This document shows, piece by piece, positions 1 through 52,304 of a DNA stretch of 52,304 nucleotides; position 1 is the first letter of the stretch, and each line of letters begins with the position of its first letter. The notes beneath the pieces were generated by a model. The model was given only the letters and a program-made list of their open reading frames with translations. It searched no databases and was not told the origin of the DNA. The DNA is from a virus. The stretch is from positions 1-52,304 of the IMG/VR virus record IMGVR_UViG_3300019458_000043. The stretch is one strand, 5' to 3'. The position numbers and the translations under genes were made by a program.

Positions 1-1154
1 ACCTCATCCCTACCCGCCCCGCCGGAGGTAATAACGTCCGGCAGCATATCTCGGAGCGTAAGAATGGGGCTACCCGCCTTCAAGCCGCTCCCGCTAGCAA
101 ACAGTGTCCAGAACTCAGCCGCCTTCGGTTGCATCTTGAAGTTAAGCGCCACGGAGCCATGCTCTTGGTACTTCTCCGGGTCGGTATTGCTCGTCGCCAT
201 CAAGTAGTAGAGGGCACAAGCGTAAGGGAATGACAAGAATCGACTGATCCGCCGACCATCCCTACCGCCCCCGGCCTCGACGCCCCACAGAAAGAGTATT
301 GCGTCCACCAATTTTGGGTGGTTGGCAATAAAATCCAACGCTTCCGAGTGGGGGAAGTGGGGTGCATCGGACACTTTCTGGCCCCCGGAACGCAGCCAAG
401 CTAGCCGGATCGCCCCCGCGAGGGAGTTCGCCAGCCTCTTTTTCACGTTTTCCGTGAAGTACGTGCTGTTGATCGGGTCAACCGGCCCCTCGAACCGTCG
501 ATCCCGATACAGTACATCCCCCAAAGAACGCTTCTGGCCCAGGTCGAGGGTGTCAATTACCTCCCTGGACTCTTTTACACCTCGAACGATGATACATTCC
601 ATCGTTAAGGGGCCGTTGATGCCGAACCGCTTATACACGTTCGGTGTCCTTTGCCGCAACTGCTCGCCCAGGATGAGACCTACGAAGCGGTGGGCGCCAC
701 TCTCGACCTGATCGCAGCGGTCGATGATGATTGTTTCACCATTCAACTGCCATTTGCTCCGCAACAACTCACTCATATACCGCCGAGCGAGGGCAATCCG
801 AAACGGCCGGTTCTTGACGTTGTTGGCTAGGAAGACTTTTGTGCGATTGTAGTCGGAGAAGTGGTAGAAAGTACGTTCATCCTTGGGTACTTCCGTCCAG
901 CCAATCGCTTTCTTGGCTTGCTCAACCGTAAAAGCACCGTGGTTGCCTCCCTTTTGGTACACCGTGGCCGTTACAGCCTTGTGGACCACTTTGGGGGTGG
1001 GGAATTTGAGAAACACAGGTTCTTGCTTCTCACCTTTACCCTTACCTCCCTTCCCTTTTGTTGTTCCTTCGTCACCCGACTCATTTTGTTGGTGTTCCGG
1101 TCCGGATTGATGTTTCGGGACTGGCCGTCGTTTCAAACTCAAACCTGTACTCAT
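1..1154 (-). CDS. ParB/DGQHR-like phage protein, 3' end outside the window
   Basis: The frame is open from ATG at 1154 to the window edge (384 codons, no stop), so the gene is partial. After a basic, Gly/Lys-rich N-terminal tail comes a segment of the form NRPFRIALARRYMSELL, then WQLNGETIII, then ESGAHRFVGLILG. This layout matches the ParB-like phage family in which a residue block NGEPI is followed by DGQHRLAA; here the usual D-G-Q-H-R is degenerate (S-G-A-H-R). Such proteins are thought to bind DNA or nucleotides, but their role in phages is unclear. Upstream of ATG on the coding strand is AGGGGGAACG, a plausible ribosome-binding site. A copy of each interspersed word (AATAAAATCCA at 327 and CCCCCAAAGAA at 518) lies inside the gene on the opposite strand. 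The ParB assignment is inference; the gene itself is secure. Confidence 0.75.
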   Translation of the reverse strand, partial: MSTGLSLKRRPVPKHQSGPEHQQNESGDEGTTKGKGGKGKGEKQEPVFLKFPTPKVVHKAVTATVYQKGGNHGAFTVEQAKKAIGWTEVPKDERTFYHFSDYNRTKVFLANNVKNRPFRIALARRYMSELLRSKWQLNGETIIIDRCDQVESGAHRFVGLILGEQLRQRTPNVYKRFGINGPLTMECIIVRGVKESREVIDTLDLGQKRSLGDVLYRDRRFEGPVDPINSTYFTENVKKRLANSLAGAIRLAWLRSGGQKVSDAPHFPHSEALDFIANHPKLVDAILFLWGVEAGGGRDGRRISRFLSFPYACALYYLMATSNTDPEKYQEHGSVALNFKMQPKAAEFWTLFASGSGLKAGSPILTLRDMLPDVITSGGAGRDE

Positions 1155-1210
1155 ACGTTCCCCCTTGTGTGAGATGAAAAACAGGAATCGTCAATTACTG
1201 ACCTTTGCCT

Positions 1211-1338
1211 ACTGCCCCAGCTACTCTGCCCCAGCTACTCTGCCCCAGCTACCCAGCCACCCAGCTACCCAGCTACCCAGCTACCCAGCTACCCAGCTAC
1301 CCAGCTACCCAGTACCTAGCTACCCAGCTACTCTGCCC
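1211..1338. repeat. Tandem repeat, 14-nt then 8-nt units
   Basis: Two to three copies of a CTACTCTGCCCCAG-type unit are followed by about eight copies of CTACCCAG, then one more CTACTCTGCCCC. It lies between the first two minus-strand genes, and no supported gene crosses it. It looks like a slippage-prone simple repeat; no function can be assigned. Confidence 0.85.
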
Positions 1339-1351
1339 CCACACACTACCC

Positions 1352-1519
1352 CTACTTGTTCCATCCGTACTGGTTCCACTTACGCTTGCTGCTACTCTTT
1401 TTACCCCCTTTCTTCTCTTTTCGTTTGAAATCCTTGTACGACACCTGCGGTGTCACAGCAGCTTCGATCTCAGTCCTTGTCGAAACTTCCAGATCTCCCA
1501 TCCTAATAATACGAACCAT
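1352..1519 (-). CDS. Small basic protein, 55 aa, unknown
   Basis: The start was chosen at ATG 1519 because GGAGGAAGCT sits directly upstream on the coding strand; an upstream ATG at 1591 has no comparable ribosome-binding site. The N-terminal half is mixed and may be folded (MVRIIRMGDLEV), while the C-terminal half is very basic (KRKEKKGGKKSSSKRK), typical of nucleic-acid binding tails. It is the first gene of the minus-strand block leaving the divergent control region. The family is not recognised. Confidence 0.6.
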   Translation of the reverse strand: MVRIIRMGDLEVSTRTEIEAAVTPQVSYKDFKRKEKKGGKKSSSKRKWNQYGWNK

Positions 1520-1587
1520 AGCTTCCTCCATCCTTGCGGTTCTAGGGATTCTGCTGTTTACAGAGTCGCACCCCGCGACAATGCACA

Positions 1588-1653
1588 GCAATAAACGCCA
1601 CTATACCTTACCCCACCACCATATACTATATACTAGGAACTGGCGTTTATTGC
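1588..1653. repeat. Inverted repeat with 13-bp perfect arms
   Basis: The left arm GCAATAAACGCCA (1588-1600) and right arm TGGCGTTTATTGC (1641-1653) are perfect complements separated by 40 nt. The arms contain a variant of the interspersed AATAAA-CCA word, and this right arm is the only minus-strand copy found in the window. The long spacer argues against a simple terminator and suits a paired protein-binding site, either an operator or an origin element. Confidence 0.8.
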
Positions 1654-1820
1654 ACGGTTTCTGCTAGGTTTTTGCTATAACCCTAATGCTGGCAATAGGT
1701 TAGGGCAATTTTGCTAGGGGGGCTTGCACGGGTTCCCCCATTCCTATAAGGTGTGGTAGTAGTAGTAGTAACTGTCGAGGGGTAATGCCACGAACCCCCC
1801 CCCTCGCACCCAGCAAAGCA

Positions 1821-2002
1821 ACCTAGTAGGCTCGGGCTATGCGGAAGTCGCACCCCGGCAAGTCCGAGCCACTACTAGGTCTGCTCGAAAGGGGAAACCG
1901 GGAAGTGTCGCACCAGCGCTCTCCACGATGGGAAACACTTCCCGGTCCCCGATCGAGCCGGTTAGGACTGACCATTCAAAACCCCGTCTGCTGTGGACGG
2001 GG
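1821..2002 (+). ncRNA. Structured GGA-rich leader RNA upstream of the early block
   Basis: There are three successive hairpins on the strand leading into the early genes. The first pairs 1821-1835 with 1865-1880 (9 plus 6 bp around a two-base bulge). The second pairs ACCGGGAAGTGT (1897-1908) with ACACTTCCCGGT (1935-1946). The third pairs CCCCGTC (1982-1988) with GACGGGG (1996-2002). Two of them expose a repeated GGAAGT(GT)CGCACC element. Seven GGA triplets fall between 1843 and 2015. It may be a 5' leader controlling the downstream genes, a stable small RNA, or origin structure. The pairings are visible directly; the function is inferred. Confidence 0.5.
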
Positions 2003-2035
2003 CCAGCAACGCGGAAGTTGGTAAGGGTCTCCGAA

Positions 2036-2308
2036 ATGGCTAAACGCCTTAAGACATACGAACCCGTTGTGTCCAACAAGGGTCGCCCTTGCAAGTATCC
2101 GTACAACGAATGGTTCGACGGACAGATACGCAGGTTGTTCCAGGGTACCATGCCTCCTGACGGAAAAGGGGATTTTGAATGCACCCTAGCAGCGATGGAA
2201 GTCACAATCCGACGTGCCGCCAAGTTTCGTGGAATCGACGTAAGCATCTTTTACGAGCACGACCCGCCCGCTCTTGTCATACAGGCGATTTTGCAAGCGT
2301 CAGCGTAA
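2036..2308 (+). CDS. Small early protein, 90 aa, unknown
   Basis: This is the first plus-strand gene after the structured leader. The reading frame continues upstream into the hairpin region, but ATG 2036 (MAKRLKTYEPVV) starts the part with protein-like composition. The segment GRPCKYPYNEWFDGQIRRL followed by a D-F resembles small phage proteins that carry a GRP-x-KYPW-x-W-DG-x-x-x-L pattern, whose function I do not know. The C-terminal half reads as a helical domain (AAMEVTIRRAAKFRGIDV). The ribosome-binding site is weak, which together with the hairpins suggests regulated translation. Confidence 0.65.
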   Translation: MAKRLKTYEPVVSNKGRPCKYPYNEWFDGQIRRLFQGTMPPDGKGDFECTLAAMEVTIRRAAKFRGIDVSIFYEHDPPALVIQAILQASA

Positions 2309-2323
2309 GTATAAGTTAGCTTC

Positions 2324-2375
2324 CCGGATAAGGCAGAGCTACGGCGTAGCAACAACCGTGGCTCTGCCAGTCCGG
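2324..2375 (+). promoter_or_regulatory. Strong hairpin in the leader of the next gene
   Basis: GGCAGAGCTACGG (2332-2344) pairs with CCGTGGCTCTGCC (2356-2368) with one G-U wobble, and outer CCGGA/TCCGG (2324-2328/2371-2375) can close around it. It sits between two codirectional genes, ending 24 nt before ATG 2400. It has no U-tract, so it is more likely a translational control or processing element than a terminator. Confidence 0.55.
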
Positions 2376-2399
2376 CCACTTCCACTCGAAAGGAATCAA

Positions 2400-2654
2400 A
2401 TGAGCTACAACTGTTCGCTCTGCGGGGATTATGTCGAGGCCGGCAAGCCGGCACAAAAAGCCAGACTCATCATTCCAGGCGACTACAAAGAGCGAGAGCA
2501 CCTGCTGTGTTCCTCCTGTTTTACCGGCTTAGCCGAGGGTATCCGCCCTCTAACACTCCAGCGTCGTCGGTTGCTACTTGGGCAACCAGTGGACAACGAC
2601 ACGCAACGCCATCGCTCAATCTCTACTTCAACCCCACCCAATTTGGAGACGTGA
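2400..2654 (+). CDS. Small protein with two CxxC pairs, 84 aa
   Basis: Starts at ATG 2400, eight bases after AAAGGAATC. It has CSLC near residues 5-8 and CSSC near residues 38-41, spaced as a four-cysteine zinc site, and a basic tail. Zinc-ribbon proteins of this size in phages are often nucleic-acid binding or anti-host proteins, but nothing here specifies a function. The stop codon overlaps the next start (TGATG), implying translational coupling. Confidence 0.7.
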   Translation: MSYNCSLCGDYVEAGKPAQKARLIIPGDYKEREHLLCSSCFTGLAEGIRPLTLQRRRLLLGQPVDNDTQRHRSISTSTPPNLET

Positions 2655-2866
2655 TGATCGACCTACCCACCCCTAAGGTTGTTGGCTCGGACAAAAAGTC
2701 GCTAGCGTTGGATCAGTGTAAGCAAGAATGCTTAATCCAACTCTCTCATCTCCTTCACTTTATTGCACTTCTAGTCCGAGAGATGGTCCTTGAAGCAGTA
2801 ACTACCAAAAACGTCAAACAACTTGGTTTCCTTGGTTTCCACAAAAAGGACAAACCACAAAGATGA
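2654..2866 (+). CDS. Small helical protein, 70 aa, unknown
   Basis: ATG overlaps the preceding TGA, and the stop overlaps the following ATG (ATGA), so the gene is embedded in a translationally coupled chain. The middle (LIQLSHLLHFIALLVREMV) is a hydrophobic helix that may be amphipathic or membrane-associated. The C-terminus is basic. No family was recognised. Confidence 0.6.
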   Translation: MIDLPTPKVVGSDKKSLALDQCKQECLIQLSHLLHFIALLVREMVLEAVTTKNVKQLGFLGFHKKDKPQR

Positions 2867-3252
2867 GCCAAGCAGCTTGGAAAAAATCGGAACAACGCCT
2901 GGCTGCCCTATTCGGGGCCAGACGACGACCCCTCAGTGGTGGAAACCAGGGCGGAGGGCGTGACGATGGGATGCACCCCATTCTGTTCCTGGAGAACAAG
3001 CACGGCAAACAATGTGCCGGGTTAGTCAGTCTTTTTGAACAAACCGCACTTAAAGCCAAGAAAGAGGGCCGAGTACCAGTCATTGGTGTCCAAGCCAAGT
3101 ATCGCGGTACCGTCCTCATCTTCGCAGCAATTGACTTCGAGCGTGTAGCCCAAGAGTGGGCCATCGCCCACGGGTACCACTTCGGAACCACGGCCGAGGT
3201 TCTAACAGCTATTGGACATCCCCCAAAGAAAACCACTGGGAGACAAGGATGA
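2863..3252 (+). CDS. Holliday-junction-resolvase-like PD-(D/E)XK nuclease
   Basis: At 129 aa it matches small phage resolvase-like nucleases in length and pattern: a helical start (WKKSEQRLAALFGARR), a Gly-rich turn (PLSGGNQGGGRDD), then a strand with the catalytic E-x-K (FLENK, about residues 43-47). The D of the RDD turn would be the metal-binding Asp. The expected role is resolving branched DNA during replication and recombination or trimming ends. It is coupled to the genes on both sides. The C-terminus encodes one of the interspersed words (CCCCCAAAGAAAA at 3220), read as PPKK. Confidence 0.75.
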   Translation: MSQAAWKKSEQRLAALFGARRRPLSGGNQGGGRDDGMHPILFLENKHGKQCAGLVSLFEQTALKAKKEGRVPVIGVQAKYRGTVLIFAAIDFERVAQEWAIAHGYHFGTTAEVLTAIGHPPKKTTGRQG

Positions 3253-3869
3253 GCGTTACGATTCACAAAATGCTGATGCCAAGCTGGGAGCGTCATAAAG
3301 CGGCGTGGTGTAACTGTACTAGATGTCCACTGGCACACGAACGACAGCAGGTTATCTTGTACCGGGGTTTCCTGCCGTGCGACGTGTTGTTTGTGGGGGA
3401 GGCACCCGGCGAGTCCGAAAACGTGCGTGGGGAACCTTTCGTCGGACCCGCCGGGCAGCTTCTCAACAGCCTTATTGCAGAGGTTGAAGTGGGTGGCAGT
3501 ACAAAGGACCCAGGTTTCCGGTACGGTGTCACCAATATCGTTGCTTGTATCCCCTGGGATGGCGACGAGGGCCATACTAGGGAACCTAAGAAAGAGGAAG
3601 CTGCCGCTTGTTCCAATCGACTTGCAGAGATTATGCGGTTGGCCCAACCCCGCCTAGTCGCTTGTCTTGGCCGAGTAGCCCAGCGTTTTCTACCAAGGGA
3701 CTTTGGTTCCTTCACGGACTGTCATAAACCGGAGGTGATCCACCTCGTTCACCCAGCCGCTATTCTACGCGAAGTAAACGAAGTAAACAGCGGAACTGCT
3801 GCCCTAATGGAAAAGCGGTTTATTGTCACCCTTAAAGCAAAGCTGGAGGAAGTGCTATGCAAACGTTGA
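3249..3869 (+). CDS. Uracil-DNA glycosylase, family 4-like (Fe-S type)
   Basis: The start at ATG 3249 overlaps the previous stop. The 206-aa protein has an N-terminal cysteine cluster (C21, C23, C26), the active-site block GEAPG followed by GEPFVGPAG, two further cysteines (about 107 and 125) suited to an iron-sulfur cluster, and the C-terminal HPAA block. These are the hallmarks of family 4/5 uracil-DNA glycosylases, which remove uracil from DNA. In a phage that probably reworks dUMP metabolism the enzyme could act on misincorporated dU or on a modified base; that link is inference. Confidence 0.88.
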   Translation: MSVTIHKMLMPSWERHKAAWCNCTRCPLAHERQQVILYRGFLPCDVLFVGEAPGESENVRGEPFVGPAGQLLNSLIAEVEVGGSTKDPGFRYGVTNIVACIPWDGDEGHTREPKKEEAAACSNRLAEIMRLAQPRLVACLGRVAQRFLPRDFGSFTDCHKPEVIHLVHPAAILREVNEVNSGTAALMEKRFIVTLKAKLEEVLCKR

Positions 3870-4393
3870 CTCGATTACTCATTTGGCTTTGGGTAGCTGT
3901 AAAGCTACTTGCTTTCATGGTCGGCCTTGGTTACATCATCATTGTAATTTGCAACGCTCTAGTACTAGGTGCAGAGGAACTACCCACCCCGTTCGTTCTA
4001 GGTCGCGAACACCCTGTTATAGTTCGCTCTGTGTACGACGGGGACACTTTCACGCTCGATATTGACCTGGACTTTGGCTTCTGGCTAAAGGGTGAGACTG
4101 TGCGGGCAATGGGCTACGACGCATGGGAGGTAACACGCACCCGCAAAACAGTCGGTGAGATAACCGACCAGGAGATTGCTAAAGGAAAAGAGGCCCGTAC
4201 CTACGTCGAAAACCTGTTCCGTAACGCTAAGGTAGTCACCTGTGAATCCTCAGTTATTATAAACCAGGATTTCGACGGTACCACCCTCGCTCGTCGTTAC
4301 CGCGACCCCTACGGACGGCTCTTGTTGTTCATTCGTGTGGATGGCAAGCTACTAGCCAAACTGATGGAGGAACGTGGCTATGTGCGAAAATAG
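3857..4393 (+). CDS. Membrane-anchored thermonuclease-like (SNase) protein
   Basis: The 178-aa protein begins with a hydrophobic segment (about residues 8-38) that could be a signal anchor. The SNase fold follows: YDGDTFTLDI with the metal-binding DGDT, then VRAMGYDAWE (the R-x-x-G-x-D-x-x-E active-site block), and the C-terminal DPYGRLLLFI strand. Staphylococcal-nuclease homologues cleave DNA and RNA. The membrane anchor suggests action at or outside the inner membrane, for example on incoming or released DNA. The start overlaps the end of the glycosylase gene by 13 nt. Confidence 0.85.
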   Translation: MQTLTRLLIWLWVAVKLLAFMVGLGYIIIVICNALVLGAEELPTPFVLGREHPVIVRSVYDGDTFTLDIDLDFGFWLKGETVRAMGYDAWEVTRTRKTVGEITDQEIAKGKEARTYVENLFRNAKVVTCESSVIINQDFDGTTLARRYRDPYGRLLLFIRVDGKLLAKLMEERGYVRK

Positions 4394-4493
4394 GAACGAC
4401 AACCATGACTACTGGACACTCGTTCTGGCTGGTATCGTATCACTAATATCGTGGATTCCACTTCTCCTCTACGTATACAAGTTTTGCCTTTAG
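4380..4493 (+). CDS. 37-aa single-pass membrane peptide
   Basis: ATG 4380 lies inside the end of the nuclease gene, preceded by GATGGAGGAACG, a strong ribosome-binding site at good spacing. The product has a short polar N-terminus (MCENRNDNHDYW) and then one hydrophobic segment of about 20 residues (LVLAGIVSLISWIPLLLYVY). The overlap with a membrane-anchored nuclease suggests the two are made together and may interact. No family is recognisable at this size. Confidence 0.55.
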   Translation: MCENRNDNHDYWTLVLAGIVSLISWIPLLLYVYKFCL

Positions 4494-4592
4494 CACACGC
4501 TCAGGTTTCCCATGCGACTTTTATTACGTGCTCTGAGGAGGGCGATACTCAGATGGCTCGTTTCCCATTATCGCCGGTCAAGGAGAAACTGT

Positions 4593-4814
4593 ATGGCTAT
4601 TTCACAGGGTACGCGAGATTTGATCGAGGCTGCCTCCCAAGCTGACGATGCTGTTGATGTTGCCCGTACCGACGTGGCCCAAAAACGGCAAACTACCGCC
4701 GACGCTCAGGCCGCTCAGGCCGCAAGCGAACTGGAACTGGACGCGAGGATGATCGACCGCGACCAGAAAAAGGGAGCTGCCTTCGACGCTCTCATCGCCG
4801 AATTGGGGGACTAG
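4593..4814 (+). CDS. Small Ala/Asp-rich coiled-coil protein, 73 aa
   Basis: ATG 4593 was chosen because AAGGAGA precedes it by six bases; the frame also has an ATG at 4512 giving 27 extra, strongly basic residues with no good ribosome-binding site. The product is a nearly continuous helix (DLIEAASQADDAVDVARTDV, then Gln/Ala-rich heptad-like repeats), probably a coiled coil. Its function is unknown. Confidence 0.6.
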   Translation: MAISQGTRDLIEAASQADDAVDVARTDVAQKRQTTADAQAAQAASELELDARMIDRDQKKGAAFDALIAELGD

Positions 4815-4949
4815 TTCTAGCTACCTCGGCCCCCAGCTTAGGGAATTATTGCTCGTAGCAGTAACACTCCCTTTGAAGTGGTGGGGCGGGCGCCACCATG
4901 ACATCCGCCTCACCCTTTTCATTTCCATTCCATTGCACTAATAAAAACC

Positions 4950-6206
4950 ATGCCACCCAGAACACTTCCCAAAAAACGCAAAACAGCCCCAGTAAATATT
5001 GTGGCAACCCCAAATCTTAAACATTCATTATGGCAAGGCCCGGAGAAGGACGGAATAACTTTCTCGTTACTATCTCGGTTCCTTTGCTGTCGTGAACGAT
5101 TTCGTCTTCGCGTGGTCGAGGGGTTGGTTGAGGACGAAGGCTTTAACCACACCATTGAGTTTGGCTCGATCTGGCACGCCGGCGAAGAGGCCTTTGCTCG
5201 AAAGAATGACTGGGCACAGGCAATGGCAAACTACACATCCGTTTTGTTTCAGAAGTACCCCACCGATGAAAAAGAGATTGCCAAGTGGTATTCTATCGCC
5301 AAAGCCCAATTCCCCATCTACATCGACTACTGGCGACACCACCCCGACCAGCGGAGGCGGCGGCCGGTTCTTGAGGAAGCTGCTTTTCGCGTACCGTACC
5401 TGCTGCCATCTGGTCGTAAGGTTATTCTTCGTGGCAAATTTGATTGCGTCCTCCTTCTCGGAAATTCGCTGTACTTACAGGAGAACAAAACAAAGGGAAC
5501 TATTGATGAGGAGGGAATCCAAAAAACCGTTGCCCAAAACTTGCAAACGATGCTCTACCAGATAGCCCTTCGACAGTCATTGCAACACATCGCAACAGCG
5601 GGACAGAATGACTGGTTTATAACCAACATCTGTGGTTCCAGACCGCATGAAAGTATTTTGTGTGAGCTAACCCCATTTCGTTCACCAAAGAGGGGCTACA
5701 AGATAGGTGGTGTCATCTACAACGTAGTCCGTCGGCCACTAGCGGATCGTTTCGCGATCAAACAACGTAAGAGCGAAACCTTACCCCAATTCTACAAACG
5801 GCTTGCCAGCGTCATCAAAGGAAAACCAGACTATTTCTTCCACCGTTGGAACGTTGGGTTGCAACAGTCGGACATCAATCGCTTCCGCCAGCGAGTGTTC
5901 GACCCCATACTCGAACAACTTTGCGACTGGTGGGAATGGGTATCTGTAGATCCTTTCGACCCTTGGACCCCTCGGATGCTATTTCGCGTTCAAAGCTCAA
6001 ACGAGTGGAAGCTAGCTATGGTTAGTAACACCCACAAAACATCTCTCCCCCGCAACCAAACCCACTTCCAAGCCCCCTGGGGAGTCTATAACTCTCTAGC
6101 TGGCGGGTTTCGAGGTGACTACTTTGACTTTCTCACTTCCGAGGGCCGACGCACTTCTGGCCTTCGTAAAATCGACAATCTCTACCCTGAACTAACCTCG
6201 GAGTGA
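4950..6206 (+). CDS. RecB-family PD-(D/E)XK exonuclease
   Basis: This 418-aa protein has the Cas4/RecB-type nuclease layout: an N-terminal SLLSRFLCCRERFRL block (the SxLxxaxxCPxxfry-type opening), a histidine in IWHAGEEAF, then the core RGKFDCVL (Asp) and YLQENKTKG (E-x-K). Placed just before a Sak4-like annealing ATPase, it probably supplies the exonuclease of a phage recombination pair. Its ATG is the last base of the word AATAAAAACCA (4940-4950), so the start codon and the interspersed motif overlap. No Shine-Dalgarno sequence is apparent. Confidence 0.85.
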   Translation: MPPRTLPKKRKTAPVNIVATPNLKHSLWQGPEKDGITFSLLSRFLCCRERFRLRVVEGLVEDEGFNHTIEFGSIWHAGEEAFARKNDWAQAMANYTSVLFQKYPTDEKEIAKWYSIAKAQFPIYIDYWRHHPDQRRRRPVLEEAAFRVPYLLPSGRKVILRGKFDCVLLLGNSLYLQENKTKGTIDEEGIQKTVAQNLQTMLYQIALRQSLQHIATAGQNDWFITNICGSRPHESILCELTPFRSPKRGYKIGGVIYNVVRRPLADRFAIKQRKSETLPQFYKRLASVIKGKPDYFFHRWNVGLQQSDINRFRQRVFDPILEQLCDWWEWVSVDPFDPWTPRMLFRVQSSNEWKLAMVSNTHKTSLPRNQTHFQAPWGVYNSLAGGFRGDYFDFLTSEGRRTSGLRKIDNLYPELTSE

Positions 6207-6209
6207 ACC

Positions 6210-6551
6210 ATGCGACTTATCTTCGAGTTGGAAGGAAAAGAAAATGATTTGGATATAACCCAGTTAGTAACCCAGTTTACTTACTGGAGTGACGAATTGC
6301 GTTCGTTGCTAATACACTCCATACCCAACCAACTCCAGCCACTATCTCAAGCACAGAACCCTTCTAACCACGGAGAAACCGATGGCTCAAGTAACGAAAC
6401 AGACATCGCGACCGAAACCACAAACACGACCCCAGCCCCCGTCGAACACGTCATCATCGAATGGGAAGAAGAGCAGCTTGGTACCAAAGAGTACCCGGCC
6501 GTCGTCAAGCAGATCAAGCGACACGCCACAATCCGCCGGCTTCCTGGGTAA
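6210..6551 (+). CDS. Small protein overlapping the Sak4 gene, 113 aa
   Basis: Starts 3 nt after the nuclease stop. The first 58 codons (before the next gene begins) encode a folded-looking segment (MRLIFELEGKENDLDITQLV, then a hydrophobic helix). The last 170 nt are shared with the start of the next gene in another frame and encode Ser/Thr/Glu-rich sequence. Either both frames are used or one of the two annotated ends is wrong. Its position between a nuclease and an annealing ATPase suggests an accessory recombination role. Confidence 0.5.
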   Translation: MRLIFELEGKENDLDITQLVTQFTYWSDELRSLLIHSIPNQLQPLSQAQNPSNHGETDGSSNETDIATETTNTTPAPVEHVIIEWEEEQLGTKEYPAVVKQIKRHATIRRLPG

Positions 6552-7308
6552 AGACCCGCTGGGCATGGTTGTATATGGGCCTAGTGGTGTTGGTAAGACT
6601 TCGTTCTGTGCCAACTTCCCCAAGGTCGGCGTCATCCACGATCCGCAAGAGGGCGGTATCCTCAGTCTGTTACAATTCAAGCAATGCCCCGAACCTGTGT
6701 TCCACAAAGAGATGGACAACTTTGAGAAAACCTTGCTCTTTCTCGAAAAGGTAGCAACAGACACATTGGGCATTCGCACCCTCGTCGCTGATTCTGCCAC
6801 CGGGTTCGAGAAACTCTGTTTCCAGTACCACTGTCGAGAACACTTCGACAACGACTGGTCAAAAGAGGGTTTCTACTCATACCAACAAGGCCCGAAGAAC
6901 GCTGCCAAAACGGATTGGCCCATGCTCGTTGATGCACTCGACAACGTGCGGCGTGCCGGCATTAACGTCATCATCATCGCCCACTCGCAGGTCAAGAACT
7001 TTCAGAACCCAGTCGGCCCGGACTACGACAAGTACACGCCATACTTGGACAAGGAAAGCTGGCAGGTTCTCCACCGCTGGGCACAAGCTGTACTCTTTTA
7101 CAACTACTACGTTGACATCGAGAAAAAGAAGGGAGGAATTAAACCAAAGGTCAAAGAGGAAACTGAGTGTCGGCAAATCTATACCCAACACTCCGCCGCG
7201 TTCGATGCGAAGAACTGGTACGGTCTGGAACCAATCATCGACGCCGGCGATTCCGGTACGGATGCTTTCGACAACTTCGTGCGTGCGTTCAAATCAGCAG
7301 GCAAGTGA
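6382..7308 (+). CDS. Sak4-like RecA-fold ATPase (AAA_24 type)
   Basis: The 308-aa protein has a low-complexity Ser/Pro/Lys N-terminus (about 50 residues) and then a RecA-fold ATPase core: Walker A GPSGVGKTSF, Walker B in TLVADSATGF, and the sensor-like INVIIIAHSQVK. This is the pattern of phage Sak4 proteins, single-strand annealing factors usually encoded beside an exonuclease and an ssDNA-binding protein, as here. The start at 6382 is supported by ACGGAGAAACCG; a later ATG at 6565 would remove the tail but falls close to Walker A. Confidence 0.85.
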   Translation: MAQVTKQTSRPKPQTRPQPPSNTSSSNGKKSSLVPKSTRPSSSRSSDTPQSAGFLGKDPLGMVVYGPSGVGKTSFCANFPKVGVIHDPQEGGILSLLQFKQCPEPVFHKEMDNFEKTLLFLEKVATDTLGIRTLVADSATGFEKLCFQYHCREHFDNDWSKEGFYSYQQGPKNAAKTDWPMLVDALDNVRRAGINVIIIAHSQVKNFQNPVGPDYDKYTPYLDKESWQVLHRWAQAVLFYNYYVDIEKKKGGIKPKVKEETECRQIYTQHSAAFDAKNWYGLEPIIDAGDSGTDAFDNFVRAFKSAGK

Positions 7309-7363
7309 ACTTGCTAATAAACGCCGCGTTTCACCACTCTCCCCCAAAGAAAAGGAAAGCCCT

Positions 7364-8314
7364 ATGGCTGCTAACACAAAGTTCTCCAAGGCCATCCAAA
7401 AGATGAAGAAGATCGGCAAGGGTGCCTGGAGCCGCTCCCGACAGAAAGAGGCAAAGGCTCGTGGTGCCAGGCTTCCCGGCGGTCTCATCAACGCCGTTGC
7501 CAAGCTCTCCAGCTACAACATCGGTGAATACGATAACGGCACGCCTTTCGTCAGCATCACCGGCATCGTTGTGGAACCGGAGGAACATGCGGGCGTCCGG
7601 GCCGTTACCAAACACCGACTGGAGGAAAACGACCGACAGACAATCGACGAGGCGTTCGACAAATTGTCCTCTGATATCCAACTGCTCGGCGGCAAGACCG
7701 ACGAAATGTCCGAGGATGACATTCCGAAGGAACTGACCCGGCTTTGCAAGGCTAGTCCCTACTACAAGTTCAACACGGTCGCTTGGGAGTTCAACGGCCG
7801 GAGTGGCACAGCCTGTCTCATCCAAGGGTTGTGTGACGAGGACTTCACACCGGCCGATCCGGTGGAGATTGTCGAGGAACCCGACGCTGACGAGGATGAA
7901 AACGACCTGGATTCGCTTTCCCGCACCGAACTGAAAGCCCTCATCACCGAGGAGGAGCTGGATGTTAAAGTTAACAAAGGAATGTCAGACGACGACATTC
8001 GCGAGGCGATCCGACAAGCCCGGCCGGGCAGCGACTATGAGGAGGAAGGTGACGAGGACGAGGAGGCTAAACCCGGCGATGAGGGTGAAGAGGAGGAGGA
8101 AGAGGAGGAGATCGACGAGGGCAGCAATGGCGAGGACTGGAAACCCGCCAAGGAAGATATCTACAACTTCAAAGCCCCCGGTACTCGCAAGTCTGATGAG
8201 TGCGAAGTTACCTCGGTCAACGAACGGAAGCGAATCGTCAGCCTGAAACGCCTCCGCGACAAAAAGCTGTTCAAGGACGTTTCGTGGGACAAGCTCGAGT
8301 CCGCCGGCGAGTAG
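7364..8314 (+). CDS. Candidate phage ssDNA-binding protein (DUF669-like) with HeH/SAP-like motif
   Basis: This 316-aa protein follows the Sak4-like gene, the usual position of DUF669-type ssDNA-binding proteins. Residues 40-170 look beta-rich (YNIGEYDNGTPFVSITGIVV), compatible with an OB-like fold. Residues about 185-220 (LSRTELKALITEEELDVKVN, then MSDDDIREAI) have the two-helix pattern of HeH/SAP DNA-binding motifs. A long Glu/Asp run resembles the acidic tails of SSBs, then a short basic domain ends the protein. The AATAAACGCCG and CCCCCAAAGAAAA words lie immediately upstream, and AAAGGAAAG serves as ribosome-binding site. Confidence 0.6.
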   Translation: MAANTKFSKAIQKMKKIGKGAWSRSRQKEAKARGARLPGGLINAVAKLSSYNIGEYDNGTPFVSITGIVVEPEEHAGVRAVTKHRLEENDRQTIDEAFDKLSSDIQLLGGKTDEMSEDDIPKELTRLCKASPYYKFNTVAWEFNGRSGTACLIQGLCDEDFTPADPVEIVEEPDADEDENDLDSLSRTELKALITEEELDVKVNKGMSDDDIREAIRQARPGSDYEEEGDEDEEAKPGDEGEEEEEEEEIDEGSNGEDWKPAKEDIYNFKAPGTRKSDECEVTSVNERKRIVSLKRLRDKKLFKDVSWDKLESAGE

Positions 8315-8368
8315 GTGGTCGGCGAGTCCTTTGTACCAAAATCGCTAGGATTGTCAGCTAACCCTACA

Positions 8369-8448
8369 GTGGGAGGAAGTGCGAACCGTGCCCAGGGATT
8401 AAACAAGCGACGCGGGTTATGCCGCAGGATGCGTCTCTGGCCTCCCAC
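8369..8448 (+). ncRNA. Structured RNA element closed by an 8-bp stem
   Basis: GTGGGAGG (8369-8376) pairs perfectly with CCTCCCAC (8441-8448). Inside, GACGC and GCGTC can pair, with a CCAG/CTGG pairing outside them, giving a compact folded RNA in the 166-nt gap between two genes. It is not a tRNA: T-loop and anticodon-arm features are missing. It may be a leader element for the following gene or an RNA processing site. Confidence 0.45.
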
Positions 8449-8480
8449 CACATTTCAAACACATTGGAGAACTAACTAAA

Positions 8481-9002
8481 ATGGCTACGGTTAGTGCAAA
8501 ACTTGTTAGTGCAATACTTGAAGCCCAGCCCGATGCTCTGGGTCGCCCCGTTGACGTTTTCAACATAAAGGTGGGTCAAGACTTCAAACTCGACCTGCTT
8601 GTCCGAAACTACGACCCGAGGTGTGTCGGGGTCAGCCTGCTGAGCCTTAATCTTCGCTGGGACCCAAAAATCCTGGAGGAGATTACCCCCGACATACGAA
8701 AGTTAGTTACCCCCTATTTCCCCTCGACTGGCTTTGTGACTAGGGCAAGTGGTCAGATCATCAACCTTTCCGGCCACTACCACCCATTCGCTCATGGCCG
8801 GGGTGGGATAGGCAGGTTCATAGGTCAAGGAAAACACGAACGGTTCGTGACATTCCATTTCAAGGCTCTCAGCATAGGAACCACCGCTCTCAACTTCTCC
8901 TTCGGGCGGAATGGCTCTGCGTTATTCACCGAGGCGAATTGGAGCGTCCCGATAAGAACGCCGCAAATGTCTTGGCCCAACGTTATGGTTTACGTGAAAT
9001 GA
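8481..9002 (+). CDS. Cohesin-like beta-sandwich protein
   Basis: This 173-aa protein has the alternating strand pattern of cohesin-type domains: VGQDFKLDLLVRN, then GVSLLSLNLRWDPKILEEI, a Gly-rich GRGGIGRFIGQG turn, and FVTFHFKALSIGTTALNFSF near the end. Cohesin domains normally bind dockerins or act as protein-protein modules. No signal peptide is visible, so this one is probably intracellular. It sits unexpectedly in the replication block, between the ssDNA-binding candidate and a nuclease, and its stop overlaps the next start. Confidence 0.6.
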   Translation: MATVSAKLVSAILEAQPDALGRPVDVFNIKVGQDFKLDLLVRNYDPRCVGVSLLSLNLRWDPKILEEITPDIRKLVTPYFPSTGFVTRASGQIINLSGHYHPFAHGRGGIGRFIGQGKHERFVTFHFKALSIGTTALNFSFGRNGSALFTEANWSVPIRTPQMSWPNVMVYVK

Positions 9003-9496
9003 TCCAACCCAAGCCAACCCGCTACGGCCCTTATTTGTTCAAGAGCCGTCTGGAAGCACGCTGGGCAGTCTTTCTCGATAACTGCCCCAGCGTACTTCGA
9101 TGGAGTTACGAACCAGTCCGCTTTCGTGAACTCCAAACGGGTTGGGATTACACACCCGACTTTAGTGTTGTCACCGCTGGTCGAAAGTTGTATTTGGAGG
9201 TCAAACCTATATTCCCAACAGCCGAGTACCTCCATGTCCTCCAAGTATTTGCCATTGCTATCGCCCAGCAAGACAGGAACCTATCGTTTCGACCCGGCAA
9301 GCCCCCATTATTACAGGCACTTGTTCTCGGTTACGGCAACTTCTGGGACGACGATATAACTTTGCTCTCCGTAGAATCCCCAAACCTTCGCTTCTCACTC
9401 CAGAGCGTGTTTGCCAATTCTAAAACCGCACGTATCCTTGCCAACAACTATCGCTTCGACCTCCCCCAAAGAAAGAAAGGCCGCAGACGCAAATGA
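8999..9496 (+). CDS. PD-(D/E)XK nuclease-like protein
   Basis: ATG 8999 overlaps the cohesin-like stop (ATGA). The 165-aa protein shows the TnsA/restriction-type pattern FKSRLEARWAVFLDN (helix with catalytic Glu), then YTPDFSVV (Asp) and YLEVKP (E-x-K). This arrangement is common in small phage endonucleases of unknown target. The C-terminus is basic (PQRKKGRRRK), and the interspersed word CCCCCAAAGAAAG encodes part of it. The stop overlaps the DNA polymerase start. Confidence 0.78.
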   Translation: MIQPKPTRYGPYLFKSRLEARWAVFLDNCPSVLRWSYEPVRFRELQTGWDYTPDFSVVTAGRKLYLEVKPIFPTAEYLHVLQVFAIAIAQQDRNLSFRPGKPPLLQALVLGYGNFWDDDITLLSVESPNLRFSLQSVFANSKTARILANNYRFDLPQRKKGRRRK

Positions 9497-11487
9497 AACT
9501 ACTGGCAGTTGACACGGAAACTACCGGAGTCGATTTGTGGCACGGGTGCAAGCCCTTCTACGTTTCGACCTGTAACGAGGATGGGGCAATGCGATCCTGG
9601 GAATGGGATGTGAACCCAGAGACACGGGAACCTATCATCCCGCAACGAGAAAAGCGTGAGGTTTACCTTTACCTCGCCAAGCACCAACTCATCTTTCATA
9701 ATACAAAGTTTGACGTGCGTGGTTTGAATCGTATCGGTATCACCATCGACCGATGGGATATGCACGACACACTGGTTGCCAGCCACGTTGTTGCTTCTGG
9801 GGAATCACATAAGTTGAAAGATTTGGCTTTGTTACACCTCGGTATCGACGATAGGGATCAGCAGTCACTGCAAGAGGCTGTTAATGAGGCACGTCGCTAC
9901 GGTCGTTCGCTAGGTTGGCGAATCGCCAAAGTTGGTGATCCACATTTCCCTGCTATGAAAAAGACAGCCAAGGATGGTTGGTGGCCTATGGATATGTGGT
10001 TGCCGCGTGCGGTTGCAAAGCACGCCGGCTATCCGAAAAATCATCGTTTCTGGAGCGTATGCTCGAACTACGCCGATACCGACGCCGAGCGTACCATAGG
10101 TTTATGGTACGCTCTTTGGGATGAGATGAAACAGGAGGACTTACTCGATATTTACGAAACCCGTCGCAGGCTTTTGGAAGTTACGTTTATTATGGAAGAA
10201 CGTGGAGTTACAGTAAACCGTAGCCGCTTAATAAACGCCAGAAAAATATATATACGTAAAGCCCAAGCAGCCGAATCACTCTGTTTTAGGCTGGCCGACT
10301 TCAAGGTCGATAACTTAGCTAGCCCCAAACAAGTCGAAGGTCTTCTATACGGTAACTTCGGCCTCAAACCGATCAAACAGACAAAGGCGAGCACGCCCGA
10401 CAACCCACACTTTGCTACCGACAAAGATACAATCAGCAAACTCCAAACACAAGTGCGACCACAAAGTAGGGCTGGGTTGTTCCTCACTAATCTGGTTGCC
10501 AATCGTAAAAATCGCAAAGCTGCAAGCTATCTCGACGAGTACGAAATACGTGGGATGACACCCTACTATCTCGATATGAAAGCACAGCGGTTGTGGTGGG
10601 TTCTAAACCCTAACTTTAATATCACTGGTACTCGCACCCCGCGATTCTCCAGCAACAGCCCAAACCAGCAGAACGTGTCGAAGCAAGAGGTTCGTGACGA
10701 GGATGGCAATATCGTTGAATCTTACAACCTTCGAGAGGTGTTCGGGCCTGTACCGGGTCGCGAATGGTATTCACAAGATTATGAGAACATCGAACTTCGC
10801 ATCTTTGCATATTCATCAGGGGACAAGCGGCTTATCAAAGCCTTTGAATCCGGGTACAGTGTCCATCTACTCATAGCCGAAATTCTCTTTCCTAAAGAGT
10901 GGAAGCTATGCCAGCGACTTGGCGTGTCGTTCAAGGATTATTACAAATCGACACTTTACCAGTGGACTAAAAACGGCAACTTCTCTATTATCTACGGGGC
11001 CAGTGAGGCTAAGGCCGACTCAACTTACCATTTGGATGGTGCTTATGCCAAGGTACGCAAAGAGTTTCCACTTATAAGGCGAGTAACTGAGGAAAAGTCG
11101 AACGAAGCCAGGGAATACGGTTACGTGACTACTCTAGGTGGTTATCGCCTCCAGGTGGCTAGCAACGAACCGCACAAAGCACTCAACTATTTTGTCCAGG
11201 GTACTGCCGGCTGGTGCATAATCCTAGGTATGGTCCGCATTTTCGAGTACCTACGAGATTTTCCCAGCTACTACATGATTATGCAAATCCACGACGAACT
11301 GGACTTCGACTTTCCAAAGCACAAACGGAATCTTGCAATAATCTCTGAATGTGCTAGATTGATGGCCCAAAGTGGTGGTGATATTGGTATTCCTACCCCA
11401 GTCGATGTTTCCCGCCACCGACAGACCTGGGCACAAGGCGAGCACGTCACCACTACATCCCTAGATAATTCACGGATCGCAGTATAG
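9493..11487 (+). CDS. Family A DNA polymerase with 3'-5' exonuclease
   Basis: The 664-aa protein has an N-terminal proofreading domain with Exo I DTETTG (residues 7-12), Exo II NTKFD and an Exo III-like YADTD. The polymerase domain has motif A DYENIELRIFAY (Asp about 429), motif B KNGNFSIIYGA (Lys about 492) and motif C QIHDELDFDF (His about 600). The size and lack of a 5'-nuclease domain resemble T7-type phage replicases. It is the probable replicative polymerase and would need to accept any modified pyrimidine triphosphate made by the downstream genes. Confidence 0.95.
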   Translation: MKLLAVDTETTGVDLWHGCKPFYVSTCNEDGAMRSWEWDVNPETREPIIPQREKREVYLYLAKHQLIFHNTKFDVRGLNRIGITIDRWDMHDTLVASHVVASGESHKLKDLALLHLGIDDRDQQSLQEAVNEARRYGRSLGWRIAKVGDPHFPAMKKTAKDGWWPMDMWLPRAVAKHAGYPKNHRFWSVCSNYADTDAERTIGLWYALWDEMKQEDLLDIYETRRRLLEVTFIMEERGVTVNRSRLINARKIYIRKAQAAESLCFRLADFKVDNLASPKQVEGLLYGNFGLKPIKQTKASTPDNPHFATDKDTISKLQTQVRPQSRAGLFLTNLVANRKNRKAASYLDEYEIRGMTPYYLDMKAQRLWWVLNPNFNITGTRTPRFSSNSPNQQNVSKQEVRDEDGNIVESYNLREVFGPVPGREWYSQDYENIELRIFAYSSGDKRLIKAFESGYSVHLLIAEILFPKEWKLCQRLGVSFKDYYKSTLYQWTKNGNFSIIYGASEAKADSTYHLDGAYAKVRKEFPLIRRVTEEKSNEAREYGYVTTLGGYRLQVASNEPHKALNYFVQGTAGWCIILGMVRIFEYLRDFPSYYMIMQIHDELDFDFPKHKRNLAIISECARLMAQSGGDIGIPTPVDVSRHRQTWAQGEHVTTTSLDNSRIAV

Positions 11488-11495
11488 GAGTAAAC

Positions 11496-12695
11496 ATGGG
11501 TCATAAAGATCTCGGTGTACGAAACTACAACCCTTCCCTTGCCGCCCAGCAAACCAAAACTGGCAAGACCTACTTGGACAAAATTCGTAAGTTATCCCCT
11601 TACGAACGGTTGCTGTATTGGGTTTGCGAACGGCACCAAATCCACATCAACCGTTTTCCAGAGGGTGCCTACCCAACCGGCTGGTCCACAACAAACGGAA
11701 CCACGAGACGACAACGAACTCGGCATGTCAGTCAGACCGACCCACCTTGGACCGAAGACCCAATCCTCCAAACTGTATTCTTTTGCAACCCTTATCGGGA
11801 GAATGACAAAGTTACCGCTTACCTTCGCGATAATTTTAGGGAGAAGAACAAAAACAGCCCGTCGGCTTTTATGGGGTGTATTCTGCTCCGCTGGTACAAT
11901 TATATCCCAACTATGTCGAAGTTAATAAAAGCCGGGATTCCACACTCATTCGATACCGGCAAAGGCAAGCATGGTTGGGACTTACGTACCTACCTCTCTA
12001 TGTTAACCAAATTGCGTGACGAACGAAACGAACAGCTCTTTGGTGGTGCCTACATTATCCGCCCAATCGTTGATGGTAAGACAGGCGCTCGCAAGGTGGA
12101 GAGCATTGGCGAGTTACTTACCAATATGGCACTCGACGCCGACCTTTATCCACAAATTACTGGCAAGCACAAAACCCTGATGGGTCTTTCGCCCAGAACT
12201 TACGAGTCTTTGGGTAGTTCGACAGACGAAGACCAAGCCGGTTCGATGGCTTTTGCCTTTGCTCGACTCCGCGAGTTTAGTGGGATGGGCAAGTTTTACA
12301 ACTACCAGTTTATAGGGGACTTAGCTTACACCCACGTACTCCACAACGCTCCAGATTGGTTGACCTGGGGGTTCTGTGGCCCCGGTACCTCGCGAGGGTT
12401 GGTACGTCTTAACTGCCCATCTGGTAAAGCTACGTTACCGAACGGCAAGCGACTCCCTCGCCTTATGCCACTCCAACGAGGCTGGCAGGAACGATTGTTG
12501 CACGTCCAGGAACGAGTGAATAAGGATTTGAACCTTTCCCCCAAAAAAGATAGCAAGAACGGCGGCGAGGTTAGGCGGATGCAATACATCCACATGAGAG
12601 ACTTGTGCAACTGTCTTTGCGAGTACGATAAGTACGAGCGTGCCCTATTCAACGAACGGTCAATAAAGCGACCGTATTACGGACAAGGCAATTAA
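11496..12695 (+). CDS. aGPT-PPlase-like DNA base hypermodification protein
   Basis: This 399-aa protein carries the block YERLLYWVCERHQIHINR followed by PWTEDPILQTVFFCNPYREN and DKVTAYL. That pattern matches the alpha-glutamyl/putrescinyl-thymine pyrophosphorylase and HMUDK-helical family, a helical glycosylase-like fold found with thymine hypermodification genes in phages. In that pathway 5-hydroxymethyl-dU in DNA is activated and replaced by an amine or amino-acid adduct. The nearby hydroxymethylase-like gene supports the assignment. No separate P-loop 5-hmdU kinase was recognised in the window. The C-terminal third has no motif I recognise. Confidence 0.65.
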   Translation: MGHKDLGVRNYNPSLAAQQTKTGKTYLDKIRKLSPYERLLYWVCERHQIHINRFPEGAYPTGWSTTNGTTRRQRTRHVSQTDPPWTEDPILQTVFFCNPYRENDKVTAYLRDNFREKNKNSPSAFMGCILLRWYNYIPTMSKLIKAGIPHSFDTGKGKHGWDLRTYLSMLTKLRDERNEQLFGGAYIIRPIVDGKTGARKVESIGELLTNMALDADLYPQITGKHKTLMGLSPRTYESLGSSTDEDQAGSMAFAFARLREFSGMGKFYNYQFIGDLAYTHVLHNAPDWLTWGFCGPGTSRGLVRLNCPSGKATLPNGKRLPRLMPLQRGWQERLLHVQERVNKDLNLSPKKDSKNGGEVRRMQYIHMRDLCNCLCEYDKYERALFNERSIKRPYYGQGN

Positions 12696-12977
12696 ATGGA
12701 TAGACTAATCACAAACCTGCGTGCGTCGTTACACAAATACAGGTCCAAACAGGAGAGTATTATGACTGAGTTGCACAACCAGCGTGCGTCCGGGGACACG
12801 CAAGTATCCTTGATACTAAAATCGAAGTGTTCCGTTTGCAACGAATACCACGTTTGCAGGGACCACACATTCATGACAGTAAAAGCTGCCGCCGAGTTTT
12901 TGTTAAGTCATTTGGCACCTATCGACGTTCAGCATCTTGCCGATATGCACGTCGCTCGTCGAGGGGGTGAACAATGA
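12696..12977 (+). CDS. Small cysteine-containing protein, 93 aa (or 71 aa)
   Basis: ATG 12696 starts directly after the preceding stop with GGACAAGG upstream, but ATG 12762 (MTELHNQ) has the better site CAGGAGAG and would give 71 aa. The core is CSVCNEYHVC, a probable zinc or metal site, followed by a helical C-terminus (VKAAAEFLLSHLAPIDVQHL). The function is unknown. It is coupled to the next gene by an ATGA overlap. Confidence 0.6.
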   Translation: MDRLITNLRASLHKYRSKQESIMTELHNQRASGDTQVSLILKSKCSVCNEYHVCRDHTFMTVKAAAEFLLSHLAPIDVQHLADMHVARRGGEQ

Positions 12978-13195
12978 TACTTGATCGTGCCAAACTCGCT
13001 CGTATGATCCCCCGTTTCCGTGAAGTTGTCAAATCCCTTATCGGTGAGGCTAACGTAACCGACAACGAATTGACTGGCCTCGATATCCTGGAAACGTTCG
13101 ATCAGATACAACAACGACTTGCTATCTTGGAGCAATACTTCAAGGTAGGTCGCCCCCAGATTCTGACACCCACCCAACGCGAGGAGGATGATTGA
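12974..13195 (+). CDS. Small helical protein, 73 aa, unknown
   Basis: It overlaps the preceding stop (ATGA) and ends in TGATG with the next start. It is predicted all-helical (MILDRAKLARMIPRFREVV, then LDILETFDQIQQRLAILEQY). The position inside the nucleotide-modification group suggests a small accessory subunit, but no motif supports any activity. Confidence 0.55.
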   Translation: MILDRAKLARMIPRFREVVKSLIGEANVTDNELTGLDILETFDQIQQRLAILEQYFKVGRPQILTPTQREEDD

Positions 13196-13629
13196 TGCAC
13201 AACGTACCAATGATTACCGATGTGCGAGACTTCCATCTGGCTTTTCGTCACCCTGTTGTCGAGCGACCATCTCTCCCAATCATGCAACGTAGGATGCTAC
13301 GGCGACACTTGAACTACGGGGAATGGCAAGAACTGGAAAGTTCGATGGATAAGCTCGAGTCCCCGAACGAATTAACCCAGTTGGAAGGGCTTATCCAAGT
13401 TGCTGATGATATTGCCGACCTGATCTATGTTCTGATCGGGATGGCTTTAGAATACGGTATTCCTTTGGATGCTGTATGGCGGGCCGTACAGCGAGCCAAT
13501 ATGGCTAAGCTAGGACCGAACGGCTTGTCGATGTATGACGTTAATGGCAAGGTGTGCAAGCCTCTTGGTTGGTCGCCACCGGATATCAAACAAATTCTCA
13601 TCAACCACGGATTGGAGGTACCTAAATGA
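13195..13629 (+). CDS. MazG/PRA-PH-like nucleotide pyrophosphohydrolase
   Basis: The start is placed at ATG 13195, overlapping the previous TGA; a TTG three bases upstream is unnecessary. The 144-aa protein opens with DVRDFHLAFRHPV, carries an acidic helix EWQELE and the second acidic helix VADDIADLIYVLIGMALEYG, then VWRAVQRANMAKLG. This is the all-alpha NTP pyrophosphatase arrangement of the MazG-like/PRA-PH superfamily. It would convert (d)NTPs to (d)NMPs, either feeding dUMP to the hydroxymethylase-like enzyme or removing an unwanted canonical dNTP. Confidence 0.8.
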   Translation: MHNVPMITDVRDFHLAFRHPVVERPSLPIMQRRMLRRHLNYGEWQELESSMDKLESPNELTQLEGLIQVADDIADLIYVLIGMALEYGIPLDAVWRAVQRANMAKLGPNGLSMYDVNGKVCKPLGWSPPDIKQILINHGLEVPK

Positions 13630-13949
13630 TTTATGCACTTGTTCAGATTGTCAAGTTGCATGGTCGTAACTACGGGCATAGCCTTGTTGCTGAGGTTAAT
13701 GCTTCGAGTACGCAAGAGGCATTCATGTTCTTTGCTAGTCACTACAAAGAACTACCCAGGGATTATTACATCCATACACCAAACTGCCAGCACCTCCCAT
13801 ACGCTCGTACCTCCCGACACGGGCATATAAGGGAAGCCCAAGGTATCGTGGACGAGAGTTTTCGCAAGGCCCGGCCGTTAGTAGAAGGGGCTGAACCCCC
13901 AGAGCGTAAAACTACCCGCCCACCGCGTCGTGTTTTCCCACGTCACTAG
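13626..13949 (+). CDS. Unknown protein, 107 aa
   Basis: It overlaps the MazG-like stop (ATGA). The N-terminal half alternates like a small alpha/beta domain (MIYALVQIVKLHGRNYGH, then SLVAEVNASSTQEAFMFF). The C-terminal third is basic and Pro-rich (PPERKTTRPPRRVFPRH), suggesting nucleic-acid contact. No family was recognised. Confidence 0.6.
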   Translation: MIYALVQIVKLHGRNYGHSLVAEVNASSTQEAFMFFASHYKELPRDYYIHTPNCQHLPYARTSRHGHIREAQGIVDESFRKARPLVEGAEPPERKTTRPPRRVFPRH

Positions 13950-13966
13950 CTTTCAAGGACAGAACC

Positions 13967-15064
13967 ATGCACTATTTCTTCCGCAACGTGAACGATGCTT
14001 TTGCTGGGGTGGTCGATCAGCTTGCTGTTAGTGACAAGAACAACAAAGCAACACTCAGTGTACCCGTAAGCAGACATCCCAGTCGCTACGGTGAAGTGCT
14101 CCAAATCACAGAACCAGTAACCTTAACCTACTCCCACCCTTGGGAACGAGTCCTGTTTAGCCGGAAACGAGATTGCAACCCATTCTTCCACCTCTTTGAA
14201 GCTCTGTGGATGCTGGCAGGCCGTAGAGACGTGGAATTTCTCGCCTACTTCAATCCCCGAATGCGTGAATTTTCAGACAATAGCAAAACTTTGTGGGGTG
14301 CCTATGGCTATCGCTGGCGACGTGCTTCGTCCCTCTATCCTTTGGAAGATCAAGACCAGATAGAGAATACTATCAATGAACTCAAGGTGGACCCTTATAG
14401 TCGTCGTTGTGTAATCGCCCACTGGCGGGATGTTGATTGGTGTGCTATCCACGCTCATAGCAAAGACATACCGTGCAACACACATATCTATTTCCAGATA
14501 CTGGACGGTAAACTGGAAATGACTGTATGCAATCGCAGTAACGATATGATTTGGGGGGCGTTAGGGGCCAACTATGTCCATTTCACTTTCCTCCAAGAAT
14601 ACATCGCTTTGGCCCTTAACGTGGCGATGGGTCGTTACCATCACTTCTCCACAAATATGCACGTTTACATAAACAACTGGAAACCTGACTTATGGCTGTC
14701 TGATCAATCAGCGGACGGGGGGCTCCAATACCCTTCGTCTGCATTTTCTACTCCTCTTGTTCTTTATAGTAACCGAGCATCCTTCGACACCAAACTCCCC
14801 GACTTACTGGACTGGGCTACCGAGCACGTAAACCACCAAGCTACCTATCATTGGGATGTGCCGTTCTTCGATGGTGTTGTCCACTACGCTGCCAAAGCGT
14901 TCGCCCTCTACAAACAAAAACGATACGATGATGCCCTTGCACTATGCCGTCTAATTCACTCGTTCGATTGGCGAGTAGCTTGCCACGAATGGGTACTCCG
15001 CCGCAAGTTGCGTGCAAAGACCAACTTCCCCGAACTTGAAGTGAAGGACAACGATTATGTATAG
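13967..15064 (+). CDS. Thymidylate-synthase-family dUMP/dCMP hydroxymethylase-like enzyme
   Basis: The 365-aa protein belongs to the thymidylate synthase superfamily: an NPFFHLFEALWMLAGRRDV entry helix, a catalytic cysteine block DIPCNTHIYF (Cys about 170), then NRSNDMIWGALGANYVHFTF (about residue 189) and HHFSTNMHVY. The WGA-x-GAN sequence in place of LG-x-PFN is the form I associate with phage hydroxymethylases rather than true ThyA, so the product is probably 5-hydroxymethyl-dUMP (or -dCMP). That specificity call is inference. It follows the MazG-like and aGPT-PPlase-like genes. Confidence 0.8.
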   Translation: MHYFFRNVNDAFAGVVDQLAVSDKNNKATLSVPVSRHPSRYGEVLQITEPVTLTYSHPWERVLFSRKRDCNPFFHLFEALWMLAGRRDVEFLAYFNPRMREFSDNSKTLWGAYGYRWRRASSLYPLEDQDQIENTINELKVDPYSRRCVIAHWRDVDWCAIHAHSKDIPCNTHIYFQILDGKLEMTVCNRSNDMIWGALGANYVHFTFLQEYIALALNVAMGRYHHFSTNMHVYINNWKPDLWLSDQSADGGLQYPSSAFSTPLVLYSNRASFDTKLPDLLDWATEHVNHQATYHWDVPFFDGVVHYAAKAFALYKQKRYDDALALCRLIHSFDWRVACHEWVLRRKLRAKTNFPELEVKDNDYV

Positions 15065-15135
15065 TTTTTCATCCACAAAACAAAGTTTAACAACCTTTCC
15101 CACCTTCGGACAACATTTACCCCAAGTGAACAAAC

Positions 15136-15576
15136 ATGACTATCGAGACAACTGACCGCCACCCGGACACTGATTTTTGGGTTGCTGTCCAGCAAACAGA
15201 CATTACCCAACTCACTGAAAAAGAGAAAACCTACAAAGGTTCTTGGAAACGTCGCGGTGGTCGCGGGGCATGGTTCACCATCGCTCGACCTCTTGATCGG
15301 CTGGAAGTTATTGTTAACCGTTTTGACGATGACATATTCAAAGCCTGCGAGGCTGATGATACCGGGGCCGACGGTTCCGCCTTGGCATGTATCCGCGATC
15401 TACGTCGCTACTTTACCCTCCTCGAAGCTGAAATCATTCGGCGGAAGCGAGTTTGGGGTGGTAAAGTTGCTGTAGCCCGTTCCCTCGACAACCCCGACCC
15501 AATCCGTTCACCAACTTCAATCGCTTACGACAATGAGCTACTCAACTCTTCTGATATGGGAGAACCCCGTGGTTAA
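15136..15576 (+). CDS. NMAD1/DUF1599-like protein
   Basis: The 146-aa protein contains TYKGSWKRRGGRGAWFTIAR followed by PLDRLEVIV and a long helix ending RDLRRYFTLLEAEIIRRK. The Y-x-x-SW plus R-x-x-R-x-E arrangement resembles the nucleotide-modification-associated domain 1 (DUF1599) family seen beside modified-base genes. Its biochemical role is not established. The last 44 nt overlap the primase gene in another frame. Confidence 0.5.
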   Translation: MTIETTDRHPDTDFWVAVQQTDITQLTEKEKTYKGSWKRRGGRGAWFTIARPLDRLEVIVNRFDDDIFKACEADDTGADGSALACIRDLRRYFTLLEAEIIRRKRVWGGKVAVARSLDNPDPIRSPTSIAYDNELLNSSDMGEPRG

Positions 15577-17797
15577 ACTCAAAGACGCCCCAGACAAAGT
15601 CAAGCCTTTCCTTTTCTTTGGGGTGGAGTGCGACCCACACCCCAAACAGACACAAGGTACTTGCCCTTTCTGCCACGCTGAAAAACTCGGTATCGAATCC
15701 GAAACCGGAAAGTGGCAATGCCTCAAGTGCAAAGCCGGGGGCAATATCTATTCGTTTCTTCGCGTTCTGTACGACGAGTCCTATCAACAAAGCGGTAATG
15801 TACGCGACTATAACGCTTTCGCCAGCGAACGGAATCTCCGCCCCGAAACACTGAGGGCTTGGGGGTTAGTAAAATCCGTTACCACTGGTGACTGGTTGTT
15901 ACCAGGTTATAACGAAACCGGGAAACTTACAAACCTCTACAAGCTGGCTGAGGTGGGTGGTAAGCAACGTGCTCTCTCCACCCCAGGCTGCAAACTCCAA
16001 CCGTTCGGCACTTTATTGCTCAAGACCGAGCACAAAACGCTCTACATTACTGAGGGCTGGAGTGACGGTATGAAGTTGTGGGAAACCCTACAAACTCTTC
16101 GAGCCGGGGCGAACGGGCTAATAAAAACCAAAAATCCAACCCAAGCCCTAGCAGCTACAAGCGGCGTCCTCGCCATGCCAGGGGCCGCCGCTTTCCAAGA
16201 GTCGTGGCTAACCCACCTTGCCAATCGGCACGTTATTCTACTCTTAGACAACGACCACCCCAAACGATTTCCTCCAGACCACCCCAAGGCCGGCAAGGTG
16301 ATGCTCCACCCAAAAACCCGTAATAAGATTATACCGGGTTGGGATGGACAACAGCGTATAATTACTATGGCCCAGAAAGCCGATACCCCGCCCAAGTCTA
16401 TGAAACAGATTGTATGGGGCGACGGCGGGTTCGACCCTGAAATGACAGACGGCCTGGACATTCGCGACATTATCAACGAGATCGGCCCGCTCGCCGGGGT
16501 CCAGTATTTGCTGGACAGGGTTCAGCCCGTTCAACTCTCCCCAAAGAAAACCGAACCCGGTCAAGCTGTAGCTGTCGACCCAGTTGAATGCACCACCTTC
16601 ACAAACCTTACAAAGCACTACCATGATACACTCCACTTCTCGCGACAGATGGAAGATTCACTGGTAGTCATGCTAGCTGTTGTTCTCTCGACCGATCTGC
16701 GAGGGGATCAATTATGGTTGCGTGTTATCGGCCCACCAGGGTCCGGCAAATCAACGCTCGCCGAAGCCATCACCGCTGCCCAGGACTATATTTACGCTTC
16801 GTCCCTTTTTACTGGGTTCCACTCAGGCTACTTGGGGGACAAAGGCGAACGAGCCAAAGGTTCGGCCTCTCTGGTCCCCCAGATGGACGGAAAAACAGTT
16901 GTTATAAAGGATGGTGACACTTTGCTCAACTCGTCGGGTTGCAACCGCATTCTATCAGAGTTACGTGACCTATATGACGGCACTTCCAGAGCCAGGTACC
17001 GTAACCGCGAGCAAGGGTTATACGAAGGTCTACGTATCACGTTCATCTTGTGTGGAACCGACGAGCTTCGGTCCTTGAACCGAACGCACTTAGGGGAACG
17101 GTTCTTGGATTGTGAGGTGTTAGGTAACGAGGATACTACCCCTTACCTGAACCGTGCAATCAAAAACGCTTTCTCCCAATTATCGACCGGGCTTGCCAAT
17201 GGTTCTCCCGACCACACTGGGGTTGGTGTTGAAGATAATATGCTGGTTATCAAGCAGGCTACATTCGGTTTTATCAGACACTTAAAGGAAACACTCTCCA
17301 GTACCACCCCGCCGACCCATACCACCGAAGTCGATAATGTCATTGGGGCACTAGCCCAGATAGTCTCTTACGCCCGTGCCCACGTCAAGCGTGACGGGCA
17401 GGATATCTCTTACCGGCCACGACCGGAGTTGGCAACCCGGTTGGGTGCCCAGTTTACTCGGCTCTCTGTTTGTATGGCAATCGTTCTCGGAAAACAAGAG
17501 TTGGATAAAACCGTGGTTCGTATCTTGCGAAAAGTAGCCCATGACACCTGCCAGGGTTTCCGCTTCGAGGTAATGAATCTTTTAGCCAGCAGACCCAGCT
17601 TATCCGCTGTCCAGTTATCGAGGAAACTCGGCTTAGCCGAAACCGCCGTTCGGCGGTTGTTGTATGACATGCTCGAGTTTAAGATCATCGAGCGTGTCTC
17701 CCGGCCCAATAACTCCGGACAACGTGGTCGCGACGTTCACCTGTGGAAGTTAACGCAAGCCATCCACTCTCTCTGGAAGGTTGCGTTTGGTCACTAA
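15533..17797 (+). CDS. DNA primase-helicase (zinc finger, TOPRIM, AAA+ ATPase)
   Basis: The 754-aa protein has an N-terminal zinc ribbon (CPFCH, then CLKCKAGG, about residues 43-70), a TOPRIM-type segment (LYITEGWSDGMKLWE, then VILLLDNDHP), and a C-terminal ATPase with Walker A VIGPPGSGKSTLAEAI (about residue 400) and a Walker B-like VVIKDGDTLL. The end is a winged-helix-like region (LSAVQLSRKLGLAETAVRRL). It should prime and unwind the replication fork for the family A polymerase. The word AATAAAAACCA at 16120 and CCCCAAAGAAAA at 16539 lie within coding sequence. The long overlap with the previous gene makes the exact start less certain. Confidence 0.88.
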   Translation: MSYSTLLIWENPVVKLKDAPDKVKPFLFFGVECDPHPKQTQGTCPFCHAEKLGIESETGKWQCLKCKAGGNIYSFLRVLYDESYQQSGNVRDYNAFASERNLRPETLRAWGLVKSVTTGDWLLPGYNETGKLTNLYKLAEVGGKQRALSTPGCKLQPFGTLLLKTEHKTLYITEGWSDGMKLWETLQTLRAGANGLIKTKNPTQALAATSGVLAMPGAAAFQESWLTHLANRHVILLLDNDHPKRFPPDHPKAGKVMLHPKTRNKIIPGWDGQQRIITMAQKADTPPKSMKQIVWGDGGFDPEMTDGLDIRDIINEIGPLAGVQYLLDRVQPVQLSPKKTEPGQAVAVDPVECTTFTNLTKHYHDTLHFSRQMEDSLVVMLAVVLSTDLRGDQLWLRVIGPPGSGKSTLAEAITAAQDYIYASSLFTGFHSGYLGDKGERAKGSASLVPQMDGKTVVIKDGDTLLNSSGCNRILSELRDLYDGTSRARYRNREQGLYEGLRITFILCGTDELRSLNRTHLGERFLDCEVLGNEDTTPYLNRAIKNAFSQLSTGLANGSPDHTGVGVEDNMLVIKQATFGFIRHLKETLSSTTPPTHTTEVDNVIGALAQIVSYARAHVKRDGQDISYRPRPELATRLGAQFTRLSVCMAIVLGKQELDKTVVRILRKVAHDTCQGFRFEVMNLLASRPSLSAVQLSRKLGLAETAVRRLLYDMLEFKIIERVSRPNNSGQRGRDVHLWKLTQAIHSLWKVAFGH

Positions 17798-17815
17798 CCT
17801 TGGAAAGGAATTACC

Positions 17816-18100
17816 ATGCTTATCCTAACTCGTAGCGTTAAGGACAAAATCATTATACCGGATGTCGGCATTATTATCACCTTAACAGAGATTTATCGCG
17901 ATGGTCGTCGTGCCAGGATCGGGATTGAAGCACCCGAAAATATGAAGATATACAGGCACGAATTGATGACAAAGGACCAACGGGATATAGCAGAACAGAT
18001 AATGCGAGGCGAGCGGCCCCTTGGGGCTTGCTATATCCCTAGCATAAAAGCGGCCTATGAAACTACACAAAATAGGCAAACTAGGGAAACCAGCCCATAA
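17816..18100 (+). CDS. csrA: CsrA/RsmA-family RNA-binding regulator
   Basis: The 94-aa protein begins MLILTRSVKDKIIIPDVG and has the conserved IGIEAPENMKIYRHEL segment, covering both RNA-contact regions of CsrA (Leu4/Arg6 and the R in the H-R-E-E-like segment, here YRHEL). CsrA dimers bind GGA motifs in mRNA leaders and change translation or stability. The C-terminus carries about 35 residues beyond the usual core. AAGGAATTACC is the ribosome-binding site. As the last gene before the late block it could either rewire host metabolism or control phage transcripts. Confidence 0.9.
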   Translation: MLILTRSVKDKIIIPDVGIIITLTEIYRDGRRARIGIEAPENMKIYRHELMTKDQRDIAEQIMRGERPLGACYIPSIKAAYETTQNRQTRETSP

Positions 18101-18315
18101 AGCCCCCAGCCATCGCGTATTTGCGTTTAACCTACCTACCACACATACTACTACAAGGCCCCGCACATTGCCCCCAGCCCCAGCCCAGCCCACTGCACAA
18201 GCTAGGGGGTCGGGGTCGCACCTCGCGACCCAGCCCCAGCCCCGTAACTGCCAAAATGGCAGCCCCCTATTAACATAAACGAGGGTTTATATGTTCCCCC
18301 GATGGAGTCTCGGTT
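18101..18315 (+). terminator. GC-rich gap with repeated hairpin, terminator-like
   Basis: This gap separates the early and late blocks. GGGTCGC-ACCTC-GCGACCC (18213-18231) is a 7-bp hairpin set in C-rich CCCCAGCC repeats. No T-tract follows, so termination is not certain. The same palindrome, with the complementary loop, recurs twice at the end of the late block. Near the right end GATGGAG precedes the TTG start of the terminase gene. Confidence 0.5.
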
Positions 18316-20859
18316 TTGGGTAAGGCCAAAGCCGACCCGACCAAGGCAAAAGACAAACGAACCACTTCCATTAAACCCCGGAGAAAACGCCCCACGAAGT
18401 TAGTCAGTTTTACACCACCACCGAAGAAAGGTCGTCCAAAAGGATCTAAGGACAAAAAAGTTCCTAGTGTCCTCCAAGCTATAATCGACAAGCGAGTAGC
18501 CGATCTCACGGACGGCACGCCCAAGCCGATTCTATCTCGTGCTTCTTCTGACCACGGCAGGCACGAGAAGTTGGAGGAGGGTGAACTACTCCACCGAGCT
18601 AGGGTTCATGCAAACGCTTACCGGCAAGCCCGGATGCGAGCAGGTCGTGACATCGCCCCGATCCCCACCGACGAAATTAACTGGGAGCGGAGGAAGGCTT
18701 GTCGTCGCAACCTCAAGCTATTCAGCGAAACGTACCTCCCCCGCGTATTCAAGTTGGCATGGTCTGACGACCAGCTACGCTGTGTTGCCAAAGAACAGAG
18801 CGTAATCTTGGACGGTGGGAAGTTTTGCATGGCCCAACCTCGCGGCGGTGGTAAGACTGCCATTTGCCGCTCCGGCTTGCTCTGGGCCTCTGCTTATGCC
18901 CACCGTCGCTTTATGTTCTTTCTTGGGAGCAAGGAACAGAAAGCCGCCCAGACGCTCGACTTTGTCCGCCAGTATTGGTACCGTAGCGACCTGCTACGCC
19001 AAGACTTTCCAGAGATAGCTTGGGCGGTTTACAAGCTGGAGAATCGCTGGCAGCTTGCCAAAGGCCAGCTATACATGGACGAGCCTACCTATATCGAATG
19101 GGGAACTAACCGGATTCGTTTCCCTAGCTTGATCCTCCCCAAAGAGATAGCCGACGAGTACGAAGCCAATGATTCTGAGTGCTTGCTTTGGGTTCCAGAG
19201 ATAAAAGCGTTCGTTCACAAAACGGCTGGTATCATTCTTGGTACCAATGGGATTGACGGTTCGATTCGAGGTGAAGCTGAGGTTCACCCGATCACCCTCG
19301 AACAGCCCCGCCCCGATTTGGTTCTGCTTGACGATGTCCAAAAGGATCAAAAGGCAGATTCCCCCGTTGCTTGCGAACGGCTGGTGCGCCTCATCGACGG
19401 TGCCATTCAGGGTCTAGGTGGGCCAGGCGAGGAGATTGCCGCTTTGATGCCGTGTACCGTCATTCGTGAGGGTGACGTGGCCGATACCTACCTAGATCAT
19501 ATCAGAAAACCGGAATGGCGTGGTGAGCGATGTGCGATGGTCAAATCCTGGCCCCCCGGTATTACAGACACCGAAATTACGAATGATACTGAACCTGGTA
19601 AACTCTGGAACGAATATGCCGAGTTACGCCGTCGCTCACTCAAAGTGTTTCAGGACATGCGGCTTTGCACGGAATTTTACGGAGAACACCGCGAGGTGAT
19701 GGATCGAGGGTTTGTAGTTTCTTGGACAGAACGCTATATTCGCAAGGGACCGAATGTCGAGTTGTCTGCCCAACAGCATTCTATGAACCTTCGATTGGAA
19801 GCCCCTACCAGTTTTCTTGCAGAGTACCAAAACATCGGCAGGAAACTCCATGCCGAGGGTAGTATCCTTATCACCGCTTCGCAACTTGCGGAGAAAAAGG
19901 TCATTCCTGTCCCAGAGTTTGACCTACCACTGGAAACCGAACACGTCACCGCTTTCATCGATGTTCAGAATGAAATCTTATTTTACCTAGTCCTCGGCGT
20001 TTCACCCGACTTTGATGGCTTTATCACAACTTACGGTACGTGGCCCGAAGTAAATGTCCCATATTTCCAAAAGTACCAGGCAGAGGGCTGGTCCCTTATA
20101 ACACGGGCATTCTTTAACCGTTACCCAGAACACCAAGACAAAGCATTGCTTACCAGTGACGGCAAACGTCGTGCTCCGTTAGAAGCCAAAATCTTCTTCG
20201 CACTCCAAGAATGCACCAAACACCTACTCTCTATGCGGTTTCGCCGTCGGGGGCAACACCCCAAGACATTTGAGGTTGACAAGCTGGGCATCGATACTCG
20301 CTGGGGTATGGCAAGCGAAGCTATCAAACGCTTTATCCGAGAGCAAGGTACAAATCGGATCGTTCCCTGTTATGGTCAGTCGTTTCCACCAACCAAAAAA
20401 CAGTTAGAGGAGTACGAGCGTCGTCCAGATTGGACGTTCGAGAATACACTCTGCCCAAACGTTCGCGAGGATAAATGGGTGATTCGACCTAACCCTGATG
20501 GGATGTATTACCTGAACAACGACGTTGATCGGCTTAAAGATTTTGTTTTCGCCCGCCTCGCCACCCCGCCAGGGGCCAAAGGGTCAATCTCTCTTTACCA
20601 TGCCCCAGCAGAGCGACATGAGATGTTCTCGCACCATATTTGCTCATCTGAGTATCCGGAAGCTGTCACCGCTCGTATGATGACAAAAAATATGTGGCAG
20701 GTTCGGGAAGTATCTACATTCGACAACGATTGGTTGGACTGCCTAGTAGGGTGCTGTGCTCTCGCTGGAACCCGTGGTGCCTCATATAAAACACCGGAAG
20801 GTATGCCACAAGCAAGCCACCGCAAACTTTCCGACGTGTTTAGGAGGAAACGAGCCTGA
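18316..20859 (+). CDS. terL: Terminase large subunit
   Basis: The 847-aa protein starts at TTG 18316; no ATG in frame is nearby, and GGAG eight bases upstream supports it. A basic N-terminus precedes the ATPase: Walker A AQPRGGGKT (about residues 173-181) and Walker B LVLLDDVQ (about 335). The RNase H-like nuclease begins at TAFIDVQNEILFYLVLG. It translocates and cuts DNA into the prohead. It is longer than most TerL proteins, through the N-terminal basic extension and a long C-terminal domain. The stop overlaps the following ATG. Confidence 0.9.
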   Translation: MGKAKADPTKAKDKRTTSIKPRRKRPTKLVSFTPPPKKGRPKGSKDKKVPSVLQAIIDKRVADLTDGTPKPILSRASSDHGRHEKLEEGELLHRARVHANAYRQARMRAGRDIAPIPTDEINWERRKACRRNLKLFSETYLPRVFKLAWSDDQLRCVAKEQSVILDGGKFCMAQPRGGGKTAICRSGLLWASAYAHRRFMFFLGSKEQKAAQTLDFVRQYWYRSDLLRQDFPEIAWAVYKLENRWQLAKGQLYMDEPTYIEWGTNRIRFPSLILPKEIADEYEANDSECLLWVPEIKAFVHKTAGIILGTNGIDGSIRGEAEVHPITLEQPRPDLVLLDDVQKDQKADSPVACERLVRLIDGAIQGLGGPGEEIAALMPCTVIREGDVADTYLDHIRKPEWRGERCAMVKSWPPGITDTEITNDTEPGKLWNEYAELRRRSLKVFQDMRLCTEFYGEHREVMDRGFVVSWTERYIRKGPNVELSAQQHSMNLRLEAPTSFLAEYQNIGRKLHAEGSILITASQLAEKKVIPVPEFDLPLETEHVTAFIDVQNEILFYLVLGVSPDFDGFITTYGTWPEVNVPYFQKYQAEGWSLITRAFFNRYPEHQDKALLTSDGKRRAPLEAKIFFALQECTKHLLSMRFRRRGQHPKTFEVDKLGIDTRWGMASEAIKRFIREQGTNRIVPCYGQSFPPTKKQLEEYERRPDWTFENTLCPNVREDKWVIRPNPDGMYYLNNDVDRLKDFVFARLATPPGAKGSISLYHAPAERHEMFSHHICSSEYPEAVTARMMTKNMWQVREVSTFDNDWLDCLVGCCALAGTRGASYKTPEGMPQASHRKLSDVFRRKRA

Positions 20860-21146
20860 TGCCGCGTACCCCTAAGACCAGTGAAGGTCGAGATGGCATT
20901 CGTTGCCCTACGTGCGGGAACCCCTATTGCCCGGTTTCGACCACCGTGCAACGAGAAGTCCGCTGGCGTGGCAAGGTGCGTGTCCATACTCGACGGTTCC
21001 GCTACTGCCACCATTGCCAGGCTTACTTTACTACGGTCGAACTATTAGAGGACGAGGACAAGCCCGGATTCCCTGAACCCCCGGAACCAGAATCTCCCCC
21101 AAAAGAAAATGATAAGAATGGCAAGGGGCGAAACCCGTACCTCTAA
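20859..21146 (+). CDS. Zinc-ribbon protein, NrdR/Ogr-like N-terminus, 95 aa
   Basis: CPTCGNPYCPV near residues 16-26, RRFRYCHHCQ and FTTVE at the end of the ribbon match the zinc ribbon of NrdR and of phage Ogr/Delta-type activators. The C-terminus is Pro/Glu/Lys-rich and contains the interspersed word as SPPKEN. It may be a late transcription activator or a DNA-binding cofactor of terminase; the neighbourhood favours either. Confidence 0.6.
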   Translation: MPRTPKTSEGRDGIRCPTCGNPYCPVSTTVQREVRWRGKVRVHTRRFRYCHHCQAYFTTVELLEDEDKPGFPEPPEPESPPKENDKNGKGRNPYL

Positions 21147-21151
21147 CGCGA

Positions 21152-21169
21152 TTTCCTACCCGTAGTATT
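21152..21169 (+). promoter_or_regulatory. Repeated 18-mer, candidate late promoter, copy 1
   Basis: TTTCCTACCCGTAGTATT lies just after a stop codon and upstream of the portal group. An identical 18-mer occurs at 23386-23403 in the same position relative to the capsid gene. Exact repetition in two leaders suggests a protein-binding site or promoter; TAGTATT could serve as a -10-like element. Confidence 0.45.
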
Positions 21170-21245
21170 TCTGCCTTAGCAAATCTGTGGCATAATAAAA
21201 ACCAGTTTCCGGGCCTTATGTACCTTTACCCCTACTGGTGCAACC

Positions 21246-21500
21246 ATGCCACTACAAGATCAGGACGAGGATAATCTGCTTGGCCAAGATGAGATGCCGC
21301 TGAACGCCGATACGATTGCGGAACTGGCAACCGCACCGAAACGGACAAAGACCGCCGAGGGTATGGTTGAGGAACGATCAATCGACGAGTTGATAAAAGC
21401 AGACCAGTACACCAACTCAAACCCAAATGCGGTCCCTTGGGGGATGCGAATAGCCCGCGTCAGACCAGGTAGCACTACAGCAGGTCATGGCAACCCCTGA
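21246..21500 (+). CDS. Small protein between terminase and portal, 84 aa
   Basis: It has an acidic N-terminus, then ERSIDELIKADQYTNSN and a basic MRIARVRPGST end. Small genes with an S-x-DELI-x-A-D block followed by a basic segment are common next to portal genes in phages, but I do not know their role. The leader carries AATAAAAACCA (21194-21204) 41 nt before ATG. Confidence 0.6.
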   Translation: MPLQDQDEDNLLGQDEMPLNADTIAELATAPKRTKTAEGMVEERSIDELIKADQYTNSNPNAVPWGMRIARVRPGSTTAGHGNP

Positions 21501-21539
21501 CCGTCCGCCTCGGTACCTACCCCGCCAGTATAACCTTTT

Positions 21540-23183
21540 ATGGCTCACCGAACCAATAGGTGTAAGATGGTACGAGCTAGTTCAAGTGGTTTACTAGACG
21601 CTTACGGGCGTCCTGTTCGAGCAAACGAGATCGCCCAGGCCCGATCTGATGTAATCAAGTTGCGAAACCAGATTCGAGCAAAGTTCGACGCAGCCCAGAC
21701 GTTTACCGGCAACGAGGGTCACTGGTCCAATGCCGACCACTTCGACCCTCACCAAGTAGCCAGCCAACGAGTTCGGAGAATCCTTCGTTCCCGATCCCGT
21801 TACGAAGTCATCGAGAACAACCCTTATCTCAAGGGTACGGTTCTTACGATGGCTTATGACTTTGTTGGTAAGGGGCCAAAACTCCAAGTTACCGACAAGC
21901 GAATCTCAAAAGAACGTCGGCAACGGATTGAACAACAATTCGCCAAGTGGTCCAAGTTGTGCAAGCTACGCCAGAAACTCTGGCGAATGCGACTTGCCAA
22001 GATTGTGGACGGTGAAGGTTTTATGCGTGCCTATGCTGACAAGTCTAGGGCATACCGTCGTTACCCCCTACAACTCAACTTCCAGGTTTTCGAGTGCGAC
22101 CGTTGCTCATCGCCAGAACCGGCCAAGACGAGGGACTTGCCGTACAACCAAATTGACGGCGTCCGGTTCGACGATTACGAGAACCCGCTCCAGTATCATG
22201 TTCTAAATTCGCACCCTGGCGGCGGGTCTTCATTCTGGTCCTCGTTCTTCTACAACTCCAACTCTTTTGAAGGGAAGTGGTACGACTCACGCTATATCAT
22301 CCACTGGTTTCGACAAGATCGGGGCTGGTTGCGTGGTATCCCTGAAACAACCCCCTCCCTCCCATTGTGTGCGTTGTTGCGTCGTTACACCCTCGCTATT
22401 GTCCGTCACGCTGAAGTGGCGGCAGATTTTACTGCCATTATCGAAGCTGAGGGACCAGGTGCCCAAGCTGCCTGGACAGATGGCAGGGGCAACGTAGTCG
22501 AAGATGATCCGTTCGACACATTCCCCATCGAGATGGGTATGATTATGAACTTGCCTTGGGGGTACAAAATGTCCCAACTCAAGGCTGTTCCTTTAGGTAT
22601 CCAATTCGACCAATTTGTTGGTGCCATTCTTCGAGAGATAACCCGCCCATTGCTGGCCCCCTACAACATTGCCGCCGGTACATCAAAAGATTCCAACATG
22701 GCTAGCGGGATGTTAGACCAAAACATTTACAAGGGTGGACAAGAGGCAGAACGCGAGGATTGTGAGGACTTCGTTCTCGATAAAATCCTTGATTTGTGGT
22801 GGGGTGAGTCGCTTCGGGTTCCAGGGTACTTAGGCGACGATATGTTAAGCACAGATCAATCATTTAGAGACGAACCGCCCGAACACGTTTGGCGATGGGA
22901 CCGTATCGGCCTCGACCATACCGATCCATCCAAAGCTGCTACTGCCTTACAGATCCTCCACGATGCCAAATTCCTCACAGATCGTGACATTCAGGAAATC
23001 TACTACAACCGCGACGTTGAACAATGGCGTGAGGAAGCAATGGAGGATGCTGAATTTCGTGCCTCCCTACCACTTGCACCAGAAGCACAGGCCAAACAAG
23101 ATGCCACCAAAGAGAAAGCCAAGCAAAAGAAAACCCAAGCCAGCCGGATTATTTTGGAGGACGATTATGGGCAAGTTACTTGA
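21540..23183 (+). CDS. Portal protein, lambda-like
   Basis: The 547-aa protein shows lambda-type portal features: the N-terminal RVRRILRSRSRYEVIENNPY leading to LTMAYDFVGKGPKLQVT, a central IIHWFRQDRGWLRGIPE, then TRPLLAPYNIAAGTSKDSN and a charged C-terminus. Portals form the dodecameric ring through which terminase packages DNA. ATG 21567 (MVRASSSG) is an alternative start with AGGTG nearby. The Lys/Gln-rich C-terminal helix is typical of portals that contact the capsid interior. Confidence 0.88.
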   Translation: MAHRTNRCKMVRASSSGLLDAYGRPVRANEIAQARSDVIKLRNQIRAKFDAAQTFTGNEGHWSNADHFDPHQVASQRVRRILRSRSRYEVIENNPYLKGTVLTMAYDFVGKGPKLQVTDKRISKERRQRIEQQFAKWSKLCKLRQKLWRMRLAKIVDGEGFMRAYADKSRAYRRYPLQLNFQVFECDRCSSPEPAKTRDLPYNQIDGVRFDDYENPLQYHVLNSHPGGGSSFWSSFFYNSNSFEGKWYDSRYIIHWFRQDRGWLRGIPETTPSLPLCALLRRYTLAIVRHAEVAADFTAIIEAEGPGAQAAWTDGRGNVVEDDPFDTFPIEMGMIMNLPWGYKMSQLKAVPLGIQFDQFVGAILREITRPLLAPYNIAAGTSKDSNMASGMLDQNIYKGGQEAEREDCEDFVLDKILDLWWGESLRVPGYLGDDMLSTDQSFRDEPPEHVWRWDRIGLDHTDPSKAATALQILHDAKFLTDRDIQEIYYNRDVEQWREEAMEDAEFRASLPLAPEAQAKQDATKEKAKQKKTQASRIILEDDYGQVT

Positions 23184-23382
23184 CAAGGACCACCCAATTT
23201 GGAAAACCATCCAGTTTGGTGTCACCATCGGCTCGCTGGCTCTGTTCCTTCGGTTTAACTACAACACCTTCGATGAACGAGACTTGAAAACCATCGGCGG
23301 GACTGTAGTAGCTTACTTGTTGGCCCAATTCGCCCCGTTCCTGTTACCCGGCAATAAAAACCAGAATCCACCCGCCGCATAG
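23167..23382 (+). CDS. Small two-helix membrane protein, 71 aa (holin-like candidate)
   Basis: ATG 23167 overlaps the portal C-terminus by 17 nt with GGAGG upstream. Two hydrophobic stretches (TIQFGVTIGSLALFL and TIGGTVVAYLLAQFAPFLLP) flank a charged loop, with a short polar N-terminus and an Asn-rich end. This is the topology of small holins, but the location in the head module is unusual, so it may instead be a virion membrane-contact protein. AATAAAAACCA overlaps its 3' end. Confidence 0.5.
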   Translation: MGKLLDKDHPIWKTIQFGVTIGSLALFLRFNYNTFDERDLKTIGGTVVAYLLAQFAPFLLPGNKNQNPPAA

Positions 23383-23385
23383 CGT

Positions 23386-23403
23386 TTTCCTACCCGTAGT
23401 ATT
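23386..23403 (+). promoter_or_regulatory. Repeated 18-mer, candidate late promoter, copy 2
   Basis: Identical to the 18-mer at 21152-21169 and again placed directly after a stop codon, here 118 nt before the capsid start. Both leaders also contain the AATAAAAACCA and CCCCCAAAA words. Confidence 0.45.
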
Positions 23404-23461
23404 CCCAACCCCAAGCAACTTCTGCTACTCTGAGAGTGGAAGTGGAAGTGTCGCGGTGGTC

Positions 23462-23493
23462 GGCGGGTTCTCGGCTCAACCCTTGAACCCGCC
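23462..23493 (+). promoter_or_regulatory. Hairpin in the capsid gene leader
   Basis: GGCGGGTTC (23462-23470) pairs perfectly with GAACCCGCC (23485-23493) around a 14-nt loop. The word CCCCCAAAAGAGAA follows at 23502, and its purine-rich end lies where a ribosome-binding site is expected for ATG 23521. It may protect the abundant capsid mRNA 5' end or control translation. Confidence 0.5.
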
Positions 23494-23520
23494 TTCTACA
23501 TCCCCCAAAAGAGAACAACA

Positions 23521-25839
23521 ATGGCTGCCAAGACCAAAAAGCGAAAACGCAAGCTAGTTAGCTCTAGTTCGTTCCCAAAACGTTTGTCGCTGGCAGGTAG
23601 GGTTCAGGTCAGAGCACAGCAAGGCGGGACCGAAAAAATCTTTCTGGTCGCAAATACCGGAAAGCCTATGAAACTGGACAACTTTTTCGACCCGGTTATC
23701 GTGAACATGCGGGGGGCAGTCTTTGATAAACAAACCACCCCGATCATTGCGGACCACGATACGAGGCTGCGGATCGGACACTCGACCGAGCAGTTGATCC
23801 TCGCTACAAACAAGCAAGGGTCTATCAACGGTCGAACCATGAAGGGACCACTAATCGCCGCGTCGGGTATCCGTTCGTCGAACATGGCGATTGCTCAAGG
23901 ATTTGTAGATGATGCCAAGGCGGGTTTTCCGTTCCAAGTCTCCATCGGGGCGGATATCTTACAAGGGAAGCATATTCCAGATGGAGACAGCGTGCGGGTA
24001 AATGGGAGGACATGGGAAGGTCCGCTCATTCTCGCCAATCGTATTCGTATCAGGGAACTTTCAATCACCGTCTTGGGAGCCGACAATGACTCGTCAGCGA
24101 CGATTGCTGCCAAGGCCAAACTTTTGGAGGATCAGCAGATGAGTTTTAACGCATTTGTGAAGTCCCTCGGCCTAGACCCAACGAAGTTGACGGCCGAACA
24201 AAGGACTGCTCTCAAAGCCCAGTACAAACTGGCAAAAGCCAAGGCTAGGCCGAAGCTGGCGGCAAGCCGCAAGCCCCACAAGCATACCAAGGCCAACGAC
24301 CGAGAGGATGAACCTCGACGCAAGCCTCGCAAGATTCATGCAACGGTCGGGGCCGGAACCGGAGAAGGAGAAGATGATCTGCGGCGGCAACGCCGTCGAA
24401 ACTTTGCCAACGAATCGCTGCGAGTGGACAACATCAACGCGGCAGCCACCCGTTTCGCCAGCGTGGAGAAAATCAAGGTTGGCAGCAAGGAATACACCAT
24501 GTCAACCCTCAAGGCAAAAGCGATCCGCGATGGTTGGAGTGCCGACCAATTCGAGCTACATCTGCTCCGGGCAGACTACCCACAACAGGACGGCCCGGCA
24601 ATTCACTCCATAAGCCGTGATCTGACGGGCGAGCAAGCGAACCTCGCGATGCAGGCGTCGATCCTCCGCTACAGCGGCGTACCGAATCGTGAGGCGAACC
24701 GGCGAAGCGGTCGGGACTTTGGGTTGGAAGTCATGTTCAAACCCGAAGTGCTCGAAGCCTCCCACCAGCGGCAGTACCAGGTCGGTGGGTCCATCCAAGC
24801 CTTGCTAGACTTGCAGATTCGGGCGGCGGGGGGTTATTACGCTGGCTCTGACCGCAGCAGTTCGGAGTTCGTTGGGCAAGCCATCGAAGCCTACAGTAAA
24901 ATCAAGGCGTCGGGCTTCTCCACCTTAAATATCGTCAACATCCTCGAAAACGTGATGCACAAGTCGTCCTTGGCTGCGTTTGAGGCAGTAGAGGCTGTCT
25001 GGCGATTCCTGTGCGGTCGTAAACCACTCAACGACTTCAAGCCCCACGCTCTCTATAGGCTGGACTTCGCCGGCCACTTCAAGAAAGTGGCGACCGACGG
25101 GGAATTAAAGCATATCTCGATGGTTGATACAAAGAAAACCATCCAAGCCGAAACTTACGGTGCGATGCTCACCATCGACCGAAAGACGATCAAGAACGAC
25201 GACCTCGGCCTGATTTTGGACCAAGCCCGCGGCCTCGGCACGTTGGGTGCCCAACGGATCGAGGAATCGGTTCTGGTTTTGCTCCTCAGTAATCCCGGCT
25301 CATTTTTCAGCAGCGGCAATTCCAACCTGATTACGGGAGGCGGCACGGCGTTGAGCGTTACTTCACTCAGCCAAGCCAAGAAGGTCTTCCGTGATCAGGT
25401 CGTGAACGGCAAACCTGTCTCAGTCAGCCCGGTGCTCCTGCTCACTGGTACGACACTGGAAGAGACAGCACTTCGCTTGTGGGCAGAGGAGAAACTGGCC
25501 GCGACGGGTGACACCGACGCCCTGGTGTTCTTCAACAACCCGCACAAGGGGATGTATCGGCCGTTCGTCTCCCCGTACCTCGACAACACCTCCGTGACCG
25601 ACCAGGACGGTGCTGCCATCTCAGGACAGTCCGCAACCCAATGGTTCCTGGGGGCTAGCCCCTCGGCCCCGCAAGGTTCGGCTCTCGTAATCGGATTTAT
25701 GGACGGTCGAGAGACCCCGTTCTTCGATGAAGCGGAGACACAGTTCAACATCCCTGGTGGTTTGCAGTTCCGCTCCTACCTCGATTGGGGTGTGGCGATG
25801 CACATTCATCAGATGATGCTCCAATCCGCTGGTGCATAG
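23521..25839 (+). CDS. Prohead protease-major capsid protein fusion
   Basis: This 772-aa protein joins two usual head proteins. Residues 1-200 look like an S78/Mu I-type prohead protease: ADHDTRLRIGHS (His79 candidate) and FPFQVSIGAD (Ser141 candidate), then RELSITVLGAD. Residues 200-330 are a basic, charged linker like a scaffold (KAKARPKLAASRKPHKHTK). The rest resembles Mu gpT-like capsid subunits: AETYGAMLTIDRKTIKNDDL, FFNNPHKGMYRPFVSPYL, and a C-terminal LQFRSYLDWGVAMHIHQMML. The frame is uninterrupted, so the fusion is genuine in this sequence. Self-cleavage after assembly is likely. Confidence 0.85.
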   Translation: MAAKTKKRKRKLVSSSSFPKRLSLAGRVQVRAQQGGTEKIFLVANTGKPMKLDNFFDPVIVNMRGAVFDKQTTPIIADHDTRLRIGHSTEQLILATNKQGSINGRTMKGPLIAASGIRSSNMAIAQGFVDDAKAGFPFQVSIGADILQGKHIPDGDSVRVNGRTWEGPLILANRIRIRELSITVLGADNDSSATIAAKAKLLEDQQMSFNAFVKSLGLDPTKLTAEQRTALKAQYKLAKAKARPKLAASRKPHKHTKANDREDEPRRKPRKIHATVGAGTGEGEDDLRRQRRRNFANESLRVDNINAAATRFASVEKIKVGSKEYTMSTLKAKAIRDGWSADQFELHLLRADYPQQDGPAIHSISRDLTGEQANLAMQASILRYSGVPNREANRRSGRDFGLEVMFKPEVLEASHQRQYQVGGSIQALLDLQIRAAGGYYAGSDRSSSEFVGQAIEAYSKIKASGFSTLNIVNILENVMHKSSLAAFEAVEAVWRFLCGRKPLNDFKPHALYRLDFAGHFKKVATDGELKHISMVDTKKTIQAETYGAMLTIDRKTIKNDDLGLILDQARGLGTLGAQRIEESVLVLLLSNPGSFFSSGNSNLITGGGTALSVTSLSQAKKVFRDQVVNGKPVSVSPVLLLTGTTLEETALRLWAEEKLAATGDTDALVFFNNPHKGMYRPFVSPYLDNTSVTDQDGAAISGQSATQWFLGASPSAPQGSALVIGFMDGRETPFFDEAETQFNIPGGLQFRSYLDWGVAMHIHQMMLQSAGA

Positions 25840-25927
25840 CCTCGCGGTACGGCGGGGTGGAAGATGTGATTCGTAGCCTGACCCACTCAACCACCTCGCC
25901 ATTAACTCAACAATGAAAGGGAACACA

Positions 25928-26143
25928 ATGTCTGTGATCGACATTGCTACTCGCGTAAAAGGTTGTGGCCCTGATGCAACCATTACACTCGGCCCAGCCG
26001 ACTTGGAGGAACTACGCGGGTTTGTCCCCGCTGGTAACAAAATCAAACTCCCAGCGGACGGGCCGGGCGGGGCCATCGTAAACTGCAACCAACTCTGTGA
26101 GATCGTGTTCGGCGGCTCCCCTTCCCCAAAAGAGAAGAAATAG
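25928..26143 (+). CDS. Small head-region protein, 71 aa
   Basis: ATG 25928 (MSVIDIATRVKGCGPDATIT) has AAAGGGAACACA upstream; an ATG 15 nt earlier is less well placed. The short protein has a compact beta-rich appearance (LGPADLEELRGFVPAGNKIK) and ends SPSPKEKK, part of which encodes the interspersed word CCCCAAAAGAGAAG. It may be a minor head or decoration component, judged only from its place after the capsid. Confidence 0.55.
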   Translation: MSVIDIATRVKGCGPDATITLGPADLEELRGFVPAGNKIKLPADGPGGAIVNCNQLCEIVFGGSPSPKEKK

Positions 26144-26205
26144 CCCCCGGTTAATAAAAACCAAACCTTCGGGGCCATGCCCCAACAACACAAGGAGAAT
26201 CGAAG

Positions 26206-26616
26206 ATGGCACAAGCCCTTGAAGCAATCTTCTACCGAGGCGACGACCAGAATCGGACAGACCACACGCCGACTTCCGGTGCCGTGAGCAACGGCGTAAT
26301 TGTTGATCTAGGGACGATCATCGGCGTTTGCACGTCCGTCGAGGGGATTGGCAACAACACTCTAGGTTCTTTGGCAACCGAGGGGGTGTTCAAGATCGCC
26401 AAAGACTCCGGCGTCGTGTTCTCTAAGAGCGACCCGGTGTTTTTCAATACCAGCACTCGCGTTGCCAAGACTGTCGGCGGGGCCAATACTATCCGTATCG
26501 GTATTGCCGACGAAGCCGCGGCCTCCGGCCACAACAACGTCAAATGCGACATCAACCGGCTGGGTCCACAGGACTCGAACGTGGCGACGGACCCTACGAC
26601 GACGACCACGACCTAA
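26206..26616 (+). CDS. DUF2190-like capsid decoration protein with poly-Thr tail
   Basis: The 136-aa protein matches the DUF2190 pattern: AIFYRGDDQNRTDHTPTSGA at the start, then VDLGTIIGVC, GVFKIAKDSG and an IRIGIADEAA end, a beta-rich trimer fold seen in capsid decoration proteins. It ends PTTTTTT, with Thr codons mixed between ACG and ACC, so the run is not a slipped repeat. The poly-Thr tail is shared with two other virion proteins. AATAAAAACCA lies 43 nt upstream of ATG. Confidence 0.78.
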   Translation: MAQALEAIFYRGDDQNRTDHTPTSGAVSNGVIVDLGTIIGVCTSVEGIGNNTLGSLATEGVFKIAKDSGVVFSKSDPVFFNTSTRVAKTVGGANTIRIGIADEAAASGHNNVKCDINRLGPQDSNVATDPTTTTTT

Positions 26617-26678
26617 TCGACCAGGAGGATGACTACCTCCTAGACGAAGGTGGTGGCGTTTTACTGGCAGAGGTTTGA
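26604..26678 (+). other. Open -1 frame tail after the decoration gene, possible frameshift product
   Basis: In the -1 frame the codons after the poly-Thr run read D-H-D-L-I-D-Q-E-D-D-Y-L-L-D-E-G-G-G-V-L-L-A-E-V and then TGA. YLLDEGGGVLL resembles the Y-LLLEDG-LLLE segment found near the ends of many phage structural proteins. There is no start codon, so it would need frameshifting; no classic slippery heptamer is visible. A chance open frame is the alternative. Confidence 0.3.
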
Positions 26679-26743
26679 CTCCCAGACTCGACTAGCCTCA
26701 TTTGGACCGGATGGGGCTGTCGGGTCTGGATAAGGGTTGACAA

Positions 26744-27145
26744 ATGGATCGACCACAACCAACAAAGCAACTCCCATCCCCTAATGTGTTCAACCACCCC
26801 GACCTTTCAGATAACGAGGATGGGACTTGGACACTAACGGACCCTCTTAGGTTCGTGCTGTCGATGGGTAGGGGGAAAATCGAAGTGGAAGTCCCAGCCG
26901 GTTTTGTAACGGATTTTGCATCGGTCCCCAGGTTGTTGTGGTTCATCTTCCCACCATTCGGTTCTTGGTCGCGACCTGCGGTGTTGCACGACTTTCTTTA
27001 CTCAGTAACAGGGGGGTGCTCACGGTTCTTAGCTGACGCTCTTTTCAGGGAAGCGATGTATCAACAATGCGTGCCGGCATGGCGTCGTGCTATCATGTAC
27101 TGTTCAGTCCGAATGTTTGGCCGACACGCCTGGAGGAAACGATGA
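26744..27145 (+). CDS. DUF1353-family protein
   Basis: The 133-aa protein has the family blocks VPAGFVTDFASVPRLLW and RPAVLHDFLYSVTGG, followed by ADALFREAMYQ. The conserved Asp/His set is thought to be metal-binding or catalytic, but no activity is established. In phages it occurs in head-tail regions or near lysis genes. A weak ribosome-binding site (AAGGGTTGAC) precedes it. The stop overlaps the next ATG. Confidence 0.8.
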   Translation: MDRPQPTKQLPSPNVFNHPDLSDNEDGTWTLTDPLRFVLSMGRGKIEVEVPAGFVTDFASVPRLLWFIFPPFGSWSRPAVLHDFLYSVTGGCSRFLADALFREAMYQQCVPAWRRAIMYCSVRMFGRHAWRKR

Positions 27146-27525
27146 CCTACCGTTTTCTCTCCCGATTACGGCATGTTGCTAACCGAGCAAACCAGGTAAA
27201 CGCGGAAGTCATAACTTATATTCGAGGTGCCACCAGCCGTGAGATGTCAGCAAGCCCGATTCTGATGGAGGCAGTCGAGATAATTCCGGGCCTGGTGGCA
27301 ACCCGGATTGAATATCAAGACTGGGCAATCGACGTTGTGGAGTTAGAAGTGTTTGGCGGGGTGCCTGTTGTCGGGGACAAAATAGTTCGTTCAACTGGTG
27401 AAGAGTTTCTGGTTTCATCGCGGGGGATGGTGACACAAGACATAACCGATCCACCTTACCGCTTTGCAACTTCTGACCGTGACCGGGTGATCGCCTATAC
27501 AAACCGCGTAAAGGGGAGTGGTTAA
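27142..27525 (+). CDS. Head-tail connector candidate, 127 aa
   Basis: ATG 27142 is preceded by GGAGG within the end of the previous gene. The protein starts with basic helices (FLSRLRHVANRANQVNAEV), then a beta-rich body (VVELEVFGGVPVVGDKIV). Size, position and beta content fit a neck or head-closure protein, but the family is not identified. The stop overlaps the next start (TAATG). Confidence 0.55.
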   Translation: MTYRFLSRLRHVANRANQVNAEVITYIRGATSREMSASPILMEAVEIIPGLVATRIEYQDWAIDVVELEVFGGVPVVGDKIVRSTGEEFLVSSRGMVTQDITDPPYRFATSDRDRVIAYTNRVKGSG

Positions 27526-28007
27526 TGGCTGAGCTAACCGCACTACGCGACGAAGTTTACACCCGCATAAACGTCAAGAAATCGAACAGCCAATTCATTG
27601 TCAATAATTTTGCAGTCGAGAAGGACCGCTGGCTACCGTCGGAAGGTTTAGAGGGTTTGAAAGCGACGTACCCTAACGGGTTGTTGAACGTTATTGGTGG
27701 TTGCCTTGGGGACATGAAAAATTTGGGGCGACAACCACTAGCCAACCGCGAGTACAGTGTTCACATCTCCTTCCAAAAGGTAATCAACGGTCCTGCGGAC
27801 CCAAGCATCGACACCCTTGTCACCCTCCTCGAACAGCTAGATTTGATGTGTCTGTCACAGATTGCAAACAGCACCAACCGAATGACACCATCCAGAATCG
27901 AATACTTGAAGGACGAGCACAATCTACCCATCGCTTACGTGCTTCTCCGACAAGGTTCTTGCTTCTCAGCTCTTTTTTCCGCGTACTACCTGAAACCACT
28001 CCAGTAA
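27525..28007 (+). CDS. Tail-completion/neck protein candidate, 160 aa
   Basis: The N-terminal helix (ELTALRDEVYTRINVKKSNS) is followed by alternating strand-helix segments (EYSVHISFQKVINGPADPSI and VTLLEQLDLMCLSQI), resembling the small alpha/beta tail-terminator proteins that precede the tail-tube gene. Assignment rests on gene order and size. Confidence 0.5.
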   Translation: MAELTALRDEVYTRINVKKSNSQFIVNNFAVEKDRWLPSEGLEGLKATYPNGLLNVIGGCLGDMKNLGRQPLANREYSVHISFQKVINGPADPSIDTLVTLLEQLDLMCLSQIANSTNRMTPSRIEYLKDEHNLPIAYVLLRQGSCFSALFSAYYLKPLQ

Positions 28008-28031
28008 CCCCAAGAATAGGAGTTTAGACTT

Positions 28032-28526
28032 ATGGCACCTACAACTGGTTTCAACAACAAACTCTATCGAAACACCGGCAGCGTAGCCACCCCGGTATGG
28101 TCCGAAGTGAATCAGATCGGTGACGTTTCTATCGACGGCCTTACCCGCGGCCTTGCAGAGTTGAAGCGGCGGGCAACCCAGTTCACCCTCAACCTACCAT
28201 CACTCATCCAATCCATCACTGCTAGCTTCCGCTTGCATCATGGACTCGACAGTTCCACGTTCACGGCACTCCGACAAGCGTTCTTCGCCGCCACAGTCAT
28301 CGAGTGGGCTATCATGGACGGTGATATCGACGTAGCTGCCGCCGAAGGGTTGCGTATCCCTATGCTAGTGTCCGACTTTCCGTGGGAACAACCATTGGAA
28401 GACGTTTCGGGCCACGACGTAAAGCTGGCCGTCGGTTACATGACTAGTGGCGGCAATGAAGTTGTTCCATCTTGGCTAGTCGTTTCACAGAATCTCCAGT
28501 GGACAACCACCACAACCACCACGTAA
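28032..28526 (+). CDS. Major tail-tube-like protein with poly-Thr tail
   Basis: The 164-aa protein begins GFNNKLYRNTGSVATPVW and continues VNQIGDVSIDGL, the two-strand opening typical of siphovirus tail-tube proteins, then LKRRATQFTLNLP and a central WAIMDGDIDVAAAEGL. It ends WTTTTTTT, with Thr codons ACA, ACC and ACG mixed. The AATAAAAACCA word overlaps its stop codon. AGGAGT is present upstream. Confidence 0.7.
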   Translation: MAPTTGFNNKLYRNTGSVATPVWSEVNQIGDVSIDGLTRGLAELKRRATQFTLNLPSLIQSITASFRLHHGLDSSTFTALRQAFFAATVIEWAIMDGDIDVAAAEGLRIPMLVSDFPWEQPLEDVSGHDVKLAVGYMTSGGNEVVPSWLVVSQNLQWTTTTTTT

Positions 28527-28564
28527 TAAAAACCAAAATCTCTAACCCATAGGGGGAACCACTC

Positions 28565-28906
28565 ATGTCCGAAAACAAGCCCAACGTCGAGAACGTACTT
28601 GCTCGACTCCAAAATCCTGGTGTCCAAGTACAACCCTTCAAGGTCCAGCACCAGGAGACGTTTCGACTCACAGCCGGCGAACTTCGCGGTGTCTGTAGCC
28701 AAAACCCAAAGCACCCCAAGGCTCAAGTCTTAACCGACGCTACCAAAGGGATGCCGGACGAACACTCGGTTGTCTGTGACCGTGTCGATCTTGAAGCGGT
28801 CATTGGCAACTACGATGTTGTCGAGGACCACGAAAGTGGACAGACCGAGGATGGCCCCGTTACAGTCGTTCGGAAACGACTGGGCGGCCCCCGGCCCCGG
28901 CGTTAA
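28565..28906 (+). CDS. Tail-region protein, 113 aa, unknown
   Basis: It follows the tail-tube gene and is preceded by AGGGGGAACC. Charged and mostly soluble, with FRLTAGELRGVCSQNPKHPK in the middle and a basic Gly/Pro-Arg end. No known domain was recognised. A chaperone or minor tail role is possible only from position. Confidence 0.55.
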   Translation: MSENKPNVENVLARLQNPGVQVQPFKVQHQETFRLTAGELRGVCSQNPKHPKAQVLTDATKGMPDEHSVVCDRVDLEAVIGNYDVVEDHESGQTEDGPVTVVRKRLGGPRPRR

Positions 28907-28956
28907 CTGTGTCGATTCTCCCCAAAGAAAACACCGGCGACTAGCTGGAGCTACTG

Positions 28957-30681
28957 ATGAAAATTCCAGAGTACCCCGAACTGGCAACAATCCAAGACGA
29001 TGACTTGTTCTATATCGTCGAGTATGTTGCTGGGAACTACGTGAGCAAAAAAGTCAAGGCTCTAACACTCCAAGAATACATCGAAGGTGTTCTTGGGGGT
29101 GGGAATGTGAGCAACCCGCTCACTGGCAACCTAAGTGCTGGGAACTTTTCCATCACGACTCTCCGAACCCTCACCCTCTCAAACGGGGGTGCTGGTTCCG
29201 CCGGTCAGACCCCAACGCTCGACGGTGCTGGCAACTTGACTTGGGCGACCCCGTCCGGGTCTGGTAACGTAACCAGCCCTCTCTCTGCTGCGTTGGATAT
29301 AGGAAGTTTTGGGATCGTCGGGTACACCGCCAGTCGTTTAGTGGTCACTAACGCGAACGGTAACATTACTGTTAGCTCCGTGACTGCTACCGAGGCGGGT
29401 CATCTCTCTGGTGTCACTTCCGCCATCCAAACCCAGATCAACACCAAAGCTGCCACTACCTATGTGGACGCTGCCGACACGATTCTGGACTCGGCTATCT
29501 CCTCGGAAGCCTCAGCCCGTTCCGCTGCCGACCTGACCCTGCTGCCCTTAGACGGCAGCCGCGAGATGACTGGCAACCTGAGTGCTGGGAACCAAACCTT
29601 GCTATACGTCGCCGGCATCCGTCTCTCCAGCGGCAACGGGACTGATGGCCAAGTCCCCATCGTGCAAGCCGACGGGAACCTTGCCTTCGGTGACATGATC
29701 GGGGGCGGCAATGCTACGCCCGGTGGTGGCAATACTGCAATCCAATTCAACGACGACGGTGCGTTTGGCGGTGACGAGGCACTGATCTCCTTTGACAAGG
29801 TTACAGGGACATTAGCGGTAGGAAATGTCACGATAAACGGTGGTGGAAACACCACTGTAACTAGTGATGATGGGCTTACTGTTAACGTCGGTGGCATATT
29901 AGTCAAAGGGCAGCCAGTAGATTCCAGCGGTTCTCAACGCTTGTGGTTCTACTACGACACACCGTTTGACCATTCCTTCATCATTTCTCGCGGCATTGAT
30001 GCTAGTACGATAGGTGCTCTACGCATCGGTGCCTACTCATCTAATGGCTCCGTTGGTCATGCGGTCGAGCTAGGAGCAGATGGAGTAGCCATTGGAGCTG
30101 GTGAGGATTACTACTTGCTACCTTGGGCTGACGGTGATGCTGGCCAAGCACTCGTTACCGATGGGGCTGGGACGGTGAGCTGGGCTAGTGTCGTTACCAA
30201 TCCGATGCTGACCGACTTCGGTATTGGGCAAGCCAGCCCTGGACCTGATTTGTGGGTGCATCTTGCTAGTGACATAAATCTTGGGGTACAAACTGCTGGT
30301 GGTGAAGTACAGATCGCTACGTTTGATGATGCCTACACCGGACAACCTTGTGGTTTCGGCTTTTATGCCGCTAGCCACAAATTTTTCGTCGGAAGTGATT
30401 TAGTGCTTGAGTTAGACGGCGGCGGTAACTTAGGTGTCTTCGACACCACACCAGTCGGACAACAAGCCTTGCTCACACCAACGCAGGACGACCTGACCGA
30501 CAGCACAGGCGGCACGCCTGGGACCACGCTCGCCGACTTCTCTGGTGGTATCGACACTGTAGATGCAACAACACTTCTCGATTGTATCGCTTCGCTTGCA
30601 GCACAACTCGCCAAGGTCAAAGATGACTTAGCGGCTGTTAACGATATTCTGATCGCTTTTGGCTTTGAGGCCGCAGCATAA
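28957..30681 (+). CDS. Tail fibre/spike-like protein
   Basis: The 574-aa protein opens with YPELATIQDDDLFYIVEYV, an adaptor-like segment common to fibres, then long Gly/Asn/Ser/Thr-rich stretches with repeated GNLSAGN and GAGNLTW elements like trimeric beta-solenoid fibres. The end is a predicted coiled coil (IASLAAQLAKVKDDLAAVND). It has a helical segment SAISSEASARSAADLTLLPL typical of phage fibre hinge regions. It is probably a virion receptor-binding or decorating fibre. Confidence 0.72.
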   Translation: MKIPEYPELATIQDDDLFYIVEYVAGNYVSKKVKALTLQEYIEGVLGGGNVSNPLTGNLSAGNFSITTLRTLTLSNGGAGSAGQTPTLDGAGNLTWATPSGSGNVTSPLSAALDIGSFGIVGYTASRLVVTNANGNITVSSVTATEAGHLSGVTSAIQTQINTKAATTYVDAADTILDSAISSEASARSAADLTLLPLDGSREMTGNLSAGNQTLLYVAGIRLSSGNGTDGQVPIVQADGNLAFGDMIGGGNATPGGGNTAIQFNDDGAFGGDEALISFDKVTGTLAVGNVTINGGGNTTVTSDDGLTVNVGGILVKGQPVDSSGSQRLWFYYDTPFDHSFIISRGIDASTIGALRIGAYSSNGSVGHAVELGADGVAIGAGEDYYLLPWADGDAGQALVTDGAGTVSWASVVTNPMLTDFGIGQASPGPDLWVHLASDINLGVQTAGGEVQIATFDDAYTGQPCGFGFYAASHKFFVGSDLVLELDGGGNLGVFDTTPVGQQALLTPTQDDLTDSTGGTPGTTLADFSGGIDTVDATTLLDCIASLAAQLAKVKDDLAAVNDILIAFGFEAAA

Positions 30682-30700
30682 CCAACAAGAGGAGATCGTA

Positions 30701-30970
30701 ATGAAGTTCACCCTCGATGTACCGGACAAGATGTATGACAACCTGCTCCAAACATTCGGCTCCGAATCGGCCATCGTAGCCGGGGTGATTGATTGGGGGG
30801 TAGCAGCCGTTGCCGCCCATGAAAACAAGCAGGTGCGAGCAACCCGTCGAGTGGAGGATAGTGCGGCACGAGCAGCATCCGCCACCACGGCAAAGGCACT
30901 CAAACAGGCTGTTATCGTAACTAAAGAGGATGGTGAGGTAATCACCGCCCCAACCGGGAACATGACGTAA
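30701..30970 (+). CDS. Small helical protein, 89 aa, unknown
   Basis: ATG 30701 follows GAGGAGATCG. The sequence is helical (PDKMYDNLLQTFGSESAIVA, then an Ala/Arg-rich helix VEDSAARAASATTAKAL). It sits between the fibre and the secreted protease; it may be a fibre-assembly accessory. No family was recognised. Confidence 0.6.
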   Translation: MKFTLDVPDKMYDNLLQTFGSESAIVAGVIDWGVAAVAAHENKQVRATRRVEDSAARAASATTAKALKQAVIVTKEDGEVITAPTGNMT

Positions 30971-31010
30971 CGCTTTGGCAATAAAAACCACTTTCAGAAA
31001 GGGGAACCCG

Positions 31011-32384
31011 ATGAAACTTCTATTCACACTCTGTTTCGCCTTGTTGCCATTTGTAGTTCTGGCCCAAGACAACTGGCGACCGTCGGTTATGTCACCAGAA
31101 GAATTGGAGTGGCAACGCAAGACCTACGGCGAACCACCGGCTGAGGCTTATACCGCCATTGTCGATGGTTTCAAAACCACCCTCTCTCCTACCCAGCAAC
31201 CTGGGGTTTACGTCCCAACTCAAAAAGCCAACCCCGCCGTCGTGCGGGTTGGTTGCTTGGAGGGAAACAGTTGGTCCATCGGCTCGGGCACGTTGGTTGA
31301 CACCAACGACCAGCATGGTCTTATCGTTACCAACTGGCATATTTTCAGGGACAACCCTAGCGGTGCCATCCTTGTGCGTTTCCCAGACAAACGAGCCTTT
31401 TGGGCTAAGCGTGTAGGTGAGGACCGAACGAGCGACCTCGCTGCTCTGATTATCGAAAACCCTGGCGTTACCCCATTGCGTGTTATCCCCTACACCCCCC
31501 AAAGAGGAGAGAACGTTGCCATCGCCGGTTGGGGGGAACGCGGAACCTATAAGACCCAAACGGGGACTGTGTCCGACAAGTACGTTTCATTCGACGGTAA
31601 GAACTTTGATTGTCCTCAAATCTATGGGGCAGTAGCCCGGCAGGGGGATTCTGGTGGGCCAATTCTGACACCTGAGGATGAAGTGGTGGGGGTTCTCGCA
31701 GGCTGCGATGGTCGCCAGACTTGTGGGACGGGCGGGTATCGACTCTGTTCATTCCTTGCTCAGCATTCTGCCTATTACCGTTCATGCCCCGGTGGGAACT
31801 GCCCCCGACCTGTCATTGCGTCTCAGCCTCCGGCCAATTATAACTACTCCTACGATCATCGAAGGGGGCCGTTTGTTGGGCAGACCCAGGTTAGAGCGAA
31901 TGGTTCGACACCGACCCAACCAGCTCCGACTTACCAACCACCCCCACAACCAACCGCTACTGCTCCAGTAGCCCAACCTATCAAGGTTACACTGACTGAC
32001 GCGGACTACGAAAAGCTGGCCGGCCTAATCACCGAAAGAATAGCAAAGGATGGCCGTTTCAAGGGTAAGGACGGACTACCAGGTACCCCTGGCGAGAACG
32101 GGATGCCAGGGGCCGATGCAAAGATAACCGACGAGGTGTTAAACCAACTAGCCGGTAAGGTCCAAGCAAAGCTGGCTCCGATCACTTTCTATTTTGAAGG
32201 TGCGAGGGACAACGACGGCAACCCATCTATCCACCGCACAGAGGTTGTGTATCTCGGCGGGCACCTGAATATCCCAGCCCAACGGATGGAGATTGCTCAT
32301 CCGAACGGTGACAACTTTTATCAGGAGAAACCACTGGGCGAACCAATAGCCCTTGAGTTGGTGCCACGAAAACCCCCCAAGTAA
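31011..32384 (+). CDS. Secreted trypsin-like serine protease with collagen-like stalk
   Basis: The 457-aa protein starts MKLLFTLCFALLPFVVLAQ, a clear signal peptide, with AAAGGGGAACCC upstream; an earlier ATG at 30975 lacks one. The protease has WSIGSGTLVD, VTNWHIF (His110), SDLAAL (Asp142) and QGDSGGP (Ser214), a complete chymotrypsin-fold triad. After a Pro/Gln-rich linker comes GKDGLPGTPGENGMPGAD, six Gly-x-y triplets, flanked by helical segments, then a beta-rich C-terminal domain. It may be a virion-bound or periplasmic enzyme that opens the host envelope. Confidence 0.85.
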   Translation: MKLLFTLCFALLPFVVLAQDNWRPSVMSPEELEWQRKTYGEPPAEAYTAIVDGFKTTLSPTQQPGVYVPTQKANPAVVRVGCLEGNSWSIGSGTLVDTNDQHGLIVTNWHIFRDNPSGAILVRFPDKRAFWAKRVGEDRTSDLAALIIENPGVTPLRVIPYTPQRGENVAIAGWGERGTYKTQTGTVSDKYVSFDGKNFDCPQIYGAVARQGDSGGPILTPEDEVVGVLAGCDGRQTCGTGGYRLCSFLAQHSAYYRSCPGGNCPRPVIASQPPANYNYSYDHRRGPFVGQTQVRANGSTPTQPAPTYQPPPQPTATAPVAQPIKVTLTDADYEKLAGLITERIAKDGRFKGKDGLPGTPGENGMPGADAKITDEVLNQLAGKVQAKLAPITFYFEGARDNDGNPSIHRTEVVYLGGHLNIPAQRMEIAHPNGDNFYQEKPLGEPIALELVPRKPPK

Positions 32385-32396
32385 ACGGAGGTTTGT

Positions 32397-32801
32397 ATGG
32401 CCGGTGAGGGGAACGAGGATGTAATACTGGAGGGAACCGCCCATAGCTCCGGGGTTTCGGAGCGACAAGACCCACTGGAAATCCCGGTTGGGGAACAATC
32501 GAAGGAGGATTCTATGGCTGCTGGTGATGGACTTGCGGGACCAACCCCGCAACTCGCGGAGCCGGGAAACCTGGCTGTCGCGATGTCTGTTTTGGCCCAA
32601 GGGGCCGCTGGTGCCGCAGACGCTCGTATGCGTGCTGCTGACCAGTTGGGTTCCGATTCTCAACGTATGTGGTCTATCGCGATGACAACGCCGACCGTCC
32701 TGGCTGGCCTTGGCTATCGTGCCGCGACCGAGTCCGGTTCCGGCCGCACTCGTGCGGAGACCAACAACCCGGCGAACACCGGGGCCGCTGGCAACACCTA
32801 G
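32397..32801 (+). CDS. Unknown late protein, 134 aa, with two good starts
   Basis: Both ATG 32397 (AACGGAGGTTTGT upstream) and ATG 32514 (GAAGGAGGATTCT upstream) have strong ribosome-binding sites, so two products of 134 and 95 aa may be made. The first 39 residues are acidic and low-complexity; the rest is an Ala-rich helical segment (LAVAMSVLAQGAAGAADARM). No family was recognised. Confidence 0.55.
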   Translation: MAGEGNEDVILEGTAHSSGVSERQDPLEIPVGEQSKEDSMAAGDGLAGPTPQLAEPGNLAVAMSVLAQGAAGAADARMRAADQLGSDSQRMWSIAMTTPTVLAGLGYRAATESGSGRTRAETNNPANTGAAGNT

Positions 32802-32814
32802 TCAGGAGGCGACA

Positions 32815-33102
32815 ATGTCTTCCACTTCCGATATCGCCAAGAAAGCGGCTGATGATGCCATCGCTAGGATGCAAGTGGCCGATAACGAAGCCCTTGCATC
32901 CAGCGTGGCATTTACCCTTGGCCCCGACAACTTCCAACAATACTATGACAAGAAGGCGGCTGATGCCACAGCCCGCTTGGAGAAACTTTATGGGGAACTT
33001 ACCGGACTCAGACCCAAACCAATCTTCGACACTTCACAACCCGCTAAAACAAGCAGCAGAGTTGATAGCTCTGTGGGGGCCACAACTGTCCGCGGGGGCT
33101 AA
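32815..33102 (+). CDS. Helical late protein, 95 aa
   Basis: ATG 32815 follows CAGGAGGCGACA. The N-terminal two thirds is one charged helix (DIAKKAADDAIARMQVADNE, YYDKKAADATARLEKLYGEL), then a Ser/Thr/Pro-rich end. The last 113 nt overlap the next gene in another frame. It is possibly structural, but unidentified. Confidence 0.55.
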   Translation: MSSTSDIAKKAADDAIARMQVADNEALASSVAFTLGPDNFQQYYDKKAADATARLEKLYGELTGLRPKPIFDTSQPAKTSSRVDSSVGATTVRGG

Positions 33103-33547
33103 AGCGGTAGGTTTAGAAGACCACCAACGAATGTTAAAGGATTTCCGAAACCGAATCGCCGACACCCACAAACTTCAGATGAAACAACTCGGTATGAAGG
33201 AGGATGAAGTAACCGAGGAAAAACCAGGAGAGGAGGACACTATGGGGGTTGCTCTAGCTCGAGACATCATTTACAACATCAATACCCCGACCACCCCACC
33301 ACCATCAGCAGAACTAAAGGGAGAACCCCAGGCAGCGGTTCCACTCCCACCAAACCCGGTAACTAATAAATCTCCTTGGTGGAAGCCTATGCTGCCTGCC
33401 GCTATCGGTGCCGGCCTCACCGGGATCGGCCTCGCGGGGTGGGATTGGCTCAGCTCATCTCCCCCAAAAGAAAACCCAGCCCCGGTCACAATCAACCAAC
33501 TTGATTCGTTACAGTACGACTTGCAGTTCGGGAAACCTTCCCGCTAA
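32990..33547 (+). CDS. Unknown membrane-associated late protein, 185 aa
   Basis: ATG 32990 is inside the previous gene and has TTGGAGAAAC upstream. The N-terminal part is helical (LKQAAELIALWGPQLSAGAK and MLKDFRNRIADTHKL). Near the end, MLPAAIGAGLTGIGLAGW is a Gly-rich hydrophobic segment that may cross a membrane, followed by SSPPKENPAPV, which encodes the interspersed word CCCCCAAAAGAAAA. The start could also be ATG 33131. Confidence 0.5.
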   Translation: MGNLPDSDPNQSSTLHNPLKQAAELIALWGPQLSAGAKAVGLEDHQRMLKDFRNRIADTHKLQMKQLGMKEDEVTEEKPGEEDTMGVALARDIIYNINTPTTPPPSAELKGEPQAAVPLPPNPVTNKSPWWKPMLPAAIGAGLTGIGLAGWDWLSSSPPKENPAPVTINQLDSLQYDLQFGKPSR

Positions 33548-33580
33548 TAAAATCCAAAAATTGCCACTAGGGGAACCATA

Positions 33581-34222
33581 ATGGGAACCGCAGAACAAAC
33601 CCGGCAAGTCGGGTACTCTTTTACCGACCGTAAAGGTCGAGTCTGGGATGTAACTATGACGCTGGCAGGGGCCAAGCGTATCGACAGTATGGACTATTCG
33701 GGCTACCTGGAGACAGAATTTTCCATCCTTCGACCCGACCGACAAACCTTCTACCAGCTAATGAGTAACGCCCCATTCATGTTCACCGTCATCTGGGCTT
33801 TGGTACGACCTCAAGCTATCACCATGTACCGACGGTTTGGGGATAGTACACATTCCGCGGTTGCAGATGATGTGGTTGCTGGTGCTACTGGTGCCAACAG
33901 GCTATTCCCTGTGGACCCTGATGCCGACGAGGAAACTGCCCAGATGGAATTTGCCGAGGCTATCGACGGGGCCGCTTTGGAGAAAGGACGGCAAGCCTTT
34001 TGGGGTGCTCTCTCCGATTTTTTCCCCGATCACAAGACCGTCTTATTAATGTTGATGAACCAACACATGAAAGCGATCAAAAAAGCGGACGGAAAACTAC
34101 AGGAACTGGAGGTCGAGATGGAAAGGATGGTGGATCGGGAGCTGGAAATGGGGATGGACGACCTTCGGAAGAGGTTAGCGACCCCCGGCGAGAATCGTGG
34201 AATGCCATCTATCAAATCATAG
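33581..34222 (+). CDS. Tail assembly chaperone, G-like
   Basis: The 213-aa protein sits two genes upstream of the tape measure and overlaps a second frame, the classical G/GT arrangement. It opens with a beta-rich domain (VGYSFTDRKGRVWDVTMTLA) and ends in a charged helical tail (ADGKLQELEVEMERMVDREL). These proteins coat the tape measure until the tail tube assembles. Its upstream leader carries AATAAAATCCA. Confidence 0.72.
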   Translation: MGTAEQTRQVGYSFTDRKGRVWDVTMTLAGAKRIDSMDYSGYLETEFSILRPDRQTFYQLMSNAPFMFTVIWALVRPQAITMYRRFGDSTHSAVADDVVAGATGANRLFPVDPDADEETAQMEFAEAIDGAALEKGRQAFWGALSDFFPDHKTVLLMLMNQHMKAIKKADGKLQELEVEMERMVDRELEMGMDDLRKRLATPGENRGMPSIKS

Positions 34223-34524
34223 GGTTGTTGGGGTGGCAACCTACTGGTCAGTTCTGGGATATGGATTTGCGGCAGTTGTATTTAGCCTACGATGCCAAAC
34301 TCATTGCTGACTGGGACCACACAGCCCTGCTCGCTTCTCTAGTCCACAACCTGTCGGTCATAGTTATTAACATAACCTCGAAACGAAAGGTAGAACCTAG
34401 ACCAGCAAGTTACTTCAACCCATTCCGCAAACGGCAACGACAAGGGATGGTACTATCAAAGGGGACGTTCGGAACTCTCAAATTATTGGGCCGGGCCTTG
34501 GCAACTCAAGGTATGCGAAGATGA
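34183..34524 (+). CDS. T domain of the tail assembly chaperone, made by -1 frameshift
   Basis: In the -1 frame relative to the G-like gene, an open frame continues past the G stop: RRESWNAIYQIIGLLGWQP, then WDMDLRQLYLAYDAKLIADW and DHTALLASLVHNL, typical of T domains, with a basic end. The G frame reads ACC CCC GGC at 34181; slippage of the Pro codon by one base back onto CCC re-pairs exactly, making ACCCCCG a plausible slip site 35 nt before the G stop. The coordinates cover the extension only; the full product begins at 33581. Confidence 0.62.
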   Translation, partial: PRRESWNAIYQIIGLLGWQPTGQFWDMDLRQLYLAYDAKLIADWDHTALLASLVHNLSVIVINITSKRKVEPRPASYFNPFRKRQRQGMVLSKGTFGTLKLLGRALATQGMRR

Positions 34525-35180
34525 ACTTTGCCACGCAACAATTTATTGGGTCAAGTGTGGGGTCAACGCTGGGTACCTTTGGCGGTCATGCTGCCCAATT
34601 CCAGTTCGGTATCGGCCCGTCTGCTGGTCGGCAGATCGTTGCTGGTCTTTCGGGTGGAACGTTGCGGCTGAACGTTCCGATCCAATTCAAAATCTCGAAG
34701 GGGATGATCTACTTTGACCGAAACATTATCCGTACCAACTGGAAGCGGATTAACCGCACACCACTCCAACGGGCTGCAAATCTGGTTCGGGTTATCGCTC
34801 GTCGTTCTATCCGTCACCGTCGGTACGGTACTACTTCTGCTCCCGGTACACCCCCATATTCTCATCGACCCGGCAACACACCCCCGTTTAAGATGATCTA
34901 CGCTGCCCCGACCTTTTGGGGTACCAACGCACAAGTTTTAGTTGGTATGGTGGGGTTCGGGTCACAACCTGCTGTTCCTGGTCTTCACGAACACGGCGGG
35001 TTTGCTATACGACAAGGTCCACCACGCTGGCGAACGATCCGAGGTAGGCGGGTATTCCAACGGGGAGTATCACGACGAGTTTACTACCCACCCCGACCGT
35101 TTATGTGGCCTGCTCTGTTGCACGCCCGACAATCCATCCCCCAAATGTGGCGAGGGATAACTGCCCGCCTAGCTGCTTAA
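34521..35180 (+). CDS. Tail morphogenesis/minor tail protein, 219 aa
   Basis: It overlaps the T-frame stop (ATGA). The body contains RTPLQRAANLVRVIARRSIRH, the basic helix of phage tail-completion and virion-morphogenesis proteins, then PPYSHRPGNTPPFKMIYAAP and an end YYPPRPFMWPALLHARQSIP. The YP-RPFM-PAL block near the C-terminus is common to the gp10/gpS-like group. Gene order between chaperone and tape measure fits less well with a tail terminator than with a minor tail role. Confidence 0.6.
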   Translation: MNFATQQFIGSSVGSTLGTFGGHAAQFQFGIGPSAGRQIVAGLSGGTLRLNVPIQFKISKGMIYFDRNIIRTNWKRINRTPLQRAANLVRVIARRSIRHRRYGTTSAPGTPPYSHRPGNTPPFKMIYAAPTFWGTNAQVLVGMVGFGSQPAVPGLHEHGGFAIRQGPPRWRTIRGRRVFQRGVSRRVYYPPRPFMWPALLHARQSIPQMWRGITARLAA

Positions 35181-35190
35181 GGAGATCCAA

Positions 35191-35463
35191 ATGCTCTTGG
35201 CCGAAACCAGCACCCTCGAAATAGTCCTGATGGTTATCTCAGCCTTGTTAGGTATAGGCTTAACGGCCGGGCTACCTTGGGCTTTCATTGTGGAGCGACG
35301 ACTTGCCAGAATCGAAGCCAGTTTGAACATCAGGCTCTCTGGGTTAGCTGACGACGACGCACGGGTTGAACTCTGTGTAACGACACTTGGTAGAAAGGTT
35401 GACGAACTTGCCAATAAGATAATCCATATCGAAGCTACGATTGAAACTAAATTAAAGGGGTAG
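35191..35463 (+). CDS. Membrane protein with coiled coil, 90 aa (holin/XhlA-like candidate)
   Basis: TTAAGGAGATCC precedes ATG. One strong hydrophobic segment (IVLMVISALLGIGLTAGLPW, about residues 10-33) is followed by a long charged coiled coil (ERRLARIEASLNIRL and LGRKVDELANKIIHIEATIE). This order is the reverse of XhlA-type hemolysin proteins. The location directly before the tape measure suggests a role in tail assembly, or a membrane-active tail component. Confidence 0.55.
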   Translation: MLLAETSTLEIVLMVISALLGIGLTAGLPWAFIVERRLARIEASLNIRLSGLADDDARVELCVTTLGRKVDELANKIIHIEATIETKLKG

Positions 35464-35466
35464 GGT

Positions 35467-38253
35467 ATGTCAACTGCTGGTTCTATCCGAGCTGGTCGGG
35501 CGTTCGTCGTTATCGAAGCTATTGATCGAACGGCTAGTGTCCTTCGCAGCGTTGCTGCTCGATTGGACCAGTTCGGTACACGATTAACCAACATCGGTCG
35601 TAACATCACAGGTATTACATTTGGGATGTTGCTGCCCATCGTAAAGGGTGCAAAAGACTTTGCTAACTTTGATGATGCACTTCGCAAGGTCGAAGCTCGC
35701 TCTCAAGGTTCTGCCGAAGAGATGGACAAAATCCGACAGCACGCAAAGGATTTGGGTGCTGCTACAGTATTTACTGCGTCCGAGATAGGTGAGTTGCAAG
35801 CCGTCCTCGCCCAAAAGAAATTCAGCCGACGTGAAATTACAGAAATGACCGAGGCGATCACTAACCTGGCTATTGCCGCCGGCGAGGGTGCGGACCGGAT
35901 GGAAGATGCCAGAGATGCCGCATACTTAGTCTCTGGTACCATCCGATCATGGGGCTTACAAGCCGAGGACGCTAACCGTGTTGCCGATCTGATGACCGCA
36001 ACGGTTACAGCTAGTAACTCCACCATGCGGGCCTTGATTACCACCCTCCAATACGCCGGCCCGGTGGCTGGTCAGGTTGGCTTATCAATGGAAGATACGC
36101 TTGCGATGGTGGCTGCTATCTCTCAACTTAACATTCACCCGTCTATCATCGGTACGTCAATCCGCAACATGGCTGAGTTTCTTACCGACCCGAAACGACA
36201 ACAGGAGTTTAACCAGACATTACAGAACCTGAACGGGTTGTCTGTAACATTTGAGGATATGAACCATAACCTGTTGCCTGTCCCTAGCGTTCTGTTCGCC
36301 GTTGGTGAAGCAATAAAGGATTTGGGTACAGCCCAGCAAATCGAGATGTTGCACCGCTTGCTAGGCACCCGTGCAGTATCCCCAGCCCTTGGTCTTGTTC
36401 GAGGCAAAAACCTGTTCGCAGAAATTAACGATCTGTTAAAGAAAGCTACTGGTTCCGCCCAGCGCTTCCGCGATATCATGTATGCTGGTGTAGGCAACGC
36501 TCTGGAACGTGTATTATCTGCCGCTCAAGCTGTTTCCATCGCTCTTGGCGAAGCTTTTGAACCTGCCTTGATACAACTCTCCAATACAACCGAGCGATGG
36601 TTAAACAATCTTATCGACTGGGTGGATCATAACAGGGGACTGGTCGCAGGTATTGCTGCCAGTGTTGTTGCTCTTTTTGCATTCGGTATCTCTTTAGTTA
36701 CCACTGGGTTGCTGGTAAAGCTCTTAGCATTTAGTATAGAGATGCTAGCTGCTGCTATTACCTTTCTCATGGCCCCGATCCATCTTCTTATCGCTTTCGT
36801 CCCAGTTCTCATAACCACTGTTATCTTCCTTACCAGATCAATCGCTGCTCTGGCAGTTACCATCACACTCTCATTGTTGACTGCCCTGCGAACAACTGCT
36901 GTCTTTATGGCAACTGTTCTACCGGGGTTGTTCGTAACTTTGATGGACTTAATAGGGAACCTGCTCGCCTTCGCTCTCTACCCTTTGATTATGGTTGTCT
37001 ATGCTTTGGGCCAGGCATTCTTCTGGTTAGGTCTTCTCGCAGTCCGTAGCCTTATCGGTACCCTTGCCCTACTGCCAGGTTTACTGATTAGTGTAGTCAC
37101 CACAATGGTCTCAGTCTTCGGTGCCGTTCTGTCTGCACTAATAATTGCTTTTGGTCCTGTAGCTGGGGTGCTGATTGCAGTTGCCGCAGTTGTCGGCATC
37201 GTACTCTTGAACGTAGCTGCCTTACAACAAATCTGGGGGCGTATGGGTGTGGCTGCCCAACAAGCCTCCGCTACTGCTGTTGCAAGCACCCGAGCACAAG
37301 CCGCAGCGACCTCACAATTTGGTGGTGTTACTCAAAGTGTCTATAATCGCATCTCGTCCAGCCTTTCCCTGTTCTGGCAGGATGCCCAAAAAGCATTCTC
37401 CTCTATAGCCCGTATTGGCTCAAGTGCATTCTGGGAAATAAAAGATGACGCTATGCTTGTATTCAACGGTATTATCCAGGCACTAGCAAAAGGTGACGTG
37501 GAAGCTGCTTGGGCTATTATCACGGCTGGTATCCAGTTGTTGTGGCAAGATTTAGTTGACGCTATCAAGGCCATGTGGGAGCAGCTCATGGCTTTTTTGA
37601 AACCGTACATGGATGTTGTGAAAAGTGATATCAAAAACGTTTCTAACTGGATAGTCCGTTTCTACTGGGGCGGTCTATTCACCGGCAACCCGAAACAACC
37701 TGCCGCCGCTGCCGGTCCTCTTATAGAGGATGAAGCGACGATGCGAAAACGGCACCTCACCGATGCTATCTCCGAGTATAATCGTATCTCTATGCTTAAA
37801 GATATGGTTGAACTAACTGAGGGGGAGTTGAACCATCTCAAACTTTTGAAACAACAAGTAGTGGAACTAGACCCAGCGGCCGGGAAGGAACTGGACCGTG
37901 CCGAGAAGCGTGGAGAACTTCGTAAGAAACTGTTTGACATCATCAATGCTACTCGCGACTTCTCCCCAAAGAGAACAGAGAAAGCCCGCAACGACTTTGC
38001 AGCTACGCTTGGTGCCTGGCAAAATCAGGTAGATGATATGGTCAACGAGGTTGGCATGACAACAGCGATGGCTCCTAACGTAGGACTGGAGCGAGGTAGC
38101 GTCGAAGCTGCCAAAAAGTTCAGGGAGAATCTGGCAAACAACGAGTTACTCCAACAGCAAATACAAGCCCAGGACGTTCAGAAGAAACAGTTGGATGCTT
38201 TGATGAACATCGACGAGAATACAAAGAAGATCGAAGCGATGGAGGGTGTATAA
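35467..38253 (+). CDS. Tape measure protein
   Basis: The 928-aa protein has the TP901-type opening: AIDRTASVLRSVAARLDQFG, then FDDALRKVEARSQGSAEEMD and FTASEIGELQAVLAQKKFSR, followed by GLSMEDTLAMVAAISQLNI. Residues about 390-590 contain several consecutive hydrophobic segments, which can form a pore in the host membrane, and the C-terminal third is charged coiled coil. At about 1.5 angstrom per residue the tail would be near 140 nm. The stop overlaps the next ATG (TAATG). Confidence 0.92.
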   Translation: MSTAGSIRAGRAFVVIEAIDRTASVLRSVAARLDQFGTRLTNIGRNITGITFGMLLPIVKGAKDFANFDDALRKVEARSQGSAEEMDKIRQHAKDLGAATVFTASEIGELQAVLAQKKFSRREITEMTEAITNLAIAAGEGADRMEDARDAAYLVSGTIRSWGLQAEDANRVADLMTATVTASNSTMRALITTLQYAGPVAGQVGLSMEDTLAMVAAISQLNIHPSIIGTSIRNMAEFLTDPKRQQEFNQTLQNLNGLSVTFEDMNHNLLPVPSVLFAVGEAIKDLGTAQQIEMLHRLLGTRAVSPALGLVRGKNLFAEINDLLKKATGSAQRFRDIMYAGVGNALERVLSAAQAVSIALGEAFEPALIQLSNTTERWLNNLIDWVDHNRGLVAGIAASVVALFAFGISLVTTGLLVKLLAFSIEMLAAAITFLMAPIHLLIAFVPVLITTVIFLTRSIAALAVTITLSLLTALRTTAVFMATVLPGLFVTLMDLIGNLLAFALYPLIMVVYALGQAFFWLGLLAVRSLIGTLALLPGLLISVVTTMVSVFGAVLSALIIAFGPVAGVLIAVAAVVGIVLLNVAALQQIWGRMGVAAQQASATAVASTRAQAAATSQFGGVTQSVYNRISSSLSLFWQDAQKAFSSIARIGSSAFWEIKDDAMLVFNGIIQALAKGDVEAAWAIITAGIQLLWQDLVDAIKAMWEQLMAFLKPYMDVVKSDIKNVSNWIVRFYWGGLFTGNPKQPAAAAGPLIEDEATMRKRHLTDAISEYNRISMLKDMVELTEGELNHLKLLKQQVVELDPAAGKELDRAEKRGELRKKLFDIINATRDFSPKRTEKARNDFAATLGAWQNQVDDMVNEVGMTTAMAPNVGLERGSVEAAKKFRENLANNELLQQQIQAQDVQKKQLDALMNIDENTKKIEAMEGV

Positions 38254-39173
38254 TGCCCCTACACTTAGGTATAAAAGACAGTTCCACAGAAAGTACCGTT
38301 AAGGTGGAACTAAAGAGCGGTACGTTAGCTTTGGAGCACAAAACTCGTAAAGATACTCACTACGTTCTAGCCGACGATATTCTTGATGATGAGGATGCTA
38401 TTCTAGCTACTACCGGCGTACCCGGTATGTACTCTATTCAAAGCGGGTGTGTAGTAACAGATTTGAACCCTAGTGTATCATCAACTATCATCCACCCAAC
38501 AACAGGTTTGCTAACACAGTTATGGGAAGTCGAAGTTTCCTATGACTCCAACGTTCCGCCGGACATAAACCAACCGATTACCTCTCAAACACCCAAGGTG
38601 CGTTGGTACCCAGAAGCTGAGGAAGAGGTTCTTGAGAAGGATGCGATCACTAACGAGCCAATTACCACCGCTTGCGATGAGCCAATCATCATCGAGCACC
38701 AATACTACCAGATTATCCAGGAAATTCGTCGGTACGAGGCTTACCCATTTGACCAGCTTCTCCAGTACACCTATGGCAACCACGTCAACGAAACAGAGTT
38801 TTGGGGTGCCCCACCGGGTTGTGCCCTTCTCCTTCCAATGGAAGTTGAGGAGGAAGCCATCAACCAACAACGATTTTGTATTGTAACCTACAAGGTAAAA
38901 TACAAGATCCGATTTGACGACAACGGCGACATGCTGGAAGATACACACAAAGCTGCCCCGCTCCATCAAGGAAACCTTTACTTCCCAAAACTGGATATAG
39001 CCCTAAGCCCGCTGGGTGTCCCCAAGCGTTTCCTCGACAAGGATGGCAACCCCGGTACTGTCAACCTGGACATTTTCGGTGTACCGCTACCCCCAGGCCA
39101 ACCACCCCAGTACCTCTCATTCAATCGGTTCCCTAAAGCTGACATAAACTTGTTGAACCTCGGCCCCTTCTAA
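38253..39173 (+). CDS. Distal tail protein candidate, 306 aa
   Basis: The start overlaps the tape-measure stop. The sequence is acidic and beta-rich (STVKVELKSGTLALEHKT, PGMYSIQSGCVVTDLN, LWEVEVSYDS), with repeated Tyr-rich strands (HQYYQIIQEIRRYEAYPFDQ). Position immediately after the tape measure is typical of distal tail or baseplate hub proteins, but no known domain could be named. The word AATAAAAACCA overlaps its stop codon. Confidence 0.55.
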   Translation: MPLHLGIKDSSTESTVKVELKSGTLALEHKTRKDTHYVLADDILDDEDAILATTGVPGMYSIQSGCVVTDLNPSVSSTIIHPTTGLLTQLWEVEVSYDSNVPPDINQPITSQTPKVRWYPEAEEEVLEKDAITNEPITTACDEPIIIEHQYYQIIQEIRRYEAYPFDQLLQYTYGNHVNETEFWGAPPGCALLLPMEVEEEAINQQRFCIVTYKVKYKIRFDDNGDMLEDTHKAAPLHQGNLYFPKLDIALSPLGVPKRFLDKDGNPGTVNLDIFGVPLPPGQPPQYLSFNRFPKADINLLNLGPF

Positions 39174-39189
39174 TAAAAACCAAAATCCC

Positions 39190-41322
39190 ATGCCTGTATT
39201 CGGTTTCGGCGATAAAGAGGTTGCACTACGTTTGAAGAACCTGGCTAGGGAGCGAGAACATCGGTCCCAGTGGTTCAACCGCAACTATGTCAAAGAGTTG
39301 CAACGACTCGCTTTGCGGGCTTATATTATCATTCTTGATTACCCAATAGAGCCAGCTACCCAAGTCGGAGGTGGCTGGCGATTAGGGGTAGGTACTGGCG
39401 TAATCCATTTCCGAAACGATGTGGACTCACAGGATCGAGCCGAGCACCGCAACTCTCGAGAGTTGGAAGTGTCGATCAAAACTCGTGATCTAATTCCCCA
39501 TCGTGACCCACAAACCGGCGAGTGCGGTCGGGTGCGAGTGTTCAACTTCACAGAGCAAACCATACCAGCTTGTGTCCCTGTAAGTGCTGTGCAGGATAAC
39601 TTTGGCGACTACTACATCCTTGAGCCATACGAGCAAAGCGGGGCTGGCGAGGGTACATCCACTACCACCACTTCACTCCCTACTTGTACCGGCGAGTGCA
39701 AATACGTCTGGAACGAAGCCGGTAACACCTGGCAACTAGGCACACAAACTTGCGGCCCCCCGACCACCACTTCGACTACCACTTCAACCACCGCTGCCCC
39801 CTGCACCGGCAATTGTATCATCGTCTGCCCAAGTGGGACGTGGCAGCTAAACAACACTTGCGAACCGGGTTGCGATTGTGGTTTGGAGATACTTATCGGT
39901 CAGCCTTGTACTATCGGAGCACAGCAAGGTGCTCCCTGCGGCGACGGGACTACTACGACCACCACAACCACTACACTCGACCCTTGCTCTTGCGGTACGA
40001 CCTCCACTACTACTACTACATCCCAAACAACAACCGACCCGGATACAACTACTACGACGGAGAACCCTTGCCATTGCCTACCCCCAACCTACTGCGGCAC
40101 AGAAGATGGTGAATGTACCTACACCCAATGCTCTCAAGGTGAGATTACATACATCATTGACTGTGAAACTGACGATACAACTACTACCACACCCACCCCT
40201 TGCTCCGCCTCGCAATGTTCACAGATTTGCACCAATGGTATTTGGACTTTATGTGCCAACGACCCACCAGTAGAGGATCAGAGTGACCAGGAACTAGAAG
40301 ATGAGAACGACGACCCCATCGACGGTAATGGTTGTGACCAAGGTTGTGCCCACGGCTGCGGGTGCCCGGAGCTAGGCGACGCTTGCTCTCCAGAAAACGA
40401 AGTTCGTTATGTCGGTTGCGAAACCACCACAACCTGTGACTGTAATACATCCACTACGAGTACGAGCAACCCAGAGTGTGCCGGTGGTTGTGATTGGTTA
40501 TGGATACCCACGTCGGGCTGGGCTAAGATTAACGATTTCTGTCACTCGTCATGTCCCTGCCCCGAACCTGTCCCCGTTGGTACCAACTGCCAGACAGCCC
40601 ATACAGACTGTGAACCTGTGGAACCGATTGCAACCACATTGCCCCCAGTAGAATGCACAGGTGGTTGTATCTATTGGTGGCTCGACGTAATCAACCAGTG
40701 GCATTTGACTGACTACGACTGTTCACTCTCTGTCGATTGTACTTGCGTTGAGCCAAGCACTCCCGGTAATTATTGTGCCCCTATCAAGTTACCTTGTATC
40801 AAACTCACCACTACTACGGTCAACCCCAATACCACCCCACCCCCTTGCGAGGACTGTTATACAACAACGACAACCTCTACCACTTCCACTACAACGACCA
40901 CCCCCAACCCTTCTGATTGCGAAGGCGACTGCTTATGGCAATGTAGTAGTGATGTTTGGAACCTTATTGATTTTGGGTGCAACCTGAGCCAAAACTGCTC
41001 ATGCTTACCACCATCTATTGCTTGTCATGACGACTGTGAACGGGCCAGGACGATCTGTTTCCAGACAACTACAACACCTGCCCCCACGACAACCAGCACA
41101 ACCATCACAACTTCATCTACAACTACTACAATAGGGCCATGTGAGACAAGAGGTTGTTCAGTACAGTGTCTCAGAAATGAGTTTGACCAGTTGGTATATG
41201 TGCAAGTATTAGACAATTGTGACTTTGATTGTACCTGCAACACACCTTTTCCCATAATAGGAGAGCCATGTAGTTTTGAGTTTGCCGTTCAAGGATTCCC
41301 GTGTGACACTACCACTACCTAA
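39190..41322 (+). CDS. Thr/Cys-rich modular tail protein
   Basis: This 710-aa protein has a folded N-terminal domain (about 150 residues, LQRLALRAYIIILDYPIEPA, then HRDPQTGECGRVRVFNF). About eight modules follow, each with a C-x-G-x-C start, an aromatic W-x-L centre, a C-x-C and a final C. Modules are separated by runs of 4-9 threonines, with alternating ACA, ACC, ACG and ACT codons. The protein ends CDTTTT. The layout is mucin-like and disulfide-rich, suited to an exposed, rigid, possibly O-glycosylated adhesion stalk. Two glycosyltransferase genes follow at once. Confidence 0.72.
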   Translation: MPVFGFGDKEVALRLKNLAREREHRSQWFNRNYVKELQRLALRAYIIILDYPIEPATQVGGGWRLGVGTGVIHFRNDVDSQDRAEHRNSRELEVSIKTRDLIPHRDPQTGECGRVRVFNFTEQTIPACVPVSAVQDNFGDYYILEPYEQSGAGEGTSTTTTSLPTCTGECKYVWNEAGNTWQLGTQTCGPPTTTSTTTSTTAAPCTGNCIIVCPSGTWQLNNTCEPGCDCGLEILIGQPCTIGAQQGAPCGDGTTTTTTTTTLDPCSCGTTSTTTTTSQTTTDPDTTTTTENPCHCLPPTYCGTEDGECTYTQCSQGEITYIIDCETDDTTTTTPTPCSASQCSQICTNGIWTLCANDPPVEDQSDQELEDENDDPIDGNGCDQGCAHGCGCPELGDACSPENEVRYVGCETTTTCDCNTSTTSTSNPECAGGCDWLWIPTSGWAKINDFCHSSCPCPEPVPVGTNCQTAHTDCEPVEPIATTLPPVECTGGCIYWWLDVINQWHLTDYDCSLSVDCTCVEPSTPGNYCAPIKLPCIKLTTTTVNPNTTPPPCEDCYTTTTTSTTSTTTTTPNPSDCEGDCLWQCSSDVWNLIDFGCNLSQNCSCLPPSIACHDDCERARTICFQTTTTPAPTTTSTTITTSSTTTTIGPCETRGCSVQCLRNEFDQLVYVQVLDNCDFDCTCNTPFPIIGEPCSFEFAVQGFPCDTTTT

Positions 41323-41333
41323 AGGGGAACAAG

Positions 41334-43298
41334 ATGAAACTTACAGTAGGGATGGCTACCTACGATGATTACGACGGTGTAGTTTTTAGCATCCAAGCCT
41401 TGCGGCTCTATCACCACGTCGATGAGCTACTGGTTGTAGATAACAACCCCGGTTCGCTTGCCGCTCGGCACCTCGCCGATTTTTGTCAAAAAACTGGGGC
41501 ACGGTATATCCCTATGCCGGAGCCCGTAGGGACTTCCGCCCCTCGCAATCGCGTCTTTACCGAAGCTACCGGCGATGTTGTATTATGTATGGACAGCCAT
41601 GTACTAATCCAGCCAGGTGCTTTGCAATTACTTCGAGAGTGGTTTATTGATGTATCATCCCACAACGATCTCGATATGGCCCTGCTTCACGGGCCGATGA
41701 TGCTCGACTCCTTCAATGGTATTCAGACACACTTCGATAGTGTCTGGCGTGCCGAAATGTGGGGTATCTGGGGTCACGCTTGGCGATGCCGTTGTTCAGA
41801 CCACGCCCGGTTCATTTTCTCAATGCAACCGTCTGAGTACCAGCAAACATACTACCTGCCAATCTCCCCCAAAGAAAACCTCGCTGCCTGCCCCTACTGT
41901 GGTAACAAACTCCCCGACCTATCTTGGTCCCAACACGAATCTCAAATGTTGGCCCTCGGCTTTGAGCCTTGTGCTCTAAAAGACGATGAACCCGCGTTCG
42001 ATATTCCAGGCCAGGGTCTCGGTCTCTTTGCCTGTCGTAAAGATGCGTGGTTAGGCTTTAACCCACACTTCCGCGGCTTCGGTGGGGAGGAAATGTATAT
42101 CCATGAAAAGTTTCGGAAAGCTAACCGCCGTGTGTTTTGTCTCCCATTCCTCAAATGGTGGCACCGCTTCGGGCGTCCCAGTGGGGTAAAGTATCCACTA
42201 ACCCGCTGGAACAAGGTCCGCAACTACGTGCTCGGCCACAACGAATTGGGGTTGCCACTCGATCCGGTCCATGCCCATTTTGTAACCACCAACCTCATGA
42301 CCCAAAGCCAGTGGGACTACCTGGTAGCCGATCCTATCCATCGGCCTTCCAACCCGAATGTATTGTCGGTACCTTCCCCCAAAGAAATCCCAGCCCCGTC
42401 CATAACTCAACTGTACCAGGCAGCCCGTGGGACATCTCGAGATCTTGACCAACATATGGATCAGTTGCGGTTGTTGGCGGGGCTTTGTGATAACATAACT
42501 GAGATATCAAAACGAAAAGAATCCACCATCGCTTTTGTTGCCAGCGGCCGTCCAGTCATTTCCTACAATACTGAGTCTGGGGACCAAACCTACCAAACCC
42601 TAATCCGCATAGCCCCCAACTTCCAATGGCACGACCAAAACTCCACGCAAGTCGAGTCTATCGCAGCTACCGACCTGTTGTTCATCGACTCCGAACATAC
42701 CTACGCACGGTTGAAGGAGGAACTGAACAAGTACGCTACCGCTGTCCGACGGTTTATCATATTACATGATACTCAGTTGCACGGCGAGCGGGGGGCCGAC
42801 AACGGGCCAGGTCTAAACCAGGCATTGCGAGAGTTTACAGCCGACAACCCCGCTTGGTTCGTCTATTATTACACACCTAACCAGTTCGGGTTAACGGTAC
42901 TTGGTATCCGACCGAGTGACCGCCCAGCTAATAAAATCCACGCTTGGGCACCTATGTATGGTCCCGGTACCGAGCTAACTAATTTACTCAGTTCGCTTGG
43001 TGTCGTGTCCAAACCGAACTGTACCTGTCGGGCAATGGCAAACCAGATGGATATCTGGGGGGTCCAGGGTTGTAGAGAGCCGGCCCATCACCAGCAGATT
43101 CTTACCACCATCCATAGTAACAAAGACAAGTGGGGGTGGAAGGATAGGGTACTTGCCATCACAAAGGCTGTTACTAGTGGTCTAGCATTTAAGCTAAACC
43201 CACTCGACCCATTCCCCTCCCTGATCGACGAAGCGATCCGACGAGCGGAGTTAGCTGAACAATCAAGACTTACTTCCATCGAAATTGAAGGCCACTGA
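41334..43298 (+). CDS. GT2-like glycosyltransferase fused to methyltransferase-like domain
   Basis: Residues 1-300 of this 654-aa protein read as a GT-A glycosyltransferase: VGMATYDDYDGVVFSIQAL, VVDNNPGS, CMDSHV in the place of the usual DxD, and FRGFGGEEMYIHEKFRKANR. Residues about 390-525 resemble the class I methyltransferase/cephalosporin-hydroxylase-type fold: LLFIDSEHTYARLKEELNKY and RFIILHDTQLHG. A Cys-containing C-terminal domain (CTCRAMANQMDIWGVQGC) ends it. The likely role is adding and trimming sugars, on the virion or on host surface glycans. The stop overlaps the next ATG. Confidence 0.8.
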   Translation: MKLTVGMATYDDYDGVVFSIQALRLYHHVDELLVVDNNPGSLAARHLADFCQKTGARYIPMPEPVGTSAPRNRVFTEATGDVVLCMDSHVLIQPGALQLLREWFIDVSSHNDLDMALLHGPMMLDSFNGIQTHFDSVWRAEMWGIWGHAWRCRCSDHARFIFSMQPSEYQQTYYLPISPKENLAACPYCGNKLPDLSWSQHESQMLALGFEPCALKDDEPAFDIPGQGLGLFACRKDAWLGFNPHFRGFGGEEMYIHEKFRKANRRVFCLPFLKWWHRFGRPSGVKYPLTRWNKVRNYVLGHNELGLPLDPVHAHFVTTNLMTQSQWDYLVADPIHRPSNPNVLSVPSPKEIPAPSITQLYQAARGTSRDLDQHMDQLRLLAGLCDNITEISKRKESTIAFVASGRPVISYNTESGDQTYQTLIRIAPNFQWHDQNSTQVESIAATDLLFIDSEHTYARLKEELNKYATAVRRFIILHDTQLHGERGADNGPGLNQALREFTADNPAWFVYYYTPNQFGLTVLGIRPSDRPANKIHAWAPMYGPGTELTNLLSSLGVVSKPNCTCRAMANQMDIWGVQGCREPAHHQQILTTIHSNKDKWGWKDRVLAITKAVTSGLAFKLNPLDPFPSLIDEAIRRAELAEQSRLTSIEIEGH

Positions 43299-44182
43299 TG
43301 ATACCGACCGTACTTTGCTTGTGTCCTACATATAACCGGCCAGCCCATCTGGTTTCAAATGCGTTGGCGTGCTTTGAAATCCAGGATTATCCGGCCAGCC
43401 ACCGCGTATTATTTATCCTCGATGATAAACCTTGCTATAGTATGCAACGCGGTACCAACTGGATAGTCTGGGCCGAGAACCGTCGCTATCCATCTCTGCC
43501 AGCCAAGTATAACGAGATGCTCCGAATGATCCGCGACATTCCGTGGTGCCAGTTCACCGGTTATCCACCATCTAACGATCTGCCCACACCCAGCCCGCTG
43601 ACTATCCACCATCAACACCATCACCCCTGGAACTGCCACCCAGACCTTGTACTTGTATGGGATGACGACGACGTGTACCTCCCTTGGCACATCTCGTCGT
43701 ATGTCGAGGCATTACAGCAGCCACGTATCCACCATCAACCATCCGAATTACGCCCTGGTTGGGTCCACCCCACCATTGTATGGACTGACTACCCCGGTCG
43801 CCTGATCCAGGAAATAGCCACCGGGAGGTTCCACGGTAGTCTCGGTGTATCCTGGGAGTTGTTGGACCTGCTGGAAGGGTGGGTTACGACAAAGCGAGCC
43901 GACTTTGACCAACAGATGATTGCCAAGCTCCACAAAAGCTTACCACCATCCCGCCCGCCCGTTAGGTATCCACCATCATACATCTTTCGGTGGGGTTCGA
44001 CGGGCGGTGCTCATTGCCAGTCGCATATGAAGACACCAGCCAACGAGACATGGTACGAGGACTATGCAATGTTAGCAACACCTCAACCGTATCGGGGGGA
44101 ATTGGTGGCAGCTATGGATAAAACCACCAGCCAATACATTAAAGAGATAGCGGCGGGTTTCGTTCCCCAACCCGCTAGCTAG
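43298..44182 (+). CDS. GT2-like glycosyltransferase, 294 aa
   Basis: It begins TVLCLCPTYNRPAHLVSNAL, the standard GT2 opening, then VLFILDDKPCY and LVLVWDDDDVYLPWHI (metal-binding Asp cluster, residues about 122-125). An acceptor region follows (GWVHPTIVWTDYPGRLIQEI). It is the last gene of the late block and is coupled to the glycosyltransferase-methyltransferase gene. The DNA word TATCCACCATC occurs four times inside it, in two reading frames. Confidence 0.82.
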   Translation: MIPTVLCLCPTYNRPAHLVSNALACFEIQDYPASHRVLFILDDKPCYSMQRGTNWIVWAENRRYPSLPAKYNEMLRMIRDIPWCQFTGYPPSNDLPTPSPLTIHHQHHHPWNCHPDLVLVWDDDDVYLPWHISSYVEALQQPRIHHQPSELRPGWVHPTIVWTDYPGRLIQEIATGRFHGSLGVSWELLDLLEGWVTTKRADFDQQMIAKLHKSLPPSRPPVRYPPSYIFRWGSTGGAHCQSHMKTPANETWYEDYAMLATPQPYRGELVAAMDKTTSQYIKEIAAGFVPQPAS

Positions 44183-44589
44183 GGGCTGGGGGCCGGCAAT
44201 CGCCCCCAGCCCCGTTAATACTCGCCCCACCTCGCCCTCGCGAGGCTGGGGCTGGGGCCGGGTCGCGAGGTGCGACCCCAGCAAGCCCCAGCCCCTTGCG
44301 GGGCCGGGTCGCGAGGTGCGACCCAGCCCCTTACGGGCTGGCGAGCTGTCGGGCGACCTAGCCCGCCAGCCCGCCCCAAAACCCAGCCCCTTAACCCAGC
44401 CCCGCAACGGGGCTTTGCGGAGCTTTCCGGGCTGGGGGCGATACCCTACAGCCTGCCCCCGAAAAGCCCCATAAAACGTTTCCTATTGCGTTCTAGGGGG
44501 TATCGACCTAGTTTGCCTAGCTTTACTATACCCCTTAGTTTAGAAAACCCCCTAGCTTACCTAGCTTGCCTAGCGAGGTAGTGCGTATC
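44183..44589. terminator. GC-rich region between convergent gene blocks, terminator-like
   Basis: No gene is supported in this 407-base stretch. It holds two copies of the hairpin GGGTCGC-GAGGT-GCGACCC (44260-44278 and 44306-44324), several CCCCAGCC repeats, a CCTCGCGAGG palindrome near 44236-44245, and on the right a series of related CCTAGCTT(A/G)CCTAG words. It lies between the end of the plus-strand late block and the end of the minus-strand block, where transcription from both sides should stop. Confidence 0.6.
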
Positions 44590-45099
44590 CTAGTTCCGTA
44601 ATGGGTCGTATTTACCAGCCTCTTGCACGAACCGCCTCTCGAACTCTTCCTGGTCTTGCTCGGTAGGGTTTCCCTGCCACTCTCCGAGTATCCAGCTAGC
44701 GAAGTTGGCACAAAGATGGCAAGCAGCCCTATTGCCACGCGCTATGTCATCCCCTGTATCTTCGTACACCTTTGCCAACTTATGGAACCAGATAAGAAAC
44801 ACTTTCTTCATAGCTCGGATAGCTTCGGGGCTGGGTAGCTTCCCGTCTCGCCACGCCGGTTGTCCGTTCCTCGCTGGCATCACGATACCACGTTGCCAGT
44901 TCCCTTCCCCGTTGATAAGTTGCTGGAATACCACCTTATACTCATCTCTATCGCCAAACACCCCACCGTCGCGTGGTTCGACCATTGAGGGTACAATCAT
45001 CAACCCATCGTTAGTCTCAACCGGCAAGCGTACTACGTTGTAGTATCTCCCTTTCAACTCAACAACCCAGATACCAACCAAATCGCTGTGGTTTGTCAT
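44590..45099 (-). CDS. Unknown protein, 169 aa
   Basis: It reads on the minus strand from ATG 45099 with GAGGTGATG upstream. The N-terminal half is beta-rich (GIWVVELKGRYYNVVRLPV); the C-terminal half is helical with HLCANFA, WILGEW and a charged end. It is the last gene of the minus-strand block. No family was recognised. Confidence 0.65.
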   Translation of the reverse strand: MTNHSDLVGIWVVELKGRYYNVVRLPVETNDGLMIVPSMVEPRDGGVFGDRDEYKVVFQQLINGEGNWQRGIVMPARNGQPAWRDGKLPSPEAIRAMKKVFLIWFHKLAKVYEDTGDDIARGNRAACHLCANFASWILGEWQGNPTEQDQEEFERRFVQEAGKYDPLRN

Positions 45100-45141
45100 A
45101 CATCACCTCATTAAAAAGAGTTGAACCTAGCACTTTTCCCC

Positions 45142-45262
45142 AGCAATAAAAACCACATTTCCCGACCGTACCCCTTATATTCTTTATTCTTTGGGGGGAA
45201 ATAGCTAGGGGGTTGCGACCCTATTATAAGTCGCAACCCCCCAGCAATAAAAACCACATTCC
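45142..45262. repeat. Hairpin flanked by direct copies of the interspersed word
   Basis: Two near-identical 20-nt copies of CCAGCAATAAAAACCACATT begin at 45140 and 45241. Between them GGGGGTTGCGAC (45208-45219) pairs perfectly with GTCGCAACCCCC (45230-45241) around a 10-nt loop, and TTCTTTGGGGGG (45187-45198) is the only reversed copy of the second interspersed word. The hairpin could terminate the helicase gene transcript. The flanking direct repeats look like a duplication or insertion footprint. Confidence 0.6.
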
Positions 45263-45285
45263 CACCCACCCCGCGACTCTGTTGG

Positions 45286-47340
45286 CTACAACGCCGCTGG
45301 CCCATCTACCCATACCAGTTCGTCGATAGCCCGCGTGATAGCTACGTACTCCAAGTGCCGTTCCTGCCCCCTAGCCCAATCCGTTTTAGCCATTGGGTGC
45401 GGCAGCAGGTCCGGGCGAAGCACGAACACCCGCCCCGCCTCCAACCCTTTAGCTCGATGGATACTCGACAGCAGGATGCGACCCTTCGGTTCTTCACCTT
45501 CGTTCTTCGATTCGATATTAGCGTAGTTACCCTTGCGACCATGCCACTGTTGCTTTTCGATACCGAAGACCTTGTCGATGTTGGCGTATAAGTCACCTAT
45601 CTCCACAGCCCCGTCGCAAAACACCCGCAAACATTCAACACGGTCTTGCAACGTAATCGCGGCTTCCTCATCCTTTTGCTTACGCTTGGCAAGCCGCTCC
45701 TGTTCCCGCCGGTGGTATTCATCTAGCCATACCAGAAAGTCGGAGACGTTGCTTTGCTTGCTGTTGCGGATAATAGTTTTCAGCCCGTCGCCAATGTTGC
45801 GACCTTGGATATTCGCCCGCCGGCCTTGTCGGATGTAGCGAAACGCCAAACCCACCAGCGGGGCATTCACGCGACAGAGTAGCATGTCGCCCTCTTGTGG
45901 TGCTCGCGGGTTATCCTTATTATCGAGCTGGTCCCAAGGCAGCCGGTTTACCATCCCTGCCCCGTTGCTGGGGTGTGCTTCAAAGTCGGGTACTATCTCT
46001 TTAGCCCTAGCAACGATAGCCTTGCCGCATCGTCGTGTTACGGTCAACGTCATCTGTTGCACCCCCCGACCACCCCCAGCGACCCCACCCCCAGCGACCC
46101 CTCCCCCGCCCTTGCTACCCACAACTCCAACCCTACTAACCCCGTCCTCACCATTGCTGCCCGCCCCGACGGCACCCCCCAACATCCGTTCCATGTTGTT
46201 AATAGAGTCCACGTCGCTGCCGGCGAACCCATAGATAGCCTGGCACTCGTCGCCTACCAGCAAGATCCGTTCCCCTGCCCGAAGAATAAACTCTTGCTGG
46301 CATCGGTTCAGGTCTTGGCCTTCATCCACCAGTAGCAACTGGTGCCGGGGAATAGTAAGTTTGTTCACTACGGGCAACCAGAGCATATCGTCGAAGTCGA
46401 TCTCTTTAGCCACCTGCTCGTAGCTCTGCCGCCACAGTTGGGGCACGGTCTGGAATATCTCATCTCGCTGGCCCTCGTCGCCCAGGTCCACCCCGTAGTA
46501 CATGGCGAGTGCCTCCATTGCCTCCCTGCTAGGTTCCACCCCGTCGGCAGCCCCGGCAACCGCCGTTCCCAGCCCGTTGCCCCAGCCCGCGAGGTTGATC
46601 TTCGAGTAGTGTACCAGCTCTTCGATTGCCTGAATGACAATCGCCTTCTGCTTCCACACTTCCCGCAGGTCGATGCCCCACAACACCTCCAGCATGTTGC
46701 GGGTCCGGTACTTGTTCACCGCTCTCCAACCGAGGCGATAGTGCCGGCCGCACACGGCATTGCCCATCTTATGCACCGTACTGAACGAGAGTTGCACCCC
46801 GATTCTCCCCAAAGAATCGACCAGCCAGCGGTACTTGCCGGAGAACTCGTCCACGATACTGTTGTTGAAAGCACAGTACGTGACCTCGCGGGGCTTCTCT
46901 TGCGAAATGAAGTCCCAGACCACTTGCTGCTGCGGGCTGGGCTGGGGTTCAAAGCCGAGGTGTCGGCAGACGTTCCCCCATACCTTACCCCTATACGCCC
47001 ACGCAGCACCCAGGACCAAGGTGAATGTCTTGCCGGTCCCAGCCCTGGCTCGGACAATACCGTGCGGGGCTAGTCCCCCTGCTCGCCGGGGCTGTGCCTC
47101 TTTCGTTACCTGCCTTGCCGCTTGCCCCACCCCTGCCTGCCCCACCCCTACCTGCCCCGGTCGTACCCCCGTCGCCTTGCCCCTCACCGCTCGCAGCATA
47201 TCCGCTTGCTGTGCGGTAAGCTCCGATTTTGGTGCCCCCTCTTTGGTCTTTGCCTGTATGTTACCCTTCGTCTTCTCCACCTTCACAACAGCCTTGACAG
47301 CCTTGTTGGCCTTCGACGGTGTGACTTTTCGCTTTGCCAT
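45286..47340 (-). CDS. UvrD/PcrA-like superfamily 1 helicase
   Basis: The start is set at the ATG at 47340 with AAAGGG upstream; the frame extends further but without a good site. The 684-aa protein has a basic N-terminal tail, then motif I ARAGTGKTFTL (about residue 98), motif II LLLVDEGQDL, motif III ILLVGDECQAIYGFAGSD, and C-terminal SSIHRAKGLEAGRVFVL plus EYVAITRA. This is the complete SF1A set, so it should unwind DNA with 3'-5' polarity during repair or replication. A Gly/Val-rich insert sits between motif III and motif IV. Confidence 0.9.
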   Translation of the reverse strand: MAKRKVTPSKANKAVKAVVKVEKTKGNIQAKTKEGAPKSELTAQQADMLRAVRGKATGVRPGQVGVGQAGVGQAARQVTKEAQPRRAGGLAPHGIVRARAGTGKTFTLVLGAAWAYRGKVWGNVCRHLGFEPQPSPQQQVVWDFISQEKPREVTYCAFNNSIVDEFSGKYRWLVDSLGRIGVQLSFSTVHKMGNAVCGRHYRLGWRAVNKYRTRNMLEVLWGIDLREVWKQKAIVIQAIEELVHYSKINLAGWGNGLGTAVAGAADGVEPSREAMEALAMYYGVDLGDEGQRDEIFQTVPQLWRQSYEQVAKEIDFDDMLWLPVVNKLTIPRHQLLLVDEGQDLNRCQQEFILRAGERILLVGDECQAIYGFAGSDVDSINNMERMLGGAVGAGSNGEDGVSRVGVVGSKGGGGVAGGGVAGGGRGVQQMTLTVTRRCGKAIVARAKEIVPDFEAHPSNGAGMVNRLPWDQLDNKDNPRAPQEGDMLLCRVNAPLVGLAFRYIRQGRRANIQGRNIGDGLKTIIRNSKQSNVSDFLVWLDEYHRREQERLAKRKQKDEEAAITLQDRVECLRVFCDGAVEIGDLYANIDKVFGIEKQQWHGRKGNYANIESKNEGEEPKGRILLSSIHRAKGLEAGRVFVLRPDLLPHPMAKTDWARGQERHLEYVAITRAIDELVWVDGPAAL

Positions 47341-47486
47341 GCTAGAACCCTTTGCTAATAAAAACCAGTGTCTGAACCCAGTACACCCACAACACTCTCC
47401 AACCACACACCTCGACATCCCGCTGCTTTTACTTACTGGTACGCTGTACCTTACTGGGCTGGTACGCCGTACTCCGAGCAAGTACA

Positions 47487-47951
47487 TCACCCAGCCTGGT
47501 CCACTTTGCCGCTGTTGTCCCACGCACCAGGGTCGCTGCCGTAGTACCTCGCACAGAGCCGGCAGATGAACCCCTTGCGAGGCCGCCTCAGCTTTTTCCA
47601 AAACGCCTCGCATTCACACGGTCCCCGACCCGGCGGGGTTACAACCTCCCCTTCCCCCTTCCGCCGCACGACTGTAGACATTACCTCCGCAACCCGCTTG
47701 CCCCCACCCCGCAACCCCCTACCCCGCAACCCTACCCCGTTCCCAGCCCCATCCTTGCCCGTTGCCTTACCTCCTACGGCCTGCTTGCCTCGCCTTGCGG
47801 CCTGCTTGCCTCGCCTTGGCACGGGGGGCTTTCGTTTGCCGTTTCGCCGTTCGCTCTGCTTTGCCTGTCGTGCCTCCACTTTTCGTTTCCCGGCCAGTTT
47901 CGACTTTGCTTGCCGAGATGCCAACTTCTGCGTGGTATTCTCTCGCACCAT
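47487..47951 (-). CDS. Basic protein with C-terminal zinc ribbon, 154 aa
   Basis: ATG 47951 (MVRENTTQK) is preceded by TGGAGG on the coding strand. The first 90 residues are Lys/Arg/Gln/Gly-rich and low-complexity; the end has CECEAFWKKLRRPRKGFICR followed by LCARYYG, a likely four-cysteine zinc site. It resembles a disordered nucleic-acid-binding tail plus a small zinc domain. The first 185 nt overlap the upstream gene in another frame. Confidence 0.5.
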   Translation of the reverse strand: MVRENTTQKLASRQAKSKLAGKRKVEARQAKQSERRNGKRKPPVPRRGKQAARRGKQAVGGKATGKDGAGNGVGLRGRGLRGGGKRVAEVMSTVVRRKGEGEVVTPPGRGPCECEAFWKKLRRPRKGFICRLCARYYGSDPGAWDNSGKVDQAG

Positions 47952-48258
47952 GTTCACCGAGCCTCCATAATAGTTGTTGTCGTTGGACACAATCGAACGC
48001 CATCTTACTACACCGTTCTGCCCGCTCGCGGGGCAACGGCGGGCCAAAGTCCAACCCGCCACACCCCACCCCCTTTACACTGACATAACGCTGTTCCCCA
48101 CTTTTAGTAGTTACAGGCCGCTCCACAAATACGACCCTTCCATCCGGCCCTTCCCCACAGATACGCCCACGCTTCATCAAGGCTTTGTTGTTGTCCCCCG
48201 GCAGTGCCGGCCGTATCCGCCCACATTGCGGGCAGACCACATACTGTGTTTCACTCAT
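47767..48258 (-). CDS. Zinc-ribbon protein with basic tail, 163 aa
   Basis: The ATG at 48258 overlaps the upstream PcfJ-like stop, with AAGGGGGG before it. It has CPQCGRIRPALPGDNNKAL and later cysteines in ICGEG and GVGCGG, then a C-terminal half full of Lys, Arg, Gly and Ala. The final 185 nt overlap the downstream gene, and both frames give basic low-complexity sequence there, so the true end is uncertain. Possibly nucleic-acid binding. Confidence 0.5.
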   Translation of the reverse strand: MSETQYVVCPQCGRIRPALPGDNNKALMKRGRICGEGPDGRVVFVERPVTTKSGEQRYVSVKGVGCGGLDFGPPLPRERAERCSKMAFDCVQRQQLLWRLGEHGAREYHAEVGISASKVETGRETKSGGTTGKAERTAKRQTKAPRAKARQAGRKARQAGRRR

Positions 48259-49412
48259 GCTACACCCCCCTTCGTTTTGCGTTTCGCTGCTTTTACCTCC
48301 TGCTGTTGTCCCTTCACAGCATTGACCAACACCCGCCCCGCCCGTTGGAACTTCGCTCGGTAGTCTTCCCCCATCGGCTTGTTGCACGATACGACCAGCT
48401 GTGTCCACCGCTCGCGGCGGTCATAGCTATGCACCAAAAGATATTCGGCCATCGAAACCGCCTTGCTGCCGTTCCATTCCACCATAACGAGCTTATCCTT
48501 TGCCCGAAGTTGTCTGATGTAATGTTCACCACCAGCACAGTTCTTTAGCATCTTGGCAGCAGTTACCAACTCGGCCGGGTCTTTAACCAACCGAAGAACA
48601 TTGCCCCCAAACTTTACCGAACCCTGGAATGGGAATGGGGCGGAAGCAAACCGCAGCTTACGCATATCTTCCTTTTCGATACGGCGTTGGGCCCAACCCC
48701 GAAAGTCCTCGAACGTGCGACACCGGGCTAACTGTTCTTGGGTTATATGCTCCAACTCATCAAACAGCCCCTCGCCTTCGGCAGCCCACTTCTCCCTATG
48801 TGCTGCCAGGAATTGTAGGACATACGGCGGAAGCCCCTGTTGCACCGCCTCCACGAACCTGCCGGGCAGCCCATACCCTTCAGCCGCCACCATCGTCGGT
48901 GTCGGGAACTCTGTAGCACCGTTCGATAGGTTGAATACCTTGGCTGTAGCTGCCATGACATCGAACGGGCCAAAGTAGAAGAGGTACAAGTCGCGGCCCC
49001 GGTGGCACTGATACCAGTCCGCATAAACAGTATAAATATCCCAGTACCCCATCAGACCAACCCATACATCACTCGGTCGAAACCCAGTGATGTTTTGAAT
49101 GTGATCCAACAAACACTTTTGCTTGGGGTTTACCTTAACGGTCGGTTCCTGCCCCATAAGCCGGTCATAATTGGTAATACCCCCGTACTTGCCGCCAACA
49201 CCGATAAGACCACCACCACGTTTCGGCCCAGGGTCACGAAACATAGCATGTCGCCCCCGCATACCCAACCCATCCAACACAGTCATTGCATACGACTTTG
49301 CCTGTTCCTCCGTATAACCAGCTTCGCAAGCCTTGCGGTAACTATACAAAGTCCGCATGTATTGCAGAACAGTCAGCTTTTCACGCAACGTCGCACTCTT
49401 TGGCAAAGCCAT
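48255..49412 (-). CDS. PcfJ-like protein
   Basis: The 385-aa protein carries in its C-terminal third the segment ELVTAAKMLKNCAGGEHYIR followed by KLVMVEWNGSKAVSMAEYLL, which is the PcfJ-like pattern (a conserved Cys block in a helix, then two strands, K-x-V-x-x-E). PcfJ-like proteins occur in plasmids and phages and their activity is unknown. The N-terminal half is helical with LGMRGRHAMFRDPGPKRGG. It starts after CTCTAAATAAGGGAATG and ends in an ATGA overlap. Confidence 0.65.
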   Translation of the reverse strand: MALPKSATLREKLTVLQYMRTLYSYRKACEAGYTEEQAKSYAMTVLDGLGMRGRHAMFRDPGPKRGGGLIGVGGKYGGITNYDRLMGQEPTVKVNPKQKCLLDHIQNITGFRPSDVWVGLMGYWDIYTVYADWYQCHRGRDLYLFYFGPFDVMAATAKVFNLSNGATEFPTPTMVAAEGYGLPGRFVEAVQQGLPPYVLQFLAAHREKWAAEGEGLFDELEHITQEQLARCRTFEDFRGWAQRRIEKEDMRKLRFASAPFPFQGSVKFGGNVLRLVKDPAELVTAAKMLKNCAGGEHYIRQLRAKDKLVMVEWNGSKAVSMAEYLLVHSYDRRERWTQLVVSCNKPMGEDYRAKFQRAGRVLVNAVKGQQQEVKAAKRKTKGGVA

Positions 49413-49505
49413 AGTTCATTCCCTTATTTAGAGTTTGCCACAAATAAAAACCACGTTTCCTATCCCGGTCGCCAGCATAATTCCCCAGCGTATATCGCGG
49501 GGGCT

Positions 49506-50543
49506 TTACTGTTCACCCCCCAGCCCCAGCAAAGCCCCAAAGTTGTCAACGTTCTTCCACCCCTGCCTCTCTCGCTTCGGTTGCGGAGCCGCCGCGAGTA
49601 CGTATTCACCTTCCCCCAAAGAAAGCCAAGGGGGGAACCCCCCACCGTGGCCGTTCCGCATTTTCAGTTCGATCTTGTTCGTTACGTTGTAGCGAACCTG
49701 GATATCGTCGCGTAATTCGCCCCCAGGGTGTTCGGCAGTCGCTTCGGTCCTACCATGTCGCAACTCCACATACCGGCCGCCCTCGGTGTACTCTTTGCCC
49801 CGCTGCACCCACCGATGGAGTATCGACTGTACCTCCTCGACGAAGCAACCCTTGCAGAAGTGCTTGTTGGTCCGCCATTTCCCGTTCACGTACTCGCCCC
49901 ATGCCCAGACATTGCCAAGGCCAGTATCTTCGATTTCGTAGTGGGCGTAATACTCCGGTGTACGACCCCCCAGCCGGGCCAGTCGCCTCTTTTCGTATTC
50001 CCGCTTCATCTCGGCCAATGCCCGAAGGGCTAGCAACCCTCGGTTCTTACTCTTTAGGTCGTTCAATACACCGACCACCTTGCGTTCCTCTCGCTTCGGG
50101 GCCTCAACCGGGCCGCCGAAATTGCTGCAAGATACATTCGGGCAGGCCCAGATCGACCCTTTGCCAGCCATATACCTGTTGCGGACACGATGGCCCCGTC
50201 GTTTGTTGGTAACAATTTGTTCTGGCGTAGCCCGCTCCGCAAACGTGCCGCATTCGGGGCAGGGGAACAACCAGTTCATTTCCTCCGCCTTCTCATGGTC
50301 CTCGACCAGTTCCACCGACCCTTGTATTTGCCATCGCCATACGCCAACCTTGCCGGTTCGCTTACCCTCCGATAGTACCTCGACTTGCTGCAACGTCCGC
50401 AACAGCCGCGTATCACTTTGTTGCGACGCTGGGTAAAACTTACGTTCGTAGAGGTTGTACTCGCTGGCGAACTGGGTGTTGCAACCCCCACACTTGGTCC
50501 TTGCGAGGGGCATGAAGTATTCGTTTTGGATGTGCATAGCCAT
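49506..50543 (-). CDS. Multi-zinc-ribbon protein, 345 aa, unknown
   Basis: It starts at ATG 50543 with CTAGGGAGAATAG upstream. Four cysteine pairs (CGGC near residue 18; CPEC; CPNVSC; CKGC) suggest two or more zinc ribbons spread through an otherwise helical and basic protein (ALRALAEMKREYEKRRLARL). The end is Gly/Trp-rich. Such spread-out ribbons suggest binding to RNA or a protein partner. CCCCCAAAGAAA at 49613 lies within the gene on the other strand. Confidence 0.65.
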   Translation of the reverse strand: MAMHIQNEYFMPLARTKCGGCNTQFASEYNLYERKFYPASQQSDTRLLRTLQQVEVLSEGKRTGKVGVWRWQIQGSVELVEDHEKAEEMNWLFPCPECGTFAERATPEQIVTNKRRGHRVRNRYMAGKGSIWACPNVSCSNFGGPVEAPKREERKVVGVLNDLKSKNRGLLALRALAEMKREYEKRRLARLGGRTPEYYAHYEIEDTGLGNVWAWGEYVNGKWRTNKHFCKGCFVEEVQSILHRWVQRGKEYTEGGRYVELRHGRTEATAEHPGGELRDDIQVRYNVTNKIELKMRNGHGGGFPPWLSLGEGEYVLAAAPQPKRERQGWKNVDNFGALLGLGGEQ

Positions 50544-50718
50544 AACTATTCTCCCTAGTGTTTGTAGGTACTAAACATTTCCCTGCCAACCTCGCCGCAC
50601 CCCTACGCATCTTCCGGCATGTGTTGGGGGTACAATGGGGTCGGTCGCACTACACGCCGACCCAGCCCCCGCGAGGGCTTGGCCGGGGCTTGGCCCCCAG
50701 TATAACCGATTCGGGGCG
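50544..50718. other. Gap with GC-rich hairpins
   Basis: GGGTCGG (50638-50644) pairs with CCGACCC (50657-50663), followed by a run of GCCCCCGCGAGGGC and GGCCGGGGCTTGGCCCC pairings. It lies between two minus-strand genes and may be a terminator or processing site. No gene is supported. Confidence 0.45.
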
Positions 50719-50916
50719 TCAATACTGACACTCCGAGATCGGTACGAGTGTCATGCACTCGCGGTGATCGTAGCCGGTATGCACGCCACGCCGGCAATAG
50801 TCGCACGCCGAGGCGTGCAGTCCTCTGGTCAGGCCGTAGCGTGCGGCCTCTGTCTCGATTTCGTGTGCAGACCCAGCGGTCAGCAGATCAATTAGCCGGT
50901 CGTATTCTCGCATCAT
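50719..50916 (-). CDS. Small cysteine-rich protein, 65 aa
   Basis: ATG 50916 is preceded by CGGGAGAAAA. The N-terminal half is helical (MMREYDRLIDLLTAGSAHEI), and the C-terminal half has CDYCRRGVHTGYDHRECM followed by one more Cys, fitting a small zinc-binding domain. Unknown function. Confidence 0.6.
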   Translation of the reverse strand: MMREYDRLIDLLTAGSAHEIETEAARYGLTRGLHASACDYCRRGVHTGYDHRECMTLVPISECQY

Positions 50917-50952
50917 TTTTCTCCCGGCCCTTGCGGGCCAACTGCGTTTCAC

Positions 50953-51053
50953 CTCGCCAGGTTGCGGCAGTGTGCCGCAAGTACCCGTTGCCGGATGCGA
51001 GCCGGCTTACGCTGACGGGCAGAGCGGATTAGACACCTTGCCTGGTTGGGGGT
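50953..51053. other. Short gap with perfect hairpins
   Basis: TTGCGGCA-GTG-TGCCGCAA (50962-50980) is an 8-bp hairpin; CCGG repeats around 50990-51005 can also pair. Together with GGCCCTTGCGGGCC just to the left this forms a structured leader for the 65-aa gene on the minus strand. No tRNA features were found. Confidence 0.4.
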
Positions 51054-51305
51054 TTACCGCTTTCGCGTTACGATATCCGAAACCTGCCACCCGAAAGATA
51101 GCCACCGACCTGTTGTTGGCTGAATATCCTTCCCTTCTACAGTCCTTGCCAACCGCACCGACCGTTCCTCAATCTCGTAATAACCTTTGACGACAATGTT
51201 CTTCACAGCAGAATCGTCGGCAGGGTAGCAGTAGTCATACCGTAGCATATCCAGCGGGAAGTACCCAACCCCCGTTACTACAAAACTCTGGTAATAACCA
51301 GCCAT
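51054..51305 (-). CDS. Small protein, 83 aa, unknown
   Basis: ATG 51305 (MAGYYQSFVVTGVGYFPLDM) has GAGGTGTGAC upstream, preferred over an ATG 12 nt earlier. The LDMLRYDYCYPADD segment and the later beta-rich end suggest a compact single domain. The word AATAAAAACCA lies 42 nt upstream on the opposite strand. The family is not recognised. Confidence 0.65.
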   Translation of the reverse strand: MAGYYQSFVVTGVGYFPLDMLRYDYCYPADDSAVKNIVVKGYYEIEERSVRLARTVEGKDIQPTTGRWLSFGWQVSDIVTRKR

Positions 51306-51407
51306 GTCACACCTCATTTGTTGGAGTTGTTGGCGTTTGCCGTGTTAATAAAAACCAGTTCCGGGGGCTGGGGTAGCACGATACCCCAGCCCCCACCACT
51401 CGCGACT

Positions 51408-51845
51408 CTACCTTCCCGCTAGCTTGGCAAGTGCCTCTGCCAAGCTACTAGCCTCCACCACAACCAGCCCACGCATCAGCCCAGCCTTTACCCCTTCCCG
51501 CCGCTCGCCGTCGCCAACCCCGGCCTCCTCGAACGCCTCGTTGGTCTCACGCTGCTCGCGTTGCTCGTTGGTGTCACCCGCCACCGGCTGGTCCGCTTCC
51601 CACTCGTGGTCCGCAACCAGTTCCCATTCGCCCAACACGTAGGCGACAACGGGCAGTTTCATCTTTCGTATCGGTCGCCCATACTCATTGTACGAGCCTT
51701 CATCCACCACGTCGCCTTGCAGTGGGACCACCCGGTATGCGTTGACTAACCCACCACCTGCATCATAATACCGATAGCGTTGAATGACCACACCACGCTC
51801 GCCACATCCTACCACAACCCGTTGCCCGATTGCGAAGCTAAACAT
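51408..51845 (-). CDS. Unknown protein, 145 aa
   Basis: ATG 51845 (MFSFAIGQRVVVGCGERGVV) is supported by TTGGAGGTGTG. The N-terminal half is an SH3-like beta barrel in appearance (GVVIQRYRYYDAGGGLVNAY, VVAYVLGEWELV); the C-terminal half is acidic and helical with a hydrophobic end. An upstream extension in frame exists but lacks a ribosome-binding site. Confidence 0.62.
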   Translation of the reverse strand: MFSFAIGQRVVVGCGERGVVIQRYRYYDAGGGLVNAYRVVPLQGDVVDEGSYNEYGRPIRKMKLPVVAYVLGEWELVADHEWEADQPVAGDTNEQREQRETNEAFEEAGVGDGERREGVKAGLMRGLVVVEASSLAEALAKLAGR

Positions 51846-51898
51846 AGCACACCTCCAAAAAGGGAAAAGAGAAACACAACACAAGACACTACTCGCTA

Positions 51899-52054
51899 TC
51901 ATATCTGCCACAACCACCTGCCCCAGACATCGCCAACGAGGAGGTACCCCGTCGTACTCGCTGCAAAGACCTGCCACCCTGCTTGCCGGTGCTTATAGTT
52001 AGGGCCAGCAAGCTCAGCAACCCATACTAGGTCACACAACGGAATAAACCCCAT
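51899..52054 (-). CDS. Small Trp-rich protein, 51 aa
   Basis: ATG 52054 has CATAAGGAAAGC upstream on the coding strand. The sequence MGFIPLCDLVWVAELAG, then KHRQAGWQVFAASTTGYLLV and a WGRWLW end looks like a genuine small folded or membrane-binding domain. It is the first minus-strand gene seen from the right end. No family was recognised. Confidence 0.55.
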   Translation of the reverse strand: MGFIPLCDLVWVAELAGPNYKHRQAGWQVFAASTTGYLLVGDVWGRWLWQI

Positions 52055-52088
52055 CTTTGCTTTCCTTATGTAATGTAAGCGTTACCTA

Positions 52089-52166
52089 ACCACCATTCCT
52101 ACCACCATCTTACCACCATTCCTACCACCATCTTACCACCATTCCTACCACCATCTTACCACCATC
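52089..52166. repeat. Tandem repeat, three copies of a 23-nt unit plus a partial
   Basis: Each unit is ACCACCATTCCT followed by ACCACCATCTT, so ACCACCAT recurs every 11-12 nt. The copies are perfect. There is no spacer diversity, so it is not CRISPR. Beyond it to the window end the sequence is GC-rich with repeated GGCAGGCTGGG words and no supported gene start. Confidence 0.85.
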
Positions 52167-52304
52167 TACACGCCGACCCGGACCAGGGGGTAGTGGGGGG
52201 CGGCCTAGCCGCCGGGGTTGGGCAGGCTGGGGGGACCGGGCAGGCTGGGCGGACTAGGCCCCTTGGGGCGTGCGTCGGAGATACGCAGGCAAACGGACCC
52301 ACGC

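Follow-up and report, generated by a model that had tools for sequence, protein, structure and literature searches.

The window, meaning the whole 52,304-nucleotide stretch of DNA analysed here, belongs to an uncultured clade of siphoviruses (tailed phages) and carries two short words, A and B, that recur along it almost entirely in one orientation, among genes that include those for a terminase large subunit, a UvrD-type helicase and a PD-(D/E)XK-type nuclease (Table 1). No near DNA match to positions 20000-40000 was found among phages, the terminase protein had no match among isolated relatives, and a profile search of genome contigs with the terminase alignment recovered no relative. The thymidylate-synthase-like protein has a best match of about 40%, and among the matches listed the portal and polymerase proteins stay below 28% and the capsid protein below 29%.

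Counted over the window, the exact form of word A, AATAAAAACCA, occurs 13 times on the plus strand and never on the minus strand, compared with a mean of 0.03 and a maximum of 1 in 100 dinucleotide shuffles. Allowing one mismatch gives 16 copies, all plus; the degenerate form AATAAANNCC[AG] gives 21 plus and 1 minus (1641-1651); and AATAAANNCCA gives 19 and 1, where 200 codon- and intergenic-shuffled windows yielded a mean of 0.155 per strand and a maximum of 2. The shuffles rule out chance or composition as the source of the word. Seven plus-strand sites (327, 45145, 45246, 47357, 49443, 51347 and 52043) are located within minus-strand genes, next to them or between two of them. The preliminary description had reported 13 exact copies, all plus and far above chance, and seven plus-oriented copies among minus-strand gene blocks, and our recount bears it out on these points; its assertion that every copy is plus holds for the exact copies but fails for the variants, one of which is reversed. 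Many reverse-complement copies would have refuted it, and they are few. In an unsupervised scan for strand-locked words, AATAAA..CCA ranks first in the window with a score of 58.8, whereas the best score across six Markov-1 and six codon-shuffled copies of the window did not exceed 14.6. Words that apparently reflect codon habits reach 35.8 in phage YuA and 34.9 in phiKMV, so a score of about 35 is uninformative on its own; the top words of YuA (49.9 of 58.7 kb scanned) look codon-driven, and no A-like word was recognised among them.

Table 1. Sites of words A and B in the window, with genes discussed in the text
Feature	Position	Strand	Remark
A site AATAAAATCCA	327..337	+	Within minus-strand ParB-like gene; G002 site 31514 at homologous place
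A site AATAAACGCCA	1590..1600	+	
A site AATAAACGCCA	1641..1651	-	Sole reverse copy
A site, exact word	4940..4950	+	Last base is first base of ATG at 4950, PDDEXK_1 nuclease gene
A site AATAAACGCCG	7316..7326	+	
PD-(D/E)XK-type nuclease, TnsA/Hjc-like fold (predicted)	8939..9496	+	Candidate site reader
A site AATAAACGCCA	10230..10240	+	Within DNA polymerase gene
A site AATAAAAGCCG	11924..11934	+	Within HMUDK-like gene
A site, exact word	16120..16130	+	Within primase gene; G002 53334 and G034 41208 near homologous place
Terminase large subunit	18316..20859	+	Used for orienting terminase-bearing relatives
A site, exact word	21194..21204	+	Gene junction
A site, exact word	23353..23363	+	Gene junction
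A site, exact word	26153..26163	+	Gene junction
A site, exact word	28525..28535	+	Overlaps stop codon; G002, G028 and G030 sites near homologous place
A site, exact word	30980..30990	+	Start of ORF 30975-32384
A site AATAAAATCCA	33546..33556	+	Gene junction
A site, exact word	39172..39182	+	Stop codon of 38253-39173
A site AATAAAATCCA	42930..42940	+	Within plus-strand gene
A site, exact word	45145..45155	+	Minus/minus gene junction
A site, exact word	45246..45256	+	Just past 3' end of minus-strand helicase
UvrD-type helicase	45286..47613	-	Plus strand in G030
A site, exact word	47357..47367	+	5' part of helicase ORF (minus strand)
A site, exact word	49443..49453	+	Minus/minus gene junction
A site, exact word	51347..51357	+	Minus/minus gene junction
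A site AATAAACCCCA	52043..52053	+	Past last minus-strand gene
Word B, core CCCCAAAGA, 13 copies within 519..49622	519, 3221, 7342, 9464, 16539, 19137, 28920	+	First seven copies
Word B, core CCCCAAAGA	31497, 37964, 41867, 42377, 46807, 49614	+	Remaining plus-strand copies
Word B, core CCCCAAAGA	15615, 45188	-	Two reverse copies

The window phage and its close relatives carry about 10 to 21 copies of word A per genome, and across seven related genomes 107 copies run forward and 3 in reverse; the word and its polarity, whose persistence in related phages the preliminary description had proposed as a check, are both kept. Fourteen of 95 classifiable A sites fall in minus-gene territory, against an expectation of 14.0, and in G030, where the helicase gene is inverted, the A site at its 3' end retains the polarity of the genome. 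The polarity of word A is thus a property of the genome and not of the genes, as had been supposed from the window alone. This lack of any orientation flip argues against a phage promoter or another signal for transcription, whose copies in minus-strand blocks would give antisense RNA, as does the location of 55 of the 107 sites within genes. The other 52 are intergenic, against 10.1 expected, and with this share of about half, the several sites that stand 20-45 bases before plus-strand gene starts and a G-rich stretch after the site in one branch would suit a promoter. In G022, G030, G034 and G043 the site extends downstream into letters often placed like a ribosome-binding site before a plus-strand gene, but an extended site is also found at a minus/minus junction (G043 15128). 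The single-subunit RNA polymerase family PF00940 was detected in none of eight records, some of them incomplete (the phiKMV control was positive), and sigma region 4 reached the cut-off in none of the eight, with one weak match in G030. An ordinary promoter, excluded in the preliminary description, therefore fares badly in the orientation and position tests, and we retain it only as a long shot.

Two families of mycobacteriophage words also invite comparison. Stoperators, repressor sites that halt transcription, are described in the accessible portions of two papers as sites of 13-14 bp that lack dyad symmetry, number 20 to 30 and have a genome-specific consensus (PMC6550527, PMC9283540), and the many asymmetric A sites are comparable to those of Cluster A phages in size, number and genome-specific spelling. 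According to the same portions, however, stoperators are oriented with transcription and reversed ones fail to repress, whereas A sites follow the genome, ignore gene direction and lie half within genes, which leaves a stoperator-like function only a very slight chance. The start-associated sequences of Cluster K phages are likewise short asymmetric words, typically in a single orientation, and in the available text they typically stand 3-7 bp before start codons (PMC3203893). Such words hug start codons, whereas A sites often lie within genes, as the 55 counted above do, or at varied distances, and we rejected this identity.

A sites are spaced more evenly than random (p<0.05 in 6/7 genomes; combined p about 1e-8), with a mean interval of some 2-5 kb. 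Positions are shared between genomes in 90 of 391 pairs, against 14.6 expected, and the spelling is lineage-specific while positions are shared in part. For example, sites occur at the gene end homologous to 39173 in G022, G028, G030 and G034, each with its own spelling, and sites at the helicase gene end in G030 (32451) and G023 (26941) match the one at 45246 in the window. Even spacing and a single orientation genome-wide could also reflect marks that are bound without nicking and give replication or recombination its polarity, such as lagging-strand starts or a Chi-like signal for an enzyme that travels one way along the DNA. One replication direction would suit the plus-strand C excess found at third codon positions, in genes of both directions and in intergenic DNA of the window, G002 and G028, but that excess is slight or missing in G022, G030, G034 and G023, in which the same sites are present; the replication polarity suggested in the preliminary description thus draws weak support from three genomes and little or none from the other four. 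Moreover, the core of word A comprises nine letters, with extensions, and known primase and Chi sites are shorter, while neither the phage helicase nor the Cas4-like nuclease tracks the word. We consider marks of this kind possible but rather unlikely. Orientation marks for DNA packaging or ejection could explain why, in relatives with a terminase gene, nearly all A copies share the strand of that gene, and several contigs start just 5' of the terminase gene, as if at a genome end. Against this, G024, G026 and G035 have the same terminase family without word A, and we know of no tailed phage that needs many packaging marks along its genome; packaging marks have a slight chance at best.

A candidate reader of the A sites emerged from gene content. 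The family of the nuclease at 8939-9496 is the sole one present in 6/6 word-bearing and 0/16 other genomes in a screen that left out G023, G025 and short records, in which the replication genes were not covered; several of the 16 records are incomplete. G003, with a weak one-sided excess of AATAAANNCC (6/0), was counted as word-free and lacks the nuclease family despite that excess, and the record of G023, which has word A, stops before the nuclease region. A nuclease-based search returned two further contigs, L132 and L134, matched over most of the nuclease length, in which AATAAANNCC occurs 8/1 and 3/0 on the two strands, compared with 13/14 in 77 lower-scoring loci (pooled Fisher p 0.013). 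Both contigs belong to the same clade as the six word-bearing genomes, so the correlation of nuclease and word may rest on a single origin. By its predicted fold and its residues (E39, P73 D74 F75, E87 and K89 are invariant in six sequences), the protein belongs to the PD-(D/E)XK nuclease superfamily and resembles nucleases of the TnsA/Hjc type. The best VIA matches of the structural model are Hjc (Z 8.7) and TnsA (Z 8.4), and the best Foldseek match in the PDB is modest (E 1.6e-3). The window nuclease differs from the TnsA family in that its match to Pfam TnsA-like_N (PF08722), at 12.9 bits, is under the cut-off of 26.5; four of six members of the window nuclease's own family match PF08722, with a best E of 0.0022. 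TnsA itself cuts a single strand at either end of its transposon.

Other candidates were set aside. The UvrD helicase and the ParB-like protein do not fit by gene content, the helicase not having been found in word-bearing G002, and the Cas4-like nuclease is present in 12/16 word-free relatives. No HNH nuclease was found in the eight records, and a search for an ATP-dependent ligase found none. A link between word A and thymine hypermodification was also rejected, since A-bearing G022, G030 and G034 yielded no HMUDK or hydroxymethylase gene.

We tentatively favor, at somewhat less than even odds, the idea that a strand-specific nickase encoded by the phage recognizes a site with word A at its core, although no nick has been shown. 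At every A site such a nuclease would nick the phage DNA on one strand only, leaving fairly evenly spaced single-strand interruptions, all on the same strand, that we infer would serve replication, maturation or packaging. Several observations weigh against this idea: the gene correlation comes from one clade, G003 has a weak excess of the word without the nuclease, the scan missed the phiKMV consensus, tf nicks are unevenly spaced, the site in four genomes continues into letters placed like a ribosome-binding site, no ATP-dependent ligase was found, and the structural matches are modest. That the 8939-9496 protein reads the site, and that it nicks instead of cutting both strands, are inferences; its activity, the strand nicked and the position of the cut are undetermined. 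What has been established, at the level of sequence analysis alone, is the strand-lock, the independence of gene direction, the even spacing, the conservation with lineage-specific spelling, and the co-occurrence with the nuclease within the clade.

A literature search with the exact letters of the word listed matches that, by title, concern other subjects; the parallels found were the interruptions of phage tf and the mycobacteriophage words discussed above, and interruptions are touched on briefly in further listed papers (PMC4411677, PMC7291057, PMC3120641, PMC4482731). In the part of the tf paper available to us, 14 nicks are mapped in this Pseudomonas putida phage, all on one strand although two sets of genes converge; localized nicks are traced to T5 and BF23 in the 1960s, interruptions are also reported for T5, BF23 and phiKMV-like phages, their function is called unknown and the tf nickase putative (PMC3517423). 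Word A meets the criteria of the T5, phiKMV and tf interruptions that can be read from DNA: asymmetric copies on one strand and independence of gene direction. The likeness to tf extends to a short consensus in many copies, to the crowding of A sites at gene junctions, with three tf nicks annotated in the record directly 5' of a start codon, and to the LUZ24 group, in which, again from the available text, the spelling of the main nick site varies among relatives at similar positions (PMC3517423). In contrast, the A sequence is a different one in a siphovirus clade, A sites are evenly spaced whereas tf nicks are not (p 0.40), and nicks are mapped in tf but not shown for A, for which there is a candidate nuclease where tf has a putative nickase. 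As a positive control, our scan of the tf genome ranked highest the words that belong to its mapped nick site (TACT.TGACG 10/0 and TACTGTGAC 11/0, with TACTRTGMC at 14/0); the phiKMV nick consensus, at 3/0, did not surface. The scan thus finds the tf motif from sequence alone and misses the rarer phiKMV one, and its recovery of the former suggests that it could be applied to other phage genomes, minding codon-driven words.

More broadly, the sequence signature of such nicks extends over a whole clade: the statistics are strong, sites are shared and co-vary, their spacing is even, and there is a single candidate enzyme. The question of cutter, site and purpose can therefore be put to the test with just one protein and a single oligonucleotide. 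A larger and more speculative proposal, which we think rather unlikely to hold in full, is a genome-wide polar position code that acts on DNA, is made up of the A (AATAAANNCCA) and B site sets, and has a dedicated TnsA-like nuclease to read at least the A set. If this were true, nicks placed at intervals on one strand could, for instance, relieve torsion, start strand synthesis or mark self DNA, and the code would represent a previously undescribed kind of DNA processing, with the T5, phiKMV and tf nicks perhaps as simpler relatives of it.

Word B is a pyrimidine tract that ends in CAAAGAA, CACAGAA or CCAGAAA. Neither this word nor localized single-strand nicking was named in the preliminary description. 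We take it to be coincidental that AATAAA resembles a poly(A) signal and word B a splice acceptor. Word B is fairly evenly spaced, and its positions and those of word A are mutually independent.

Word A, an 11-mer whose core can also be written AATAAA..CCA, lies almost exclusively on the plus strand of the window. AATAAAAACCA occurs 13 times on that strand and never on the other, AATAAANNCC[AG] 21 times and once, and AATAAANNCCA 19 times and once, whereas 200 shuffled windows, with codons kept within genes and letters kept between them, contain AATAAANNCCA at a mean of 0.155 and a maximum of 2 copies per strand. An unsupervised scan of the window for strand-locked words also placed the gapped word first, with a score of 58.8 against a maximum of 14.6 across 12 shuffled or simulated copies. 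Lower scan scores alone are not proof, because codon-like words reach 35.8 in phage YuA and 34.9 in phiKMV.

Portal, polymerase and terminase sequences served as queries to retrieve related virus records. When terminase sets the orientation, AATAAANNCCA is one-sided in G002 (17 forward/1 reverse), G023 (14/0), G030 (10/0) and G034 (5/0), with low counts in G025 (3/0), G029 and G032 (2/0 each) and G031 (1/0); G024 has a single copy, on the strand opposite terminase. Exact AATAAANNCCA is absent from 13 of the 22 relative records searched, namely G022 and G028, which use their own spellings (AATAAACCCAA, 14/0, and AATAAANNCC[TG], 20/0), and others that are either short fragments or more distantly related (G026 and G035, for example). 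G003 shows a weak one-sided excess (6/0). Searches with a pattern specific to each genome give 107 forward and 3 reverse copies across the seven larger genomes.

The preliminary description held that the word is read relative to the genome rather than to genes, and its polarity indeed belongs to the genome. Plus or minus territory could be assigned for 95 of the 107 sites, and 14 fall in minus-gene territory (6, 1, 2, 1, 2, 1 and 1 by genome), where 14.0 are expected. The helicase and ParB-like genes lie on the plus strand in G030 and on the minus strand in the window, G028, G022, G034 and G023. Because the A site seen at the helicase 3' end in the window, G023 and G030 is each time on the genome plus strand, it is antisense to the gene in two of these genomes and sense in one. 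Promoter, stoperator and start-associated-sequence readings of the word each fail on orientation or place.

Word A is under selection. In 90 of 391 mappable directed site-genome pairs, an A site is found no more than 60 bases from the homologous position, against 14.6 expected; these pairs are not independent, and a slightly wider search pattern was used for G030 and G034. At the end of one gene's homologue, five genomes carry a site that is spelled differently in each. Intergenic sites number 52 of 107, against 10.1 expected, and the 44 sites inside plus genes divide 24, 0 and 20 by frame, avoiding the frame that reads TAA; both features are signs of a DNA site evading coding constraint. In six of the seven genomes the sites are spaced more regularly than chance predicts (p<0.05; G034, p 0.12; combined, about 1e-8). 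Flanking letters are conserved on both sides in G030 (for instance ATTCC and AAGG downstream) and, by eye, in G043 (GATTCACC ahead of the word), G022 and G034; such extensions are faint in the window and G002.

Coordinates of features in the window and in related records
Record	Position	Strand	Feature
Window	1-1154	-	Protein with GQHRL motif, presumably ParB/sulfiredoxin-like; homologues in 6/6 word-bearing and 13/16 other genomes; G030 homologue matches phrog_5931 (function unknown)
Window	519-49622	+	Span of the 13 word B sites
Window	1245-1309 and 52100-52165		Tandem repeats of short units close to both record ends: CCAGCTACC (period mostly 8 bases) and TACCACCAT (period 11-12 bases)
Window	1641-1651	-	Reverse copy of AATAAANNCC[AG]
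Window	8939-9496	+	Candidate nuclease, PD-(D/E)XK type
Window	11496-15064		5-hmdU DNA kinase-like and dUMP hydroxymethylase-like genes
Window	38253-39173		Gene with an A site at the end of its homologue in five genomes
Window	45246	+	A site, helicase 3' end
G023	26941	+	A site, helicase 3' end
G030	32451	+	A site, helicase 3' end
G043	15128		Extended A site at a minus/minus junction
G024	about 6177-11420		TTTAGAAAC repeats (terminase-oriented)
G026	about 39532-40000		TTTAGAAAC repeats (terminase-oriented)

Which protein might read these sites? We screened window and G022 families with BLAST matches in at least four of six word-bearing genomes covering replication genes, tallying them against 16 relatives without word A. 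Only the candidate nuclease family occurs in 6/6 word-bearing and 0/16 word-free genomes. The remaining 0/16 families, mostly short frames overlapping other genes, reach four or five of the six (a Holliday-junction-resolvase-like gene, four), and three short frames score 6/6 and 1/16. The PD..ExK residues are invariant across six sequences of the nuclease family. Its model is fair (mean pLDDT 80) and its structural matches are modest: best Foldseek E 1.6e-3 in the PDB, and Z 8.7 to Hjc and 8.4 to TnsA by VIA. Matches in a predicted-structure library are unnamed phage proteins (best E 3.9e-7).

Searching with the nuclease brought up at least 572 relatives, and 80 of them were retained. The alignment spans most of the nuclease in three cases (G022 once more, L132 and L134); the remaining 77 reach no more than 76 bits, with matches stopping by profile position 148 of 210. 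AATAAANNCC counts are 8/1 at L132 and 3/0 at L134, compared with 13/14 across the 77 lower-scoring loci (0.91 Mb; pooled Fisher p 0.013), and in the L132 record 11 copies share the strand of the nuclease gene and 1 does not. Because both loci belong to the window's clade, L132 near G022/G034 and L134 near the window, they are added members rather than independent gains. G003, which lacks such a nuclease despite its word excess, counts against the link.

Phage tf is nicked at all 14 of its one-strand sites (PMC3517423). Both word A and the tf word are repeated roughly 10-20 times, keeping to one strand even where genes run in opposite directions, and our scan ranks the tf nick-site words on top of the tf genome, although the same scan did not bring up the phiKMV nick-site word. 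Given the tf parallel and this control, we lean, without direct data and with less than even confidence, toward a model in which the phage nuclease would nick DNA site-specifically at A sites. Beyond the lack of direct data, two points count against nicking: A sites are evenly spaced but tf nicks are not, and an ATP-dependent ligase gene was looked for and not found. The main rival explanation is that A sites serve as replication or recombination marks.

The window, 52,304 bases, is a siphovirus genome encoding an exonuclease, Sak4, family-A DNA polymerase, dUMP hydroxymethylase-like and HMUDK-like proteins and primase, together with terminase, portal, a protease-capsid fusion and tape measure; a UvrD-type helicase lies in a minus-strand block. 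The kinase-like and hydroxymethylase-like genes suggest that thymine in the phage DNA is hypermodified.

A second strand-locked word, B, combines a pyrimidine tract with CAAAGAA, CACAGAA or CCAGAAA, and its positions are independent of word A. Counts are 13/2 in the window (CCCCAAAGA), 23/0 in G028, 15/1 in G002 (CCCACAGAA) and 10/1 in G023 (CTTCC[A]AGAA); L134 has a similar word (CCCCAGAAA, 6/0). B sites are more regularly spaced than expected by chance in G028 (p 0.00005), G002 (p 0.0006) and G023 (p 0.02), with p 0.05 in the window. Within the clade, and in small numbers, word B tracks the HMUDK and hydroxymethylase genes: these are present in the window, G002, G028 and the L134 record, and in G022, G030 and G034 neither the genes nor a B-like word was found. 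More distant HMUDK carriers have at most loose look-alikes.

Other strand-biased words occur in relatives. The TTTAGAAAC repeats of G024 and G026 are confined to one strand and partly clustered, and CGTTTATAC is scattered through G034, with nine copies on the terminase strand and one on the other. The more distant G007 (loci L102-L105) has two strand-locked words, TTTC.GGAAA after a pyrimidine tract (13/0) and CTG.ATCCAA (12/0).

Follow-up and report, generated by a model that had tools for sequence, protein, structure and literature searches.

A candidate kinase-less 5-hydroxymethyl-dU module beside the DNA polymerase gene of an uncultured phage

The route to amine or amino-acid adducts in phage DNA needs a 5-hydroxymethyl-dU (5-hmdU) kinase and a transferase, ADDT or PUGT. 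Phages of the kinase/ADDT pathway include M6, ViI, SP10 and PaMx11. The cluster of Pseudomonas phage M6/YuA (Mesyanzhinovviridae) is associated with 5-(2-aminoethyl)-dU, and PaMx11-like phages have the 5-PmdU glycinyltransferase PUGT (PDB 8z2n). The chemistry of thymidine hypermodification has been described (PMC6449724), HTVC023P-type pelagiphages carry a thymidylate synthase homolog (TS) with aG/PT-PPlase1 (PMC9599517), and solitary TAGT glycosyltransferases were found in 288 of 753 genomes (PMC13216743).

The window analyzed here is the 52,304-nt metagenomic contig IMGVR_UViG_3300019458_000043 of an uncultured phage. A preliminary description had placed a candidate pyrimidine hypermodification cluster next to the replicative polymerase gene; the cluster is real, with open frames across 11496-15576. 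It is interpreted here, with moderate confidence, as a kinase-less 5-hmdU module that includes a protein (HEL) presenting the base to a separate transferase.

Gene content of the cluster

The features considered were as follows.

3..1154, - strand: ParB-like gene, truncated where the contig stops; in relative L012 a homolog adjoins HEL and Mom
9493..11487, + strand: family-A replicative DNA polymerase, 664 aa (PF00476, 5.9e-43)
11496..12695, + strand: HEL, helical domain of 5-hmdU DNA kinase without the P-loop domain, 399 aa (PF18723)
12696..12977, + strand: 93-aa ORF, no family found, no homolog in the relative loci compared
12974..13195, + strand: 73-aa ORF, no family above cut-off
13192..13629, + strand: MazG-like nucleotide pyrophosphohydrolase (PRA-PH; PF01503, PHROG 671)
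13626..13949, + strand: 107-aa ORF, no family found
13967..15064, + strand: putative dUMP hydroxymethylase, thymidylate-synthase superfamily, M6 type, 365 aa (PHROG 5131)
15136..15576, + strand: A4 protein, all-helical, 146 aa, of a conserved family near such synthases
41334..44182, + strand: two glycosyltransferase-type genes, possible unlinked decorating enzymes

The HEL gene came directly after the polymerase gene. Relatives of the polymerase were 34-48% identical, and HEL followed in most of them. The closest (G001/L124, 58 kb; 48% identical) covers the replication and structural modules. The stretches retrieved for six HEL-less polymerase relatives had no TS, P-loop kinase (KIN) or TAGT either. 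At the DNA level, no neighbors of the cluster were found in phage records.

The 399-aa HEL protein matched PF18723 (HMUDK_hel) at 4.3e-36 (125 bits, cut-off 25) and also PHROG 2396. PF18723 was formerly named aGPT-PPlase1, a name that persists in the public records matched by the protein, and the earlier aGPT-PPlase-like call was thus borne out; a match to an unrelated family, which the preliminary description had set against its own reading, did not occur. A single-sequence pattern recovered no HEL relatives, and a profile search was used instead; HEL had no match among PDB sequences. The window HEL retained 29 of the 31 columns that are at least 90% conserved in the family. Its branch in the tree was very long, at 2.0-2.7 changes per column, which is compatible with either decay or a new role. 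Its AF2 model, built from an input alignment of contig-derived rows only, had a pLDDT of 80.6 and a pTM of 0.83. Foldseek matched this model to phage HMUDK helical-domain proteins and to the SP10 5-hmdU kinase. The best PDB match was PUGT (8z2n; E 0.024, prob 0.99, TM 0.31-0.41), a resemblance that is only suggestive because HEL-ADDT homology was not significant by profile comparison. We know of no activity of HEL alone.

The TS homolog matched the M6/YuA-type thymidylate synthase family PHROG 5131 at 2.1e-89, scored far under the NCBIfam thymidylate synthase cut-offs, and had the M6-type enzymes as nearest kin (40% identity to that of M6). It keeps E78, C170, D193, N202, H232 and Y234 in its own numbering; in E. 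coli numbering, catalytic E58, C146, D169, H207 and Y209 and the dUMP-selecting N177 are retained, an Asn at 177 indicating dUMP and not dCMP as substrate. Both canonical Trp residues, W80 and W83, are lost and H147 is replaced by Asn, as in all 99 of 99 synthases of HEL loci. Loss of Trp favors hydroxymethylation in TS mutants. These residues give good support to a dUMP hydroxymethylase function, and the hydroxymethylase-type synthase and 5-hmdU precursor step proposed earlier are retained as predicted activities.

The MazG-like hydrolase of the preliminary description was recovered as a PF01503 match (2.6e-10, 41 bits against a cut-off of 21.3; PHROG 671, 2.3e-26), and a homolog sits between HEL and TS in L124. 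The NMAD1-like call for 15136-15576 did not hold. PF07659 (DUF1599), which we take to be NMAD1, had no match anywhere in the window up to E 10, and 23 relatives of A4 pointed to no consistent Pfam family. A4 instead belongs to a conserved unnamed family that occurred near TS in 32 of 107 HEL loci and was fused to a MazG domain in relative L125 (10052-11161). A profile match between A4 and MazG was rejected as likeness, as it comes from the fused MazG part of L125. The A4 fold had no significant match in the PDB; weak matches included DCTPP1, RS21-C6 and PRA-PH and are suggestive only.

Kinase and transferase searches

Neither PF18748 (P-loop kinase) nor a 24-sequence kinase profile matched in the window or in G001/L124. 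That profile found three of three known positives and had no convincing match in 33 kinase-less records. Canonical P-loops occurred on only two plausible window genes, both other ATPases (6382-7308 and 15533-17797). The failure to recognize a 5-hmdU kinase in the preliminary description was thereby confirmed. The possibility that the 399-aa protein conceals a fused kinase was rejected, its N-terminus having no P-loop. No HEL of the surveyed loci was fused to another transferase, and the 637-aa SP10 kinase (BFVD) was the only hint of a HEL-kinase fusion.

The amino acid:DNA transferase ADDT/PUGT (PF18724) and TAGT (PF20691) were absent from the window and G001/L124, and no transferase lay near the window HEL. 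Since the PF18748 kinase and the PF18724 transferase are missing from both the window and its closest relative, the amine or amino-acid adducts suggested earlier as the outcome are unlikely. HEL itself belongs to PF18723 and not to PF18724. The contig is not closed, the ParB-like gene being cut at its left end, so a transferase could sit in the gap.

The first of the two glycosyltransferase-type genes (41334-43298) encodes a GT2 domain (PF00535, 2.9e-11) and a CmcI-like domain; the second (43298-44182) is GT-A-like by motif and had no phage match. Neither matched TAGT or GT-B models or any HEL-linked gene. Both come after the tail genes, beside a Thr-rich protein, and are absent from the closest relative. 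Virion or surface glycosylation is their more likely role, over base decoration.

Partner genes of HEL and the proposed pathway

Among 107 dereplicated viral HEL loci, 39 carried KIN and 30 TAGT, never both. By locus type, 30 had KIN, ADDT and TS, nine had KIN and TS, 30 had TAGT and TS, 29 had TS without KIN or TAGT, one more had ADDT in addition, and eight had none of these. The exclusion of KIN and TAGT gave a Fisher value of 6.5e-8, and of 2.8e-5 when only the later sample was counted. It was not significant, however, in a test that took phylogeny into account: with 10 independent pairs, 0 ran the same way and 3.1 the opposite way (median p 0.25). Both genes lay at a median gap of 0 bp from HEL. 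Other HEL neighbors were class-I methyltransferases, GT-B and FkbM proteins, Mom and sugar-activating enzymes. The HEL tree calls for no fewer than 10 gains or losses of KIN; no residue separated kinase-linked from kinase-free HELs except two conservative positions, and the conserved core was the same in both groups. Kinase-less relatives with TAGT or GT-B beside HEL had dUMP-type synthases. The window was unusual among HEL loci in having no transferase close to HEL; of the TS-bearing loci, it and about five others (one with a weak TAGT) had none within 3.5 kb.

In the proposed pathway, the synthase homolog would convert dUMP to 5-hmdUMP, host kinases would raise this to 5-hmdUTP, and MazG, perhaps with A4, would strip competing dNTPs (pyrimidine triphosphates). 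The adjacent polymerase would presumably incorporate 5-hmdUTP in place of T. HEL would then bind or flip 5-hmdU in DNA and offer it to a separate group-transfer enzyme. In relatives this partner would be a methyltransferase, a glycosyltransferase of the TAGT or GT-B kind, or the P-loop kinase, from which the path continues through ADDT to amine adducts. On sequence grounds, replacement of thymine by 5-hydroxymethyluracil in the phage DNA is very likely. Because no kinase, glycosyltransferase or methyltransferase is near the window HEL, the end product is probably either 5-hmdU itself or a derivative other than an amine, formed by a transferase that is unlinked or has escaped recognition.

The survey suggests that HEL works with many different decorating enzymes. 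Because the partner gene varies while the HEL core stays constant with or without a kinase, we infer that HEL presents 5-hmdU to interchangeable transferases. The wider proposal, that PF18723 is a general presenting subunit for 5-hmdU in DNA with exchangeable partners (kinase, TAGT, GT-B, methyltransferase, Mom), is tentative; the window would hold a stripped form, acting alone or with an unlinked enzyme. A presenting module without a linked transferase has no obvious job, which speaks against the pathway proposed here. If the wider proposal is true, phages hold a family of uncharacterized 5-hmdU derivatives, glycosylated and methylated ones included. One precursor base would feed several unexplored DNA decorations, the family name PF18723 would mislead annotation, and 5-hmdU in DNA, not 5-hmC, would be suggested as the substrate of some solitary TAGTs (PMC13216743).

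Other explanations were weighed against the kinase-less module. One is that 5-hmdU stays undecorated, as it does in SPO1-like phages, and that HEL is either a relic or binds the DNA to protect its 5-hmdU; this agrees with the missing linked transferase here and in the few similar loci and with the high divergence of the window HEL. The near-complete set of conserved HEL columns argues against simple decay. This explanation is rather unlikely. Glycosylation of 5-hmdU by the unlinked genes at 41334-44182 is improbable. The TAGT or GT-B genes adjoining HEL in kinase-less relatives with dUMP-type synthases favor it, as does the PF00535 glycosyltransferase in the window, but the position of these genes after the tail genes, their absence from the closest relative and their lack of likeness to any HEL-linked transferase do not.

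The full known pathway, with KIN and ADDT either unrecognized or encoded outside the contig and an amine or amino-acid adduct as in M6, ViI and PaMx11, would fit a contig cut inside the ParB-like gene and the polymerase-clade relatives L010, L013 and L136, which carry POL-HEL-KIN-ADDT-TS. In those relatives, however, KIN adjoins or is near HEL, a part that is complete in the window, and with all three kinase and transferase models unmatched there and in G001, this pathway is quite improbable. Most improbable is a conventional thymidylate synthase in a phage whose bases are all unmodified: the catalytic Cys, Asn177, His207 and Tyr209 are residues of the superfamily and would suit it, whereas the Trp and H147 changes common to HEL-linked synthases, the low NCBIfam scores and the M6-type kinship all oppose it.

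Comparison with described systems

The M6/YuA cluster shares with the window the dUMP hydroxymethylase, a HEL homolog (ORF055, 26%) and a nearby family-A polymerase. M6 has the P-loop kinase ORF054 (PF18748) and ADDT ORF051 (PF18724), and the window has neither; it is also without the PLP enzyme, radical-SAM enzyme and Nmad5 of M6, and has MazG and A4 where M6 has an HD nucleotidase. PaMx11-like phages (L003) have HEL and the hydroxymethylase in common with the window, whereas their kinase and PUGT are both absent from the window. Relative to the kinase/ADDT pathway phages as a whole, the unclosed contig holds the predicted hydroxymethylase and PF18723 without a kinase or ADDT/PUGT. TAGT (PF20691) DNA glycosyltransferases (PMC13216743) stand beside HEL in kinase-less relatives of the window and are absent from the window itself. 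The HTVC023P-type pelagiphages (PMC9599517) resemble the window in having HEL and a dUMP-type synthase near PolA with no reported kinase. Pelagiphage-like loci in the survey have a class-I methyltransferase directly upstream of HEL, where the window has the polymerase, and share with the window an A4 gene that comes after TS.

The gene cluster beside the polymerase

Open reading frames were present for all four genes:

11496-12695: HEL, 399 aa, matching PF18723 (HMUDK_hel, 5-hmdU DNA kinase, helical domain; 4.3e-36)
13192-13629: MazG/PRA-PH protein, by family match
13967-15064: thymidylate-synthase homologue of PHROG 5131, the M6-type synthase family
15136-15576: A4, member of a conserved family; assigned to neither a Pfam nor a PHROG family

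HEL directly followed the family-A DNA polymerase, with a gap of 8 bases. The preliminary description was mostly right in its observations. Its aGPT-PPlase-like protein was confirmed by HMM search (aGPT-PPlase1 is the older name of PF18723 and persists on public annotations of HEL matches), and its MazG-like hydrolase and hydroxymethylase-type synthase were recovered. Its NMAD1-like protein was not: 15136-15576 gave no match to DUF1599, which we take to be the NMAD1 family, nor to Pfam or PHROG. The A4 family is real and conserved (SWKxRGG...DRxE...RDLRRYLLLVEAE) and lies near the synthase in many viruses. In locus L125 (10052-11161) a single protein joins A4 and a MazG domain, the latter a homologue of the window MazG; this is a candidate link between the functions of the two. 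Elsewhere in the window were a uracil-DNA glycosylase superfamily gene (3276-3869; PF03167), conserved in the polymerase clade of this phage predicted to carry 5-hmdU, and, downstream of the primase-helicase, a CsrA-like regulator (17816-18100; PF02599), whose homologues also occur in several relatives.

Aligned with E. coli ThyA, the window synthase kept E58, C146, D169, N177, H207 and Y209; H147 and Q165 were both replaced by Asn, and W80 and W83 were lost. Asn177 selects dUMP over dCMP (PMC8670742). Because of these kept residues, and 40% identity to the enzyme of phage M6, for which 5-hmdU is held to be an intermediate (PMC6449724), the synthase is best read as a predicted dUMP hydroxymethylase. 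Whatever the partner, 99/99 scored synthases of HEL loci kept E58 and C146 with Asn at 147, and Asn177 aligned in 98 (the lone exception was a gap). Intein-like inserts were apparent in a 639-aa hydroxymethylase of L012 (14414-16333), beside the catalytic Cys (PCL...HNCN), and in a 1036-aa primase-helicase relative of L011 (16490-19600).

In BFVD, the AF2 model of HEL (pLDDT 80.6, pTM 0.83) matched the SP10 5-hmdU kinase (637 aa) and predicted HMUDK helical-domain proteins of phages. Its best PDB match, still weak, was the 5-PmdU glycinyltransferase PUGT (8z2n; E 0.024, prob 0.99); HhH DNA glycosylases were among the weaker matches below it. These matches suggest a glycosylase-like, base-flipping fold common with the amino acid:DNA transferase (ADDT); a HEL-ADDT profile comparison was negative.

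Exchange of partners around HEL

Viral contigs were scanned four times by profile or protein; together with one polymerase scan and phage records, this gave about 300 HEL loci, of which 107 viral loci were kept (dereplicated, with 4 kb or more of sequence on each side of HEL). Family models were made in this analysis, with Pfam checks on selected members. Since the loci came from "best 80" lists, the following frequencies are not population values.

Partner combinations among the 107 listed HEL loci (KIN, P-loop 5-hmdU kinase; TAGT, PF20691 glycosyltransferase; TS, synthase)
HEL+KIN+ADDT+TS: 30
HEL+KIN+TS: 9
HEL+TAGT+TS: 30
HEL+TS without KIN or TAGT: 29, plus one with ADDT
Other: 8

KIN and TAGT, each at a median gap of 0 bp from HEL, occurred together in 0/107 listed loci (Fisher 6.5e-8; later sample alone 2.8e-5). 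This exclusion was strong by simple counting and not significant by phylogenetically independent pairs, few of which were informative (0 same way, 3.1 opposite; median p 0.25). TAGT identity was confirmed by PF20691 on L142 and on whole records. Supported branches of the HEL tree required at least 10 gains or losses of the kinase and at least 8 of TAGT, and HELs with and without a linked kinase did not really differ in their conserved core.

Most loci with neither KIN nor TAGT had another transferase beside HEL: a class-I methyltransferase in a pelagiphage-like group (PF13489/PF08241 above cut-off), GT-B enzymes in L211 and relatives (PF13524), FkbM in L124 and Mom in L012 (PF25680); L105 and L121 had sugar-activating enzymes. 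Altogether, 93 of the 107 listed loci had a recognised transferase within 3.5 kb of HEL. Six of the other 14 had a synthase, the window included; another of these six, L297, had a sub-threshold TAGT. In the stretches fetched for six polymerase-clade relatives without HEL, A4, TAGT, kinase and synthase were missing too. Transferase partners appear interchangeable among relatives of the window HEL. Because all 99 scored synthases are of dUMP type, the predicted substrate for glycosylation by TAGT systems is 5-hmdU, not 5-hmC.

TAGT and a radical-SAM/SPASM gene lay between HEL and a dUMP-type hydroxymethylase in L142 (13233-14150), L100 (5450-6274), L011 (11729-12520) and L128 (14116-14964), predicted glycosylated 5-hmdU systems. 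The class-I SAM methyltransferase was directly upstream of HEL in L048 (9051-9908), with homologues in L026, L028, L040, L047, L050, L051 and L065; these pelagiphage-like contigs had no kinase.

Final base of the window phage

The window held no PF18748 kinase, no ADDT (PF18724) and no weak kinase match among its ORFs; a 24-sequence kinase profile that found 3/3 positive controls also gave no match, in agreement with the preliminary description. The closest relative among matches listed was L124 (polymerase 48% identical). Its 58-kb record, G001, was colinear with the window except for a different breakpoint, covered the replication and structural modules, and carried synthase, MazG and A4 together with two copies of HEL; neither kinase nor ADDT nor TAGT was found in it. 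With KIN and ADDT absent from both, the amine or amino-acid adducts earlier proposed as the product are not supported. The left end of the window truncates a ParB-like gene (3-1154, minus strand; homologue of 530 aa in G001), so part of the genome is missing and these absences hold for the assembled sequence. The same ParB-like gene, then Mom, directly followed HEL in L012 (11254-13189).

In the route proposed next, gene identities and the pattern among relatives are what is directly shown. The synthase would convert dUMP to 5-hmdUMP, host kinases would raise this to 5-hmdUTP, and the phage polymerase would incorporate it, with MazG, possibly together with A4, removing competing nucleotides. 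HEL would recognise 5-hmdU in DNA and pass it to a transferase. Because the window has no linked transferase, its final base is likeliest 5-hmdU itself or a derivative from an unlinked enzyme. Glycosyltransferases at 41.3-44.2 kb are candidates for such an enzyme, but their neighbour is a Thr-rich gene of virion type, G001 has no equivalent of them, and they did not match any transferase linked to HEL. The stretch 39190-44182, after the tail genes, comprises a Thr-rich, Cys-rich protein gene and then two glycosyltransferase-type genes, and could represent a set for an O-glycosylated virion protein.

A P-loop kinase gene immediately precedes HEL in M6, PaMx11, Sonora, MW2 and RHph_I65, whereas the window has none. 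Earlier work reported pelagiphages in which synthase and aG/PT-PPlase1 occur as a pair but the remaining pathway genes are lacking, as well as a pelagiphage clade carrying a deoxynucleotidase and putative glucosyltransferase (PMC9599517); solitary TAGTs of unassigned role were reported in 2026 (PMC13216743). Against the part of the literature searched, the systematic exchange of partners around a constant pair of HEL and dUMP hydroxymethylase appears to be new, as does the window as a form without a linked partner.
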